64,000 nt of DNA, from assembly GCA_963969365.1 (NCBI GenBank), contig OZ017748.1, positions 3,593,001 to 3,657,000 on the forward strand, read 5' to 3'. This DNA comes from Asterochloris sp. CNOR1. Its lineage: Eukaryota > Chlorophyta > Trebouxiophyceae > Trebouxiales > Trebouxiaceae. Numbering within the stretch: the stretch's first letter is position 1; every line of letters starts with the position of its first letter. Positions 1-64,000 of this stretch are shown here, in pieces. Both the position numbers and the translations under genes were made by a program. The notes below the pieces were generated by a model. The model made no database searches. It saw only the letters and a program-made list of their open reading frames with translations, and had not been told where the DNA came from.

Positions 1-426
1 CAAGTGCAGTGTAGTGCACCAACAAAGTCAAGTGGTCCCCTCACAATTCAGTTGTGGGACAGGGGCCAGTCCATATAGCTGCAGCACCCCCCGCCAACAA
101 CCTTCAGGCTGACAGTCTTGTTCTAGATACTTGCTGAATGAATCCAAATAACCCATCACACCAGCTCAAGTCGGGTCTGGCAAGCACTGCTCAGCAGCTT
201 GAAGCTGGGTGGCTACTACTGGGCAAGTCATGTGGGCAGGTAAAACCCAGTTGAAGACATTGCAACACATCTTCAAAGTACATATCAGTCAATGAAAGAG
301 GGCTGAGCTTTGATCTGAATGGTGGCCCCTGAGATGCAGAGCAAACATGACAAACATAAAGAAGGACCGATTGCAGCTCATCTTCAAAACTGTCAGCAGT
401 CAGGACTGGTAGGGTCAGGGATAATG
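1..426. other. 3' flank of the TRAPPC8 gene, no gene seen
   Basis: This stretch lies downstream of the TRAPPC8 stop codon. Open frames run through it on the minus strand, but none resembles a protein I know and none continues the TRAPPC8 homology. It is probably 3' UTR plus spacer. I saw no clear polyadenylation motif. Confidence 0.5.
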
Positions 427-3400
427 TCAAGGGTCTGGGTCTGCTACCTGCAAAAGGATTGGTGGGCCGGGCTGCACGCCTCCACTGTTGGTGCTGATGG
501 ACCCAGTCCAGGAAATCCTGTAATCTGTCAGCTGGTACACCCCTGGGGCAAAAACCGCAACATGCAGCTGCACTACTGTGGTCTGACCAGCCCCAAGGGC
601 AGGCACATTGGCCAGGGTGCTCCCACACCACTGGTGGTCTGCTGTTGCCGGCAGGCTGAAGAGCCCGCCAGCGGTCGGGGTCACGCTTGCCAATGCGGCC
701 GAGATGCCGTGGGTCAGCGAGGGACTGCCCCCAGCGCCGGCTGGCTCCAGCTGCAGGCTGGCCTGAGGCGTGAGCAGCGGCGTCCTGGAAGAGCGGGGGG
801 TGGCCACTGCCTGGCGCGGGGTGGCTGGGGGGGCCCCAGCTGACGCCCTGCTGGCTTGGGGCATGCCCTGTGGTGTTGTGCTGTTGTGGCGCATGGCTGC
901 CCACCCGCCGCCACCTGCAGGCAGCACTGACGACACCAGTCAGGCTGGCAGCGTGGCCTCCAAGACGGTGGTCAGCTGTTGAATGTTGTGGCCCGCTCTG
1001 GAGGGCTTCAGGCAGGACCGTGAATGCACAGTCCCTCCCTGGTGGAGGCAGGCAGCCCCCCCAGCTCCCCATCATCTGCCTGCTCACTACAATGATCGAT
1101 GCCCTGCCCTGGCAGCATCCTGGATTCATGAAGATTCCACACAAAGCAACTGTCATGCTGCTGCAGGACAAGATGGTCCAGCTTGCCTTCATCTGCTGCA
1201 TCTCGCTCCGTCCCTGCCTCCACGCACAGTGACGTGGCTGTTTCCAGGCTGTTGCGCAGGTGCAGGGTGATAGGCGTGCAACACACTGCCTGCTGGCTGA
1301 AGTCGTTCTGCACTGCAGGCGGCTGCTGCACCACCACCCGGATGGGTGCAGACTCCTGCAGACAGGCGGCATGCTGGAGGCTGTGGCGGCACATCCAGCC
1401 ATGTGCTGGGACCCCTGGATATGCACGTGTCAAGCAAGCAGCTGCAACCTGCTTGAGGCACCCACAAGCTGCTGGCTCCAGCTGGCACGTCACCATCTGA
1501 ATGAGCCATCAAGGGCCATCAGCACAAGCTGTCCATGTCTGAATGAGCAACAACATTGTGCACCTCCAATCGGCAGGGAAGGAAGTGTGCTCCCCAGCGC
1601 TGCCTGCGCAAGGCAGTCGCTGGCACCTCCCAGACAGCCATCACCCCCACTTCAGGGGGCCGGCTGCCAGGCGCTGCTGCAACAACGACTCCGCTGTGAG
1701 CTTTGGGGCGCTGCCTTGACTGATGGCGTGGCAATGGTGGCTGCCGGGAGAGGCTCTGAGCACTGAAGTGGGCCAGGACGCTGGGGAAGGGGCTGGAGGG
1801 TGGGGCATCTGCAGCAGCAGCCAGTCTCTGTCCACATCCCGCGGCCTCTGCAATCATACTGGCAGCGCTGTGAGATCAGCTATGCTGGAAGTGGCAGTCC
1901 TGGTGCTGCACGAAGTGGGTCACTCTGCGCCCAAGGCAAGCCCACCTAGAGCTTGCTGCTGCGGCTCAGCATCTGGCATCGTGTGGTAGAACAGGGCATG
2001 CCTGCCGCCAGGCTGCAGCTTGACGCTGAGGTCCAGGGGAGGGCTGCACCCCGGGAGAGGGCCCAGGCAGAGGCCTGGCGCCTGCGGAGGGTGCAGCGGG
2101 GTCCCGGGGAGCTGCTCCAGGCTCCAGCCCTCCTCAATGCTGCTGAGCTGCCTGAGCAGGAGGGTGACCTGTGCCTGCAGCAGCATGGAAGCCATGGCGC
2201 AGGGCGCAGAGGCCGTGCAGCACTGTGCTGCCGCCCAGCAGGCACGCAGCTTGACTTTGGCCGCAGCAGCGGAGACGTTTGGGCCTCCAGTGGCCTGCCG
2301 AGGGTGCAAAGCTGGATGTCTCGGCACAGAAGCTGCAGCCCCCGTCCTGAGGCCCACCTGTATCTGGATGTCCAGTGCCAGGAGGCAGCGGAACAGGTGC
2401 TCTGCGCAGGGGCGCAGCGAGGCTGCCATGGCCAGGGCTGGCAGCACCTCCACGGTCTGCGTCATGCGTAGCACCCTGCGGAGGAGACAGACAGCCGTGC
2501 TGGTGGTGTGCAACAAGCACCGGAGACAGACAGCCGTGCTGGTGGTGTGCAACAAGCACCGGAGACAGACAGCCGTGCTGCTGGTGGTATGCAACAAGCA
2601 CCGGGGACAGACAGCCGTGCTGCTGGTGGTATGCAACAAGCACTGCTCACACTTGCAGGCCCTGTGCAGGTACAAGTACAGAGAGGCTGCTCAAGTGGGC
2701 AGCCAGCGAGGGCTGCATGTGAGCGAACTGCGTCTGGCTTCAACCAATTTGTAAGTTGCTTGGCCCCCACTGCTGTGATGTGGAGTCAGGGTTTGCTGCA
2801 GCTTCAGGGTTTGCTGCAGCTTCCAGCACGACTTGATGGGTCAAGATGCAGTGCTACACAAGCCCAAATGTGCTTGCAACAATTCCTGCTGTGAAGCAGC
2901 GCGAGCTCTGAAGAAGAAGCGGGCGAAGCAGGCCCGCCCCAGAATGGGCCCTCTGCCAGTGCTTCACTTGTCATGAGTTGGAAAGGCAATTGCAGCCATG
3001 CAGTGCATCTCAGTCAGGTGCTTTGAGCAGGTGGCCCCGAAGTGGCCACCATTCCCTGAGCAGGGCCTCACCTGTGCTTCATGCCATCCACCGGCGTGAC
3101 CAGCTGGAAGTACCACACCAGGTGGTACACCAATGTCCCGGGGCTGCGCGGGTGCAGCCAGAGGGGCCACCGTAGGGACTCCCCCGGTGCCAGAATCACA
3201 TTGGCCCCCCAGGCCACCACAGTCTGCCCACCCTTGAGCTGTGACTGTGTGGGCTCATCCGCCGGGCGCCTTGAGGTGCTCACCTGCCCTCGAGAGCGCT
3301 CTAGGGCAACTCCTGCACACCAGCAAGGGCACAGCTGGGGGTCCTTCTGTAGCGGTGTCCTGAGCCCGATGCGGCAGCTGCAGCTCTGCAAAGGGTGCGC

Positions 3401-6400
3401 CGGCAGGGCGCTCGTCAGAAACACACCAAGCTGCAAGCTCGCCATGCACCAGCAGCAGATATGGCAGCCTGGCTGAGCCGGCCGCAGTACAACCTTGACC
3501 TGGTGAGCAGCTGCCACCTCCGCATGCAGCCGGCGATGTCAGCCTCACCTTCAGCCACTTCAGCATTGTCTGGCTGCAGCTCAGCATTGCTGGCAGGGCA
3601 GTGCACATCTGGGTGGCTTATGAGCAGCTTGATGCCCTGGAGCGGCAGCGTCCCAGCATTGCGCATGTCCAGCGTGCAGCGATGCAGCTCGCCAGCCAGC
3701 ATCTGGGGTGGACGCTGCAGTACGTCAGCCTGCAGGCAGTGCGGGCAGGAACATGTATGTCTGTGCTGTGGGTGGGAACTGCCCCGGTCTGGAACGCCAT
3801 CACAGAAGGCAGTGCAGCCGCCTGCCAGGCGTCCAGAGTGCCTGCCTTGACGCCCTGTCTGCAGATGGTTGCAGCCCACTATCGATGGCTGCTCAAGGTC
3901 ATGGTCGGCAATATTGTCAGCACACAGTGCCACCAGGGAACACAGGAGAGTCTGCTGTCAAGTTGGCCCCACCTCCAGGCGTGGTGCAGCTGCAATCACA
4001 TTGAAGGTGAGGCAGCGATTTGCGGTCCTGCCCCCCTTTTGAGATGACGGCAACCTGCAGGACGGTGCTTCACTGAGCTTTGGCTGCATCAACCCGGCTG
4101 AGACGCCAGAGCTGCCACTGCAGGGTGGCCATTTGTGTTGAGTGAAGCACTGCATCAAGACGCATCTCCTCTCAGCAGGTGACAGAGGCTCAGCAAACAG
4201 CAGCCACGCTTAGGCCCCTTGAACTATGCTGAGTCCTGTTCAAGGTGCCACTGGGCGGTGCATGCCTGGCGGCGCAGCTATCCTTCAGGCACTTGCCTGG
4301 AGTCTGTCCGCCTGTGCTGCCGGGGCTCAGGTGGGGGGAACATCCGCCTGCCATGCGCATGCCCATTGAGCACCCATTCCAGCCCCGTCAGGCGCAGCAC
4401 ACCCGGCTGGAGAGGGCGCAGCTGTAGCCGCTGGCCCTCGCTGTCACCAGGCTTGAGAACAAGCTCCTGGGGCTCCACCTGCAGCAGCCCGGAGGCAGCA
4501 CTGACCCCTGCTGTACTTCATTACATTACCACAAACATCCTGAAGTCTCTACAAGAGAGGGCGGGGGCACAAACACTTGAACCTGCAATCCCTAGATGAC
4601 CCTGCACAGGGGCTCAAACTGTTGCGCCCCAGAGACATCCCAGAGTTTTGGCGTGCTGGGCTGGCTGCCCCGCCAAACATACTGGACTGGCCGCGGCAGC
4701 AAAGCCAGCTGCTAGCCGGAGCTGCTGCCCCATGACTTGGAGTTCAGCCTTGAGCGGCAGGCTGCCCTGGCAGAAGTGGCACACAAGGTCGTGTGTCACA
4801 ACACTGCAGAAATGCCAGCCTGGGCAAGCATGACCTGCTGTGAGGCACTGACCTCCACAAACGCCGAAGCGGGGCCTGCAGCTCCACCCTCATGCTCATA
4901 CAGCAGCTGCAGCTGCGTGAGGCTGAGTCCTATTGCCAGAGGGTTATGAAGCTCCACGTCCACTCCTAGCAGCTCCCCAGCAACAGCTGTGTTGGTGGCT
5001 GCAGCTGCCAGATTGGTGCGGCTGCCCCCATCCAGCCAGGACGTCAGGTTGCTGTCTGACCCTGCATCAGGCCAGTGATGCCAGCGTTTGGTGCTGCGAT
5101 GCACCAGATCATAGGACGCCTTTGGGTGCAGCAGTGCATGTATGCACATATTGGCAGTGCACCGTCTGGCTGCCAAGGGGGTTTTGCCAGCATGCGGAGC
5201 ACCCTTCTCCACCTGTCCTGTCTCTTGCACTGCCAATGTGTGCTTACATGCAGCCCAGCACCCTATGCAGGCAGGGCTCCCGTGTGCACCTGACCTGACC
5301 TTGCATCCAGCAGTTTTCGTCCAACTGCACCTGCCACCTGCACGAAAGACCTTGCAGGCAACAGCGCCACCACGGGGGCAGAGCACCATGCTGCAGAGGT
5401 CTCTCACCGGCCAAGAAAGGTGCCTCCACCTTACGCCAGTGGTCCTCGCCAAAGGTGAGGGCAGCTGCATTGGCGTGAGACACCTGGTCGTCAAACACGA
5501 TGTGCACCCGCGCCATGTTGATCTCTGGCAGCGGCAGCTCCAGCACAGGGATTTCCCCCTGCAAGCATCAATGTGGCCACCTTAGGCCAAATGAACAGCT
5601 GCATGTCAGCAGAGTATCGACAGCGCCGCACATGGCAGTGCAGCACTGGGGGTCTGCAGATAGTGAATGCCCCAGATTCCCTGGACCAGTGACACTGCCT
5701 TGTAAGCATGCAGGCACCTGGCCCACCTGTTTGTGAGATGCCTGCTGCAAAGTGTCCAGTAGCTGCTGCAGGTACACTCCCTGCCAGTGGGGGCTGCTCT
5801 GGGGGCAGGGCAGAATGTGCATGAAGTGCTGCACAGCCGTCAGGAGGTCCCCCGAGTCGCGACTGCTCTTGCCCAGCGTGTCATACAGGTGCTCCTCGAT
5901 GAACGCCCACTGTCGCCCATGGTACACGCTGAGCACCTGCCTGCAGGGGGCCAGGGAGGTCAGCAGGCAGCTGCAGACCAGGCCCCCATCAGGAATGCAG
6001 AGTGCATGTTAAGCACCTGCCTGCAGGGGCCCCAAGACATGGGCAGGCGGCTGCTGGCAGACACGCAGTCTTTGTTGAAAGATGAAGTGTGTCTGGGCTT
6101 GAAGGCAGAGGGATGATTAGTGCCTCCAGGGGCCCAGGAGTAGCGTGACAGCTGCTTGCAGGCAAGCGACACCCCTGCAGTGTTGGCTGAGCGGGCGGCG
6201 TCTCAAAAACAGGTGATGCCTGTGCTGAATGAGTTCATCAGCATGCAGGGTCCTTACACGTAGCCTTGACTTTTCTGTGCTGGACCCCCTGGGGGCTCAG
6301 GGGACCATGTATGGGCAAACTGCGCTGCTGCAGGTTGTGCTCATTGGGCTGCAGGATGCTGATGGGTAGGGCCATGCATTCTACTCCAAGACCCTGGTTG

Positions 6401-9400
6401 CAGGGATCCGGGAAGCTGTGCAAGTTGCTGCTGTCAGGCAGGCTCTGTCAGGGCAAAACGTGCACAGACAAGGTAGTCGAGAGATGCGGCTGACACTGAG
6501 GGCCACACAACAGCTTCTCGTCAGGGCTGAAGCTGTGCATCTTGCTGCTGTCAGCCAGGCCGCGTCAAGGTACAACCATGCACAGACATGGTGGTCAAGA
6601 GATGCAGCTGACACTGAGCGCTGCACAGCAGCTTCTCGTCAGGGTCCAGCCATCAAGCCATCTTGTGGCGAGACAAGGGAGCCACCACACCTTTCTCCAC
6701 GCTGTGATTTGAAGCCTGACTTGTTGCCATTGGCAGTGCAGTCACCTGTAGGCCCGCATGCCCAGCTTCTGCTGCCGCACTGCGTTGTAGCGCAGCCCTG
6801 CCAGCACCAGGTGGAAGGCAAATTTGCGCACGCTGGGGGGTGACATCTGCAGCAGTGACAGCGCTGCCTGCTCCAGGAGGAGCGCAGCCCTCAGGGGCTC
6901 CTCCTGCAGGGCATTGCAGCCACTGTGCCGGCCGGGGACAGTGCACTGTCAGCCTCTGCCATGACAGCTTGACGCAGCTTTCATGTGCAGGCCTGCAAGC
7001 CCCTTGCCACAGGCAGAACGTGGTGGGCTTCATTGGCAGGAACATTGGGTAGGCGTCCCCTGTCACAGGTCACAGACAGCACGAGCCGGCTGCTAATTCC
7101 AGGTGACCCTGCCCATGGGCCCTCTCCCAAGGGCCAAAAGAAGGGTGATTGTGTTCAGGGATCACCTTGTGCAGGCAGCCTCTGCCGTGAACCAGCCAGC
7201 TTGCCCGCAACAAACACTCTGCACAAGGCAGCAGGGCACACTGCTACAGCAGGGGGCCTTGTGGGGCAGCAGAGCCCACCTGGAAGTGCGCCTTCATCAA
7301 GGCGTAATTGGCTTCTGCGTGCAGACCATGCTGCCGCGCATAGTCTGCCAGCAGGACCATGCTGCGCGTGGCCAGACGCACATGCTCCGCTGCCCGGGGC
7401 TGCTCCCCAGACCCAGGGCTGGTGTAGCGGTAGAAGGCTTCCTTGAAGTAGCCTGACACCTCGCTCATGGCAGCGTGGGCCATGAAGGAGGCGAGGCCCA
7501 GCATCTCCTGCACGGAACCAGGGCTGAATGTGATGGGGCGCTGCTGCAGGGAAGCGCCGCAAGCCCGTGGGCACAGCATAGAAGGGCGTCATAGTGGCCT
7601 GCCATGTTGCTCATGTCTGTGTTGGCTGTGCAGCAGGCCACATTCAGCATCTCCTGCACAGCCATGCGGGCACGTCTACACACACAGCTGTGCAAATGTG
7701 CAGCTGTGCAGGGCAGGGAGCCCTTCATAAGGGCTGGCGTCTGCAATTCTAGAGGCCAAATTTAGCACTTCTGCACTGGTAAGGCGACATCTGCGGCGCC
7801 CACTGCCCTGAAATGCTGCTGCAATGCCAGCCAGAAAGGGGGTTCTGGCCAGCGTGCTGCTCTGGCCCAACTGCACACACAACACCTCAAGCACAGCGCA
7901 GCTCCGACACCCCAAGGCAGTTCAGATCGCACCTGGGCCCCTGCATAGGCCTTCCAGGCCTTGTCAGCCCGAGCATCGCTGGACAGCAGCTTGAGGGTGG
8001 ACACAGCGGTCTCATAGTCCTGCATCATGAATGCCAGGTCCGCCAGCTGCCGCAGCTGCCCCTCCATGGAGGCTGCTGCATAGGGCTGCCCTACAACTGC
8101 GCCACGCGGGGTCTGGGACCCGTCACGGGCCTCCTGCTCCCGAGTGGCGGCGCTGCTCTTGTTGCGCCACAGCAAAGTCTTCAGCTGGTTTTTTAGCCCC
8201 CGCCTAGAGGACACCACCTGCGCAGCAAGGCAGGTGCAACTTTAAAGGCCATAGCAGGCCGCTGCTGCTGCCTGTGCTGACGGTTGCCCACGGGGTCCTG
8301 CCAACCAACAGCAATCTAGCATGCAGGTTGCTCGGCAGGCAGGTACCAGATCGATGCAGATGGCTGCAGCGCAGCGTCTGCCCAGCACAACCATCCTACC
8401 GCGACCTGCTGGTCAGCACCAAGCTCCTGCAGCACTTCAGAGGGCGGTTGGCCTCCCAATGCATGTAGGTGCGCTAAGCTAGCAGAACAGGCAGTCCACG
8501 TGCATAGAGACTTGCTAAATGGGGCTGCAGCCCATCAGTGCCAGGCAGGGCAGCCACGGTCTATCAGCTGTGGCTTGGAGGCAAATCGGCCCCCCAGTCT
8601 CAGGCCAACCTGCTGATTGAGGCTGCGGACCCTGAGCTCCAGGTGGGGCAGCAGGGTGCGCGTGGTGAAGGCCTCCAGCACCTTCTGCACCGCCTCCAGA
8701 TCTCCAGGGCTGAGGCGGACTCCCAGGCCACCCTTGGGCAATTTGGGGCGCTCTGCAGGCTCCCCAGCACCACCCCCTCTGGGCACGCCTGCAAGGGCAA
8801 ACAGCGCGCATCAGGTGCTTGATGGTTTGGGTTGAAAGCCAGCAGCCTGCCACGAAGCAAGCAACAGGAGATGCATGCAATAAGCGGCTTGCGTACTCCC
8901 CTCTCAGGCCAGAGTTGTCATGCACATTGACCCTTCTCGGAATTGCGATTGTGCCAGACCCAGCAAGTTGGCATGGGCAGACTGGTAACCCAGCACTCAG
9001 CCTCACAGACAGAGATTGGTGACCTGTGCAGCAGAAAGCTGCTGGTCACGGCTGGCCTCAGGTGCCTGCGGCACATTCACTGTCACACGTCTCCCAGCAT
9101 ATGCTGCATCAGGTTCCAAAAGTGAGGAAAATGCTGGTGATCACAGGTGCAGCCTGGCAGCTTGCCTCGCAGGTGCGTCTGCCAGAAGGCCTCCATGTTA
9201 GCGGCAGGGGGGGAGGAGGCTACTGCAGGAGGCCGTGTGTTGATGCGCAGCAGCTGGCAGTGCGTCGCCCCAAGGCTGGCCTGCATGGTCTTCAGCATCT
9301 CCTCTGACCTACAGTGGCAGAGCAGCAGCAGTCACCAAAGCCAAAGAAAGCACTGGCCGGAGGATCACCGTGCTCCAAGGGACCTGCGGACGGGCATTCT

Positions 9401-10898
9401 GCATCTCACCTCGTGCAGAGAGCAGGACAGAGCTGGGGTTGCGATGATGTATTTTGGAGCTTAGATCAAAGAAGTCACGGCAGGCTCGGCAAGTCATCAG
9501 GCTGAACCCCTGGTCATCGTGCAGCAACATGAGACAGGTGATTGTAGTGGAAATCGTGCTGCCCCAACCTTGAGAGGCCAAGCCAGGCTTTACCTCGACA
9601 AGCCATTGGGCTGCCCCTGGTCGTCGTGCAGCAGAAGGTAGTGCTTCAGGATGAGAGGATCCATGACGCCCTGCTTCATCAGCGGCGGCAGCTCTGCAGC
9701 CTGGAAGAGGGCGCTGAAGCCGGCAGTGGGGTCAGGTGCATGTGCGTGCAGCACCAGCAGGCCTGCAGGCAGGTGGGTTAAGCATCGTGCGAGCACTGTC
9801 GTGGGCAAGAGACCTCAGCTGCCTGCATCACAGGAGCAGCCCTCTGACAGCAGCCTCCTTGAGCTGCTCAGGTGGTGCATGCAGTGCCACCTTCAGGTGC
9901 CAAAGCATTGCTCACATGCCACAGGATAGTCAAAGGTTTCATGGTCTCCGAACATGAGCATCCTGAAGAGCTCCTGCTTGTACACGTCAAACCAGGGGGT
10001 CTTGATTTGCACACGCCCTGCACACGTCAGAGAAGTCTCAGGCAATAGTTCTGAATGGCCCACAGCACTCAGACTGTCTCCATCACAGGCTGCCAGCTGA
10101 GGCAGCCCTGCACAAAGTGATGCTGTTGCAGCAAGAAACTCTACTTGCAAGCCTGCCACGACATCCCAGACATGGGTCCTCACCTGCTTGCATGTCCGCC
10201 ATGACATCTGGCATATCCTCATTGGCAGCTGCAGCAGCTTCTCGGTCCACCACTCCAGCCAAGTACTGGTCAGCCTCCTGCAAGACACAGATGTCGCGTT
10301 CGTCAACATAACGGGTGTAGCGCTGGTGTGCCTCCTCCACAATGAGGAGCTCAGTGCCTGTGGCCTGTTTATCTCAGTGCTTCTCAGCAGCCATTGTGAG
10401 CCTCGACCATGGCGCAGGGTGCCTTGTGGGGAGGTATGAGAACGCTGGCCCGCAGTCGCATCATACCCACCTTCTGTGGGGGCTGCCGCATGGTGGAGCA
10501 GTGGTAAAAGCGCAGCCTGAACTCCTTTATTCTGTAGGACTGCTCCCCCACAGTCCTGACTGGCACTGCAGGCAGGCAGCAGGCAAGAGCCCTTCAGTGC
10601 AGATAGCTTGAACGCTGACTTGACCATAGCCAACATCAGCATGTAGGCCAGAGACCATGCTGTAGCTCAGCAATCGTTCATGCTTTGCAAGACAGGCCTG
10701 CCAGGAAAGTTGTGATGTGTGTCCAACTGGCAGTGGGCAACCTTCCTTACCGCTGAGATGGTGGAAGTACCCAAACGGCCTGAGCAGATCAACAATCGTG
10801 AGACCATTCTTTTCCTGCACCAATGCTTCTGCTTCTGGAGAGGAGACTACCATTACAACCGGACTGTAGGTCTCCAGCAAGCGGTCTCTGAATTCCAT
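427..10898 (-). CDS. TRAPPC8: TRAPPC8 / Trs85 homologue (TRAPP complex subunit)
   Basis: This is a subunit of the TRAPPIII tethering/GEF complex, which activates Rab1/Ypt1 in ER-Golgi traffic and autophagy. It is read as many short exons. The ATG at 10898 opens an N-terminus with SPEAEALVQEKNGL and LLRPFG, the hallmark start of the family. Phased exons are 10898-10751, 10565-10471, 10364-10184, 10017-9916 (TPWFDVYKQELF, DHETFDYPVAC), 9762-9594 and 9308 to about 9160. Later exons carry LLPHLELRVRSLNQQV (about 8640), LADLAFMMQDYETAVSTLK and KAWKAYAGAQ (about 7930-8060), ATRSMVLLADYARQHG (about 7330), LLLEQAALSLLQM and KFAFHLVLAGLRY (about 6770-6900), VHIVFDDQVSHANA (about 5490), VELHNPLAIGLSLTQLQLLYE (about 4900-4960), MLAGELHRCTLDMRNAG (about 3690) and APGESLRWPLWLH (about 3170). 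The last, Ig-like, C-terminal exon ends at the stop at 427-429. The order of all blocks matches TRAPPC8 of plants and animals. Intron sequence exceeds coding sequence, and several introns hold tandem exon echoes. Some internal junctions, notably 8400-8800, are not resolved. Confidence 0.92.
2482..2643 (-). repeat. Four-copy 39/42-bp tandem repeat next to a splice acceptor
   Basis: There are four head-to-tail units at 2482-2520, 2521-2559, 2560-2601 and 2602-2643. The two 42-bp units differ from the 39-bp units mainly by one extra CTG triplet. On the gene strand each unit carries the pyrimidine tract CTGTCTGTCTCC followed by GGTGCT, which resembles the real acceptor just downstream (CTGTCTCCTCCGCAG followed by GGTGCTACG at about 2479-2460). 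The array therefore looks like a multiplied intron-exon edge inside a TRAPPC8 intron. Confidence 0.85.
5932..6070 (-). repeat. Echo of a TRAPPC8 acceptor and exon start
   Basis: The exon beginning VLSVYHGRQW has acceptor and first bases CTGCAGGCAG|GTGCTCAGC on the minus strand (about 5950-5925). About 80 bp upstream in the gene (about 6030-6005) the intron holds CTGCAGGCAGGTGCTTAAC. Further similarity follows the CTGCAG on the plus strand in both copies. Confidence 0.75.
6412..6645 (-). repeat. 117-bp tandem duplication in a TRAPPC8 intron
   Basis: Two adjacent 117-bp units (6412-6528 and 6529-6645) share long runs, such as GAAGCTGTGCA at the start, TGACACTGAG in the middle and CAGCTTCTCGTCAGGG at the end, with scattered substitutions. 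They sit in the intron between the RYNAVRQQKL exon (about 6740-6930) and the VLSVYHGRQW exon (about 5940). I see no coding function. Confidence 0.9.
7597..7790 (-). repeat. Two decayed copies of a TRAPPC8 exon start
   Basis: The real exon begins VQEMLGLASFMAHAAMSEV (about 7516 downward). Upstream in the intron, about 7660-7603 reads GTGCAGGAGATGCTGAATGT and translates as VQEMLNVACCTANTDMSNM. A second, more decayed copy at about 7785-7735 starts GTGCAGAAGTGCTAAATTT. Both keep the CAG acceptor position. Confidence 0.8.
9495..9560 (-). repeat. Echo of the TRAPPC8 exon 9762-9594
   Basis: On the plus strand the exon has CCCCTGGTCGTCGTGCAGCA (encoding LLLHDDQGQ on the minus strand). The intron that follows it in transcription carries CCCCTGGTCATCGTGCAGCA, which encodes MLLHDDQGF, with flanking similarity. 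The downstream exon starts at 9308, so this copy is intronic. Confidence 0.8.
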
Positions 10899-11190
10899 GC
10901 TGTTTCAGAGTGCTTTATCTGTGATGCAAGGGGTCAGGCTCAAGATGATGAGACTGCCTTTCGAATAGAACAGATCTGGCAGACATTGTTGAGCATCAAC
11001 TGCCAGCGCTGGCCCATCTGGTCCAACCTACGGACAAGAAGTTTGACCAGGAAATTCAACCCGTATCAGAAGTAGAGCTAGCACTCAACAAATCTGCTTG
11101 AATGAAATCCGCGCTGAGGAAGCCAGTCACGAGGAGGTGCTGGAAATGTTCGCATGATTTCTTGGGCGAGATGGGCAGGCTGGGGCAGTA
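10899..11190. other. Short spacer upstream of TRAPPC8
   Basis: This 292-bp gap lies between the TRAPPC8 start codon and the stop codon of the next minus-strand gene. It must hold the TRAPPC8 promoter and 5' UTR and the 3' UTR of its neighbour. It contains no recognisable coding segment. Confidence 0.5.
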
Positions 11191-14100
11191 TCATCTGCCA
11201 AAGCTTCCACCAAAATCATCTACATGTGGAGTGGCAACAGCCTTTCTGAGGCCAGGAGCCACTGGCAGACTGACTTTGCTGGTCTTGGGAATGGTGCGGT
11301 CCCGTGAGTTGAACACCCTCGAGTCTGCAAGCTCATCCCGGATGAGGGGAAGAATGGCAGGTGCTGCCTTACGCACCAATGCTGGTGGCGCGCCCCAGTC
11401 TGAGCTGCTCAGGATTGACAGGTTTGCATCAGGCGTGGGGGGCTTCTTAGGGTCAGCTGCAGCCGCCTGCTGCCTGCCCCGCGGCCTGCGTCCACCTCTG
11501 GGCGGTCTGGCCTGCGCGGATATCTGTGCAGAGGCTGTAGTGGTGACAGCCGACTCAGCTGTCGCCATGCCAGCGCCCACGCTGCCAACAGCAGCAGCAG
11601 GACTGGGGTCCATCTCCTGCTGCTGAGGGGCGGCTGGCTGCATGGCTGGGCGCTGCTGCTTGCTGCGCGGGGCACTGCTTGCGGGGGGGCCATGTCGGCT
11701 GCCAGGCCGGCTGGCAGGCCGGCTGAACCGTGCTGCATTGGCTGATGACTGGTTTGGCTGAGGAGTTGCGCTGGCATCCTTGGCGGCCGCCTTGGCCATA
11801 TGCCGTGCCAGGTCACGCTTGGTCATGTGGTCCCCAGTGGCCAGGCGGCGAGGCCCCTGCTGGACAGCCTGGCCAGCTCTGCAGCGCAGGAGGGTTACAA
11901 CTCAAAGTCCAGTCGATCGGGCAAGAGGCGTGGCCCCTGCTGCACAGCCGGTCAGCCCTGCAGCGCAAGAAGGGCAGCCCCTGTCCTGCTGCAGCTCCAA
12001 GTAGCCACACTCGGGAGCGCAGTCACATGCGATCCAGCTCATTGACACTAAGCTGGCCACTAGCGCACTCGGATGGGCACCCATTGACCATGTGAAGTGG
12101 GCAGCAGCTTCTGAGTGTTCAGCATTTGGTCGGCATGGGCTGTGTGCAGGGATCCTCTATCAGCTGGGTGCATCACCCGCACTGGCCACTGGCGGTGCAG
12201 CCCCTAAACGGTTGCTGGCCGAGCATTCCCCGCTACATCAGCCTGATGACAGACTCGCAGGCCACTTCACCTAGGGGGTCGGCTTGACACATCACATGCA
12301 ACCCTTGATCAACCTGGAAGACACAGACTGCGCCAGTCCCACTTTGTCTGCGCCTGCCTTTTCAGCCTGACCCATGCAGGTGCCCACCTGAGCGTGCACC
12401 CGTTTGTCAGCTTGATGGTGTCCATCACAGGCGGCTGCGTCTCCTTCTTATCCTCCACAAAGTCTGGCCCATCCACTAGAGCCCCACCAGTCCGCTGCTT
12501 GCCCACAGGCTTGGCGCCCTCTGCGCCAGCCGCAGCCAGCTGTCCTCCCTGTTGCAGTGACCCCTGTTGCTGCCCAGCCACAGCCAGCTGGCCAGAGGCT
12601 GTCTGCTGCTGCCCTGGCACTGGCAGCTGTGCTGCTGCCAGCTGCTGCTGCACATCCTTGGCCTTCTGTGGCCGACCCTTGGTGTCTGCAGCAGCCTGCA
12701 TGCTGACCGTGGGGGCTGTCGCTGTGGACGGCAAGGTCTCGGCGTCTAGGCTGCTCATCACAACCACCTGCAGGCAGCGTGAAGCAACAGTGCTCATGAG
12801 GCTTTGGGCAAGAGCCTACTGCTTACTGAGCGCGCACATGTACATGATCTGTCACCACCAGACATGTTGCAGCAGTTTCTGACAACTCCCTGCACCTTTA
12901 GTCCTTGGCGTGGTGTCCTCCACAACCCCATCAACTGGCATGCCGCAGCAGCAGGCTGACACATCTGGCCCATGTGATCACAACAGTACTCCTGTTCCAC
13001 AGCTGCTGCAGACACACACGCCGGTCTGAGCATCTTAAATCTTTACAGCTGATACTTTACATACCTGGCCCCTGTGGTTGTGTCCTTCTTGGTGGCTGTC
13101 CTCAGAGCGCACACATGGAGGCACGCAGCAGCCTCACCAGTGACCCAGCAGTCCCATGTGGTTGCAGCCATGCTTCTTCCCCAGCTGTCCCTAGAACTCA
13201 CAGCTCAAAAGGCATTTAGCAGCGGCACCAGGCACCCACCTGCCCCCTGTGGTCATATCCATAATCCTTCCCGCGCAGCTGCTTCTGCAGGGTGTCCAGC
13301 CGTTGGCGCTCCTCCTTATCTCGAGCTGCCATCTCTGCCTGTTTGGCCAGCTGCTTGCGCCTGCAGGCACCAGACCAGACCTGAGGGATGGCAGCTGCCT
13401 TGGGTGGTCTGGGGCAATCCAGACAGCATAACATGCATAATTTGCCAGCCAGGGGATTGTCGTGCAAGACGGCAGCCAGGTGGTGGCCCCGTGCACGCCA
13501 CAGCACTGATCATCTCAAGGAGCGCCAAGACGGTTCTGAAGGCAGCACTTAGTTTACTATGTCCTGCTCAGACGACATGCTTGGAGTGGCGTCACATCAG
13601 TGCAGGACAGCAAGCCTGTCACGCCAGCCGCTGTCAGCCTGTTAGAGTCTGATGAACAATGAGCCTGGGCACCCCAAGGCCACTCTGATGTCAATCTCAT
13701 GTGCAGTCTGTCCTTCAGATGCTGCTGCCTGCCAGCGTGTCCACAGGCACTGCGTACGCTGCCCCAACGCAAGTCTTGAAGACCGCTTGATGTCAGCTTC
13801 CTTGCGCAGCCTCTCCACATGCTGCTGCCTGTCAAAGAGCACACGGGCATGGTGTTGGTTCCCACCTGATGTCAATCTCCTCTCGAAGCCTGTCCTCCAC
13901 CTCCTGCGTGGACCCCCTCTTGGTCAGTGGCTTTCCCCCTGCCGCTCTGTTGGGCGCCCTCCCAGGCGTGATGGCTGCTGTGCTCGGGACAGGTGCGACG
14001 CTGGCACCTGCATGGGAGACCAGACGTCTCTGCGCTGCATTGTAAGATGCTGAGCGCTGCCTTGTGCCAAGACGATTCACAAGCATCATGACTTTGCAGC

Positions 14101-14792
14101 TCTCTCTCAGGCAGCACGAGCCAACTGGAAAGGTTCTGGGGCTCGCAAAGCGACACAACTGCAGCCACAGTTTGCCCTGTCGCGTGCCCACCTGAGCTGC
14201 TCTGACGCCTGCTGCCAGCACTCTCCCGCCTGCCAGCCCCAGTACGGCTGCTGGCTGACGATGACGCCGTGGAGTCCTGGCTCAGCAGCTTGCTGCCCTG
14301 TGAACGCAGCGTCCCCCCTCTGCCACCCAAGCGTGTGGGGGATTTGCTCAGCACGTTCTCTGCAGGCCCAGAAAGACAAGTCAGCAGCCCACACGCTGGT
14401 ACACAAGTCAGCAGCAGCAGAGCTGCACTCCAGACGGGGCAGAGTACATTGACCTGCACACAGCTTGAGCAAGGCTTGCCTGTACCAGTTCTCTCTGGCA
14501 AGAGCTGCCTGACTTGCACTACCCCCCGCATCCAGGTGTCTGGCAGGCAGGGCGCAGGCTGCTGATTGGGCTGCCAGCTGCTGGTTGTGGCAGGGTCAGC
14601 AGGCTCTGGCTCTCTGTTCACATGCGCCATCTCTATCGCCGCCATGCTGGCTGCAAGGCATTGCTCTATCACACATTGCTGCACCTGCCTGCAGAGCTCA
14701 CGCTCCAAGATGCTCTGCCATGCAGCGTTCAGTGCTTCGGTCAGCAGGTCCTGGACAACAAAGTGGCGTTCAATCTCCCCTGAGTCATCCAT
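11191..14792 (-). CDS. Uncharacterised coiled-coil / low-complexity protein, tentatively C2orf81-like
   Basis: I do not recognise this gene with certainty. The ATG at 14792 opens an acidic start and a helical segment (LLTEALNAAWQSILERE, then CVIEQCLAASMAAIEMA). Further exons give SKSPTRLGGRGG and a Ser/Arg-rich stretch (about 14360-14180), TPGRAPNRAAGG with EVEDRLREEIDIR (about 14040-13868), HVERLRKEADIKR (about 13833-13788), a charged coiled coil MAARDKEERQRLDTLQKQLR followed by KDYGYDHRGQ (about 13365-13243), and VVVMSSLDAETLP with a Gln/Ala-rich linker to LTNGCTLR (about 12770-12380). The last exon (about 11857-11191) holds RLATGDHMTKRDLARHMAKA and a Pro/Arg-rich tail with RNSRDRTIP-like charge. 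The pattern YDxxGxVVVxxxxxAExLP is seen in some conserved eukaryotic proteins, including C2orf81/DUF4639 relatives; that assignment is an inference. It is divergently paired with a kinesin, so a microtubule or ciliary role is possible but not shown. Confidence 0.7.
11847..11974 (-). repeat. Echo of the last-exon acceptor region
   Basis: On the plus strand, the block from about 11847 (GGCGAGGCCCCTGCTGGACA) to 11895 (GCAGCGCAGGAGGG) is repeated about 80 bp further on (AGGCGTGGCCCCTGCTGCAC to GCAGCGCAAGAAGG, ending about 11974). The first block includes the acceptor and opening codons of the final exon. The second is in the intron. Confidence 0.8.
13686..13911 (-). repeat. Three related copies of a coiled-coil exon edge
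   Basis: On the plus strand three segments begin TGATGTCA: 13686-13733, 13788-13833 and 13867-13911. Each continues with a related 45-bp sequence (for example CTGTCC and TGCTGCTGCCTG). Two are read as exons encoding EVEDRLREEIDIR and HVERLRKEADIKR. The third encodes a similar HLKDRLHMRL but has no good frame connection and looks intronic. Confidence 0.75.
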
Positions 14793-15092
14793 TGGGCTCA
14801 GGTGCTAGCTGAATCTTGTTGCTCGCTTGAGAGTTCTAACCTAACATGGCTCCAACCGGGACGAGCAGCTGCTGTTCTCATGCTGCATCACTCTACTGGC
14901 TGCTATCCACCTGATTCGATTCTGCTGGCTCTACTTCGTTTGCACATGTGAAACTTTTTGCACTTCATCTACTGCCCCCTCAATCGGGGTTGTAGCTATG
15001 CAGCAACCAAGCCGTATACAGGTGGCTGGCAGTGGGTTCGTTATGTGTCATGCCTCCAAGCTGGACATTTGCTGAGGCGATCCCTGGCTTGC
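14793..15092. promoter_or_regulatory. Candidate divergent promoter, coiled-coil gene / kinesin
   Basis: The minus-strand gene starts at 14792 and the first kinesin codons lie at or just upstream of 15093 on the plus strand. At most about 300 bp serve both directions. No TATA box stands out. It may also hold a short 5' exon of the kinesin gene. Confidence 0.5.
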
Positions 15093-18000
15093 ATGCAGGT
15101 GGTGGTGCGGGTGAGACCTGCACTTGGTGATGAGGTCAATGCAGCTCCTGCTGTCACCTGCAGTCCCAGCCAGGAGCAAGTGCAGGTAATTACTGTGTCT
15201 GCATGGCCGGCATGCATGCATCTTGGCATCTCAGCCTACCAGTACCTCCTTCAGGTTGAGCTCCCAGAGAGGCTTGGCGAGAAGCCTCAGCTGCCAACAC
15301 ACGTGGAAAAGGCCACAGCCAAGGCCTTTGCTTTTGACGCCTGCGTGGATGGCAGGGCATCCCAGGTAAGCAGCAGGGCAATGCTTGTGCACTAAACAGG
15401 CCCCCCTATCTCAGTGTCTGCTTGACGTGCTAGGGCACAGTTGGATCCACAGGCTCTACCATTGCGCTGCAGGCTGACATTGCCCAAGTCTGCAACATCC
15501 CGGAACTGGTGGATGCGGTGCTGCAGGGCTTCAGCGTCACAGTCTTTGCCTTTGGCCAGACAGGCTCAGTGAGTGCGCGCCCCCGCCTGTTGCATGGGTG
15601 CCTGGTCCAACATGAACACAACAGGTGTCATTCATGCAGCTCCTCAGGCATTGACCCCAGGCTTGCAGACATCAGGCAGGACTTGCTGCGGTGCAGGGCA
15701 AGACATACAGCATGGTGGGGCCCCGCCTCGGCACTGCTGAGTACGATCGGCAGAGCGACGTGAAAGCCAGCGACGGCTTCCTCAGCCGCTCATTCCAGCA
15801 GGCGTTCACTGCAATCAGGGACCACTCCACGGCCGTGCGCGGCAGCGTACAGGTCAGCTACCAGGCTGACTGGCACAATGTCCTGCTGCCACGGCAGCAT
15901 GCACGGCAGCATGCAGGACTGCGCTGTGTCAGCGGCTTGCAAGCACCGCAGGAGCCGCTGCCAACAACTCTGCTGCCTGACCCTGCTTGTGTTGAGTCGC
16001 TGAAATGCTCTGATGGCGCTAAGCAGCACAATGCAGCAAGCAGGCTAGAGCGCAACTGACTGCCTGTTTGCAGGTCAGCTGCTATGAAATTTATAACGAC
16101 TATGTCGCAGACCTGGCAGCCCCCACAAGGCAGCACCTGGCCGTGCGGCATGACCGGGCCAAGGGCTTCTACGTGGAGGGCCTGCAGACTGCAGAGGTCA
16201 GCACTTGCCAGGAGGCACTGGAGTTTGTGCATCGGGCCCTGGTCGTACGCGCCATCAGGTGCGCCTACCAGCTAGTTCAGGGGACCGGGACGTACGCCAT
16301 TTGCACCGGCTTGCATGCGGTGCCTGCCGAAAGTGGCAGCAGTGTGCTCAGTGCCTTCTGTCAATGTGCAGCAGCAGCAGCATGAACTCCTTTGTCATAG
16401 CGCCAGAGCAACATCCCTTCCGGCCAGGCAACTGACAGCGGCAGCTCTGCCCTGCGGCTTATGAGTCACCAGGAAGTCACAGCCCCTGGGCAGACTCACT
16501 GCACTCCAGTGCTGCTGACCGCTCTACTCATCTGAGCCTGCGCTCAGCACCCCTCTGCACTGCATCTAAAGGCCACCAGCCCTTGGGAAGCCCGAGCCTC
16601 GCTGCTGCAGCTGAGAACTGGTCTGGTTGTGCAGGGCGCACCGCTTGAATGAGCACTCGTCGCGCAGCCACTGTGTGATGACGCTGCATATCGAGACAGA
16701 CAGCTCCCTCAACAGTTCGCAGGGCGGGCGGCCAGGCAGCGCGGCAGACCCTGCCCACATGAGGCGCTTTGGCAAGCTGGTCCTGGTGGACTTAGCTGGC
16801 AGTGAGCGGCTCAAGGTGGGCCTCACTGCCTTGTCTGTTGGGGCCGCGCAGATGGGCAGTTTAATGCAAAACATCTCGAGCCTGTGGGTCGACATCCTGA
16901 GCTCTGCTTGCTCTTTAGTTGGCGTGCTGCGGCACTCTCTGCTTTGGCAAGACCGTTGGCTTTGGTATGCTGATGCTGGTGGACTTGGCAAGCGCCTCCG
17001 GATGGCCTGCCTGCTCAGCCCACTGCTAGCAGCACATATCAAGCACTGTGTCCAGCCTGAATGCACTCCAGAGCAACAGTGAGAGCTGTGCCTGCTGCTC
17101 GTTGAGCATGCTGCTGCACTATATGCTGTGATCAGACTGTTTGCTTGGCAGGCACCTAGTGGCCAAAGGCATTGCCAGCCTGCTCTGCACGTCGCTGGCA
17201 CCAATACTTGGCGAACAATGCCAAATGCAGTGCCTGTTCATCGAGAAACCTGCTGCATTGCATTGCTGCCATCAGCAGCCAGCAGGCTCACTGCATGTGG
17301 CTGTGTACCTTCAGAGTGACAGAGAAAATTCTGCTTCTACCAAGAAGAGATTTCATCTCCTCGTCTACTTTGTAGCAGATGCACATGGCCCATGTGTAAG
17401 ATTGCTGGTGTGCGCCTGCAGCTGACGGGCACCATTGGCGAGGACGCCATGAGGGAGACCGGGGCCATCAATCGCAGCTTATTCACGCTGGGGCAAACGC
17501 TGGCTGCACTGAGGACTAGGAACAGTGGGTGCGCCCTGCCATGCACCTGTGTGGGGGTCACTGGGCACTTCATTCACAGTGTTGTGCGCATCAGGGGTGT
17601 TTGGGCAACAGCCATACAGTTGCTTCTCTCATTTGCAGCCATGCTGCCAGTGTCATGACAGGTGAAGTGCATGGCAGTCTTGCTGGCCCAATGCATTGTG
17701 TCCCCAAGTAGGCTGCCTGCATCCTCAGAGCCATCCAAGACAGCCAAGTAGGGCTGTTGCATGTCACTGAAAGAGTGCCAGCAAATCACACCCCACCCAA
17801 GGCAGCATTAGAACTGCTCCATGTCCCTGCAGGCTGCAGCGGGTAGTGCCCTATCGGGACAGCACGCTGACCAAGCTGCTGTATGATGGTCTCAAGGGGG
17901 ATGGGCGCGTTCTCATGCTGGCCTGCGCTGCCCCTACCAAGGTAGCAAAAGTTGATGTTGGGATAGGCAGCGTCCACTTGTACAGCAACACTATGGCAGA

Positions 18001-21000
18001 GAACGAGGCTATCAGCCTGTCTAAAACTCTCAGCGGCATGCTGCCCATGATGACCTTCGATAAGATGGATCTCTCCTCATGCTGGCCTGTGCAGCCCCCA
18101 TCAGTGCGGCCAGAGTGCACTCTCAGTTGACCTGCAAAGGCTGCCATCGAATTTGACACCTTGTATCTCAGCCTGCTACTGTCTGCAGCCAGCTCTCTTG
18201 ATGCATCTACCTGCAGCTGCAGCTGGCTTGGGCGCTCAGGCCCTTGCTCCCTGCCCTCAACTGCAGTCATATGCAGAGGAGACCCTGAACACCCTGCACT
18301 TTGCCAGTGTGGCCCTGCAAGTGAAGAGCGCCCCTGTGCGCATCCTGGATCCCCAGGACCAACTTGTGGTCAACCTGCGCGGCACCATCACGCGCCTGAA
18401 GACAGAGAACCAGCAGCTCTCCCTCATGCTGTATGAGGCCACCAGCTCTGCCGGAACTGTCAACACCTCACCAATGCGCATGTCAAGCTTTGGCAGCGAG
18501 GTGGGTGCTTGGCCTTGCAGTTCAATGCTGCCTGCACAGTTTGCCAGTGAGTGCCCCTTCTGTACCTGGCCAGGGCATTGCAGCCGCACAGTAGAGGCCA
18601 TGTTGAATTCAGCTGCCTGCTGCTGAGATGTCGAGCTGGGCACAGTTGGGACTACCCATGGCAGCAGCACCCCTCATGAGCGTGTCCAGCTTTGGCAGCC
18701 AGTGGGGCACTTCCGCTTAGTGCATCAGCACTGCCTGTGCCAGCCTGTAGCTCCCTGTGCATGTTCAGATCTGGCATTAAGGCGGGCCCCCCTGTGGCAG
18801 GCAGTCATGCGCTGGCTGACGCATCGTCCGTGGAGTCAGTCTGTCAATGTCATGACCACGCCTTCACTGCCCAAGACCCAGTCTGCCTGTCTGCCTGGCT
18901 GCCTCAAGCTCCCTGAAGGACTGAATCAAGTATTTTCAGTCACACTCAAGGCAAAAGCTGGACAGTCACAGCCTGCTCATATTCCATGCTGCAGATGCCC
19001 CCACGCCGTGTCACAGACGATGTGGCCAGCTCGCAGCCCAGCGCCAGCACGAGCCACCTGCACGTGAGCCCCAGCCTGAACTCACGCAGCCCTGGCAAGC
19101 AGCCCCCGCTGCTGCAGCGCCTGTGGGCAACGCTGCCCCGCACACGCTCCACTGCCAAGCGCCACCTCCAGCAAACGCCGCAGTCCTACCGCCAGAGGCT
19201 GCACCAGCAGCAGAGTGGCCCACCCCCGGCACCCAGCAGCACCAGCAGCCTCACGGTGCCCCCCATGGTCAGCCAGCGCTCGGCCCTGCCAGGCAGCAGG
19301 GATGCTGGCCTGCAGCGCAGCGGCAGCCCGCAGTCTCTGCCGGCGCGGGCTGCTCGCAGCGCAAGGGGGCCTCAAAGGGAGGCTGGCAGCCCTGGCAAGC
19401 TGCGCCAGCTGCACTACAGGTGAGCTGACGGCCTGGGCCGGGATGACTCATGCTTCTCTGTTGTCTGCCAACATCCTGCTCAGGACAGCAACCATCAACA
19501 TGCTTGGGGCCCCTAATTGCAAAGCAGTGTACAGTAGCATTGAGCGCCCTGGATCTCTGAGCTGGGCAGGAGCATGAAGTGTTTGCTGTCATTGAAGCAC
19601 ACTGTCAGGGAACTAGAAGCGATTCTTGCGATGGCAGCTGAGCATGATGAGGTATTTGGTGCTACCGTCCTGAGGCACAGTGTCAGCATACCTCTTTGAC
19701 GTCTCAGGTACGGGCCAGGGGGGACACAGTTCTCATCAGGCACCTCGTCTTCTGCGGGAGCTCTAGGGTCGCGAGTCAGGGCGGGGACTGGAGAGGGGCT
19801 GGGGCAGGTCAAAGCTGCCATGGCAGGCACCAGCCGCCGCCACACACAGGGGCTGGGCAGCCTGCGGGGGTCGCTTGGCAGTTCAACATCCTTTATGCCC
19901 CCTATCCTGGCAGCGGACAAGTCTGATGTGTTTGCCATGACCCCCTTTCAGGTGGGGGCAGGCACTTGTTGGCCTGCTCTGCTGCGCTGCTGCATAGTGC
20001 CTGGCTTGAGCCACCTTCATGGAGAGATTGGCTGTGAGCATCACGAAATTCAGTGGGATGCACAAAAGCAGATACTGAGCCCTGCGTGGCACCCCTGTGT
20101 CCCTTCCGCTGAAACCTCTGTGACTGTGACTTGAACAGCCATACCTCTAATGGCTGGCAACCATTGCTGCTGGGCCTTGAGGACTGCTGAGCTATGCTGA
20201 GGCTCCACAAGAGACAGTCCAGCAAAACCTGCTCCTCCTGCCCGTTGTGCTGCTTTGCGTCCTCCTGCTGACAGCTGAGCCGTGCCTGCAGGGTTCTGAG
20301 CCATAGGAGGTGTGCCTATCGAGTCCTGCATAGCTTGCTCCTGCCTGGTGTGAATGGTGAGCTGCACCTGCAGGGTCCTGAGCCCCTGCCGCCGCTGGAG
20401 AGCTTCCCTGAGCTGGCTGCTATGGAGGCTGAATTTCAGGCAAGCGTGGGGGACACAGGCGTTGCAGGTGGGCCCAAATTTTGGCAGCACCTGTGGGCTG
20501 CCAGCCCATCAGCAATGTGTTCCCGAGCAGATTTCCCCTGAGCAGGGGAAGCAGGCAGTCTCTCCAGCCCATATGGATCTGGAGCAAATTGCAATGGGCC
20601 TTGCAGTGCCAGCCTTATACGCATCTGCATGACATAGCATCTACAGAGCCATTGTTTACCTGCTCGGTCTGCTGGTGACCTGGCTGGCAGCTGCATGCCT
20701 CTGCTGAGGTTGATGCCAGAGTTGCCTGGCTGCGCCCAGCCAGATCAAACGCTGCCCTGTCTGCAGGGCTTGCAGCGCCTGTGCCCCCCAGCTGCCACCC
20801 TCAGTACAGTGTGCACTCCAGCCTGGACCCACTGAGCGGCGCCCCGCCTCTATCCCCGGGCACGCTGCGCCGTCTGCAGCAGCAGTCCACCGTGAGCGCG
20901 AAGCAGACCCCCCCCAGGGTTTGGGCACTGCCCCAGCTGCCCACCAGCCTCTCGGAGGAGGATGTGACCCAACAGTTGGCTCTTGACCGGCAGCAGCAGC

Positions 21001-24000
21001 GCGCCAGGCAGTCTCCCCGCTGGCTGGCAGAGCAGGGCACCAGCTTGGCCGGCCTGAGCAGCAGCTTGGCATCCCTGCCAGGTGGGATCTGGGCAAGCGT
21101 TGGGCGTCAGAAGCGCTGCACACAGCTCTGTAGCACCCACAGCAGTATGCAGCATGTCCAGGTGTTGACTCCCGTGCCGCAGCCTGTCCCCACACCGGCC
21201 TCCCTGCAAGGTGTGACCACCCAGACATGCTTGTGTCCTCAGCAATGACGCAGGCAGGGAGCAGCATCATCAAAGTCGCGCCGCCAGATGCCACCCCTGA
21301 CTCGCTGCCCGCAGGTTCCCATGCCCAGCAGCACATCCGCAGCCCGCGCACCATGGTGCTTCTGCAGCAAACGCCCCAGCCCCCACCCACCCACCCCGGC
21401 AAGGGCGGGCATTACGGGCACCTGCGCTTCCCCGGACGCAACGAATTCAAGTTTGACGGGCAGGCGGCTCTGGCTCTGCCCAGGGGCGACGAGGGTACTC
21501 AGACGGAGGGGCTGCCAGACCCCCCTGCCCCACCACCCTGCCCAGAGCCAGACACGGTGGATGAGGGCACCAGCACTGACCTGCCAGCAGCTATGGTTGA
21601 TGAGGGGACAGCAGTGGAGCCAATGGAAGCAGCAGTCGACGAGGGCACCGCAACTGAACCTCTGGCAGACTTGGTCAGTGAAGGGACGGGCCCGGAGCCC
21701 ACGGCAGCCATGGTGGATGAAGGGACAGGTGCTGAGCCGATGGCATCCATGGTGGATGAGGGCACAGGGCCTGAGCCCCAGGGAGCTCTACTGGATGAGG
21801 GCACCATGCCTGAGGCTGAGCCCAGCAAGCCTCTCATGGTCGACGAGGGAACCGACCCGGAGCCAGCTCCTGCGGTGCTGCAGCAGCCGCCACCTCCCCT
21901 GGCCTCTCAGCAGTCCTACGAGGCCAGGCAGGCACGCCAGCTGGCAGAGGCTGCAGCGCTGGAGCGGGAGCGGGCAGACCCTGATGCTCAGCTGAGGCGC
22001 CTGCTGCAGCAGGACTCCCTGCTGCAGGCACAGGAGGCAGAGGCAGAGGCAGAGCTGTCCGCTGGCGGCCTAGCAGCCAGGGAGCCCAGACTCCTGCCTG
22101 GCTGGCACTGGAGGGCACGGCAGAAACCCCAGCCGGATCCCCAGCCTGAGCCTGTGGAGGAGCCAGCTCAGGCAGCCAGGCCCAGCCCTGATGAGCAGCT
22201 GACGCACCTGCTGCAGCAGGACTCTCTTCTGCAGTCTCAGCAGCAGGAGGCTTGGGCCGATGCTGAGGAGGCAGACCCAGCTGCCGCTGGAAGCACTGCC
22301 GGCACGCCGCGTGCGGGGGAGCCAGGGCTGTCTCCTGGATGGCACTGGAGGGCTCAGCGGCAGCCAGTCCCCATGGAGGCTACTGACGTTGCTGCTCCTG
22401 CCAAGGCAACACCTGACGAGCAGCTTGTACGCCTGCTGCAGCAGGACTCCCTGCTTCAGCGAGAGGGGCCTCAGGGTGAGGACGCAGGTGCCCCAGCAGC
22501 CGCCAGTGGGCCAGGCCCACAGGCACAGGACCCCCAGCCCCCGCCTGGCTGGCGGTGGCGCAGGCGGCGCAGCAAGGCGGCTGAGCCAGTGGCGGCGCCT
22601 GTGGAGGCCATCAAGCTGACACCAGACCAGCAGCTCACGCAGCTGCTGCAGCAGGAGTCCCTCAGGCAGCACGAGGGGGCTGGAGGGAGTGGCAGCTCGG
22701 ATGATCCAGGCCTCGGCGATTTCCCCCACGCTGCAGTCGAACCCCAGCCAGAGGCTGGCTGGCGGTGGCGCAAGCAACCACCGCCTGAGCAGGCAGCCCC
22801 CGAGCCCGGGCCGGCTCAGCAGGCGGAGGGCGTGTCTCCCCAGACTGTGGCTGAGCTGCATGAAATGTCCATTCAGACTGACGAGGGTGAAGGGGTCAGA
22901 GGTAAGCGTTGTGCCCACATGCAGTGAGTGTGCTGCAGCAAAATGGCAGCATCACTTATCAGACGCGAAGAGGGGCCATGTCTAGTGGTCAACCAGCTGG
23001 ATGGACAGCAGGCAGATTCGACTGTCAATTTGAGCAGCAGACTATGGGGACAATGTACCCTGTCGCCCGTCTGCCAGCCAGTGAAGCTTCCCTCCAACAG
23101 AGCACTGCTGGGCACTGCATCAGAGACTTGAATGGTAACCCTCAGTGCCTGTCACGGGCAGCATGTCTTGAGATTGCCTGCCCTGGGCACCCACCAGCCA
23201 GCAGCTTTGGCTTGTGTCAGCTAACATACTGCCTGGCACTGCCAGAGGCACTCAGCGCAGCAAGTGTGCTGCAGCTTGGCACTGCCCCCATCCCATCTTA
23301 CTCCCTGCAGAGCCTGCTGCAGCCCCAGTGCCAGCTTCTAGCCAGTCCATCGCTGTGGGCACAGATGATCTGGTGGACCCCAGCGGGGCGGGGGAGGCTT
23401 ACTACTATGACCCTGATGAGCAGGTGGAGCCTGAGCCCAAGGCTCTGCGCTGGGCACGGGAAAACCCCTGGTGCGCAGGCAGCTGATTTGGAAAGCTGTC
23501 ATTTGTAGTTACCTGCAATGTTGAAGCACACTGAGAAGGCCCAAGCCCCAGGCTCTGCACTGCGCGTGGGAGGTAGCTTGGTGCGGTGCATATTGTTGGG
23601 GCATCAGCTAGGTCGCCTTGCTTTCCCTTGTTGCAGAAGGCTGCCTGCCGGGCCCATAAGAAGCCTTGGTGTGCAGCCAAGTGTCCAGCTGCTTTGATGC
23701 TTGAGGGGGAGCTGAGGCAGACCCTCAAGCTGGTAAACCTCTGCTGCACGCCATTGTTCACAGGGAGCCGACTGCCCTGCATCTTCGCAGAGCTGCCACA
23801 GCCTGCAGCATTTGACCGTCAATTCCAGGCTCCCTCATGAAGCCATCTATGCCCCATGCAATCCTGCCAGATTGCAAATCAGATCTCCATGTGCACCTAC
23901 ACCCAGTCTGGTATCTACCTCACTTCTGAGCCCCCACCTGCACCCTGCAGGTTTGGCACTGATGAGGACATGACGGCCTTTGCATATGAAGTGCACGATC

Positions 24001-24873
24001 ACTTGCTGGACAATGAGGATGCTGATCCCGAGTCTGATGAGGTACAAACTGTGCCCATACGATGTTCTTCACTGTCATTAGCTGGTGCCTTCCAAAGGCC
24101 TTTGCCTCCACCTGCTGTGCCTTCCTGCTCACCGATTCCATTCTCTGCTCGTTGCCTGGCTCTGAACCTTTGGCACTGACTCTGCGTGCCCTGTTGCGCG
24201 CTCTTGGGCAGCTGCGTAACCAACCCTGATTGTCAGCTTGCAGTTTGGTGCACTGCAGTACTATGACGAGATTGACCACCGCGTGGCAGCCAGGTTCCCT
24301 GACAGCGAGCAGGCGCAGCGCATCCGGCGCCAGGATGCAGCACTGCAGGCGGGGCAGGCCAGCCATGCAGCAGTCAGCCCCAGGCAGCCCACTGGCTGGC
24401 GAATCAGTGCGCAGCATCCACATGCCAGCATGCCCAGCTCGACAGCAAGGGACACCCCCCCCACCAATGGCAGCAGCCGTCCTCGCGGTGCAGGCTCTGC
24501 GCGCTCCAGCGAGGCTGGGCATAAGGCTGTCCTGGGCATCATGAGCTTCTCTGCTGCTCAGAATCGGAACATCAGCAGTCACAGCATCGCACGCAGCCTG
24601 TCTGACAACCGGCAACCCCAGCCCAGAGCTCAGCAGCCAGGGAGGCGGCGCATCACTGCATCTCCTCCAGGATTTCGTGACCCTGCTGAGGCCCGCCAAA
24701 ATCACCAGATGGGCATGAAGCGGAAGCAAGGCTTTGACATCGAGGAGTTCATGCGGGACCGGCAGGTCCACTTGGTGCATGTGGAGAAGGCCAAGCTGCA
24801 GGCCGAGTCTGAAAAGGCCAAGCTCTTAAACACCATTCAGACCACACTGCAACCTCAGAACATGCTGCATTGA
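15093..24873 (+). CDS. Kinesin motor protein with a long repetitive tail
   Basis: This is a microtubule motor with an N-terminal head. The candidate ATG at 15093 reads MQVVVRVRP; an upstream exon is possible because TGCAG precedes GTG there. Phased head exons are 15093-15185, 15255-15365, 15473-15568, 15697-15852, 16074-16258, 16635-16815, 17422-17528, 17833-17941 and 18267-18500. They join to give the P-loop GQTGSGKTYSM, VSCYEIYNDYVADL, switch I LNEHSSRSH, switch II LVDLAGSERLK, INRSLFTLGQTLAAL, VPYRDSTLTKLLYD and AEETLNTLHFAS, all intact. A short neck (DPQDQLVVNLRGTITRLKTE) follows. Tail exons at about 18995-19420, 19708-19951, 20345-20467, 20765-21081, 21238-22901, 23309-23485, 23951-24041 and 24241-24873 are Ser/Pro/Gln-rich and include two novel repeat arrays. 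The C-terminus is charged (HVEKAKLQAESEKAKLL). I cannot assign the subfamily. Several head introns carry exon echoes. Confidence 0.9.
16938..17000 (+). repeat. Echo of the kinesin switch II exon
   Basis: The exon ending at 16815 contains CGCTTTGGCAAGCTGGTCCT and GGTGGACTTAGCTGGCAG. Inside the following intron, 16938-17000 has CTGCTTTGGCAAGACC, then CTGATGCTGGTGGACTTGGC. The copy is frame-disrupted and the next phased exon starts only at 17422. Confidence 0.7.
18073..18111 (+). repeat. Echo of kinesin exon end 17833-17941
   Basis: The intron after that exon contains CTCATGCTGGCCTGTGCAGC at 18076-18095. The exon has CTCATGCTGGCCTGCGCTGC at its 3' end, encoding LMLACAAP. The homology-supported splice skips this copy and joins TK to SYAEETLNTL. 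Confidence 0.75.
18681..18702 (+). repeat. Echo of kinesin exon end 18479-18500
   Basis: The last 22 bases of the neck exon, ending AGCTTTGGCAGCGAG before the donor, recur at 18681-18702 as AGCTTTGGCAGCCAG followed by TGGGGC. I count 19 of 22 identical. The GT of the donor is lost in the copy. Confidence 0.75.
21487..21866 (+). repeat. Nine DEGT repeats in the kinesin tail
   Basis: Within one long exon the tail carries nine copies of a motif of the form (V/G/L)(D/S)EGT-x-(T/P/V/A)(E/D), spaced by about 8-20 residues: DEGTQTE, DEGTSTD, DEGTAVE, DEGTATE, SEGTGPE, DEGTGAE, DEGTGPE, DEGTMPE and DEGTDPE. The segment is acidic and probably disordered. A similar DEGEG lies near the end of the exon at about 22885. 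I do not know a named domain with this repeat. Confidence 0.85.
21977..22780 (+). repeat. Four LLQQDSLLQ...GWxWR repeats in the kinesin tail
   Basis: Four units of about 70 codons start near 21977, 22186, 22413 and 22625. Each begins with D(A/E/Q)QL-x-x-LLQQ(D/E)SL-x-Q, continues with an Ala/Gln/Glu-rich linker, and ends with PGW(H/R)WR or AGWRWR plus basic residues. Conserved ends with a variable middle suggest two short binding motifs per unit rather than low-complexity drift. I recognise no family. Confidence 0.85.
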
Positions 24874-25051
24874 CAGTTAGCACAGGCATTGTAGGGAGTC
24901 AGTCAGAGTTTCAACTGTTCAGGAGGCCATTGCAGAACATCCACACATTAGCAAGATGTCCCCCTCTGTATGTCTTTTTGAAAACTGCTACAAACTTTAC
25001 TGTCAAAGGAACAGGGCAACAACAATAAGCCATTGTAAGTGGTGCTTTTCA
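24874..25051. other. Tail-to-tail spacer between kinesin and CSTF2
   Basis: Two convergent genes end here within about 180 bp, so their 3' UTRs probably abut or overlap. The exact end of CSTF2 is uncertain and its last coding bases could fall in this spacer. Confidence 0.5.
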
Positions 25052-28000
25052 TCATGCCAGCATGCTTGGATTTGCTCTCTGCACAGGTATGATAGAAGGG
25101 TGAGTCCTGCTTAGCCTGACGATAGCAGCAGAGCAGTATGGCAAGACCAGAGGGCTGCTCACCACTTGGGCCTGCAGGGCAATGACCTGCGCCTTCTGGT
25201 CTGCCGGCAAAGCCTCCACCTGCTGCGGCGTCAGGTCCATGATCCGCCTGATGAGTGCTGCACCAGAGGAGAACACAGGTGAAACTGCGACTGGTGCTGC
25301 TGGGCAGACAGCAGATGAGGAGCACGCTCCAGGGCTGTTGCTCAAGGTCAATGCACAGCCCAACACATCATCAATCCCCTGCACTGCTCTGTGCCGATGC
25401 AGCACAGGTCTCCTCTGAGGGTCCTCTTATGTAAGAGGCGCCTGGCAGTGATCGCAGACAAATTACTACATGGCGCGATGCAGACACAGCACAAAGCCTC
25501 ATCCGCACTTTTCTGGGCAGGGTCGATGACAGGTGCAGCTGCTGGGGCGGGCTGCTGCTGTTGCTGCACAGGCACCGGTTCCTGATGTGCCCGCCGAGGG
25601 TCGGCAGCTGGCTGCTGGCGAGGGTCCAACGCTGCTGCCTGTGGAGGCGCCTGCTGCTGCATGCGCGGGTCCACAGGTGCCAGCCCAGCACCCCGCAGCG
25701 GGTCCTGCTGCATTCGTGGATCCTGCTGCATGCGAGGGTCCACAGGCAGTGCCTGCTGCTGCGGAGGCGGCTGCAGGGCGCCTTGCGGCCCTGGGCCAGG
25801 CATGCCCTGGGGCCCTGGGAAGCCACCATTCTGGAGAGGGTACTGAGGTGCTCCTACGCCTGCAGCATAGCAGCAGAGCTGCAGACGAAGCATAGCACCA
25901 GGCAGCACCTGCTGCAGGACAAGGGTCTCAGCCCTGCAGCTCTGCTGTCAAACTGCAGCAGTCATCCTGCCACCGCGACTGGACGAGGAGGCCAGCTCCT
26001 TCCCTGCCAGCTGCAGCTGGCACAGACTCAGGCTCAAGCACCTACGTGCAGCCTGAGAAGCTCTGTGAGAACATGCAGCAGTTAAGCTGCTGCTGCTATG
26101 TTCCTGGACGCCAGACAATAACTTCAGCCAGCACGTAAAACAACCTCACATACATCCAGCACAGCATGCAGACCCAGCATAGCATCGGGCCCCTCACCTT
26201 GACGAGGCTCAGCCATATGGTGCGGCTGGCCTGCCACCCCACCCCCACCCAGGGAGTCCTTGACCATCCCCAGGACAATCTGCGCCTGGAAGAGCGCCCG
26301 CGTCAGGCTGGGGTTGCCCACCAAGATGGCTCGTGCCTCCTGCTCGTTGGCCTGGATCAGCGACTTCATCTGGCTCATCAAGTCCCACACCTGCGGCGCA
26401 CAAGGCACACCCTCAGCCTGCACTTCAAGCAGTACAGGGCAAATAGGAATGGCCCTCATCTGGCTCACGAGGAAAGAACATGCCTGCAACGCACTGGGAG
26501 CACTTGTGTGCGCACAATGATACAGGCAGGTGTGCTGCTGGACTGCCTGGACCAGAGCCCTCAACTCCCTCATGGGACCCCATACCTGCAGCGCATGAGT
26601 GCACGAGGGAGGGTGTTCGATGTGAGGGAGCTGTGTCCAGGTGACAACGCACAGCAGAGAGCAGGTGCGGCTGCCTGGCACTGGTAACAGTGTCCACGCT
26701 GGGTGCAGCAATACAGGAGTGTCATGGCGTGGCACAACATGCCTTCAAGAACCCACACCTGCGGGTGCGCAAGGCATCCAACAACACTCAACATAACACG
26801 TGTGCAGCTTGCGACCACAAAAGACAGCGCACTGCTGCTGGCACAAGCACCCGGCACACCTGCTGCCGAGACATCTTGGCCAGCTTGTCAGTCAGCTCCA
26901 CCTGCCCCTCTCCTGCAGGCCGGTGGAGCACACCCTCAGCACGGGGCGGTGGCCTCACTGAGGCTGGCAGCTGGTGTCCATGTTGACACACTGAGATTTT
27001 GCGGCCAGCTCAGCACATACATGTTGTGGAGGCTGGGCTGTCATGATGGCGCTCTTGTGCCACGGCTGGAGCAGAGGCAACAACCCGGTGGCAACGCAGT
27101 GCGGCGTCACCACCCATAGGCCAGCAGTTCTGTATGAGCGTGACAGTGCAGGCCTCCAGGTAATGCAGGCTCACCTCCCATGGGCCCACCAACCATGCCG
27201 GACATCGTCTGCTGAGCCTGCTGTGCAGCATCTGGCCCAATTACTCCCGCCGGCTCCAGCTGCTGCCTGGGGGCCATGTGCTGTCCAGGGAGGCCCTGCA
27301 CGGAGGCCGACACATCAAGACCAACCACAACTGCAGCTGCTGCAGGGGCGACTCTGACATCTGCCCCTCAGATGTGTCCATAACCTGATGGCACCTTGAG
27401 CCTCATCCGGGCAGGCCACAGCAGCGAGGCACTTGTAGGAATGCTGCCAGCGTGCCCAGCCCGCCCCACTGCGCCTGCTGCATGAGGGGGTTCTGCGTGC
27501 CGCTCGACCGCACCGAGCCATGCTGTGCTGTAGCAGTGGCATGCCCGCCCTGTGTGGCATGCCTGCCCTGTCTGGAAAAGCGTTTGCACTCAGAGGACAG
27601 CTGTAAGTGTTGTGGCAGGCAGCCAGTTGCGCATGCACCCCGGAATGCCCGACAGGCCCCAGCGCACCTGCTGCATGGGGGGCTCCTGCATGGCGCCAGG
27701 CCCCATCACGCCATGCGGCTGCTGCAGCATCCCTCCCCCCTGCATGGTGCCCATCTGCAAGTCCATGTCGCCCGGGCCCATCTGCATGTCCGCCTGAGGG
27801 TGCCCGCCCATGCCCATGCCCTGGGGCCCGCCCATGTGGTGCGGCGCCTGCTGCTGGTCCTGATGCATGCGCTCGTAGTAGTCAAAGCTGGGCTCCTCAG
27901 GGGCCATGCCGCCGGGGGCCCCACGACCACCCGGAGCCCCTCGGCCACCGCGGCCCCCACGGCCCCTGCCTCCTCCCCCTGGCCCTGCAGTCGGCAGCAA

Positions 28001-29164
28001 CTCATCGCTCTCAGGGCGTTTGCATGACATCTAGAGCACACAGAGCACTGCAGGCTCCCCACTCCCCGTCTCCTACCCCTGGCCCTGCAGGCTGCAGCGT
28101 TTCACTGCACTGGCGGTGCTTGAGATGGGAGCTCTCAGAGTGCCATGCCTGGTTTCTCCTGGTACGGCAGCAGCGCCGTTGGTGCGTGGGAAGTGGGCTG
28201 CCCAGTGCACCCAGCCACCAGTATGCACTGCCCTGAGGACCTGTCTGTGACAGCGGGCCACATTTGCTGCTGTGCATGCCATGGCAGCTCTGTGACAAGA
28301 AAGCATCTCCCTGCTGCAGATGGTGCCCTGCCACAGGCTGCCTGTGCATTGTTATGCTGTGGAGCTGTTGGAGTAGTGAGGTGTGGCGCAGCATCCCGCG
28401 TTGCTGCTGCAGCTTGTATCAGGAGAAGCAGGCCCACCTTCATGTGCAGCCCGGTCGTCTGCATAGCTCAGCCGCAGCCTGCGGCCCAGCACCTCCATGC
28501 CCTGCAGTGTGATCCCGGCAAGGTTGGCTCGCAGTAATGTCTTCTGTCATGCTATGAGGAAAGCACTGACACACAATGGCCACTCTGGTATAACATGCTT
28601 GCGGGTCCATGTTTTTGGACCATGAGCTTTACAGCCTTGTCAGTCCAAGATACAGCGCACGACTCTGCATGAGCAGGCTGGCTGAACCAGCTGGCGCAGG
28701 TTGGCAGGGTGGCAGTGCACAGGCCAAGACAGAACTCACATTGAGCTGGCGCATTGCACTCTCTGCTGAGGGGCGGTCATGGTATTCGCAGAATGCGAAG
28801 CCCTTTGCCCGTCCAGTGTCCCTGTCGGTGACTAGCCTGCAAGGTTGGCAGGCCTGTCAGGCGGCTGCTAGCTTGATAAACAGCGATTGCCCCTGCTGAC
28901 TTCCGGCTTGGATGCAGGGCTGCTACCTAAGAGACTTGATTGGTCCCACAGAGCTCAAGACCTGTGTCAGAGACTCCTCTGTTGTATCGTAGGACAAGTT
29001 GCCAGCTGCATGCAGTGTGAGGTTGGGCTCAGTTGAGTAGGCCACAGATCAGATATAGCTACAGAGAACAGAAGCCAGCAACACAGTCAGGCAGTCCTTG
29101 AAGGATGAAGTTGACACCCACCAAAGATGGTGTTGGCCCCAGTGATGTGTCCAGGCCTTGACAT
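25052..29164 (-). CDS. CSTF2: Cleavage stimulation factor subunit 2 (CstF-64)
   Basis: This nuclear factor binds the GU-rich element downstream of poly(A) sites. The ATG at 29164 opens a 43-nt first exon (29164-29122, [14 protein letters not shown]). Exons 29005-28927, 28836-28740 and 28502-28438 complete an [18 protein letters not shown] (RNP2), [20 protein letters not shown] (RNP1) and [17 protein letters not shown]. An RGG/Met-rich exon follows (27984 to about 27669). The hinge domain that binds CstF-77/symplekin is split: [14 protein letters not shown] (about 26935-26865) joins [13 protein letters not shown]...[18 protein letters not shown] (from 26390). Then come a Pro/Gln region with DPRMQQ repeats (about 25860-25510) and the C-terminal helical domain [20 protein letters not shown] (about 25250-25160). 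The end is uncertain: the frame runs to 25052, but a donor-like GTGAGC after ALQAQV (about 25163) could lead to another short exon. Confidence 0.9.
25590..25770 (-). repeat. DPRMQQ repeats of CstF-64
   Basis: The CstF-64 linker contains five related segments: [28 protein letters not shown] and ADPRR, separated by Pro/Gln/Ala. Vertebrate CstF-64 has MEARA/G pentapeptide repeats at the corresponding place, so this may be an independent repeat expansion at an equivalent position. That comparison is inference. Confidence 0.7.
26448..26785 (-). repeat. Three echoes of the CSTF2 hinge exon start
   Basis: On the plus strand the exon edge reads CATCTGGCTCATCAAGTCCC then ACACCTGCGGCGCACAAGGC (up to about 26405). 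Related sequences occur at 26448-26475 (CTCATCTGGCTCACGAGG), 26565-26602 (CTCATGGGACCCCATACCTG then CAGCGCATGAG) and about 26745-26782 (CACACCTGCGGGTGCGCAAG). On the gene strand these read [14 protein letters not shown] and PQVWVLEGM beside the true [14 protein letters not shown]. Confidence 0.8.
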
Positions 29165-29507
29165 GATGGGCAGTGAATCTCCAGCGTGTCAGCGTTGCAG
29201 TGCAAAGCTTGGTCAGAGCTGCTGCCAGGGTTCAGCAAGGTTTGTTGAACCGTTGAACAGGGCAAAGTAAATTAGGTGCACTTTTGTGAGAATAATCAAC
29301 CACAGGGAAACGCATAAGTTGTGTCCTGCTGGCTTGAAAGCATCACATCGGTCATCTTATAAAATACTGGCTGGCAATTGGGGGAGCAGTGCAAGTCTGG
29401 TGTGTGAACTTGCAGAAGAAGCCAGCAAGCTGGTTTTTGGGTGCATCCAGATAAACCCCTCAACCATTTGCTGCAGGCTCATTTTGCTGAGGGAGGCGCC
29501 TCCCAGC
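29165..29507. promoter_or_regulatory. Candidate divergent promoter, CSTF2 / BSD gene
   Basis: Start codons of two divergent genes lie at 29164 (minus) and 29508 (plus). The 343-bp interval holds no open frame with homology and must include both 5' UTRs. A weak AT-rich patch (AAAGTAAATTAGG) lies near 29265-29277. Confidence 0.55.
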
Positions 29508-32460
29508 ATGGACTTCTTCAGGAAACAAGTTGAGGCTGCGCAGGCACAGGCACGCCTGGCAGCTTCCACTGCAGGCAAGCTGGCAGAGCAGCTGACAGAC
29601 CAGACCAAGGTCCTGGCAGAGCAGGCCTCCACTTTTGGGAAGGCCACAGCTGAGCAGGTGGGCAGCACAGCCCCTGAGGCCCGACTGCAGGTTCAACATG
29701 GCCAGATCTGCAAGACAGCAGGTCTGGTGGCCAGCCAGACACTCTGCTTGCAGTGCCAGCCTTTAGCGCTGAACGCCACCACAACCTTGTCTCTTCACAA
29801 GAGCTGTGCCAAGCATGCATACGCTGCTTGCCCTGGGCCTGATCACATTATAAATATCCGGCATGGGCAGCATGGACTGGCTTGGCTAGGCCTGGGTGGC
29901 CCTGTGCAGCGGGCCACCAGCGTGCTGACAGACTCTCAGCAGACAGCTACGGCAAACCTGGCTTGGTTGCTGCGCAGAAACACAGAGCATCATCTCAGCT
30001 GGAACCGCGTCGAGCTTGCGCAGACTTTCCCACCATGGCAGACCTGCTGCTGGCCACTGCCTGCACCCAGCTCTCTGGTCATCTGCGATGCTGGCAGGGC
30101 AGCTTTCTGAGAGAAATTCCGAACCCTTCCTGGTATTGTGCTGACGCAGGCTCTGTGGCAGCGCATCAGGGAGATTTGTTGCAAGCGTGGCCAAAGACTC
30201 AGCTGTGATGCGAGGTGGCTGAACTTCACAAGTGATATGTGTGCAGGCGGGTAGCGCATCAGGGCTTTTGTGTCAGCATGTCCCTCGCTGAGATCTGCTC
30301 AAGGTGCCAGGTAGCCAGATGTGGAGTGCGCTGTGTGTGCAGGCAGGGCAGCGCATCAAGGAGCTGCACATTGGGGACCACCTGGACAAGCTGGCAGTCA
30401 ATGTGCCCCTCCAGGCGCCTGCACAGCAGGCCACGCCGCCAGCCCAGCTGCGCATGTGAGCCTCCAAGAAGCCCTGGTTGTGTCCTGTGGCAAAGGGACT
30501 GAGATTGGTGTATGTTGTGTGAACGACTATATGTGACTTGTGGTTCATCTTGTCCGAAGACTGATGTCGCCATTTGCATCTCGGAGGGCATCCGTCCACA
30601 GCAGGCCACACCACAGCTCAGCTGCACTCATAAGCGCGGACCCACCTCATGTCATTGGGTGTGACACAGGAGGAATGGCTGGTGTTTGTAGGCTGTGTTG
30701 GCTGTGTGGGAGCACCATCCTAGGGGCTCACTCATGGTCCTGCTTGGCACGATGTGGTGGGCCTTTGTTGGACGTGCTGCATCGTGACTGCCCCCTTCTG
30801 CCTTGTGTGTGTGTGCCTGGCTGGCGGCACAGCTGCAGCGGCTTCAGACAGGAGCATGTATCCCGTGCAGCGCGCCTAGAGCAGAGGCCCCTCCTGTGTT
30901 TAGCTGGCAGGGCAGGTGGCAGCGCCTGTGTTGCTGCAGCTGCCTTTCTCTCAGAGCGAGGTGCGCTTGAGACCCACGGAAGCGCAGTGTGCCCATGCAT
31001 GGCTGTGCACAGAGCAGCACTGCGTGCCTCCTTGGACGGCAGGCCTCATGACCAGAGAAACTGCCTGGGTTCAAGGCCAGGACATTGAGGGTGTGGGCTG
31101 ATGACCCAACACTGCTGTGCAGGTATGGCATCACGCCGGATTTCAAGGACTTCGTGCGTTCCCTGACATACAGCACCTTCAGGGACCCCACAGAAGAGCT
31201 GGAGGAGCCTGCCAAGGACGCAGCAGTCACAGGCAGCACAGCACCTGCACTTACGCCCTGGCAGGTGAGAGGATGTGCAACCCACTTGCGCTGGCAGTGG
31301 CTGCATTCCTCCTGACCTCAGAGCTGCTCTCCAGCACATGTTTGACACATGGAGGTATGCAAGCCCAATGCAGCCATGTGCTGGGACGCTGCATTCTGAC
31401 CTGTGCCGACCCCTGCAGGGTCGCCATGCAAGACCGTGTGACTTGCTGCGCTGCAGGAGCATCATGCCATGCTGGTGGTGCAGGAGGTGCATGAAATCAA
31501 TGAGCTGCGCTTTGTGCTCGTGCCCAAGCGCATGACTGACGAGCATTTCTGGCGGGTCTACTTTGTGCTCAGCAGGTGAGACCAGCAGGGCAGCCTCACT
31601 GCTGCTTGGCTGATGTGGGCAATGCTCATGAGCGGGTGTACCAGTGTCCAGCGGGTGAGCAGGCTGCACACGCTGCTGTTGTGCATCCTCTGTGCTTAGT
31701 AGGGGAAGTGCCGCCCTTCCATGGATGATACTGATGCAAGGTCCCTCACCTTCAGATCCAGGCAAGGGGCAGCACTGGTGCGATGCAACTGAGGCAGGCA
31801 GCAGCATCATTGCATGTGCCACATCTCCCTCATCTTGGATTTTGCAGCGAAGGCAAGCATGCTCCCTCTGGCAATCACCAGCCGCATGGTGACATGCAGC
31901 CTGGCCCCTGCAGGCAGTACCTTCCAGGCGATGCATTTGACCCGGAGTGGAGGCCGCCACAGTCCGCAAACGCCCCCCAGGACCGGGCTGCTGCAAACCC
32001 CCTGAACGTACTGGACATCCGCGGGCGGCTCCAGCAGCTGACGACTGTTGCCCAGAGCCGCTGGACTGTCGGTGGCAGCCCTCACAAAGGCGGCGGCAGC
32101 CCCAGCTACGTAGATCAGCTTGGGGAGGTGGCCTCTAAGGGGCTCAAGCACCACAGCTCCCCCTCAGCAGCGGCAGAGGCAGGGGCAGGAGCGCCTGCGG
32201 CGTCCCTGTCCGAGGCCCCAGGCAATGGCGCCAGTCAGAGTCACGGCGAGGGTCCTGCTGCGGCGCCAGCAGAGCACGTCGCTGGGGAACCTGCCAAGAG
32301 CAGGAGTGCTGAGGACGACGATTTTGAAAAGTACATAAGTGGAGTGGTGCCTGAGGAGGGCGACAGCGGGTCGGACGGGGACGATGAGGGGTCTGGGCTG
32401 GACCTGGATGAGTACATGCAAGAGCTGCAGGAAGAGGAGGACAAGGAAGAGCATCACTGA
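29508..32460 (+). CDS. BSD-domain-containing protein
   Basis: The ATG at 29508 starts MDFFRKQVEAAQAQARLAAS, a helical N-terminus. Phased exons are 29508-29657, 30343-30455 (AGQRIKELHIGDHLDKLAV), 31123-31264, 31457-31575 and 31914-32460. The BSD domain spans the third and fourth: YGITPDFKDFVRSLTYSTFRD, a linker ending LTPWQ, then HHAMLVVQEVHEINELRFVL and PKRMTDEHFWRVYFVL, with the expected F and W residues. The last exon begins YLPGDAFDP and ends in an acidic tail with DDDFEKYISGVVPEEGD and LDLDEYMQELQEEEDKEEHH. This layout matches plant and algal BSD proteins of unknown precise function; BSD domains occur in TFIIH p62 and synapse-associated proteins. A short exon between 30455 and 31123 cannot be excluded. 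Confidence 0.85.
30150..30610 (+). repeat. Echoes on both sides of a BSD-gene exon
   Basis: The exon start GTGTGCAG|GCAGGGCAGCGCAT at 30343 is preceded by GTGTGCAGGCGGGTAGCGCA (30239-30258) and GACGCAGGCTCTGTGGCAGC (30143-30162, continuing GCATCAGGGAG). The exon end CACAGCAGGCCACGCCGCCA (30423-30442, continuing GCCCAGCTGCGCA) is echoed after the exon by CACAGCAGGCCACACCACAG (30597-30616, continuing CTCAGCTGCACT). Confidence 0.8.
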
Positions 32461-33351
32461 CAGGCCCAGTGCAAGTTGTCCAGCTGCTGAGGGGTGCTGC
32501 CTACTCTGCTCTTCACTTCCCGGCAGGGCACCTGCAACAGCCTTCCACGCAGAGGCTTGAATCCCCCTCATACAGGGTGTGACATCCGCATTGACACTCC
32601 CCTGTATGTAGCCCTTATCGCACACTGCAATGTCTCCTCCCCACAACCTTTGTACAACAACCCCCACTCTCCTCAGACTGCTATCAATATCAACAGTTCT
32701 AGGTGGGCTGATGGCACTGTACTGTGAATTTCACCTGGAGTCTGTTCGTGCGTGCACCGGGGCATTGGCCCATGCTTGATATAGGCTCGTCATGGCTTAA
32801 TCAGTGTGCCTGGCCTCCAGCACAACTTTACACGGCTGCAGTGTGATTCTGTTCATCAAGTCTGCGCAGCTCAGTCACCACGGCACGGTACATTCAGGTG
32901 GATGGATCAAACCCTCAGTGAGGGTGTCAGCAATTCAATGTGGCAATTGCCGAATGCCGTCCGGTGTCAATGTCTTGCCTGCACTGGATGCGAGGGAGCT
33001 AGTCATTGCTGAGAGCCTCAGCTCATGGGTGATGAGTCTCCCCTGTTGAAGGGTAGCAGCAAGGCAAGCTCGAGAGTCTCAATGGCTGCTGGAAAAGGGC
33101 TCTGTGTGCGACTGTGAAGACTACTTGCCCCCATGCCTCCATGTTCAGCGATGCAAGTTGCATTGATTTGAAACTGGCGCATTAACAAGGCCGTGGAGCA
33201 GTACCCACCCATCAATACTCATCAGGACAAGCTAGCACACAGCATGCAGCAGTGAAGGAGGCTGCCAGGAGCCTGGGCCCACCTGCAGACTGTGCAGGCT
33301 CCAAGCGGTTGCTGGTGCCTGCTTGCGTGCCAGCTTGAGACGCCTGCCACC
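32461..33351. other. Intergenic region, no gene seen
   Basis: This 891-bp interval separates two plus-strand genes. It is richer in AT than the coding stretches. It should hold the BSD-gene 3' UTR and the transporter promoter. None of its open frames shows recognisable homology or well-phased splice signals. Confidence 0.5.
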
Positions 33352-36316
33352 ATGCTGCAGGTTGACAGCGGCCTGCAGTCCATCAATGTCAGGGCAGGAC
33401 TCCCTGACGAGAGGGGGTCTTTGGCTCTGCCAAATGTCGACAGCGTCCTCAAGCCTGTCCTGTACAGCGTTTCCAACATTGTGTAAGCTCTGTGTGCTAC
33501 ACGCCATGTCCAGTGCAGCAGTGCCTATGCTCGGCATCTAGCTGTGCAGCTGACGTATGCAGCCCGAGGCCCCTGCACATTCGCATGTGCTGTTCAAGCA
33601 TGCCTTGTTGTAGCAGCTCGTTGCAGTGCCCTTCTGTGCTCTGTACGCCTCAGCAAACCACACCCTGCCCTCCTTGCAGGGCGTCCACTGCCATCATCAT
33701 GGCCAACAAAACAGTGCTGTCAACGTTTGGGTTCAGCTTTTCAACGACCCTTACATTTCTGCACACTGTGACTACCATGGGAGGCATGAGCTTGTTTGCA
33801 TACTGCGGCCTGTTCACTCCCAAGACCGTTCCCACACTTCAGGTGGGCCCGTCCCTGCCTATGATGGTGCCCTGCCTGGTGGTGCTGTCAGGGTCCCCAA
33901 AAGTATTTGCCCATGATGCCAGTGCCCCTGCACTGCATGCTGCAGCAAATGAGCTGCCTCTGCACTGCATCCCGCATGCTTGCTGTGGCAGCTTCACTGA
34001 GCCTGCCCTTGCACTGCTGAGAGGGCGTGTTGTGACAGCAGCACTAAACCTGCCCCTGCATTGCTCAGCGGCCTTGCTGTTGCAACTGCACTGAGCAATG
34101 CTATGCAGTCATTGTGTATGTTTGCCGTGGCAGCTGCGGTGCAGCAGCTCCATGCTGTCTGCAGGTGTTCCCTCTTGCCCTGGCGTATGTGGGCTATGTC
34201 ATTCTTCAGACCCTCAGGCAAGGCACTCAGGCGGCAGCATAGCTTTCTCAATCAGTCACAAGCTGCCAGCGCTCAGGCAGTGTGCTGCTGTCGATCAAGC
34301 ACATGCTGGCAGCGCTCAGACGGCAGATTGTCTTTCTGCACCCTGCACATACTGTCAGCGCTCCTGCTGACAGCCTCTCCTTATTGCTGCAGTCTTAAGC
34401 TGAACACAGTGGGCTTCTTCCAGGTCAGCATGTATCAGCAGCACTAGCCCCTGCCATCTGTATGCTGCCGACCCCTGAGTGCTGGTCCAGCAGGCAGGGC
34501 CAGCACAGTGATGACCCCAATCTCAGGCTGGCCCAGCGCTAGAATTGAACGAGTGACACGAGCCGTGCTTGTCTCAGTACTTGCTGGCATCCCACACCTG
34601 CGCCAAGTAGGCACGTGTCAGCACACCAGCTCAACTCAAACACTCTTCTGGCAATCTCTGGATTGCCATCATGCCTGTGCTCAAGGCCCCCTGTGCCCTG
34701 CAGATCTCCAAAATTGCAATCATGCCTGTGCTCATCCTGCTCGAGCTGGTCATGTTCCGTCGCGTCCCCTCGCGGCAGGTCCTGGCGGCAGTGGCCCTCA
34801 TCCTGCTGGGGGTGGTCCTTGCTACAGTGACCGACACCAGCAACCTCGGCACCAACTTGCTGGGCCTGGTTGTTGGCGTGGCTGCTGTCGTGGTCACCGC
34901 TCTCTACCAGGCAAGCTTGCATGAACCTGGGAACTGACTTGCTTGGCCTGATTGTTGTCCTGGCTGCTGGAATTGGTGCTGGGCACAGCCACTGGCATCA
35001 GAAAGCTGTGCACCAACATGCTTGCCGTGACATTCTTGCTGTTGTGGTTGCTGCGCTTCACCTGGTAAGTCCACATGAATTGACTTGGTGGGCCTGAATG
35101 TCGGCCTGGCTGCTGGGGGTTGAGCTGCCCTTGTTCACAGAACCAAGCAGCCTGGGCACCAACATGACGGTCCTGACTGTATGCATGGCTGCTATGCACC
35201 GACGTTTTTGTGGACTGCTGTGGTGCTCTGCCAGGCAAGTTGATGAAAGCCTGGGCACTGACATGCTGGGCCTGGCTGCTGGGGTGGGTGGTGGGCCCCA
35301 ATAATGGCGTGGTTGCTGTGGTGGTCACCTTGCTTGCCAGATCGACCTTGGGTCAGCTGCTGCAGCCAGCTATCTTTCTAGGGCAGCCTTGCATGGGGCA
35401 TGTGTGTAATCAGGCCATAGTGTCGCACCACCATCCATTGTTTGTGTCCCAGCGGCAGCCAGAGAGCTGGTTGTCATTGAACAGCCTGCCCTCACTGCCT
35501 GCATGTTGCCCTGCAGGTGTGGGCAGGCTCCAAGCAGAAGGAGCTGCAGACGGGGAGCATGCAGCTGCTCCACCAGTACTCGCCCCTGGCTGCCACAGTG
35601 CTGGTGGTCATGGTGCCCCTGATGGAGCCCATTGGCCTGGTTGACCACCACCCTGGGCCGGACACCCTGCTAGGGTACCCCTACAGCATGGCCTCTCTTG
35701 CAGCCATTGCAGCCAGCTCTGTGCTGGGCCTTGCGGTCTCATTGACCACCTTCCTGGTCATTGGCAGCACCAGCAGCCTGACCTACAACCTGTGCGGGCA
35801 CCTCAAAACAGTCACCATCCTGGCTGGTGGCTGTCTCTTCTTTGGTGAGGGCAGCTCTCTGTCACTGGCAGGCTGTGTCAGACCTTTGTTGGCCACCTGT
35901 CCACACTGGCAGCCTCCTGCCTGCTCAGCCACACTGCTCTTGTGCCGTCGCATGTACAGGCTGATGGCCCTCCAGCTTGCTCAGCACAGGCCATCTCAAT
36001 TTTTGCCAAGTGCACATGCTGACGTACCTTCAGCCGGCTGAGCAGACGCTTCCTCAGCCTGCTGCCTGCACATGCTGGTGGCGTCTCATCCTGCTACCTG
36101 CACAGGCTGGTGGGTCCTTCCACCTCACGCTGTTGCTTGCTCATGCTTGCAGGTGACCAGATCACTTGGAAGAAGATGACTGGGGTTGCCATAGCTATGT
36201 CCGGCATAGTCTATTACACAATGCATCAGTATAATTCCAGAAGGACCCAGGACCTTGTGGGCAAGCCCGTAACTCCTGATGTTGAGGCTGGCAGCAAGCA
36301 GACGTCTTTCAAATAA
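33352..36316 (+). CDS. Nucleotide-sugar transporter-like protein (DMT/TPT superfamily, SLC35E type)
   Basis: This is a polytopic Golgi/ER carrier that probably exchanges nucleotide sugars. The ATG at 33352 lies in a GCCACC context. Phased exons are 33352-33482, 33680-33842, 34165-34217, 34393-34423 (only 31 nt), 34704-34910, 35517-35844 and 36153-36316. Joined, they give VLYSVSNIVASTAIIMANK, VLSTFGFSFSTTLTFLHTVTT, LALAYVGYVILQTLSLKLNT, VGFFQISKIAIMPVLILLE, LAAVALILLGVVLATVTD, YQVWAGSKQKELQTGSMQLL, SSLTYNLCGHLKTVTILAGG and DQITWKKMTGVAIAMSGIVY. The NTVGFFQ-ISKIAI and NLCGHLKT signatures are typical of the plant UDP-sugar and SLC35E3 group. The substrate cannot be told from sequence. Two introns (from 34218 and 34911) have GC donors. 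The second consists largely of tandem copies of the exon before it. Confidence 0.9.
34907..35330 (+). repeat. Intron made of five decayed copies of the preceding exon end
   Basis: The template is the exon end 34845-34910 (CTCGGCACCAACTTGCTGGG, then CCTGGTTGTTGGCGTGGCTG). Copies lie at about 34930-34980 (GGGAACTGACTTGCTTGGCC), 35010-35066 (GTGCACCAACATGCTTGCCG), 35083-35138 (GACTTGGTGGGCCTGAATGT), 35150-35200 (CCTGGGCACCAACATGACGG) and 35250-35330 (CCTGGGCACTGACATGCTGG, then GTTGCTGTGGTGGTCACC). The junction CCAGGCAAG with its GC donor is itself duplicated (34907 and 35229). Confidence 0.88.
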
Positions 36317-36482
36317 CATGCTTTCTTTCTGCAAAATGCATGCCTGAGAGACCATCAACGAATTTCATGCCCACTTTCATGCCTCTGGCAAGCATAGGGC
36401 CAGTGCAGCTGCCACATCAATGGAATCAAGAAATTGCACAGCATGGAGGGGGAAACAGCAAGGGTGTGCAGGACACAGCACT

Positions 36483-39400
36483 CTAGATATGTTTGCCTCT
36501 GCCTTTGCGCCGGAGCTGCTCTGCTTCTGAGACTCCATTGCTGCTTGACCGTGGCTCGTACACCAGCCCGTGTATGTCATCGATAGCCATCCTGCAGGGT
36601 CCGCAAAACACACATTGGCATCATGATCAGAGCAGGACGCCTCATCAGCACACTACATGCTGTGAGCGTCGACTGCATGCCTACCGTCTCTATCAGTACA
36701 TGTCCTGGCCATCGGCACAGCACGACGACAGGACACCCTGTTCTCAGCAGCGGCCTGTTGTTGGCAATGAGCCCCTTGCCTGCAAGTAGCCACACCCACC
36801 TGGGTGGCCCTGCGTGCTCATGATGTTGCCAGGCTGCCGCTGCATCATAGCACGATGTTTTCTCCAATGTGATCAAGCGCCGGCTGTAGCGCCCTCCCAG
36901 GATCTGCTCGCAGTTGGAGACAAGGGCCAGCGCGGGGTGTGTGGGTATCTGGTCCTCCTACAGGGAGCTAGTCACTGATATCAGCTCTGCATTTGAGCCC
37001 AGTGTACAGTACAAAATGACTCAGCAGGTCTTCTCACCAGCTTTGTTTGGGTCGGATCGTTCACAAGGAGGCCGGGCCCACCTCTGGTCCTCACAAGCCA
37101 TCTGGTTCATCACTGTGCAGGCATGCTCATTTGCTGAGCAGAAGCTCAGCAAAGCTGCTGCAGCTGCCCTACAGGTTGCTCGACGTGTTGCAATAGGCCA
37201 TGCCGGCCGCTAACGTCCTGTCAAAACATGCAGAACATTGGACTATCCCACTTGTAACAACTGGTCAGGGCAAGCAATGTGATGGGGCATGGCAGACAGA
37301 TTGCGCCAGATGAGCAGTCTGCTCGAAAAGGCTCTGGCCCCCACTTTGCATGCAGTCCCGGGGGCCTGCTCCAGAATCATGCTCCTGCTTGTCGGGGGCA
37401 TCCTTCATAGCTATTCTGTGCTGTTCATTCAGGCAGCACACCTCCCCGTACACTTTGCACAGCCAGCAACTACCCTGCTGCCACTCACATCGTAGGTCTC
37501 CTCGCTGGCAGGGATGAAGAAGCTGAGGCGTCCTCCAAGGCGCAGCAGGCGGGCAGCGGAGTCCAGCAGGTCGCGCAGGCACTCCCCCATCAGGTAGGGC
37601 TCCGTAACAGGGAAGTGGGCTTTACCCTCTGGGACACAAATGTCTGGGCGGGGGGCCACCTTGCGGCCCCCAGCCCGCACGCCGTACGGGGGGTCGCAGA
37701 TCACGGCGTCTAGCACTTCCTGCAGAGCCTGATTTGAACTGCTGTATCTGTGGCAGGAACACTGTCCCAAGGGAAGGGGCAGGGGAAGTCGGGGGATCAG
37801 GCGGTCGCAGATGGTGGCCTCCATGACCTCCTGCCAGCCGTATGGCAAAAGTGGCTCTGCTGCTGCAGAGAGTTGGCATCGTTGGAAGGTCCAGGTCACT
37901 GCATCCAGCACTGGGCCTTGCATGCCAGTCTGACCTCAGGTCATGCCCATGGGGCAGTGTGTCGGCGCCTGCTCTCATGATGTTCAGACCTGCTGGGTTC
38001 CCACACACATGGCACCTGCCAATGGCAAGCTGACCAGAGCGTGAACTGAGGTTTGAACAGCTCTATCTGATCACAAAAGCCCAGAATTGCTCACCTCAAG
38101 GTCATGCCTGAAGGGCGGCCTATGCGCGTCTGCTCTCAGGATGCCAGCTGGCGGCTGCAGCTTGTAAGCGTCAAAATTGGACCAGATGTTCACCGGCTGC
38201 CCAGATTTGCTCAGCTTGCCTGCAGGGCATTCTGAAGCAGTCAACAAACAATGACCAAGCAGTGGGATACCTGCTGGCACCCTGCAAGCTGCTCGCTGCA
38301 GCTGTTGCAGCCCAAGCCAACTTCGAGTACAGAGGCATGCTCAGGTGGCTGCAGAATACATCACTCCCACCTACTGCCAAGCTCAGAGCTTTGTCCGCAG
38401 CAGCAGCCAGCAGCAGCATCAGCCACCCCTTGCGCACTGTCGCTTGGCACCCACAGCAACCGAACGACCATGTGCATCGATGATGGACTTGCACAGAACC
38501 CCTGGCGACTACTACGGTGAACTTGAGCCCAAGGATTTCCCCGTGCAGCAGGTCCTGCACTGGCCTCACTGTGGCGCATTAAGCGCATGTCAGTCTCAGC
38601 CCTCAGAGTAGGTGCCGGCTGACCCTCATGTCAAAGGCAGCCCAACTGCAGCACCAGCACTCAGAGATCCACTGTCACTTTGTGTCACTGACAGGCTCTG
38701 AGGCACTGACAAGTGCTGCACTTCTACGCCCGCCACTCCAGCACCTCCTGTCGCCTTGCACAGCACCCCTGCAGCCCTTCACACTGTCGCCTGCACGCTG
38801 CAGCCAGATTCCCTCGTTCCCCTCCGCACCCCTGCGCAGCATAATAGTGCCCAACCCTGCTGCCGCCAGCTGTGTACCAGCAGTGTGCCAGGCATCACCA
38901 GAGCGGTCACTGACAGCTCCACAGCTCACCCTCACGTACGATGCGGATGTCTATGTCAGCCCCCAGGGTGGCTGCCCCCAGCGCCGCTGCCCCCACTAGC
39001 AGGCTGCCTGTGCCCACGAAGGGGTCGTATACCAGGTGGCCTCTCCTCACCTGTGGCCAGCCAGGCAGTGGTCTGTCTCACCCGGCATGTCCCACAAAGG
39101 AGCACGTTCAGGCTCGGCAATTTGACGCTGGCACCAACTTCAGTTGACTGTACTGGACAGAAATTGCAGCAGTGATGCAAGCTCAATGTGCAGGCAGTGT
39201 GCCAGCATGCAACAGCAGCCAGCAGTACAATGCGCCAGGCGCCCCCATTTGCTGTAGGCAGCAGCACTCTCGAATTAGCCATACAGCAATCTTTCTATCA
39301 TCCCCAGGCCAGGAAGCAGCAGCACACTGCGTGCAGGAATAGGCACACAGACAGGCACCGGAAGGACAGCCACCTTTGAGCAGCTTGCAGATGACATGTG

Positions 39401-40919
39401 CAGGTCAAATCCAACACCCGGCAGCACACCAATTGGTCAGGGGTATCAGTCTTATGGCTGAGTTGTACATGACAACAGCAATGTCATACTCCATTGTGGT
39501 GGGCCCCACAGGCGAGCACTTAGGCATGGGACAAGGGCCGACTGCTCTGCGCTGGTAGCATGCCACTTTGCGGATAGTCACAGAAGGCCAACCCCAGCAG
39601 CACAAGTGAAATTGGGGCAGGGATCCCACTCCTTGGCCAGGTTGCATATGACTGCGGCCATCTCATGGTCCATGGAGGTGGGTCCCAGGTACAGTCGCTT
39701 GGGCAGGGCGTAGGGGGTGAGTGCGTTGCGTTTTGATAGAGCGACTTCACGTGCGAAGTAGAAGCGGCGGGGCATGCCACCAGGAAGGCTTTCTGTCTGG
39801 CATGGGATGACCACTATGAGGCGCAGCGTCACGTCTGGCTGGGCCAGATTGATGGGGCCCTGCAGGCCCAACAAAGTAGCGACCGTAATGGAACTGCACC
39901 CAACAGCGCCTGTCGTCGGTGGACACAGTGTCAAGTCTGGCTGCTTTGAGGGTGTTGGGGGTACTGCACGAGGAGAGCAGAGGCTGTGTGACATCAGTGA
40001 GGCCCTTCAAACCTCAGGGAGAAGAGGTGCTCACGTGCAGGTTGAGCGCACCAAGTTGGGAGCAACAGCACTGTGGTGAGTTGAGAGGCAAATTGCTCAG
40101 GGGTTCAGGCAGTCAGTGGCACACAGGCAGGCAGCAAAGCCTCACCGCCGCACTCAGAAAGACTGACCACATGTGAATCTTAGCAGACGAGCAGCATGAC
40201 CATTGTCCATGCCTGCTCAAGCTGGTCACAGTGCAACTGCAGATTCCAAAGTGCTGCAAGGTCGCAGCTGTGCTGTTCAATCAGTCAACACTGTAGAACA
40301 GGCAAAGCATATGGGTAGGCCTGAGCCAAGCCTGCTTACTTGAGGCCAACAACTCCTCACCGCCATGTTCAGAAATGCCAGCTGGTCTATCAGCTCCAGC
40401 TGCTCCTGCTGGGATATACTCCTACCCCAGCCATCAACTACAATCTTGAAAGAGAGGTGTGGCTGGGACCACCGCTGCTTTCTGTGCGGTGGGAAGGCCC
40501 TGATGGCCGCGCAGAGCTCCTCAAAGGTGCTACCTTCTCCCCAAACTTCCAAGAACCCCTGGAATGGAACGTTACGTGGTTGAAAATGGTCATGTTCAAA
40601 ATCTGCATTGTAGAGCCACCTATCACAAGTGGTCGTATGAGGGGTCACAGCGGGCCAGCAGCTATTCTATGCACAAACGAAAACAGGGCCCATGATGCAG
40701 CTGCAGGGGAGCAGTTGTGGCGCTTACCTTTATGAGCAGGGCCCTGTCTGCTATCTGTTCAGCCACCGCATCAGAGGGCAGCCACAGGTACCAGAATGGA
40801 GACAGAGGCTGCGAGCCAAAGGGAGCCCTCCAGACAGGGCTATGCACCCCTGCCATAGAGGCGCAGGCCTCAACCTCTGCCTTCCTAAAGTCTATCCATC
40901 TGTGCAAGAAATAGCACAT
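36483..40919 (-). CDS. TRM11: tRNA (guanine-N2)-methyltransferase TRM11 homologue
   Basis: With Trm112 this enzyme makes m2G at position 10 of tRNAs. The ATG at 40919 starts exon 40919-40728 (CYFLHRWIDFRKAEVEACAS, PFWYLWLPSDAVAEQIADRA). Exon 40558-40361 is the THUMP-type region with FLEVWGEGSTFEEL and LSFKIVVDGWGRS. The exon from 39859 gives INLAQPDVTLRL, MPRRFYFAREVA and LYLGPTSMDHEMAAVICNL. The SAM-binding exon (about 39045-38940) holds GHLVYDPFVGTGSLLVGAA and LGADIDIR. Next come NIWSNFDAYKLQ with ILRADAHRPPFRHDLE (about 38190-38095) and the catalytic exon with VLDAVICDPPYGVRAGGRK (the DPPYG motif; about 37720-37640) plus LGGRLSFFIPA. C-terminal exons give QILGGRYSRRLITLEK (about 36900) and DDIHGLVYEPRSSS. 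The stop is at 36483-36485. All signature motifs are intact. Its introns carry echoes of the DPPYG and DHEMAAV exons. Confidence 0.9.
37780..38105 (-). repeat. Echoes of TRM11 catalytic-exon edges
   Basis: The exon edge on the plus strand, GGTCGCAGATCACGGCGTCT then AGCACTTCCTGCAG (about 37691-37724), recurs as GGTCGCAGATGGTGGCCTCC then ATGACCTCCTGCC (about 37801-37834), and more weakly at about 37890-37925 (CAGGTCACTGCATCCAGCAC). The previous exon's end, CACCTCAAGGTCATGCCTGA (38093-38112), recurs as TGACCTCAGGTCATGCCCAT (about 37931-37950), with GGATGCCAGCTGG matched by TGATGTTCAGACCTGCTGG. Confidence 0.8.
39440..39725 (-). repeat. Echo of the TRM11 DHEMAAV exon
   Basis: The exon at about 39715-39635 encodes LYLGPTSMDHEMAAVICNLA. 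About 180 bp further into the intron, about 39535-39455 encodes the related SPVGPTTMEYDIAVVMYNSA on the same strand. The bases between them also match in pairs (the accumulated CAGGG and CAGCAC blocks near 39420 and 39595). Confidence 0.8.
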
Positions 40920-41277
40920 GTACTCCTGCAGAGCACCAGCAGCTCAAGTCAGGTGCTTTTTGTACCATTTGTTGCAAAAGCCTTGCCAGTGCTTACTTGG
41001 CATGCTGTGTCTTGGGGATGCGTGAGGCTGAGTGAGTCCAATTGACATGAGAGCTGCGGACGCTCAGCCACAGCAATACAAGCCATGCCAGCTGAGGCCT
41101 GCTTGGCGGCCAGACTGGGTGACTTAGGTCGTAAGCTCTCTTTGTACAGATCCCAGCCCCAGCAAGTTGTGAAACTTCACCAGGCAATCGCAACGCCCAG
41201 TCCTCGAGCCATGAGCTGACAGCCCCTTGACAGTCAAACTTGTCCAGTCAACCATGCCACAAAATCCAGAAAGCACC
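40920..41277. promoter_or_regulatory. Candidate divergent promoter, TRM11 / PIG-B
   Basis: The start codons at 40919 (minus) and 41278 (plus) leave 358 bp for both promoters and 5' UTRs. No clear TATA element or recognisable coding stretch is seen. Confidence 0.55.
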
Positions 41278-43860
41278 ATGTCAGGGTGCCTATTTCTATG
41301 TTGCCTCACGCTGAGAGTCCTGAATGCTGTGCTCCTGCAAACGTATTTCAATCCGGACGAGTACTGGCAATCTCTAGAGGTGGCCCACAGACTGGCATTT
41401 GGGTGAGAGCCCACCAAAGCTTCACCATCAGGTCTCAGGAAAAGGACCTTGCTGAGCATTTTTATGTCATGCTCAGCTACGGACACCTCACCTGGGAGTG
41501 GGCAGCTGGCGTGCGGGGCTACGCCCATCCTGCAATCTTTGCAGCTCTCTACAAGGTGGGCATGCAGATCCATACTCATTGCTCCTGTCAATAAGCCCTT
41601 GCTCATGCATTCAAAGCATCCTGTGCAGGTGCTTGCCCTCGCCAGGCTTGACACACCGGTGGCTGTGGGAAAGGGGCCTCAGCTGCTGCAGGCAGTGGCA
41701 GCAGCTTGGGGTGATGTGCAGGTGTTTAGGCTGACGCAGCTGCTCTTTGGCCACAGAGCTGCCAAGTGAGATCTATTGCAGCACAGACCAGAAAACTCTT
41801 CCCTGTCTGCCAGCCATCAGAGCACACCTCAGGTGTTACCTGGCCGGTCAAAGCTTGCACTTGCTTGTTGTCTAGCATGCTTCCCCCCCATCTGCTGCCT
41901 GCAGCCTGTACACTGACTTCCACCATACAGGTGGGCACTGGCCTGCCAGCTGGGGTCCTGGTTCAATGCCTACTGCCTGGTCAGAACGTACTCGAACTCG
42001 CTGGAGGCTGTGGCCACCATATGGGCAAGCCACCTGTGGCAGGCCTCCTGGGCAGCCATTCACCCTGCACAGCCCAGAGCAAAGGCGCTGCGCCGCACAG
42101 CGCTAGCTGTGGCTGCTGCGGGGGTCGTCATCAGGCCGTCCAGCGCCCTGACATGGGTCCCTCTGGGTGAGAAGATGGCTAATCATGCTGTGCTGGTGGG
42201 GGCCACCCTGTCATTCAGCACTGAAGCGCTGAGGCCAGAGGCTGTCAAGAGTGTGCCTTTCAGAAAGCTGTGGTGTGCAGGCCTTTGGGAGCTTCTGCGC
42301 AGCAAGGGCACGGCCAACGCCTTCCTTCTGCAGGAGACACTGCCCATTGGGGCAGCAGCCCTGGCCAGTGGCTCTCTGCTGGACCGCATTGGCTATGGCA
42401 GGCAAGCTTCTTTGATGCTGTGACTCAAGAAGCATCTGCCAACACATGTGCACAGCCCTGTGCATCCTCCTCTCCCAGAACTACTTCAATGGGGTATGCC
42501 TGCCTTGTGCAGGTGGGTGCTGGTGCCCTGGGAGTTCCTCAGATTCAATCTGCTGGAGGCAGGCAGTGCGCAGTATGGCGCTCACCCCTGGCACTGGAAC
42601 TTCAGCCAGGGCTTCCCCACCATTGCAGCCACTCTGCTGCCCCTGGGTCTCCATGGCCTTTGGCTGGCACGCAGGTGCGGCCTGCCCAAAGCTCCTCTGC
42701 ATCCCTGCTGCTCTATCTGGCATCTCCTTTGCTGCGATGCACAGGCACAGCCACCTCAGCTGCAGCGCTGCCCCCGCCAGCTGTTGCCCCAAATTCATGG
42801 CTTGTAACGGCTGGTCATCTGCTTGCAGGCGCTCCATGCCAGGCTTGCTGCTGGTGTGGATCCTGCTGACCAACAGCCTGCCAGCCCACAAGGAGTTCAG
42901 GTTTCTGCTGCCAGCACTGCAGCTTTTCACACCGCTCTGTGGTCTTTCAATTGCCAGCCTCCTGGACAGCACGTCCCTGGACGCTGGGGCTGGCAACGAC
43001 TCCATGCTCAGCAATGCCCAAAGCCGTGTCGAGCTCAAAACAGGCATGTCAATGTCTTCCACCAGAGCAGCCTCAACACTTTGCAAAGTGGCTGGCAGGC
43101 ACAGCAGGCAGCAGACTGCCAGCCCACTGCAAAGGACTTGGCAGGCCTGGGCGATTGCTGCAGCGCTCCTCGTGCAAGCCGTGATGGCTGCCTACTTTTG
43201 CTTGATCCACCAGAGGTGATGCTCCTGAAATGCCTTGTCACTCATGCCATGCCAGGAGGTTGCTGGCCATCTTTACTTGCATGCTGATCTCTCTTCTTCC
43301 GTCGTGGCATTGTCTAAGCGCCCCATTCCTTTGGCTTTGCAGGGGCCAGATTGATGTCATGCGGCACCTGTCACATCAAGTTCAGCTGGCTGGCCCGAGT
43401 CTCCACGTGCTGTTTCTCACACCCTGCCATGCCACCCCCTACTACAGCCACCTGCATCAACCTGTTCCAATGCAGTTTCTGGACTGCTCACCAATAGGTG
43501 GGGCAGCCTGCTGTGCATGTTGCAGCACATGCCATTCAGGTCTCTGGTACCAGCTCCCTGTGTTCCTCTTCTGCAGGGTGGAGTGATGCAGTGGCCCGCC
43601 TGAACCGCAACCAGCCTGCCCTCAACTGCAGCTTGGCAACAGTGAAGCAAGCAGACTTCTTTGCCCAGCCAGCTCAAGTATTGCAGCGCCTGCTGGGCGA
43701 TGAGGCACAGAGGCCCAGCCACATAGTCCTATTTCGGGAGATGGAGCACAATGTGATGCAAGAGATGCATCGAAGCGGATACCGCCTGCAGCGCAACCTT
43801 TTCAACTGCTTCATCCAAGTGGATGCAGACAAGCACATCCTGATGTATTCCAGGGAGTAG
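41278..43860 (+). CDS. PIGB: GPI mannosyltransferase 3 (PIG-B / Gpi10, GT22 family)
   Basis: This ER membrane enzyme adds the third mannose to the GPI anchor precursor. The ATG at 41278 reads MSGCLFLCCLTLRVLNAVLL, then TYFNPDEYWQSLEVAHRLAF, the GT22 luminal signature with its Asp-Glu pair. Phased exons are 41278-41402, 41477-41555 (YGHLTWEWAAGVRGYAHP), 41629-41765, 41931-42166 (SWFNAYCLVRTYSNSLEAVA, GVVIRPSSALTWVPLG), about 42279-42401 and one from about 42514 (WVLVPWEFLRFNLLEAGSAQ, GAHPWHWNFSQGFPTIAAT). Later exons hold LLLVWILLTNSLPAHKEFRF (about 42850), RHLSHQVQLAGPSLHVLFLT (about 43360) and the C-terminus LNCSLATVKQADFF to the stop at 43860. The HKEFRF motif is typical of the family. The intron after 42401 has a GC donor (CAG|GCAAGC). 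Confidence 0.92.
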
Positions 43861-44030
43861 CCCCAGGCTCCAGGATCAGGTGAGAAACTGTTGGGAACGT
43901 GACCTAGAGTTGTGCCATTTTTCCCTCGCAGCATTTATCACCGATAGCTGTCGGTCAGAGATCGACTACCTCCCTGAGATCGACCATACATCTTTCTGTG
44001 TGGCTAAGGGTAGAGGTGCAGGCCCTGATC
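43861..44030. other. Short spacer between PIG-B and the surface-protein gene
   Basis: This 170-bp gap separates two plus-strand genes. Both the PIG-B 3' UTR and the promoter of the next gene must fit here or overlap. Nothing else is evident. Confidence 0.5.
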
Positions 44031-47000
44031 ATGGCAATGGTCCATCAGACTCCAATCCTCAGCCTGCTGTTGCTAGTGCTGCCGGTGGTCGCTCTTGGAC
44101 AGCTGCTGCTGCTTGGTGAGGGTGCCAGCATCTGTCATGAGGTGGACAAGCCATCTTAGGGATCTGGCAGGGCTGCAATGCGCTGCTGAGATCCCCCAGT
44201 GATGTCCACTGCCCTGACAACCTGCACAACAGAGCCAGCTGCGTCTGCTGCCTGTTTAAGTTGCAGAGTGCTTTTAGCGCCATCCAGCTCCTGTGCTGGA
44301 TCAGGTTCCTCAGCTGCCAGATCTGCTGCTTTCATCAGGCTGAGGCATGCGCACTGCCAAGGTGCAGGCCAGCCTTTGCGTTGCAGGTGCTCCCACAGGC
44401 CTGCCACCTGCTGGAAGCTGTCCATCAGCAGCAGCAGCTTTCCTCCAGCAGCAGGTGCCACTCACCAATGCAAGCAGCAGCTGCCAGGACTTGACCACAA
44501 ATTGCAGAGAGTGCTACTGCAAACTGCAGCCAGTGAGTCTAGCGTGATCCTAACTCAGCCTGGGCAGAATGCAGCTGCTGAGGTCGGATCCTGTGCTGCA
44601 GGTATTGCAGGCTGCACAGCTCGGTGTCAGTGACTTTGGAGCCTGCCTGAGTTCTGGCATGAGTGTACCAGGTGTGAGGCACCAGTGCTGCGGAGTCATG
44701 TGAAGTCCTTGAGAGCCCCTTGCCATTGTCCCAGCAGGGCGCAACCCTGCATGTAGCGCAGAGCAGCAGGGCTGAAGCTCTTGCCTGCAGGTGTGGACAC
44801 ACAGCCACTGTCATCGCTGGCACAGTGCTCTGGCATCGACAGCCCCAACTTCTGTGCAGACCAGGCCTCAACAACCTCATGCATCACCTCAGTCAGCTCA
44901 ACAAATCAATGTGTCCTTCAATGCAACAGCATGGGAGTGCGCTGTGCTTTCTTCTCCTTCAATGCTCTGGCCCACGGTGAGCAAAGCAAGCTGTGGAGCA
45001 CTTCTAACATAAGCACCGAGATGCTATGGCCAAGCAAGACTCTCGCTACAGCAGCGTTGCTGTGCAACACTGCAGGTGGCACATGCTGCTTCTATCAGCG
45101 CAGCAATGCAACAGAGCCAGCAGCTGCGCCATCTTTTGTGCCCACACCTGAGCGCCCCTCATCTCCAGAGCCCAGCCCAGCCTCAGGGCCTACATCGGCC
45201 CCTGTTGTGCCACTTCAGTTGCCTGCAACTCCGGAGCCAGCAACTCCTGCCAATAGTGCTGCAGCTGGCATGCCCCTGACTGCCGAGTCTGCTGCCACTC
45301 TGGCACCAGAAGACAGGAGTGCTGTGACCAGCGCAACACTGGCTGCTGAGCCAGCTGCTGCTCAAGCACCCAAGGGCACCATTGCTGCAGCCGGCATGCC
45401 CCTGATGGCTGAGACAGCTGCCACCCAAGCTCCAGAGGGCAGCACTGCTGCAGCGGCCATTGAGTCACTTGGCACAGCAGAGCCAGTGCCAGTGCCAGCC
45501 AATGTCGTCCAGACAGTGCCCCTCCTTGACATGATTATCCAGTACAACCAGATCAGCAGCAGCTTTCTGAATCTGGAGCAGCTAAAAGAAGTGATGGCAA
45601 TGGCAGCAGCTGACCTTGAGGCTGCTGCAGCTGTGCCCGTGGTCATTCTGATCGATGCTGTGTCAGAATTCTGGCTCCCCACCATCCTCTTTGCCAACGG
45701 CAGCCTGCAGGGCCAGCTGAGCCTTGTGGCAACAAGCGCCCTGGCCAGCAGCACAGCCCAGAGCCCTGCTGCTGGCAGGCGGCTGCTGCAGGCAGATTCC
45801 ACAGCCAGCACCACTCAGTCCACCCTCCACCTCACTGTGATTGGCACCGCCGCTCAGCCTGCAGCGGTGCAAGCTGCCCTGGAGGCTCTGCTGCAGGGCA
45901 GCAGTGCCCCTGCTGAAGTAACAGTGGTGCCCTCAGGCAGCTCAGCCCTGAATGCTTCAATCCTCTTTCAGTCCAACACATCCACCCCAGTCTCAGGGGA
46001 AACCCTGTCTGCACTCAACCTGGCCCAGGTGAGCGTGCAGTATTATCTTCAGCCTGTTGTCACACAGGCTGTCTGCTGAGGTGATGCTGTACAGATCTCG
46101 GCATGTTTTTGCAATCCTCCTCCTGAATGCAGGCACTGAGACAAAATCCATCACTGCTCGGCTCTGGCACCACAATCGTCAACATGAGCATCATGACGGC
46201 CATTACTGGCCGCTTTGTGCCGTACCCCTCCCCAGCTGGCCTGAATGCTGTGACCACAGCAGCACCTCAACCCAGCACTACTTCATCCCCCAGGTGTGCA
46301 ATGGCTGCATGCAATTGCCATCGACTTCCTGTTTGTTTGCGGCGCTCGAGTTTATTGTAACAACAGTGGCGATCCTGTTCACTATAGCGTCATGGTGTCC
46401 TGCAAGCATGTATACCCTCCAGCCACTGGCTTGATCACCAGCTGACACTGTTCTTCTGTCTGTACACCTGAAGCAAGTGGGCCTGCTGTGCAGCACTTTG
46501 GCCCCACAGCCAGAGAGCACAGGGCCGCCAGCCTATCCTCCAGGGCCTGTAAATGCTGAGTCTGGTGCAACAAGCGCTCCCTCTCCTCCAGCCACAGAGT
46601 CAACAGCGACCAGCTTGGCAGCGCCTGCTCCTCCCATACCCACAGCAGCATCGTCCACCTCACTGCCAGGCACAACAACGACGTCACCAGCAGTGCCAGA
46701 GGCGCCAGCATCGACAGGAGCGCCTTCCACCTCAGAGCCAGCTGCAGCAACATCTGCCACCTCGGTGCCAACCACTGAGCCTGCCCCCACAGCTGCGCCT
46801 GGTGGCACTTCAGCGTCGACTGCCATACAGCCAGGCACAACAGCACTTGACACCAGCAATGAGGCAGTGCCAGGAATACCCCCACCTGCTACCTCAGGGC
46901 TAGCTGCAGCAGCGCCTGCCACCTCAGAGCCAAGCACTCAGCCCTCCACCACAGCTGTCGCTGCTGAAATGCCAGGCAGCAGCTCAGCTCATGCTGCGGT

Positions 47001-50000
47001 CCCAGCAGGCCCTGGTCAGTCCACCTCAACTGTGGTCTCCCAGGCCACCAGCATGCCTGAGCAACAGCCTGGGCAGCCAATTCTTTCAGCACCACTAGCC
47101 ACCAGCTTGGAGCCGCCTGCTGAGCCTCCCACACCCTTTGCACCTCCTGCCGGCACAGCAGCCACCACCCTGGCACCCAGCACAACTGCCTTGATGGCGT
47201 CTCAGCAGGTTGCACACCCGCTTGTGCTCAGTGTCTCCATGACTTTTTACCCAAGCAAGCAGCAAAAGGCCGCTGCACTGCGCCAGGTCCTGCTCACAGC
47301 CCCAGACAGCGTGCTGCAGCAGACCAGCATGCTGAATGGGTCAGTCAACATCACGGGAGTCACCCTCAGGTGGGCTGCCTTTGCTATGCTTCTGTTTGTT
47401 GACTCTTGCTTTGCATGTCATTGAGCCATGACGTACTGCAGCATGGCGCTCTCTCCAGTGATCGCACTGATCTGGATGCATTGCAGCATTATGCTTCCTC
47501 AAATTACACACAGTGACAGGCATGCCCTGCAGAATGGCAGCTTCACCAATCACAGCGGTGCCCACATCGAGCAACATCTCAGAAGCAGCAGCCAGTAGCA
47601 GCTGGGGCAGTTCGCCACCGCCGCCTCCTCCCCCGCCACCTTCGCTACCATCCACTGTAGCAGCCTCCAGCCCACCACCACCACCTCCCCCACCACCGTG
47701 AGTCCTGAGCAAAAGCATTCCTCACAGTTTGCAGATGCTGAGATGGTTGACACTTCCTCCCAAAAGCTGCAGGCCGCCGCCTCTGCCAGGTAAACTCCGC
47801 CACAGGAGGCAGCTGCTGGCGGCCATCCTATAGCTGCAGACCATCTCTGAGTTGTTATCATGCTGGAAAGGAGCCCGTGATTGAGTTTCAGATGAGCCCA
47901 CCAATCATGCTGTGACCTCTGAAAGGCAGATATGGTTGGCTGCCGTGAAAACCTCTTAGTCCCCCTCTTGAATGGCACATGCCATCTTGACTCACATGCC
48001 ATCTCTAGGGCAGCCCACCTTCAGCAGAATCAGTCGCTGATCAAGCAGCCCATATCTCATCTCAGGCAAACGGGCAGTCAACGAAGGGTAAGGGCTGGTG
48101 TCAGCATTTAAAGTCCCCACCCTGAGTGCGGGCTGAGTCGGTGGCCGGACCTCTGCCAGCCATGCAGCGCCTAGCCATTGCAGCTCTTTGCAGCGCACTC
48201 TCGGCCAGCTGGGGAGCGACCGCTTCTGTACAGGCCCTACACTATGGCGTAGGTGAACTTCACGCGAGCCCGCCTGCTGCGTGGGGCTGCCAGGGATGAT
48301 TTTGGGAGTTGAGCAATGCCATCTTGCATGGGGGCCTGCAGCTTTTTTGGCCCGGCAGCACCACATGGCCCATCTTCACAGGCCCCACTGGCCAGGCAAT
48401 CACACAATCAATGCTGCCTGGACAGCGCAGGTCTCCATGCAGAGATTGTCCTCTGGTGGCATTTTGCAGTGGCGCCTCCAAGCCGCCCCTATAGCGGCAC
48501 ATGACCTAAGCCACCTGCCCCCTGCACTGACCTACAGGCTCCAGGCACTTGCTCGATGCAGCCAGTACCTCAGCCATGGCAGCCTTGTTCGACGAGTCAG
48601 CCGGCATGAGCGGGGACACGAACTATGTAGGCTTGGGCACAATTGCAGCGGCGCCATCCACAACCAATGCTACCTACAACGGCACGGTGAGGTTGTGGGG
48701 TTTCATCCAGTGCCGCAGGTTTAGGTCAGTTGATTGGATATGTTGCACACCCACATGGACATACTGCAGCACGCTGGTTGCCAGGCAACAACCCAAATGC
48801 CCTCGCTGCATAAGTCTGACCAGACAGGTTGTGGTGCCATGGCCCACCTTCTGCAGCATGTTCTGTGCCGCAGTCAGCTGACCTACACGCTGTGCTCCTC
48901 AGGCGCAGCACGCTGATTGCCTTGGATTCCATCAGGACCCTTCTGTTACTGCGCGCCTTTGCACGCTGACCTCCTTGCCCACCTTCCCCGTTTTCCTGTA
49001 CCTTGTCCAGCTGCCTCAACCCTCATTGTTTGAGACTCCCCAGCTAGGCCTGTCACTACATGCTGTCCTCTGACACCAATTTCCTGGTGCCCTGCAGCTC
49101 CTGTACTAGTGCATGCCCTGCAACCCCAGCCGTTCGCATGCCATGCTGTGACAGCTTTCACCCTGTGCCCCTGTAGATAATGTGCTACGGCGTCCCCTGC
49201 GACACCACCCTGGCCATGGCTGCCTGCATGCCCACAGCCTCTCTGGACATGCCCACCTATGTCAACTACAAGCAGGTCCTGGGCACCCTGACATACTCAA
49301 GGCCCTACATGGTGAGGCACCGCCTCAGAGTTGTGACTTTGCTTGCCTCCACTTCAGGGCAGGAGGGCCACACATGTAGGCACCAGCCATAGAGTGGTCT
49401 CGATTAGGAGCCAGTAGCACTGCGTGCAGAACACCAACCTTCCCCTTGGCCCCCGAGGTCCACTTGCTGCCTGCAGATGGGCGATTGCTCCAACGGCACC
49501 TGTGACATGGCAGTCACCGGCCCTGGCTCACTGGACCCTGACAACTTTGCCAAGCTCAATGCTACCTCCTACACAGTGGCAGTCACGGTGAGGACCTGGA
49601 GCAGCCCTGCTTGGCTTGAACTCTGAGCACCTGACCTGACCTGCAGCATGCGCAGCCAGCAAGCTAAAGTAGCACATCAAGGCCCTGACTCTGCGCGCTC
49701 AGTCACCCCCAATTTAGGCGCCATCCGTTAGCTGCCTGAGCTGTGACCCTGCTGGTGTGGCCATTGCAGTGACCTCCCGCCGCTGCCTCCTCAAGCTGTG
49801 TGATCCTGCTGTGCAGGCTAACAGCGAGACTGAGCCTGTAGATGTGTGGTATCTGCCACAGTCCTGCACTGGCGCCACCAGCCAGGTGCTGGTGCACTCC
49901 ATTACCTACGACATCACCCCACCCTTCCTGACCATCATCAAGCTCACTGGGGACACCAACACCACCATCATCAGCACTGAGCCCTCTGACTACTCTGCAG

Positions 50001-53000
50001 TGACTGCGGTGAGGCACAGCTCTGAAGTTTCTGTCCTTGTTACTCAACGTGGAGCAGACCACACAAAATTGCGGCAGAGGGCGCAATGCCAGCTTGCTGA
50101 GATGCCTCTTGAGAGCTTGGATTTGCTCACGTGCTGCAGAGGCGCCACCTTCTGAGCACAGCCTGGGCCAGCATCAAGGCAGCCACAGGCGCCCGCAGGT
50201 CCCTCCTGGCCACCACCTCTGAAACCCTCATCTTTGAGTTCTCTGAGTCTGTGGTGGGCTTCAACGAAAGCAGCATTGACGTGACTAATGGAGAGGTGAG
50301 GGCATGCTGCATATCACACATGCTTTGCACAGAGCAGGTGCCCCCCATTCCTGGCGTGGCTGGCTGCAAAGGACACCAAGCAGCAGCCAAGCATGATATG
50401 CTTTGCAGCTATAACTTGCTGTTGAATGCACTGGATCTTGCCTGGCTGCACTCATCTGCAGCTGCTGGCAGATCATGTGCCCTCCCCAGCCGGGAGCTGC
50501 AGGGAGAGTGGCCAATTCAAGCATATGCTCTGCAGGCCTTGACGAGTGGCTGCCCTGCTGCAGATCACCTCTTTCAGTGGCAACGATGACAACTCCACCT
50601 TCATCGTTGTCGTCGAGCCTACCAACGGCGCCTCAGCCATCACGGTTGCAGTCTCTGAGGGTCAGCCCCTAGACTGGACTCCTCATGGCGTTGCAGACAG
50701 ACGTCTCCAAAGAAAGGGCTCCTCAGCCGAGATCTTGTCTGGCGCAGTTTCTCCCAGAGCTTGTTGCATGGACTCCCTTGCCTTGTGCAGCATGTGCCGT
50801 CATAGCTGCTCAGCAGCAGCCTCCCTTGCCGCCCTGCAGCAGACTGTGCCATTGCCGATTGCCAGGCCTCGTGAAAAAGGGGACCTACCACCCTTCTGCC
50901 CTGCAGACGCCTACACAGACCTCGCTGGCAACACCGGCTCAGCCAACATCGACTCTGTGGTCGGCACCAGCACTGGATCCGCCACCACAGAGTCCTCCAG
51001 CTCCAGCGCCAGCTCAGGGGCAGCCAGCTTGGGCAATGGCGCTATCATTGGCATTGCGATTGGTGGTTTCTTCTTTCTCCTCCTGCTGATCCTGCTCTTC
51101 CTGGTGGTGAGTTGCTCTGCTGTGTGAAACGCTACGCTGCGGCATCAGAGGGTCTGGTGAAATGTGTGGGGATGTCAGAGGGGCATCTTAAGCCCTGCGC
51201 GTGCAAAAGCTGGCTCTTCTGTGTTGGCTGCACATACTCTTTCTGCTTGCCTGGTGTTAAGTCCTCTGAGGCTGGTGCTGAAGTTCTTGGGGAGGGGCGT
51301 TGTGAGAGGCCTGCTCTCTGTCTGTTCTTCCTGGTGGTCAGCCAGGGCTGCGTGCTCTGGTTTGCATGCTTGATCCTGCAGCAGTGGGGCCTGACCAGCT
51401 GCTGTCAAGTCTGTGTCATATGCGTGTTCCCCAATTGCTACATAGCTGAGCATGAAGACTTGAGCGACGAGTGCATACGGAGGGCATGCTGTCGGGGTAG
51501 GCAGATGCCAGCTCTGCACCTAGGCTGCCAGCTTTGCAGACCTACAGCCAACCCCTCCAGCGTTGAGTCCGCCTGGCAGCGCCATGCCTGTTTCTTTTGA
51601 GCTTCCAGTAGCTTAGAGGGTCCCCCAGCCTGAGCCAACCGGTACAGTTGGGCTATGCTGCCTCTGAATGAAACCTAGACAGCAGCTGCATGCACCACAA
51701 TGCACTGGAAAGGCACGACGCAGCAGCTGCCGCGTGCGCCCCACCGTCCTGGAATGAGGGCACGAGGCAATCATTGCTGCACGCGCCCCGCTGCAGATGG
51801 CCACCGCATTGAGGCGCAAGCACCGCAAGGAGACAGAGGCAGAGCAGGCTGCAGCTGCTGGCAAGGGCGCGCCTGGCGCAGGGACGGGTGTTGCTGTGAC
51901 TGCCTCGGCTGCAGGAGAACCTGTGGCAGTGCCAGCCACCGACATTGAAGGTGCAGCCAGATGAAGGGCTGCATGGGAGGGGCTACGCACATGATGCACC
52001 CGCTCAGATGATCGCTAGCCCATTCAGCTTGACGCTAGCTGGAAGACAGCTTGCCCAGCCAGCAGCCTGCATGCACATCCAGCAAAATGGTGCATCTTCT
52101 GTCTGGACTTAAAGGTCGACACTGCTGCAAATGACCACCCCTCACACAGTATGTGCAAAGTCTCCCATGAAGCAATGTTTGAAGTAAAGGGACAAATTGT
52201 AAAGCATGCATGATTCCTAAACAGGTCAATGTGGCTCACATTGATTGTGCCTTGATGTTGTGCGCAGGTGGCAAGGGACTGCGCAAGCTGACGCCCCAGA
52301 AGACAGAGCCCCCTGCAGGCCAGGGCCTGCACTCTGAGTTCAGCAAGTGAGGCATTACTCAGCTGCACTAGGGCCCACAGCTTCCCCTGGCAGCGTTGCT
52401 CATCTCTCCACGTAAAGCATGAGCTGCTCCCTGGGGCCGTGGCCTATCTGGTCCCAGGCTGTGCTCTGACAAGCATAGCATACAGCCCTCCTTCAGATGG
52501 TGTCACGCTGCAAGGTGTTGCCTGCAGAGCCAACATGCGCAGTTCCAAGAGTGAGCTCCCTGTCTCGCGGCCAGCTGCTTCAGCCAGCGCCACCAACCCT
52601 AAGAAGGCCACCCGCTTTGGAGGGGTGAGCTGCGCACTGCTTCCGACGTGCTGTCCTTAAGCAGTCTGCCTTGACCTCAAGCTACACTGCATGGAATGCT
52701 GCTGCTGCTGGCTGCAAGTCGCCTTCAGTTGGCATACAATTCGCTGCTAAGCGCCACCCCTGACGTGTGCAGGTGCTGCCCTCTTTCCTTTCTTCAGGAG
52801 GGTCTGCTGACTTTGGGACGCCAGCTGCCAGCTTCACCGCAGGCTCGTCTGGTCATGGCCATGAAGTCCCTGCTGCTGTTGCCAGCGAGGACGAGCCTGA
52901 CAAGTATGGGTCAGGTAAGCGCTATCACTGTGGTGCAGCATTCATGCTGCCCCTATGGAAAGCTTGATCTCTGTAACGGGTTTCAGCAAAGGAGATCTCT

Positions 53001-53767
53001 GCTGCACAGCTCTGGCATGGGCAGCACTCTGCTCTAGCCCAACTGCAACAGTGAGGCAGGCGTGTGGCTCAGCTGACAGCACTCTCTGCCTGGCTGTCCT
53101 GTTTGTTGACAGCCGCATGCACTGGCCTGCCGTGGAGGGCTGATACCTCACGCTGAGGCGCGGCCAAGCCCACCATGAGCTGACGCTGTCCAGACCACCT
53201 TGCACAGGCAGCTATGATGGCCCCATCCTGCGCTATTCCAGCAACCTGGAGGAGATTGCCCCTGTGAAGGCCAGCAAGGCCGCTGAGGCCAGCCCGTCCA
53301 AGGTCAATACGCCGCCACCCTCTCATGCCAAGCCTAACCCCCTGTTCATCACCTCCTCTGGGGTGAGCTCCCTGCATGATGATGTGCGTCTTGCTGTGCG
53401 TCCCGCTGTGGCATGGCAGCTGGCAAAGACATCGCTTCTGCAGAGCTGCACTGGCAGGCTCAGCGAAGTTACGCCAGATGTGGTGCTCTCAAGTCATCAT
53501 GATCAGGCAGCGCCTGCACCTGTCAGCACTGCCCTGCACATGCAAACTGTAGCCACCAATGCCTGGCTGCAGGTGACCTCCAGCAAACTGAGCGATGCGG
53601 ACATGTCCAAGTTTGCCTCCCCGAATGCTCTCTACTCTGGCAAGACAGCAGGCAGCCATGCATGGGACAGTGTAGACCTGTCAGAGTCCCAGGCGGCTGC
53701 GGCAGAGCCCGCCCCCACTGAGGACTTCTATTCACCCGTTATCTCCAGGCGCCAAAGCAACGCCTGA
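44031..53767 (+). CDS. Large type I membrane protein: signal peptide, Pro/Ala/Thr-rich ectodomain, bacterial-type Ig-like repeat, TM and tail
   Basis: I do not recognise a named orthologue. Exon 44031-44115 encodes a signal peptide (MAMVHQTPILSLLLLVLPVV). Exon 44791 onward gives a Cys-rich module (QCSGIDSPNFCADQ, CNSMGVRC, GTCCFYQR). Long Ala/Thr/Ser/Pro-rich stretches follow (about 45120-45480 and 46495-47210), with modules such as LNLEQLKEVMAMAAADLE and VLSVSMTFYPSKQQKAAALR, then two polyproline runs (47620-47697) ending exactly at a GTGAGT donor. Downstream exons give GDTNYVGLG, Cys-rich CYGVPCDTTLAMAACM and CLSCDPAG, then an Ig-like unit split over exons: ETLIFEFSESVVGFNESSID, VTNGE, ITSFSGNDDNSTFIVVVEPT and YTDLAGNTGS, the pattern of bacterial Ig-like (Big_12/13) domains. 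A TM helix (IIGIAIGGFFFLLLLILLFL) lies at about 51044-51105. A basic start (RRKHRKETEAE) and a Ser/Pro-rich cytoplasmic tail run to the stop at 53767. It could be two genes, but splice donors support one. A cell-wall adhesion or sensor role is inference. Confidence 0.72.
45190..45480 (+). repeat. Ala/Pro/Thr-rich degenerate repeats
   Basis: Within the surface-protein ectodomain the phrase AAGMPL(T/M)AE(S/T)AAT(L/Q)APE recurs: AAAGMPLTAESAATLAPEDR at about 45260 and AAAGMPLMAETAATQAPEGS at about 45390, with SATLAAEPAAAQAPKG between. It is an in-frame coding repeat of about 44 codons, typical of a stretched, probably O-glycosylated, stalk. Confidence 0.75.
47620..47697 (+). repeat. Two polyproline runs
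   Basis: Two tracts of nine prolines, separated by SLPSTVAASS, are encoded by CCX repeats and end just before the GTGAGT donor at 47698. Similar tracts separate domains in algal hydroxyproline-rich glycoproteins such as pherophorins. That comparison is family knowledge, not proof of homology. Confidence 0.8.
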
Positions 53768-54035
53768 GCTGCTGGTCTTCTGTATAGGCCACTTGTACAG
53801 CAGGGATCCAGTACTGCAAGTTTGTCTGCCAGCCCCTCACTGCAACCAGTTGATGCACTGGATGCCGTGCCTTTCGCAAAGTTTTATCCGCTTGCTTTCC
53901 ATGACAGTCAAGAGATGCAGACATGATGTTCTTGATCAGGGCTGACCCTGTTAAAGAGCTAGCTGCAAAATGTCGTGACCTATTCGCCCATCTCAAGATC
54001 GCCCATCAATCTCGAGATCGCCTCAACCGGGCCGC
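53768..54035. other. Spacer before the ShKT gene
   Basis: This 268-bp gap lies between two plus-strand genes. It contains a short near-repeat (CATCTCAAGATCGCCCATCA followed by ATCTCGAGATCGCC, about 53990-54021) just upstream of the next start codon, which could be a regulatory direct repeat. No coding potential was recognised. Confidence 0.5.
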
Positions 54036-56983
54036 ATGCTAGTGACAATGATCACGATCATTGCGACAGCTTGTGTGACTCTGGCTGGGACATTTGTGGG
54101 CGCACAAGGTGCCCTGATATGCTGTCGGCAGCTTGATCTAGATCTGATGGAGCCCTGCACTGCGCTGCACTGTCACTGCCTCGCAAGTTGTGCATTTGGC
54201 ATAAACATGTTGCCGCCAAAACCGCAGCCCCAAGCAGCTGGTCACCGAGGAAGCCCTCTGCCTGCAGACTGCGCCACGTGCACAGATATCACTGCTACAC
54301 AAGGAGTTTCATGCCAACAGGAGCGCGCTGTGAGTTCGTGGCAATCCTGGCCTGCTTGCTGGGGCCCCACCTGGCAGACAGTGCATCACATGCTGAGCCT
54401 GGAGGCAGTGCAGGCACCCTGGCCCAGTAGATCTGCCATGCGCTGCCTCCTGTATGTGCGGCAGCTGCACCGCAGTTGCCTGTGCTGCAGACAGGCAGGT
54501 GCGGTTCCCTGCTGACAGGCGGCTTCTGTGCCAAGACCTGTGGCTTCTGCCAATGCCCCGCAGGAGACACCTCACCAGCGGCAGCGCCGGGTCCAAGTAA
54601 GCTGACAAGCTGCTCTCCACAATGCCTAAGCCTCCACCCACAGCCTACGGAGCTGCTGCCTCTCGCCACACCCACAGCTGACAAGCATGTGATACCTACA
54701 GGCTGCGCGCCATGTGACGACGTCCCCCCTACAAAGGAGTTTGGCCTTCCAGCAAACTACACTTGCCAGGAGGTCAGCCCTGCAACAACACCGAGGTCGA
54801 GGCCGCCGTTCTGCCTATCTGGATGCCCATGTCCCTTATGAAGTGCAGAAGGGCTTTCTGAAGTTGTTCAGCACAATGAAGCCCAGCGCAGTAAGCTCTG
54901 CCCTTGGCCTCAGATTGGCTGAGTCAATGAATGTGCTTAAGTATCATGCATCAAGGCTCCTGACCTGATGGGGCCCACTCCCTGCAGTGGCAGATGCTCT
55001 GCTTGGGCTATGTCCAGCGCAGGGGCGCAGCGCTTTGCCAGACCCTGTGCCCAGCCTGACTGCCTCACTTGGCTCCCTGCCTGCCTGCAGTGGCAGATGT
55101 GCGGCTCCGGGTACCTCCTGGACAGCCCCTACTGCCGCCAGACCTGCAGACGCTGCCAGGAGTGCAGCGCTTCCCCTTCACAGCCCTTCACCCCACCCAG
55201 CCTGGCACCGACAACCTCTGCAGCGCCGCTGCCGCCGCCCCGCACCCTCAGCGCTGCGCAGCAGAGCCTATGCACGTGCACTGATGTGGGGCCGCCGACA
55301 GAGCCCAGCTGCGCTGATGTGGTGAGCCTCTGCGTGTGCTGGAAGACAAAGCGCGACTGCGCTGGTGTGGTGAGGCACATAGCGTGCTGGGAGAGCCCAC
55401 CTGCTGGGGCTCAACTCAGGCTGCAGCATCAGCTTCCGGTGTGGTGTTGTGCAGTGTATGCAGGGGGTCGCAGGATTTTCTGAAAGAAGTCAGAGTCTGG
55501 CGGGGGACCAGATCCCACATCTCTGAGGTCACTGTCAAGCATTGGCCTGGCAGCTAAGCTGACTTCAGGGCTTGATGTAACACTCTATAAGGAGCCTGCC
55601 TGGCCCCCGGCCGAAGCTTCTGTCCCTGTGTAGCCTCCCAGCAGGGGGCAGATGCAGCAGTGCTGCGTGGCCTGCGCCCTTCAAGCCAGTGCTGTGTTCA
55701 ACCGTACTTCTCTGAATTCAGGTGGAACAGGGGCACTGCAACCTGTACGGCGTGGTGGTGGGCAACTCAAGCTTCCCAGAAGGCTTCTGTCAGGCAAGGA
55801 TTGCATCCAGCTTGAACAGTCACACCTATATGCACTACAATACAACAGGCACATGCCATCCGCCTGTGTCCTGCCAGCCTAGCCTGCCAGCGCCTGCTGG
55901 TCCGAACTGTGTTTTGCCAGCACACTTTCCACCTCACCCGTAAAGCAACATCAGTCAGCAGCAGGCTTTGTGGGACTCCAGTGTTCACGTCCGTGCTCTT
56001 GGCTACAGAAGCAGGCCTTATCTCATTGGTGAACTGCTGCGTCTTACTGTTTGATGCTGTGCATGGGCTCCCTGCATTATCCATCGGGCTTGCTCTGGAC
56101 TGACCTCATGCCGCTGTGATATCAATCGTCATGGAAGAGCTGAAGGCACAATGCATTGACCTCTTGACAAGCTCATCCAGATTATGGCAAAGGCCTGCAC
56201 CCACATCAATGTGACGGTACCTGCTGGCTGCCTGTAGACCAGCTGCAACCGCTGTGGGACCTATTGTGTGCCCAAACACAGGGCGCCAAGTGGGCCTGCT
56301 GTCACTGGCGCACCAGCACCTCCCAGTGATACTGCCTGCAGTGACATCCCGCCCCCCTCTCCATTCACCTGCCAGCAGCAGGCGAGTGGCCACTAAACAG
56401 CACTTTGTGCCTGCTAGCAGCATTGGTTGACGTCATGAGGCTTGCTGTGCACATGTCTTTGTACCACAAGAGGTGATACAGCTGCTTTACATGTGCGTTG
56501 CTTGACTTTTACTGCTGCTTTGCCTTGAAGGTCTCACATGAGACTGTCCCCGTGCCATGCAGAAAGGGTTTGGGAAGTGTCGGGTGAGCCCACTGCTCTG
56601 CTCAGCTCGTCACTGCCATGCTGCACTGAGGGCCTCTCCTGCTGACACCGTGCAAGGCTGCCTGTAGGAGCCCTTCATGTCAGGTTTCTGCCAGCAGACC
56701 TGTGGCACATGCTCATCAGGCTGCACTGACATCCCGCCAGACGCCACATACACTTGTCCCCAACAGGCATGGACTCTGCTTTGCTTTGGGCTCATGTTGC
56801 ATCATCAATTGCAAGTTCAGCTCACCTTTGTTCATGCTGCCATGCAGGCCTCATTCGGAAAGTGTGCACAGAGTTTCATGCAGGTGGGATCCCAGCTCTG
56901 CGCCGTTTGTGCAAAGTTTGATGCAGCGCAAGACTCTGTCTGCCGTGCAGGGATTCTGCCTGCACTCCTGCGGCAAGTGCTAA
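54036..56983 (+). CDS. Secreted protein with five ShKT-type cysteine modules
   Basis: The ATG at 54036 opens a signal peptide (MLVTMITIIATACVTLAGTF, cleavage near VGAQ). Exons join into modules of the form C-T-D-(I/V)...C-Q-(Q/E)...C-G...F-C...(T/S)-C-x-x-C. Module 1 is CTDITATQGVSCQQ (54268-54329) plus CGSLLTGGFCAKTCGFC. Module 2 is CDDVPPTKEFGLPANYTCQE plus WQMCGSGYLLDSPYCRQTC. Module 3 is CTDVGPPTEPSCADV plus EQGHCNLYGVVVG...EGFCQ (ending 55793) plus TSCNRC (from 56238). Module 4 is CSDIPPPSPFTCQQQ (ending 56381), KGFGKCR, then EPFMSGFCQQTCGTC. Module 5 is CTDIPPDATYTCPQQ, ASFGKCAQSFMQ and GFCLHSCGKC with the stop TAA at 56981-56983. Pro/Ala linkers separate some modules. Introns at conserved points in each module suggest module duplication. 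Two introns (from 55794 and 56382) have GC donors. The ShKT fold is named after a sea-anemone channel blocker but is common in harmless algal secreted and matrix proteins; no toxin role is implied. Confidence 0.8.
54982..55130 (+). repeat. Echo of a ShKT exon start
   Basis: The exon acceptor and start CTGCAG|TGGCAGATGTGCGG (55087 onward, then CTCCGGGTACCTCC) is preceded about 105 bp upstream in the intron by CTGCAGTGGCAGATGCTCTG (54982 onward, then CTTGGGCTATGTCC). Confidence 0.85.
55305..55391 (+). repeat. Echo of a ShKT donor site
   Basis: The exon-intron junction CTGCGCTGATGTG|GTGAGCC (from 55310) is repeated about 46 bp further on as CTGCGCTGGTGTGGTGAGGC (from 55356), and both are followed by a related GCGTG...TGCTGG. 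The copy contains a second, equally good donor. Confidence 0.85.
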
Positions 56984-58085
56984 GGATCCAGTAACCCAGC
57001 AATGACAGCAACAGCTTCTGACCAAGTGAATATTCTGAGCCACCAACCCATGTGCCTATGATGCCCATCTTGCTACCTGCAGAATGCTTGCAGACCTTCT
57101 CTCCATTGCGCTGCCGTGAACGTTTGGTATTGTTTCACCACCTCCACCTGATGACTTCAGAGTAAAAACCCAAAGTGTGCATGTGTGACAATCGCTGACA
57201 ACGCTGAGACTTTTTAGGCATGCCCTTGTCTGAAGCCTGCCTGACCTGAAGCAAACAGGGTGTCTTCCACAGTGGCGCCCATTGCCATGTGACAAATGCA
57301 AGAGGGAGAATTGAGCGGGCCCTGCTGCTGCTCAGAGCCACTGCTGCCTGGCTTCAGCTGTTGTTAGTAGGCTGACCGCACAGTGACACCCTGCCTGCAG
57401 GCAGCTTGCCCGCAACATTCTTAATGAGTGGGCAGTGCACCGTTCACGGGGTGGGCTTGTCCCTAAGTCTCCTTGCCTCTGTTCCTGTGTTGATGCTGGG
57501 TGTTGGCTAGCGTCTGTAGGGGTGTCCTGGAATGACCTGCCTCCCAGGCCCACCTGCGGCTTGGCAGCATGAGCGTGTCATGGCGTGGACACGCTGCAGC
57601 ACTGCAGCTGCTGGTGTCAGCTTGTGGGGTGTAAGTCACCAAGCTGGCAGCGCCCACTTGCTGTGTGCAGTTGGGTGCAGACTGGTTGCTGAGGATGAGC
57701 AGCTCGTTTCTGCACTTGGTGCTGGCTCAACAGCCTACAGCGTCTGCTGAGGCAGGCTGCAGGCGCAAGCGACATCACTAACTTCATGTATTATCCTGTA
57801 GGTTGCTAATGCTCTCAGCCAGCCGGCTTCATTGCCATGGGTTTGCCTCCTGTGCTTGTGCCCCGGCAGCAGCTGATGAGTCTGACGGCTTCATGCAGGT
57901 CTACCTGAAGCCCCTCATCAAGAATCCGAGAGGGATTACACGCAGAGACAAAGGTGTATCACTCAACTGAACAATCCCAGATTACAAACCAATGTTACAA
58001 TGCATGCTGACCTGTCAATGCTGTAGAGCAATGGTGTTCAGGCTGAGGTTTCCTGCATTTTTGAGCTTGCATCATAATGTACACA
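56984..58085. other. Convergent intergenic region with a possible orphan exon
   Basis: This 1.1-kb region lies between the stop codons of two convergent genes. It holds 3' UTRs and no recognised gene. One stretch (57870-57970, plus) reads like a terminal coding exon and is listed separately. A T-rich minus-strand patch near 57150-57215 shows nothing clear. Confidence 0.45.
57870..57970 (+). other. Possible terminal exon of an unrecognised small gene
   Basis: After a good acceptor (GTGCCCCGGCAG) a frame reads ADESDGFMQVYLKPLIKNPR, then GITRRDKGVSLN and a stop at 57968-57970. The composition looks like protein rather than spacer. Upstream pieces, such as an ATG at about 57571 (MSVSWRGHAAALQLL) with a GTGTAAG donor, could belong to it, but I cannot phase them with confidence. 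It may equally be untranslated. Confidence 0.2.
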
Positions 58086-61000
58086 CTACTTGGCGTTGAG
58101 CTTCTGCATGAGGATTTTGTTCATCACGCCAGGGTTAGCTGTGCCTTTGGACTCCTTCATGCACTGCCTGCAGCCAGTCACACACATATCATCAGTCAAC
58201 AGGTTGATGCGGTCTGCAGAAAAACTGCAGAGCAAAGGCAGAACCATAGGCTGCAGGCAGTCACTGTCACCCATGAGGCTCTTGCAGGGGAGTAACAGAG
58301 CATTGGCAAAGCATGCAGGCCAGTCGTGAAGAAGCCATCAGGCTTCTTCAGGGGTAGAACACAGCCCAGAGAGAGGTATGGGCATGCCACAGTCCTTTCA
58401 CCAGCCAGAGCTCACCCAACAAAGAAGCCCTGCAGCTTGGTTTTGCCACCTCTAAACAGCTCCAGCTGCTGGGGGCTTGCAGCCAGCACCTTGTCAACAA
58501 TGGCCTCGATCTGCGCCGGGTCAGAGATCTGCATGAGGCCTTTGCTCTCCACAAACTTCTTCACTCCTTCTACTCCCTGGCCCTGCAGGGATCATGGTGG
58601 CAGTGAGAAGGAGCATACAAGCTGGGGCCAGAACTTCAGCAATGGGCAGCCATGCCAATGCTGTAAGTTGCTTCAGCGTCAGCAAGGCAGCTGTCAGATA
58701 TGCATGAATGAGAGGTCCAGAAGGGGTTGCACAGCAGGCAAGCTTTAGCCAGAAGTACTATCATGCTTGACAAGAACAGACGACTCTGTCACGGTGCAGC
58801 TTCCGGTGCCTCACATGGGCGCTGCCATCCCTCCTCCCAGAGCACAGAAAGCAGGGCAACAAACCCTAGCATGGGTTTGGCAGGGTTGCCTGCTTGACAA
58901 GGCTGCATTGCAGATGCGGCAATGCCCGTCAACATGCTGCACCTGTGCAGTCCCCACCTGGAGCAGGCCTGGCAGGATTTCCTTCCCAATTTTGCCACTG
59001 ATAGTGCCGTCCTCTATGAGCCCAACCATCTCAGCCAGTGTCTCAGGCTTCAGCTGCAGCTGGTGCATGCCTATCTTCTGCTCCTGCACAGCCAAAAGCA
59101 GCACTGTGGGCACCAATTGACTCATGACACTGCATTAACTCAATCACAGGCAGCTCAGCTGCAGCCCCGAAACATGCAGTTGCAGGCAGGATCCAGGTAA
59201 AAGCGCTCAGCCCGGTGCCCAGACATAACCTCTGGGAGTACTCTGTACGCCTGGAGAAGCATTCCAGCCGCCCAGACAGACGTCGTGTGGGCAGGCAAAC
59301 CATAGTGGGGCACTGAGAGCCTTCTCATCCAGACAGGTAAGCCCCAGAGACATCCACACTCACCTTGCAGAAGGCAGTCAGGTCGCCCATGACCCAGTTG
59401 GCAGAGAGCTTTGGGGAGGCCCCTGCTGCCAGCACAGCATCAAAGTACTGTGCTGTGGGCAGCTCGTCGGCCAGCACCAGCACGTCTGCTGCCGGCAGGC
59501 CCAGCTGCCGATACTGCCGCCGTTTGTCTGCTGGCAGCTGCTGCATAGATGCCTGCAGAGCAAACTAATCAGCGTTTCCATTCATTTCATTCACTTGCAG
59601 GGGTGCCCAGTCTTGCATGCGCTGGTACTTGCCGCCTGCATCTTTCCCAGAACTTATGACCATTGCGTGTCTGGATTTGCTTGCAAGTCACCATGTAGAC
59701 TGCGGGTAGCTGCAGCAACGACGCCCGCAGCGCACAGGGGCAGGACCTTGATGCCGCACCACTCACAAGCTTGCTTATGGGACTGCCGGGCTGGGCTTGC
59801 CTGCGGAAGCTGGCTAAAGAGTGGATGTCCACACAGGCTCCCAGACTTAGGGGACCAAATGCAGCAGCAGTACCCTCCCAACATCTGAGTGCAGGTGCGA
59901 GTGCACCAGACTGATCAGCAAAACACAGACAAACAACCCCTCACATGCATGTGCCTGCAGGGGCACTTTTGCTGTAAGCACTGTGGCCTGGAACGCCTCC
60001 AAGGCCAGCACATGATGTCCCTCAGCACAGCATGGATTTTGGCAGAGCTGCCCCACCATGGACAGCACCACCAGAACGTGTGCCTGCTGTTTGTGCATGA
60101 GGCATGCACCCCCGGAGTATGTAGGCAGGGACAGCCAGGTTGTGAGTGCGACCACATTGAAGTGCAGGTGGCCGCAGCAGCCCCACTGCCGACCTGCAAT
60201 CTTTCAATGAATGAGTCCGTGACAGTCAGTTCCGGAAGGTCAGGCTCGGGGAAGTAGCGGTAGTCTGCGAGCCCCTCCTTCTTGCGCATGCTGCTGGTGG
60301 CCTGCCTTCCCTCATCCCAGAGGCGTGTCTCCTGCACGACCTGGTCAGCCTGGCCGTCCTCAATCAGCTTCACCTGCAGGCAGGGAGCAAAGGACCGTGA
60401 TGCATTAGGTACTTTGGTGCTTTTTTGTGTCGGTAGTGCAGCCCATCTGCTGCACGACCTGGTCTGCCTGGCCGCCGTCCATCAGCTTCACCTGCAGGCA
60501 GAGTGCTGAGACCATGCATCACAATGTCCTGTCTCCTGCAGGCAGCCCGCTACACAACAGGCAGGGAGTGAAGGACCATGCTGTGGCCTGCCTGCAGCAG
60601 GGGGGATTGGTGCTTCTTCAGGTTGGAGGTGCAGCTCAATTCCCTTGATCAGCCTCACATGCAGGCAGGGAACAGAAAACTGATGCTGCACTGCAACGAG
60701 GCCACGGGAAGAGACCTGACCACCAGATCAACCTGCATGTGCTCAGCAGAGGCTGCTGTTTGCTCGTCGTCGCAGCCATATTGGCAAGTAGGGTTCATGG
60801 AGGCCCCTCCAGCAGGCAGTGCCAGGCAGCAGCCTTCAGCAGCACCTGGGGTGCCTTGCAACTCTCGATGAGCTCCACCTGTGGGTAAGGAGCAAGGGCA
60901 TCGGGATGTGCAGGGGCCCAGCTGCAGCAGAGTGTGGCCATGCTGGTTCATTGGCGTGCAGCGTGTCTTCTAATACCAGCAGCTCTCCTATGCCACCTGG

Positions 61001-64000
61001 ATCTGAGGGGCCCTTCCGGAGTGACAAGGTTTGCAGCCTTTAGGATTTTGAAGTTCATGCAAGGTACGTCTCGCTTTTGCTTCACACGTGTACCTGCTCT
61101 TTGCTTTCAGCAAAATGGCCAGGCAGCTGTTGGGAGGCAGCCTGGGTGGATCTGTGTGCACCACCCTGCAGCACGCCAGCTGATCCCAAGCTGCAGCAGT
61201 GGCAGTGTAGACGATCTGCTTCTGGGCAGCGGGTCTGGACCAGCTGACAGGCAGCCTCCCAGCGGGCTCTAAAGGGCACATGCTGGTGACATGAGACAGC
61301 ACGAGTGGCACACATAGCAGACGTGATGCTGCATGACCAGCCATACGAATTTTTGACCCCGTCCAGCTCCTCACGCATGCCACAGCCACTGCTGCGCCCC
61401 AGGCTGCGGACAGTGTGAACCAGTTCCCTCGGGGTGAAGTAAGGGGCAGACAGCCTTGTCCCGTCAGCAGTGCCCTGAGCTTTCAGTGTCACTTACCAAA
61501 CACAGAATAAGACTCTGATTTCAAATAACCATTAGCGGCGTGCCCTGCACATGCACTCACCTGACGGCTGATCTCAAAGTCAATGGCCTTCTGCATGGCT
61601 GAGAAGGAGTTCATGTTCTTGACCTCCACCTTGGTGCCAAAGCGCTCCCGGCCCCGCGGGCGCACCGACACATTGACGTCGCAGCGTAGTGTGCCCTCCT
61701 GCAGCACAGGGAGGCAAGCTGTGCAGACAGGCACTCTCTGGGTGCAGCATACACAGACACCCTGACGTGGCAGCACAGAGTGCCTTCCTCGTGTGTTCCG
61801 CTGATTTCGCCCCGGGATGCACTGAGGAAACGACAGCACAATCTGTTGGGGAGGCACTTGCGGAGCAGCATTCTGATATCTTCTCCCCTGAGGTGCACTG
61901 AAGCAGGACGCTGCAGCGCAGCATGCCCTCCTGCATGCCGAGATGGTCGGCTGTACAAAGGCGCTGGCTGGTACATCCCTCATAATAAACAGCAGGCGAG
62001 GCGTCATGCACTCCCCTGCAGGCTGCAGGTACAACAGTCAAAAGGCCGTCAGAATCAAGTGTTGCTCACAATGCACAGCATGCTGCAGTCCTGTCCAGTG
62101 CACCTTGCTTGTTTAGACGCAGGGTTTCACAGGCAGGCGGCCACCCAGAGACAAGGCATGCAGCTGGGATCACAGCCAGAAATGCATTTCCATGACAGGC
62201 ACAGCCTGCCCCTGCAGTCTGCCTAGGCCATAGCACAAAGCTATGCAACACCCATCTCCCACATCTCAGAGCTGCAGACATGTTGCGGTCACACGTCTAG
62301 GTAGACCATGATGCGGCACAGCTCAGCCCTCACATTCCTGGGCCCACTGTCGTGCTGCAGCTGTCTAGCCCTCAGTGGCAGCAGTCAGAGGCGCACAGCC
62401 CTGACCAGCAAGGCCCGATGAGGAGGCCATGCTGCAGCGGGAGCGGCAAGCTCGATCAGACTCACCGACATGTTGCAGTCTGAGATGCCCAGATAGACCA
62501 TGATGCGCCGCAGCTCAGCTCCATACGCGGCCGCCTCCTGCCCGGTGCGCATGTCAGGCTCCGACACGATCTCCAGCAGGGGGATGCCTGCCCTGTTGTA
62601 ATCCACCAGGGAGTGGCTGGAGTCAGACAGCTGATTGGCGCCGCTGTGGGTCAGCTTGCCTGCAGGGAAGCAAGGGATGGGTCTTGCCTGCATGCTCTGA
62701 AAGCTTACAGGGCAGCTTGCTTACGGAGCAGCAGTAAATTTAAAAGGCACCCTGTGACCAGATTGTGAAGTACTGGCTTGGACAGGGGATCAGCCCCACT
62801 GCGTGTCAGCCTGCCTGCAGAGCAACAGATGTGTTCAAGGGCGGCCTGGCATGAAATGAAGGTGTGCTAGGACTGTGCAGCTGGTCAGCCCAGCAGTGGG
62901 CTCACATGCCTGCAAGGGAGGGAGATACTTCAGGGTGTGCACCAACTGCATGCCTAAATGTGCCAATGTGCAGACTGCAGCAACAGAGAGCCGCAGGTCA
63001 GATAATGTCTCAGGGAACACCCTGTGGGCTGAGGGTAGAAAGACGGGCCCGAGAATGAAGCAATGACCTTATTGTGAATTAAATGCACAAGGGAGCTGGG
63101 TGTAGGTCAGCAGCTGCTGGGCAGAGTGACTTGCAGTGCCCTGGCAGGCTCAGAAGCTGGAGAGGCATGGTGCCAGCGTTGCTCTGCACTGCATGGCAAT
63201 GTGGTCTCCTAAGCTGACAGGCAGCAGGATTTGCTTGTAGGCTACACAGCCAAGCAGAGCAGGCACCCAGCAATTGCCCAGATTTGCAGTTCAGGCGTCA
63301 TGCTGCACTCATCTGTGCCCTCTCCCAGGTGTGACACATGCAATGAGGCATGCCAGTAACTCATGTGCGTACCTAGCATACTGCACCAAGCGAGGACCCT
63401 GCCACGCAGGACAAGGCAGCAGGCAGGACCTGCTAGTGCGCCCCACCAGCAGCTCCTCACAAAGGCAGCCAATGAGACATGTCAGCAACCTTTTCCTGGC
63501 TGATGCAAGCAATCTGAAAAGGCTCAGTGCTGGCCTACACATGTGACCTGGCAGAGTCCCAGATTCTGCAGGCCATTCCCACCTGCATCTTCCTCCAGGT
63601 GTGCCCGCGTGATGCCGATGTGCTTGGGCTCCCTTGCTTTCCCAACCTGTACCTCAATGGTGCCTGCAGCAGGAGAACTAGGCTGAGCAGTTTCTGTTCC
63701 CGGCCAGTCTGATCACGCCCTTCTTCTTTCAGGCAATTGGTGTTGGCATGGAGCCAGCGGCTGCAGCAGGCCAGACATGGCCTGCCTAGGTGCTGTGAGT
63801 CACCCAGGCACTAGTCTGCTGCTTAGGGGCCGGCACAAGGTTCTGCTGTGGAGTCAGGGTATTCTGCTGAGGGCCGGGCATGGACAAGATCTGCTCTTTG
63901 CTGAAAGCTCTGCTCGGCAGGTCATATGCGCCTCAGTATCAAGAGCCACGAGGATTACAACCACTCCAGCTTCCATAGGTAGACGCAGCCTGAGAACATC
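58086..64000 (-). CDS. GATB: Aspartyl/glutamyl-tRNA amidotransferase subunit B (GatB), 5' end beyond the window
   Basis: GatB is part of the organellar GatCAB enzyme, which converts Glu-tRNA(Gln) to Gln-tRNA(Gln) in plastids and mitochondria. Phased exons in transcription order are 63646-63583 ([14 protein letters not shown]), 62659-62466 ([37 protein letters not shown]), 61698-61561 ([29 protein letters not shown]), 60373-60194 ([23 protein letters not shown]), 59552-59364 ([20 protein letters not shown]), 59083-58958 ([15 protein letters not shown]), 58582-58415 ([20 protein letters not shown]) and 58167-58086 ([20 protein letters not shown]). The whole middle and C-terminal (YqeY-like) part is intact. 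The N-terminal part of the family, ending FYPDLPKGYQ, is not in the window, so the gene must continue to the right. Its introns hold the clearest exon echoes of the window. Confidence 0.93.
60332..60500 (-). repeat. 52-bp exon-edge duplication in GatB (48/52 identical)
   Basis: Plus-strand 60332-60383, which covers the start of the exon 60373-60194 and its CTGCAG acceptor, is repeated without gaps at 60449-60500. I count 48 identical bases of 52. The copy keeps the acceptor and the reading [15 protein letters not shown] against the exon's [15 protein letters not shown]. Weaker echoes lie near 60635-60665 and 60860-60890. Confidence 0.93.
61650..61935 (-). repeat. Two echoes of the Gat[13 protein letters not shown] exon start
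   Basis: The exon starts CAG|GAGGGCACACTACGCTGC (61698 downward). On the same strand, about 61793-61750 reads GAAGGCACTCTGTGCTGCCA ([14 protein letters not shown]) and about 61932-61890 reads CAGGAGGGCATGCTGCGCTG ([13 protein letters not shown]). All three lie in the same orientation within 250 bp. Confidence 0.88.
62279..62518 (-). repeat. Echo of the GatB exon end before CNMS
   Basis: Plus-strand 62491-62518 of the exon 62659-62466 (AGATAGACCATGATGCGCCG...) matches the intronic 62299-62326 (AGGTAGACCATGATGCGGCA...) at 25 of 28 bases. The adjoining TGTTGC(A/G)GTC blocks at 62471 and 62281 also match. The copy lies 3' of the real donor. Confidence 0.88.

Follow-up and report, generated by a model that had tools for sequence, protein, structure and literature searches.

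The stretch of DNA analysed here, referred to below as the window, comprises 64,000 nucleotides from the green alga Asterochloris sp. CNOR1 (contig 3, OZ017748.1, bases 3,593,001-3,657,000), and positions within it are counted from its first base. The genome consists of 21 contigs and 56.4 Mb, with 18 of the 21 contigs measuring 2.0-4.5 Mb. The protein predicted from the GatB gene of the window is 99% identical to jgi/Astpho2/3991, a label that we take to stand for Asterochloris glomerata Cgr/DA1pho. For A. glomerata, a genome of 56 Mb with 9 introns per gene has been published, 98% of which has a GC content of 56-62% (PMC6652019). The sample on which our counts are based consists of the window and 26 further stretches of 10 kb, that is, 324 kb or 0.6% of the 56.4-Mb genome. 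A self-trained gene finder, trained on these 324 kb, returned 61 models with 473 introns of median length 328 bp; typical exons are ~140 nt and typical introns ~330, bounded by a CAG/GTGAGC-like donor and a CTGCAG/G acceptor (the slash marks the junction).

Eight gene models lie in the window. The first, a 27-exon model on the minus strand (427..14792), combines TRAPPC8, below 11275, with a coiled-coil gene formed by the exons from there upwards, and is probably two merged genes; the first 1329 of its 1829 aa were scanned and contain Pfam TRAPPC-Trs85 (E=1.6e-69, residues 503-942). It is followed by a 16-exon kinesin model on the plus strand (15216..24873, with Pfam Kinesin in the first 435 aa scanned), in which coding repeats that keep the frame (offset 39 etc.) occur at about 21549-21814, and by a CSTF2 model on the minus strand (25052..28754, from gene finder and Pfam), the 5' end of which is probably incomplete. 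Two plus-strand models, of a BSD-domain protein (29508..32460) and a TPT / SLC35E3-like transporter (33352..36316), rest on the gene finder and on Pfam, the former having been scanned merged with the latter. Then come a TRM11-like model on the minus strand (36483..40856), a plus-strand model in which an Alg9-like mannosyltransferase is joined with probably one or more downstream genes (41469..53767, first 474 aa scanned) and, on the minus strand, the GatB model (58086..63663, backed by Pfam and the JGI protein), the 5' end of which lies outside the model. Between the last two, at about 54-58 kb, is the ShKT region, in which the finder placed no gene model and four ORFs lacked Pfam hits; local copies are present there at 54978-55125 and 55297-55394.

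The gene finder bars in-frame stops by design, split codons excepted, so that the absence of stops is no evidence for the models; Pfam domains and JGI proteins are. Seven window translations were scanned, three of them as the first part of the model only, and Pfam domains were found in six: TRAPPC8, kinesin, CSTF2, BSD with TPT, Alg9-like and GatB. For the seventh, TRM11-like, neither a Pfam domain nor a PDB match was found; it matches TRM11 proteins, with 75% identity over 90% to jgi/Astpho2/3993, a low figure because the model misses or misplaces some exons. For the GatB and TRM11 models, the eight residues at each of 34 exon edges were compared with JGI proteins and were present there for 26 edges, among them those at all six junctions that bear the copies described below; this comparison addresses the end residues and not the exact splice base. 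Known faults of the models are the probable fusion of some neighbouring genes, the missed TRM11 exons and the calling of one copied GatB segment (60459-60491) as an exon.

The preliminary description of this DNA had claimed that introns contain short same-strand copies of the adjacent exon end or start. To quantify such copies, which we call echoes, 50 nt of each exon edge were aligned to the exon's own intron without its splice sites. Usable introns were those of 100-1500 bp, 425 of the 473 (48 were shorter or longer); exons below 60 nt and 12 nt at each intron end were also left out. At a score of at least 16, same-strand echoes of the exon head (acceptor side) were found at 42 of 381 edges and echoes of the exon tail (donor side) at 43 of 374, the two sides being struck about equally. 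This makes 85 echoes at 755 exon edges (11%), with ~4.4 expected by chance. In introns of like length from other genes the same score was reached by a mean of 2.15 heads and 2.25 tails (maximum 6 in 20 draws each), and the reverse complement gave 6 heads and 4 tails; at a score of 20 there were 19 heads and 28 tails against 0.10 and 0.00 in other-gene introns. The claim is thus borne out across the 324-kb sample, in which introns of unrelated genes match far less. Echoes occur in 80 of the 425 introns, in 32 of the 59 models with introns and in 19 of the 27 stretches, the window included.

The echoes are specific to one side and one edge of the exon. When the edges were looked for in the intron at the opposite end of the exon, matches numbered 6/316 and 3/316 (1 and 0 at a score of at least 18), with ~2 expected, and since these values are near chance, whole exons are as a rule not copied. 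Exon interiors lying 60-110 nt away were matched in the adjacent intron in 3/154 and 2/142 cases, versus 28/154 and 22/142 for the edges of the same exons. One could suspect an artefact produced by faulty models, low complexity or misassembly, given that the models come from a self-trained finder which called one echo an exon and that the genome is rich in CTG/CAG words. However, the other-gene, reverse-complement, other-side and interior controls share both composition and models, yet stay near chance; the effect grows with coding score, strongly coding exons alone giving 30/161 and 28/158 against 1.5 and 1.0; Pfam and JGI proteins back the models; and copies that are only 65-90% identical cannot have arisen by duplication during assembly. 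We regard an artefact as next to impossible as a general account, and for the bulk of the cases the exon-edge controls refute it.

Most echoes reach the junction itself: the alignment comes within 4 nt of it in 31 of the 42 acceptor echoes and in 33 of the 43 at donors. They lie at a median offset of 129 bp (69-353 bp for the 5-95% range), and their identity to the source ranges from 42/42 to barely detectable, the wide spread that had been described before. The intron flank was copied as well (SW>=12) in 12 of 31 acceptor and 10 of 33 donor cases, versus 2.5 and 3.5 in swapped pairs, and was undetectable in the rest. Exon part and intron part together can fill the offset as a tandem unit, as in case L009 (65+56 for an offset of 119); at least 0.8 of the offset was filled in 14 of 47 echoes, with a median fill of 0.57. 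In several echoes that closely match the exon, for example in L017, L020, L023 and at window 9484, no intron flank could be detected, and part of the copies may be exon-only. Four events of the type 'JJ', one of which is the GatB echo, may include exceptions to single-edge copying.

Within the window 21 echoes were found at the same score, in 20 of 92 usable introns. The earlier statement that nine named genes carry copies holds in the main: seven of the eight models have echoes, the models covering eight of the genes named, and the single weak echoes (score 16-17, e.g. 62814, 26585 and 12964) are uncertain because chance echoes are expected. No echo with a score of at least 16 was found in the Alg9-like model (41469..53767). 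On the minus strand, TRAPPC8 has an echo of the acceptor junction at 7507 (7593..7659) and one of the donor-side exon tail at 8610 (about 8510..8560), the coiled-coil gene one of the acceptor junction at 11878 (11919..11956), and CSTF2 one of the donor-side tail at 27668 (27475..27523) and one of the acceptor junction at 27984 (28046..28084). Both minus-strand TRM11 echoes are of donor-side tails, at 38095 (about 37935..37984) and at 39630 (39455..39551, 63/97), and in both cases the exon end residues are present in jgi/Astpho2/3993. Kinesin, on the plus strand, has echoes of the donor-side tails ending at 16815 (16959..16989) and 18500 (18676..18712), and the plus-strand transporter one of the tail ending at 34892 (about 34925..34974), which belongs to a decayed multi-copy stretch at about 34855-35329.

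GatB, on the minus strand, holds a series of echoes in one intron. Elsewhere in this gene there are echoes of the acceptor junction of exon 61561-61698 (61752..61789), of the acceptor junction of exon 62466-62659 (62781..62827, 35/47 ungapped, with CTGCAG/G kept) and of the donor-side exon tail at 62466 (about 62277..62327). Above exon 60194-60373, the intron contains three copies of the unit made of intron tail, CTGCAG-like site and exon head, at ~60491, ~60655 and ~60880, and their likeness to the source drops in that order. A repeat scan placed echoes of the acceptor junction of the exon starting at 60373 at 60446..60506, 60643..60674 (decayed, 27/32) and 60834..60898 (older, 45/65). The first of these had been reported as a 48/52 copy; we find it as 54/61 to 60328-60388, and the other two, which are older, lie at higher coordinates within that intron. 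It stands outside the 21 window echoes because the gene finder took it for an exon, and it is absent from the JGI GatB protein jgi/Astpho2/3991, which has no added exon there. Introner elements, which copy themselves into many genes, had been set apart from these copies on the ground that the latter adjoin their source. This distinction stands: two GatB pieces of 221 and 766 bases, searched against their own 56-Mb genome with very common words skipped, matched only themselves, and of some 380 exon edges about 2 find a match in other-gene introns. On the two pieces searched, introners are unsupported as the origin of the echoes.

That the introns are 'built from' such copies was overstated, since echoes occur in 80 of the 425 usable introns and detectable local copies cover 6.6% of intron bases. 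The median intron length is 508 bp with echoes and 309 without, and among introns of 100-200 bp none of 75 has an echo, which geometry alone may explain.

Echoes form part of a broader pattern of local copying. Scanning the window for ungapped direct repeats with a score of at least 20 gave 69 segments at offsets 4-500 and 2 more at 500-750, versus 0 over 8000 control offsets from 20,000 to 27,999. In 18 other 10-kb stretches, on 18 contigs, offsets 4-500 gave 108 direct and 3 inverted segments, and 2 of the 18 had none. The copying thus keeps to one strand, acts over short distances and is found across the genome. Chance and low complexity are ruled out by the far-offset, inverted, other-gene, other-side and exon-interior controls taken together. 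The copies adjoin one another on the same strand, and young cases lie head-to-tail, for example L014 (offset 68, length 108) and L022 (25/25). Introns of the window also bear internal duplications: a repeat scan found, on the minus strand, a tandem duplication of period 118 that is not exon-derived (6412..6644, two copies, 83%) and a young array of period about 42 (2483..2643, four copies, 95%).

A census of merged events, at offsets 20-600 only and with segments of few distinct triplets dropped, yielded 262 events: 98 intron-intron, 123 between exon or junction and intron, 26 exon-exon, 10 exon-junction or junction-junction, 4 intergenic and 1 exon-intergenic. Intergenic events look rarer (4 in 20.7 kb vs 98 in 213 kb of intron), in a small sample and with a finder that merges genes. 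All 26 exon-exon events have an offset divisible by three, although not all are independent, several coming from the one kinesin repeat; the corresponding figures are 38/98 for intron-intron, 18/63 for junction-intron and 21/60 for exon-intron events. This frame pattern is what uniform mutation followed by a protein filter leaves.

These observations are best accounted for, in our judgement with a probability of about 0.78, if the echoes are ordinary short tandem duplications which straddled exon-intron junctions, were made silent by splicing and left an inner copy to decay in the intron. Short direct tandem duplications, probably arising at the DNA level, would occur along genes, with echo offsets mostly of about 70-350 bp. 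Within an exon such a duplication would survive only in frame, and within an intron it would be neutral. Across a junction it would produce two copies of intron flank, splice site and exon edge, and splicing at the 3'-most acceptor or the 5'-most donor would keep the mRNA normal, so that the event would be silent. Exon definition would choose this outer site, given exons of ~140 nt and introns of ~330, and splicing would thus pass over the echo. The inner copy would stay in the intron and decay, leaving the intron longer by one unit, and repeats of such events would generate longer introns with a graded series of exon echoes. The range of identities suggests that the process probably continues today.

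The state of the echoes themselves is consistent with such decay. Mismatches between exon and echo are nearly flat by codon position (0.22/0.19/0.28), and a stop or frameshift falls within the aligned stretch in 34 of 66 echoes; on these two observations the echoes decay as non-coding DNA. The opposite reading, that echoes are functional as alternative (mutually exclusive) exons or as decoy splice sites under selection, could point to the splice dinucleotides kept (AG in 18/42, GT in 15/43 echoes), to the 32 of 66 echoes with neither stop nor frameshift in the aligned stretch, and to the GatB echo that the gene finder called an exon. However, the near-chance matching of the far exon edge (6/316, 3/316) implies that an echo usually comes without a second splice site, the frame is lost in about half, the JGI GatB protein lacks the echo, and splice dinucleotides are kept less, not more, than in a neutral simulation. 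We consider function very improbable. As general rules, alternative exons are rejected on the flat codon-position mismatches and the broken frames, and whole-exon duplication on the other-side intron counts and the broken frames.

Our neutral simulation was matched on exon identity and offset and is crude, with one indel rate and one constraint scheme. Against it, AG was kept in 12/25 (48%) vs 60% (P=0.14, not clearly different) and GT in 10/26 (38%) vs 58% (P=0.036). A flank extension score of at least 6 was reached by 60% vs 79% at acceptors and by 27% vs 74% at donors, and ungapped flank identity was 0.49 vs 0.52 at acceptors (P=0.29, no clear difference) and 0.35 vs 0.51 at donors. In a small, fairer test, in which the selection disregarded exon positions near the junction, AG was kept in 8/21 (identity 0.55 per site, with 0.63 in nearby exon and 0.52 in nearby intron) and GT in 7/23 (0.52 per site, with 0.63 and 0.36). 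The shortfall of splice sites and flanks, mainly at donors, means either that selection erodes decoys, or that some of the duplicated units stop near the junction, or that the simulation is too simple.

A second simulation, with uniform duplication, neutral decay and splicing rescue at junctions, run at guessed rates and likewise crude, addressed the location of the events. The simulated ratio of junction to intron-internal events was 0.78-0.89, against 1.26 in the data; at offsets of up to 200 it was 0.59-0.72, against 1.01. Simulation and data agree roughly, leaving a modest unexplained junction excess of about 1.4-1.7 fold. This excess, the full filling of the offset in only 14 of 47 echoes, the flank shortfall and the apparent rarity of intergenic events count against the uniform model. 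The excess would fit better with duplication targeted to splice junctions, for instance by the spliceosome, R-loops or stalled transcription, yielding exon-limited copies; the high-identity echoes without detectable intron flank and the donor-side flank deficit could be read in the same way. We nevertheless think targeting unlikely. The excess is small and was obtained under a crude model, acceptor and donor counts are equal, the intron flank is copied in a good share of cases, and intron-internal duplications are nearly as many (98, vs the 123 involving exon or junction with intron, of 262). A related proposal, doubtful though not negligible, is that in this lineage junctions are favoured duplication sites, from which exon edges are copied into introns again and again, each new copy being at first a perfect decoy that the cell has to ignore and that selection then erodes faster than neutrally; if this were true, introns would have built up layers of silenced decoys and would constantly supply cryptic splice sites. 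The earlier suggestion that serial duplication of whole junctions is the mechanism of intron growth can accordingly be kept in part: duplication is serial in GatB and carries splice site and flank in part of the cases, but a junction-specific mechanism is not required by the data.

Uniform short tandem duplication with splicing rescue is related to several described systems. Reportedly, Gao and Lynch in 2009 found short duplications inside genes that often involved introns. As their study is cited in PMC4974935 and PMC2809761, it concerns duplicated segments and new introns, whereas in Asterochloris decayed one-edge echoes are a standing component of introns. A close parallel is the potato RdRp gene, in which tandem duplication of an existing intron-exon junction made a new intron (Ma, Lan and Niu 2016, PMC4974935). 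In both, the unit consists of the 3' side of an intron and the 5' side of the next exon; in potato, according to that account, it brought along the branch site, the polypyrimidine tract and the 3' splice site. The outcomes differ: potato gained a new intron through a cryptic donor, together with added exon sequence, whereas in Asterochloris the copy is left in the old intron, which grows; and the potato case is one gene, whereas 80 of 425 usable introns are affected in our sample.

Under the tandem genomic duplication (AGGT) model of intron gain, attributed to Rogers 1989 and Hellsten 2011 and set out in PMC4974935, duplicated exon segments containing AGGT make the introns themselves, and the preliminary description had linked the echoes to this model. 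This model and proto-splice-site duplication in Drosophila (Lehmann 2010, PMC2891723) are similar to our case in that an in-place duplication has its protein effect undone by splicing. They differ in that an entire new intron arises from the duplicated exon segment, whereas no intron of our sample was found in that register. Exon duplication with intronization is also in print for Drosophila (PMC2891723, PMC2809761). The same class of mutation is plainly active in this genome, which could favour the AGGT model here. Nonetheless, comparisons of intron starts with the downstream exon and of intron ends with the upstream exon showed none alike in register (best match 20 vs 21 in the control, over 882 comparisons of at most 40 nt), and the median distance of an echo from the real junction is 129 bp, the introns concerned having a median length of 508 bp. 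We judge this origin of the introns to be extremely improbable, and the link is unsupported for recent events; old, decayed cases would escape the comparison. Introners (PMC9860276) resemble the echoes as a repeated source of intron sequence, and are described there as copying themselves into many genes, in contrast to the self-matching GatB pieces.

Among the matches listed, intron growth by serial junction duplication was not found in titles and the openings of abstracts, a search with subscription papers outside its reach. A junction-spanning tandem duplication is already known from one potato gene. Such duplication offers a simple, countable route to longer introns at no protein cost. Asterochloris is thereby a genome in which intron lengthening can be watched, each event leaving an exon-derived fossil of known source, and its echoes provide natural tests of how the spliceosome distinguishes a real junction from an almost identical copy beside it, and of whether selection removes decoys.

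The youngest junction duplication of the 324-kb sample lies at 545-720 of L014, another 10-kb stretch of the same genome, where a 68-bp unit is repeated ~2.6 times at 99% identity and GT is intact at the junction of the echo, the copy of the exon edge inside the adjacent intron. Across the 473 introns of the gene-finder training set of the sample, the donor consensus was CAG|GTGAGC-like and the acceptor consensus, CTGCAG|G, was very strong (T 0.89, G 0.95 and C 0.98 at -5 to -3), values that self-training may have sharpened at both sites. Within the window, local copies were found in the putative ShKT region (54978-55125, 55297-55394 and 56336-56768), over which the gene finder gave no gene model; one copy pair there, at an offset (the distance between copies) of 48, ends in GTGAGC/GTGAGG and resembles a duplicated donor.

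Duplication was also found in coding sequence, the kinesin gene carrying degenerate in-frame repeats (window 21549-21814 and 21973-22775) at an offset of 39 and its multiples, together with longer repeats at offsets of 207-642. At three loci in other stretches, both copies were called exons by the gene finder: L013 6467-6600 and 6854-6987 (134 nt, 91% identity, offset 387), L010 5597 (offset 125) and L021 6113 (offset 68). These could be true exon duplications or miscalled echoes.

No local duplications scoring at least 20 were detected in L015 (C13:500001-510000; GC 0.523), a result shared by only one other of 18 stretches. A low-GC viral insertion has been described for Asterochloris (PMC6652019), and L015 might be part of it.
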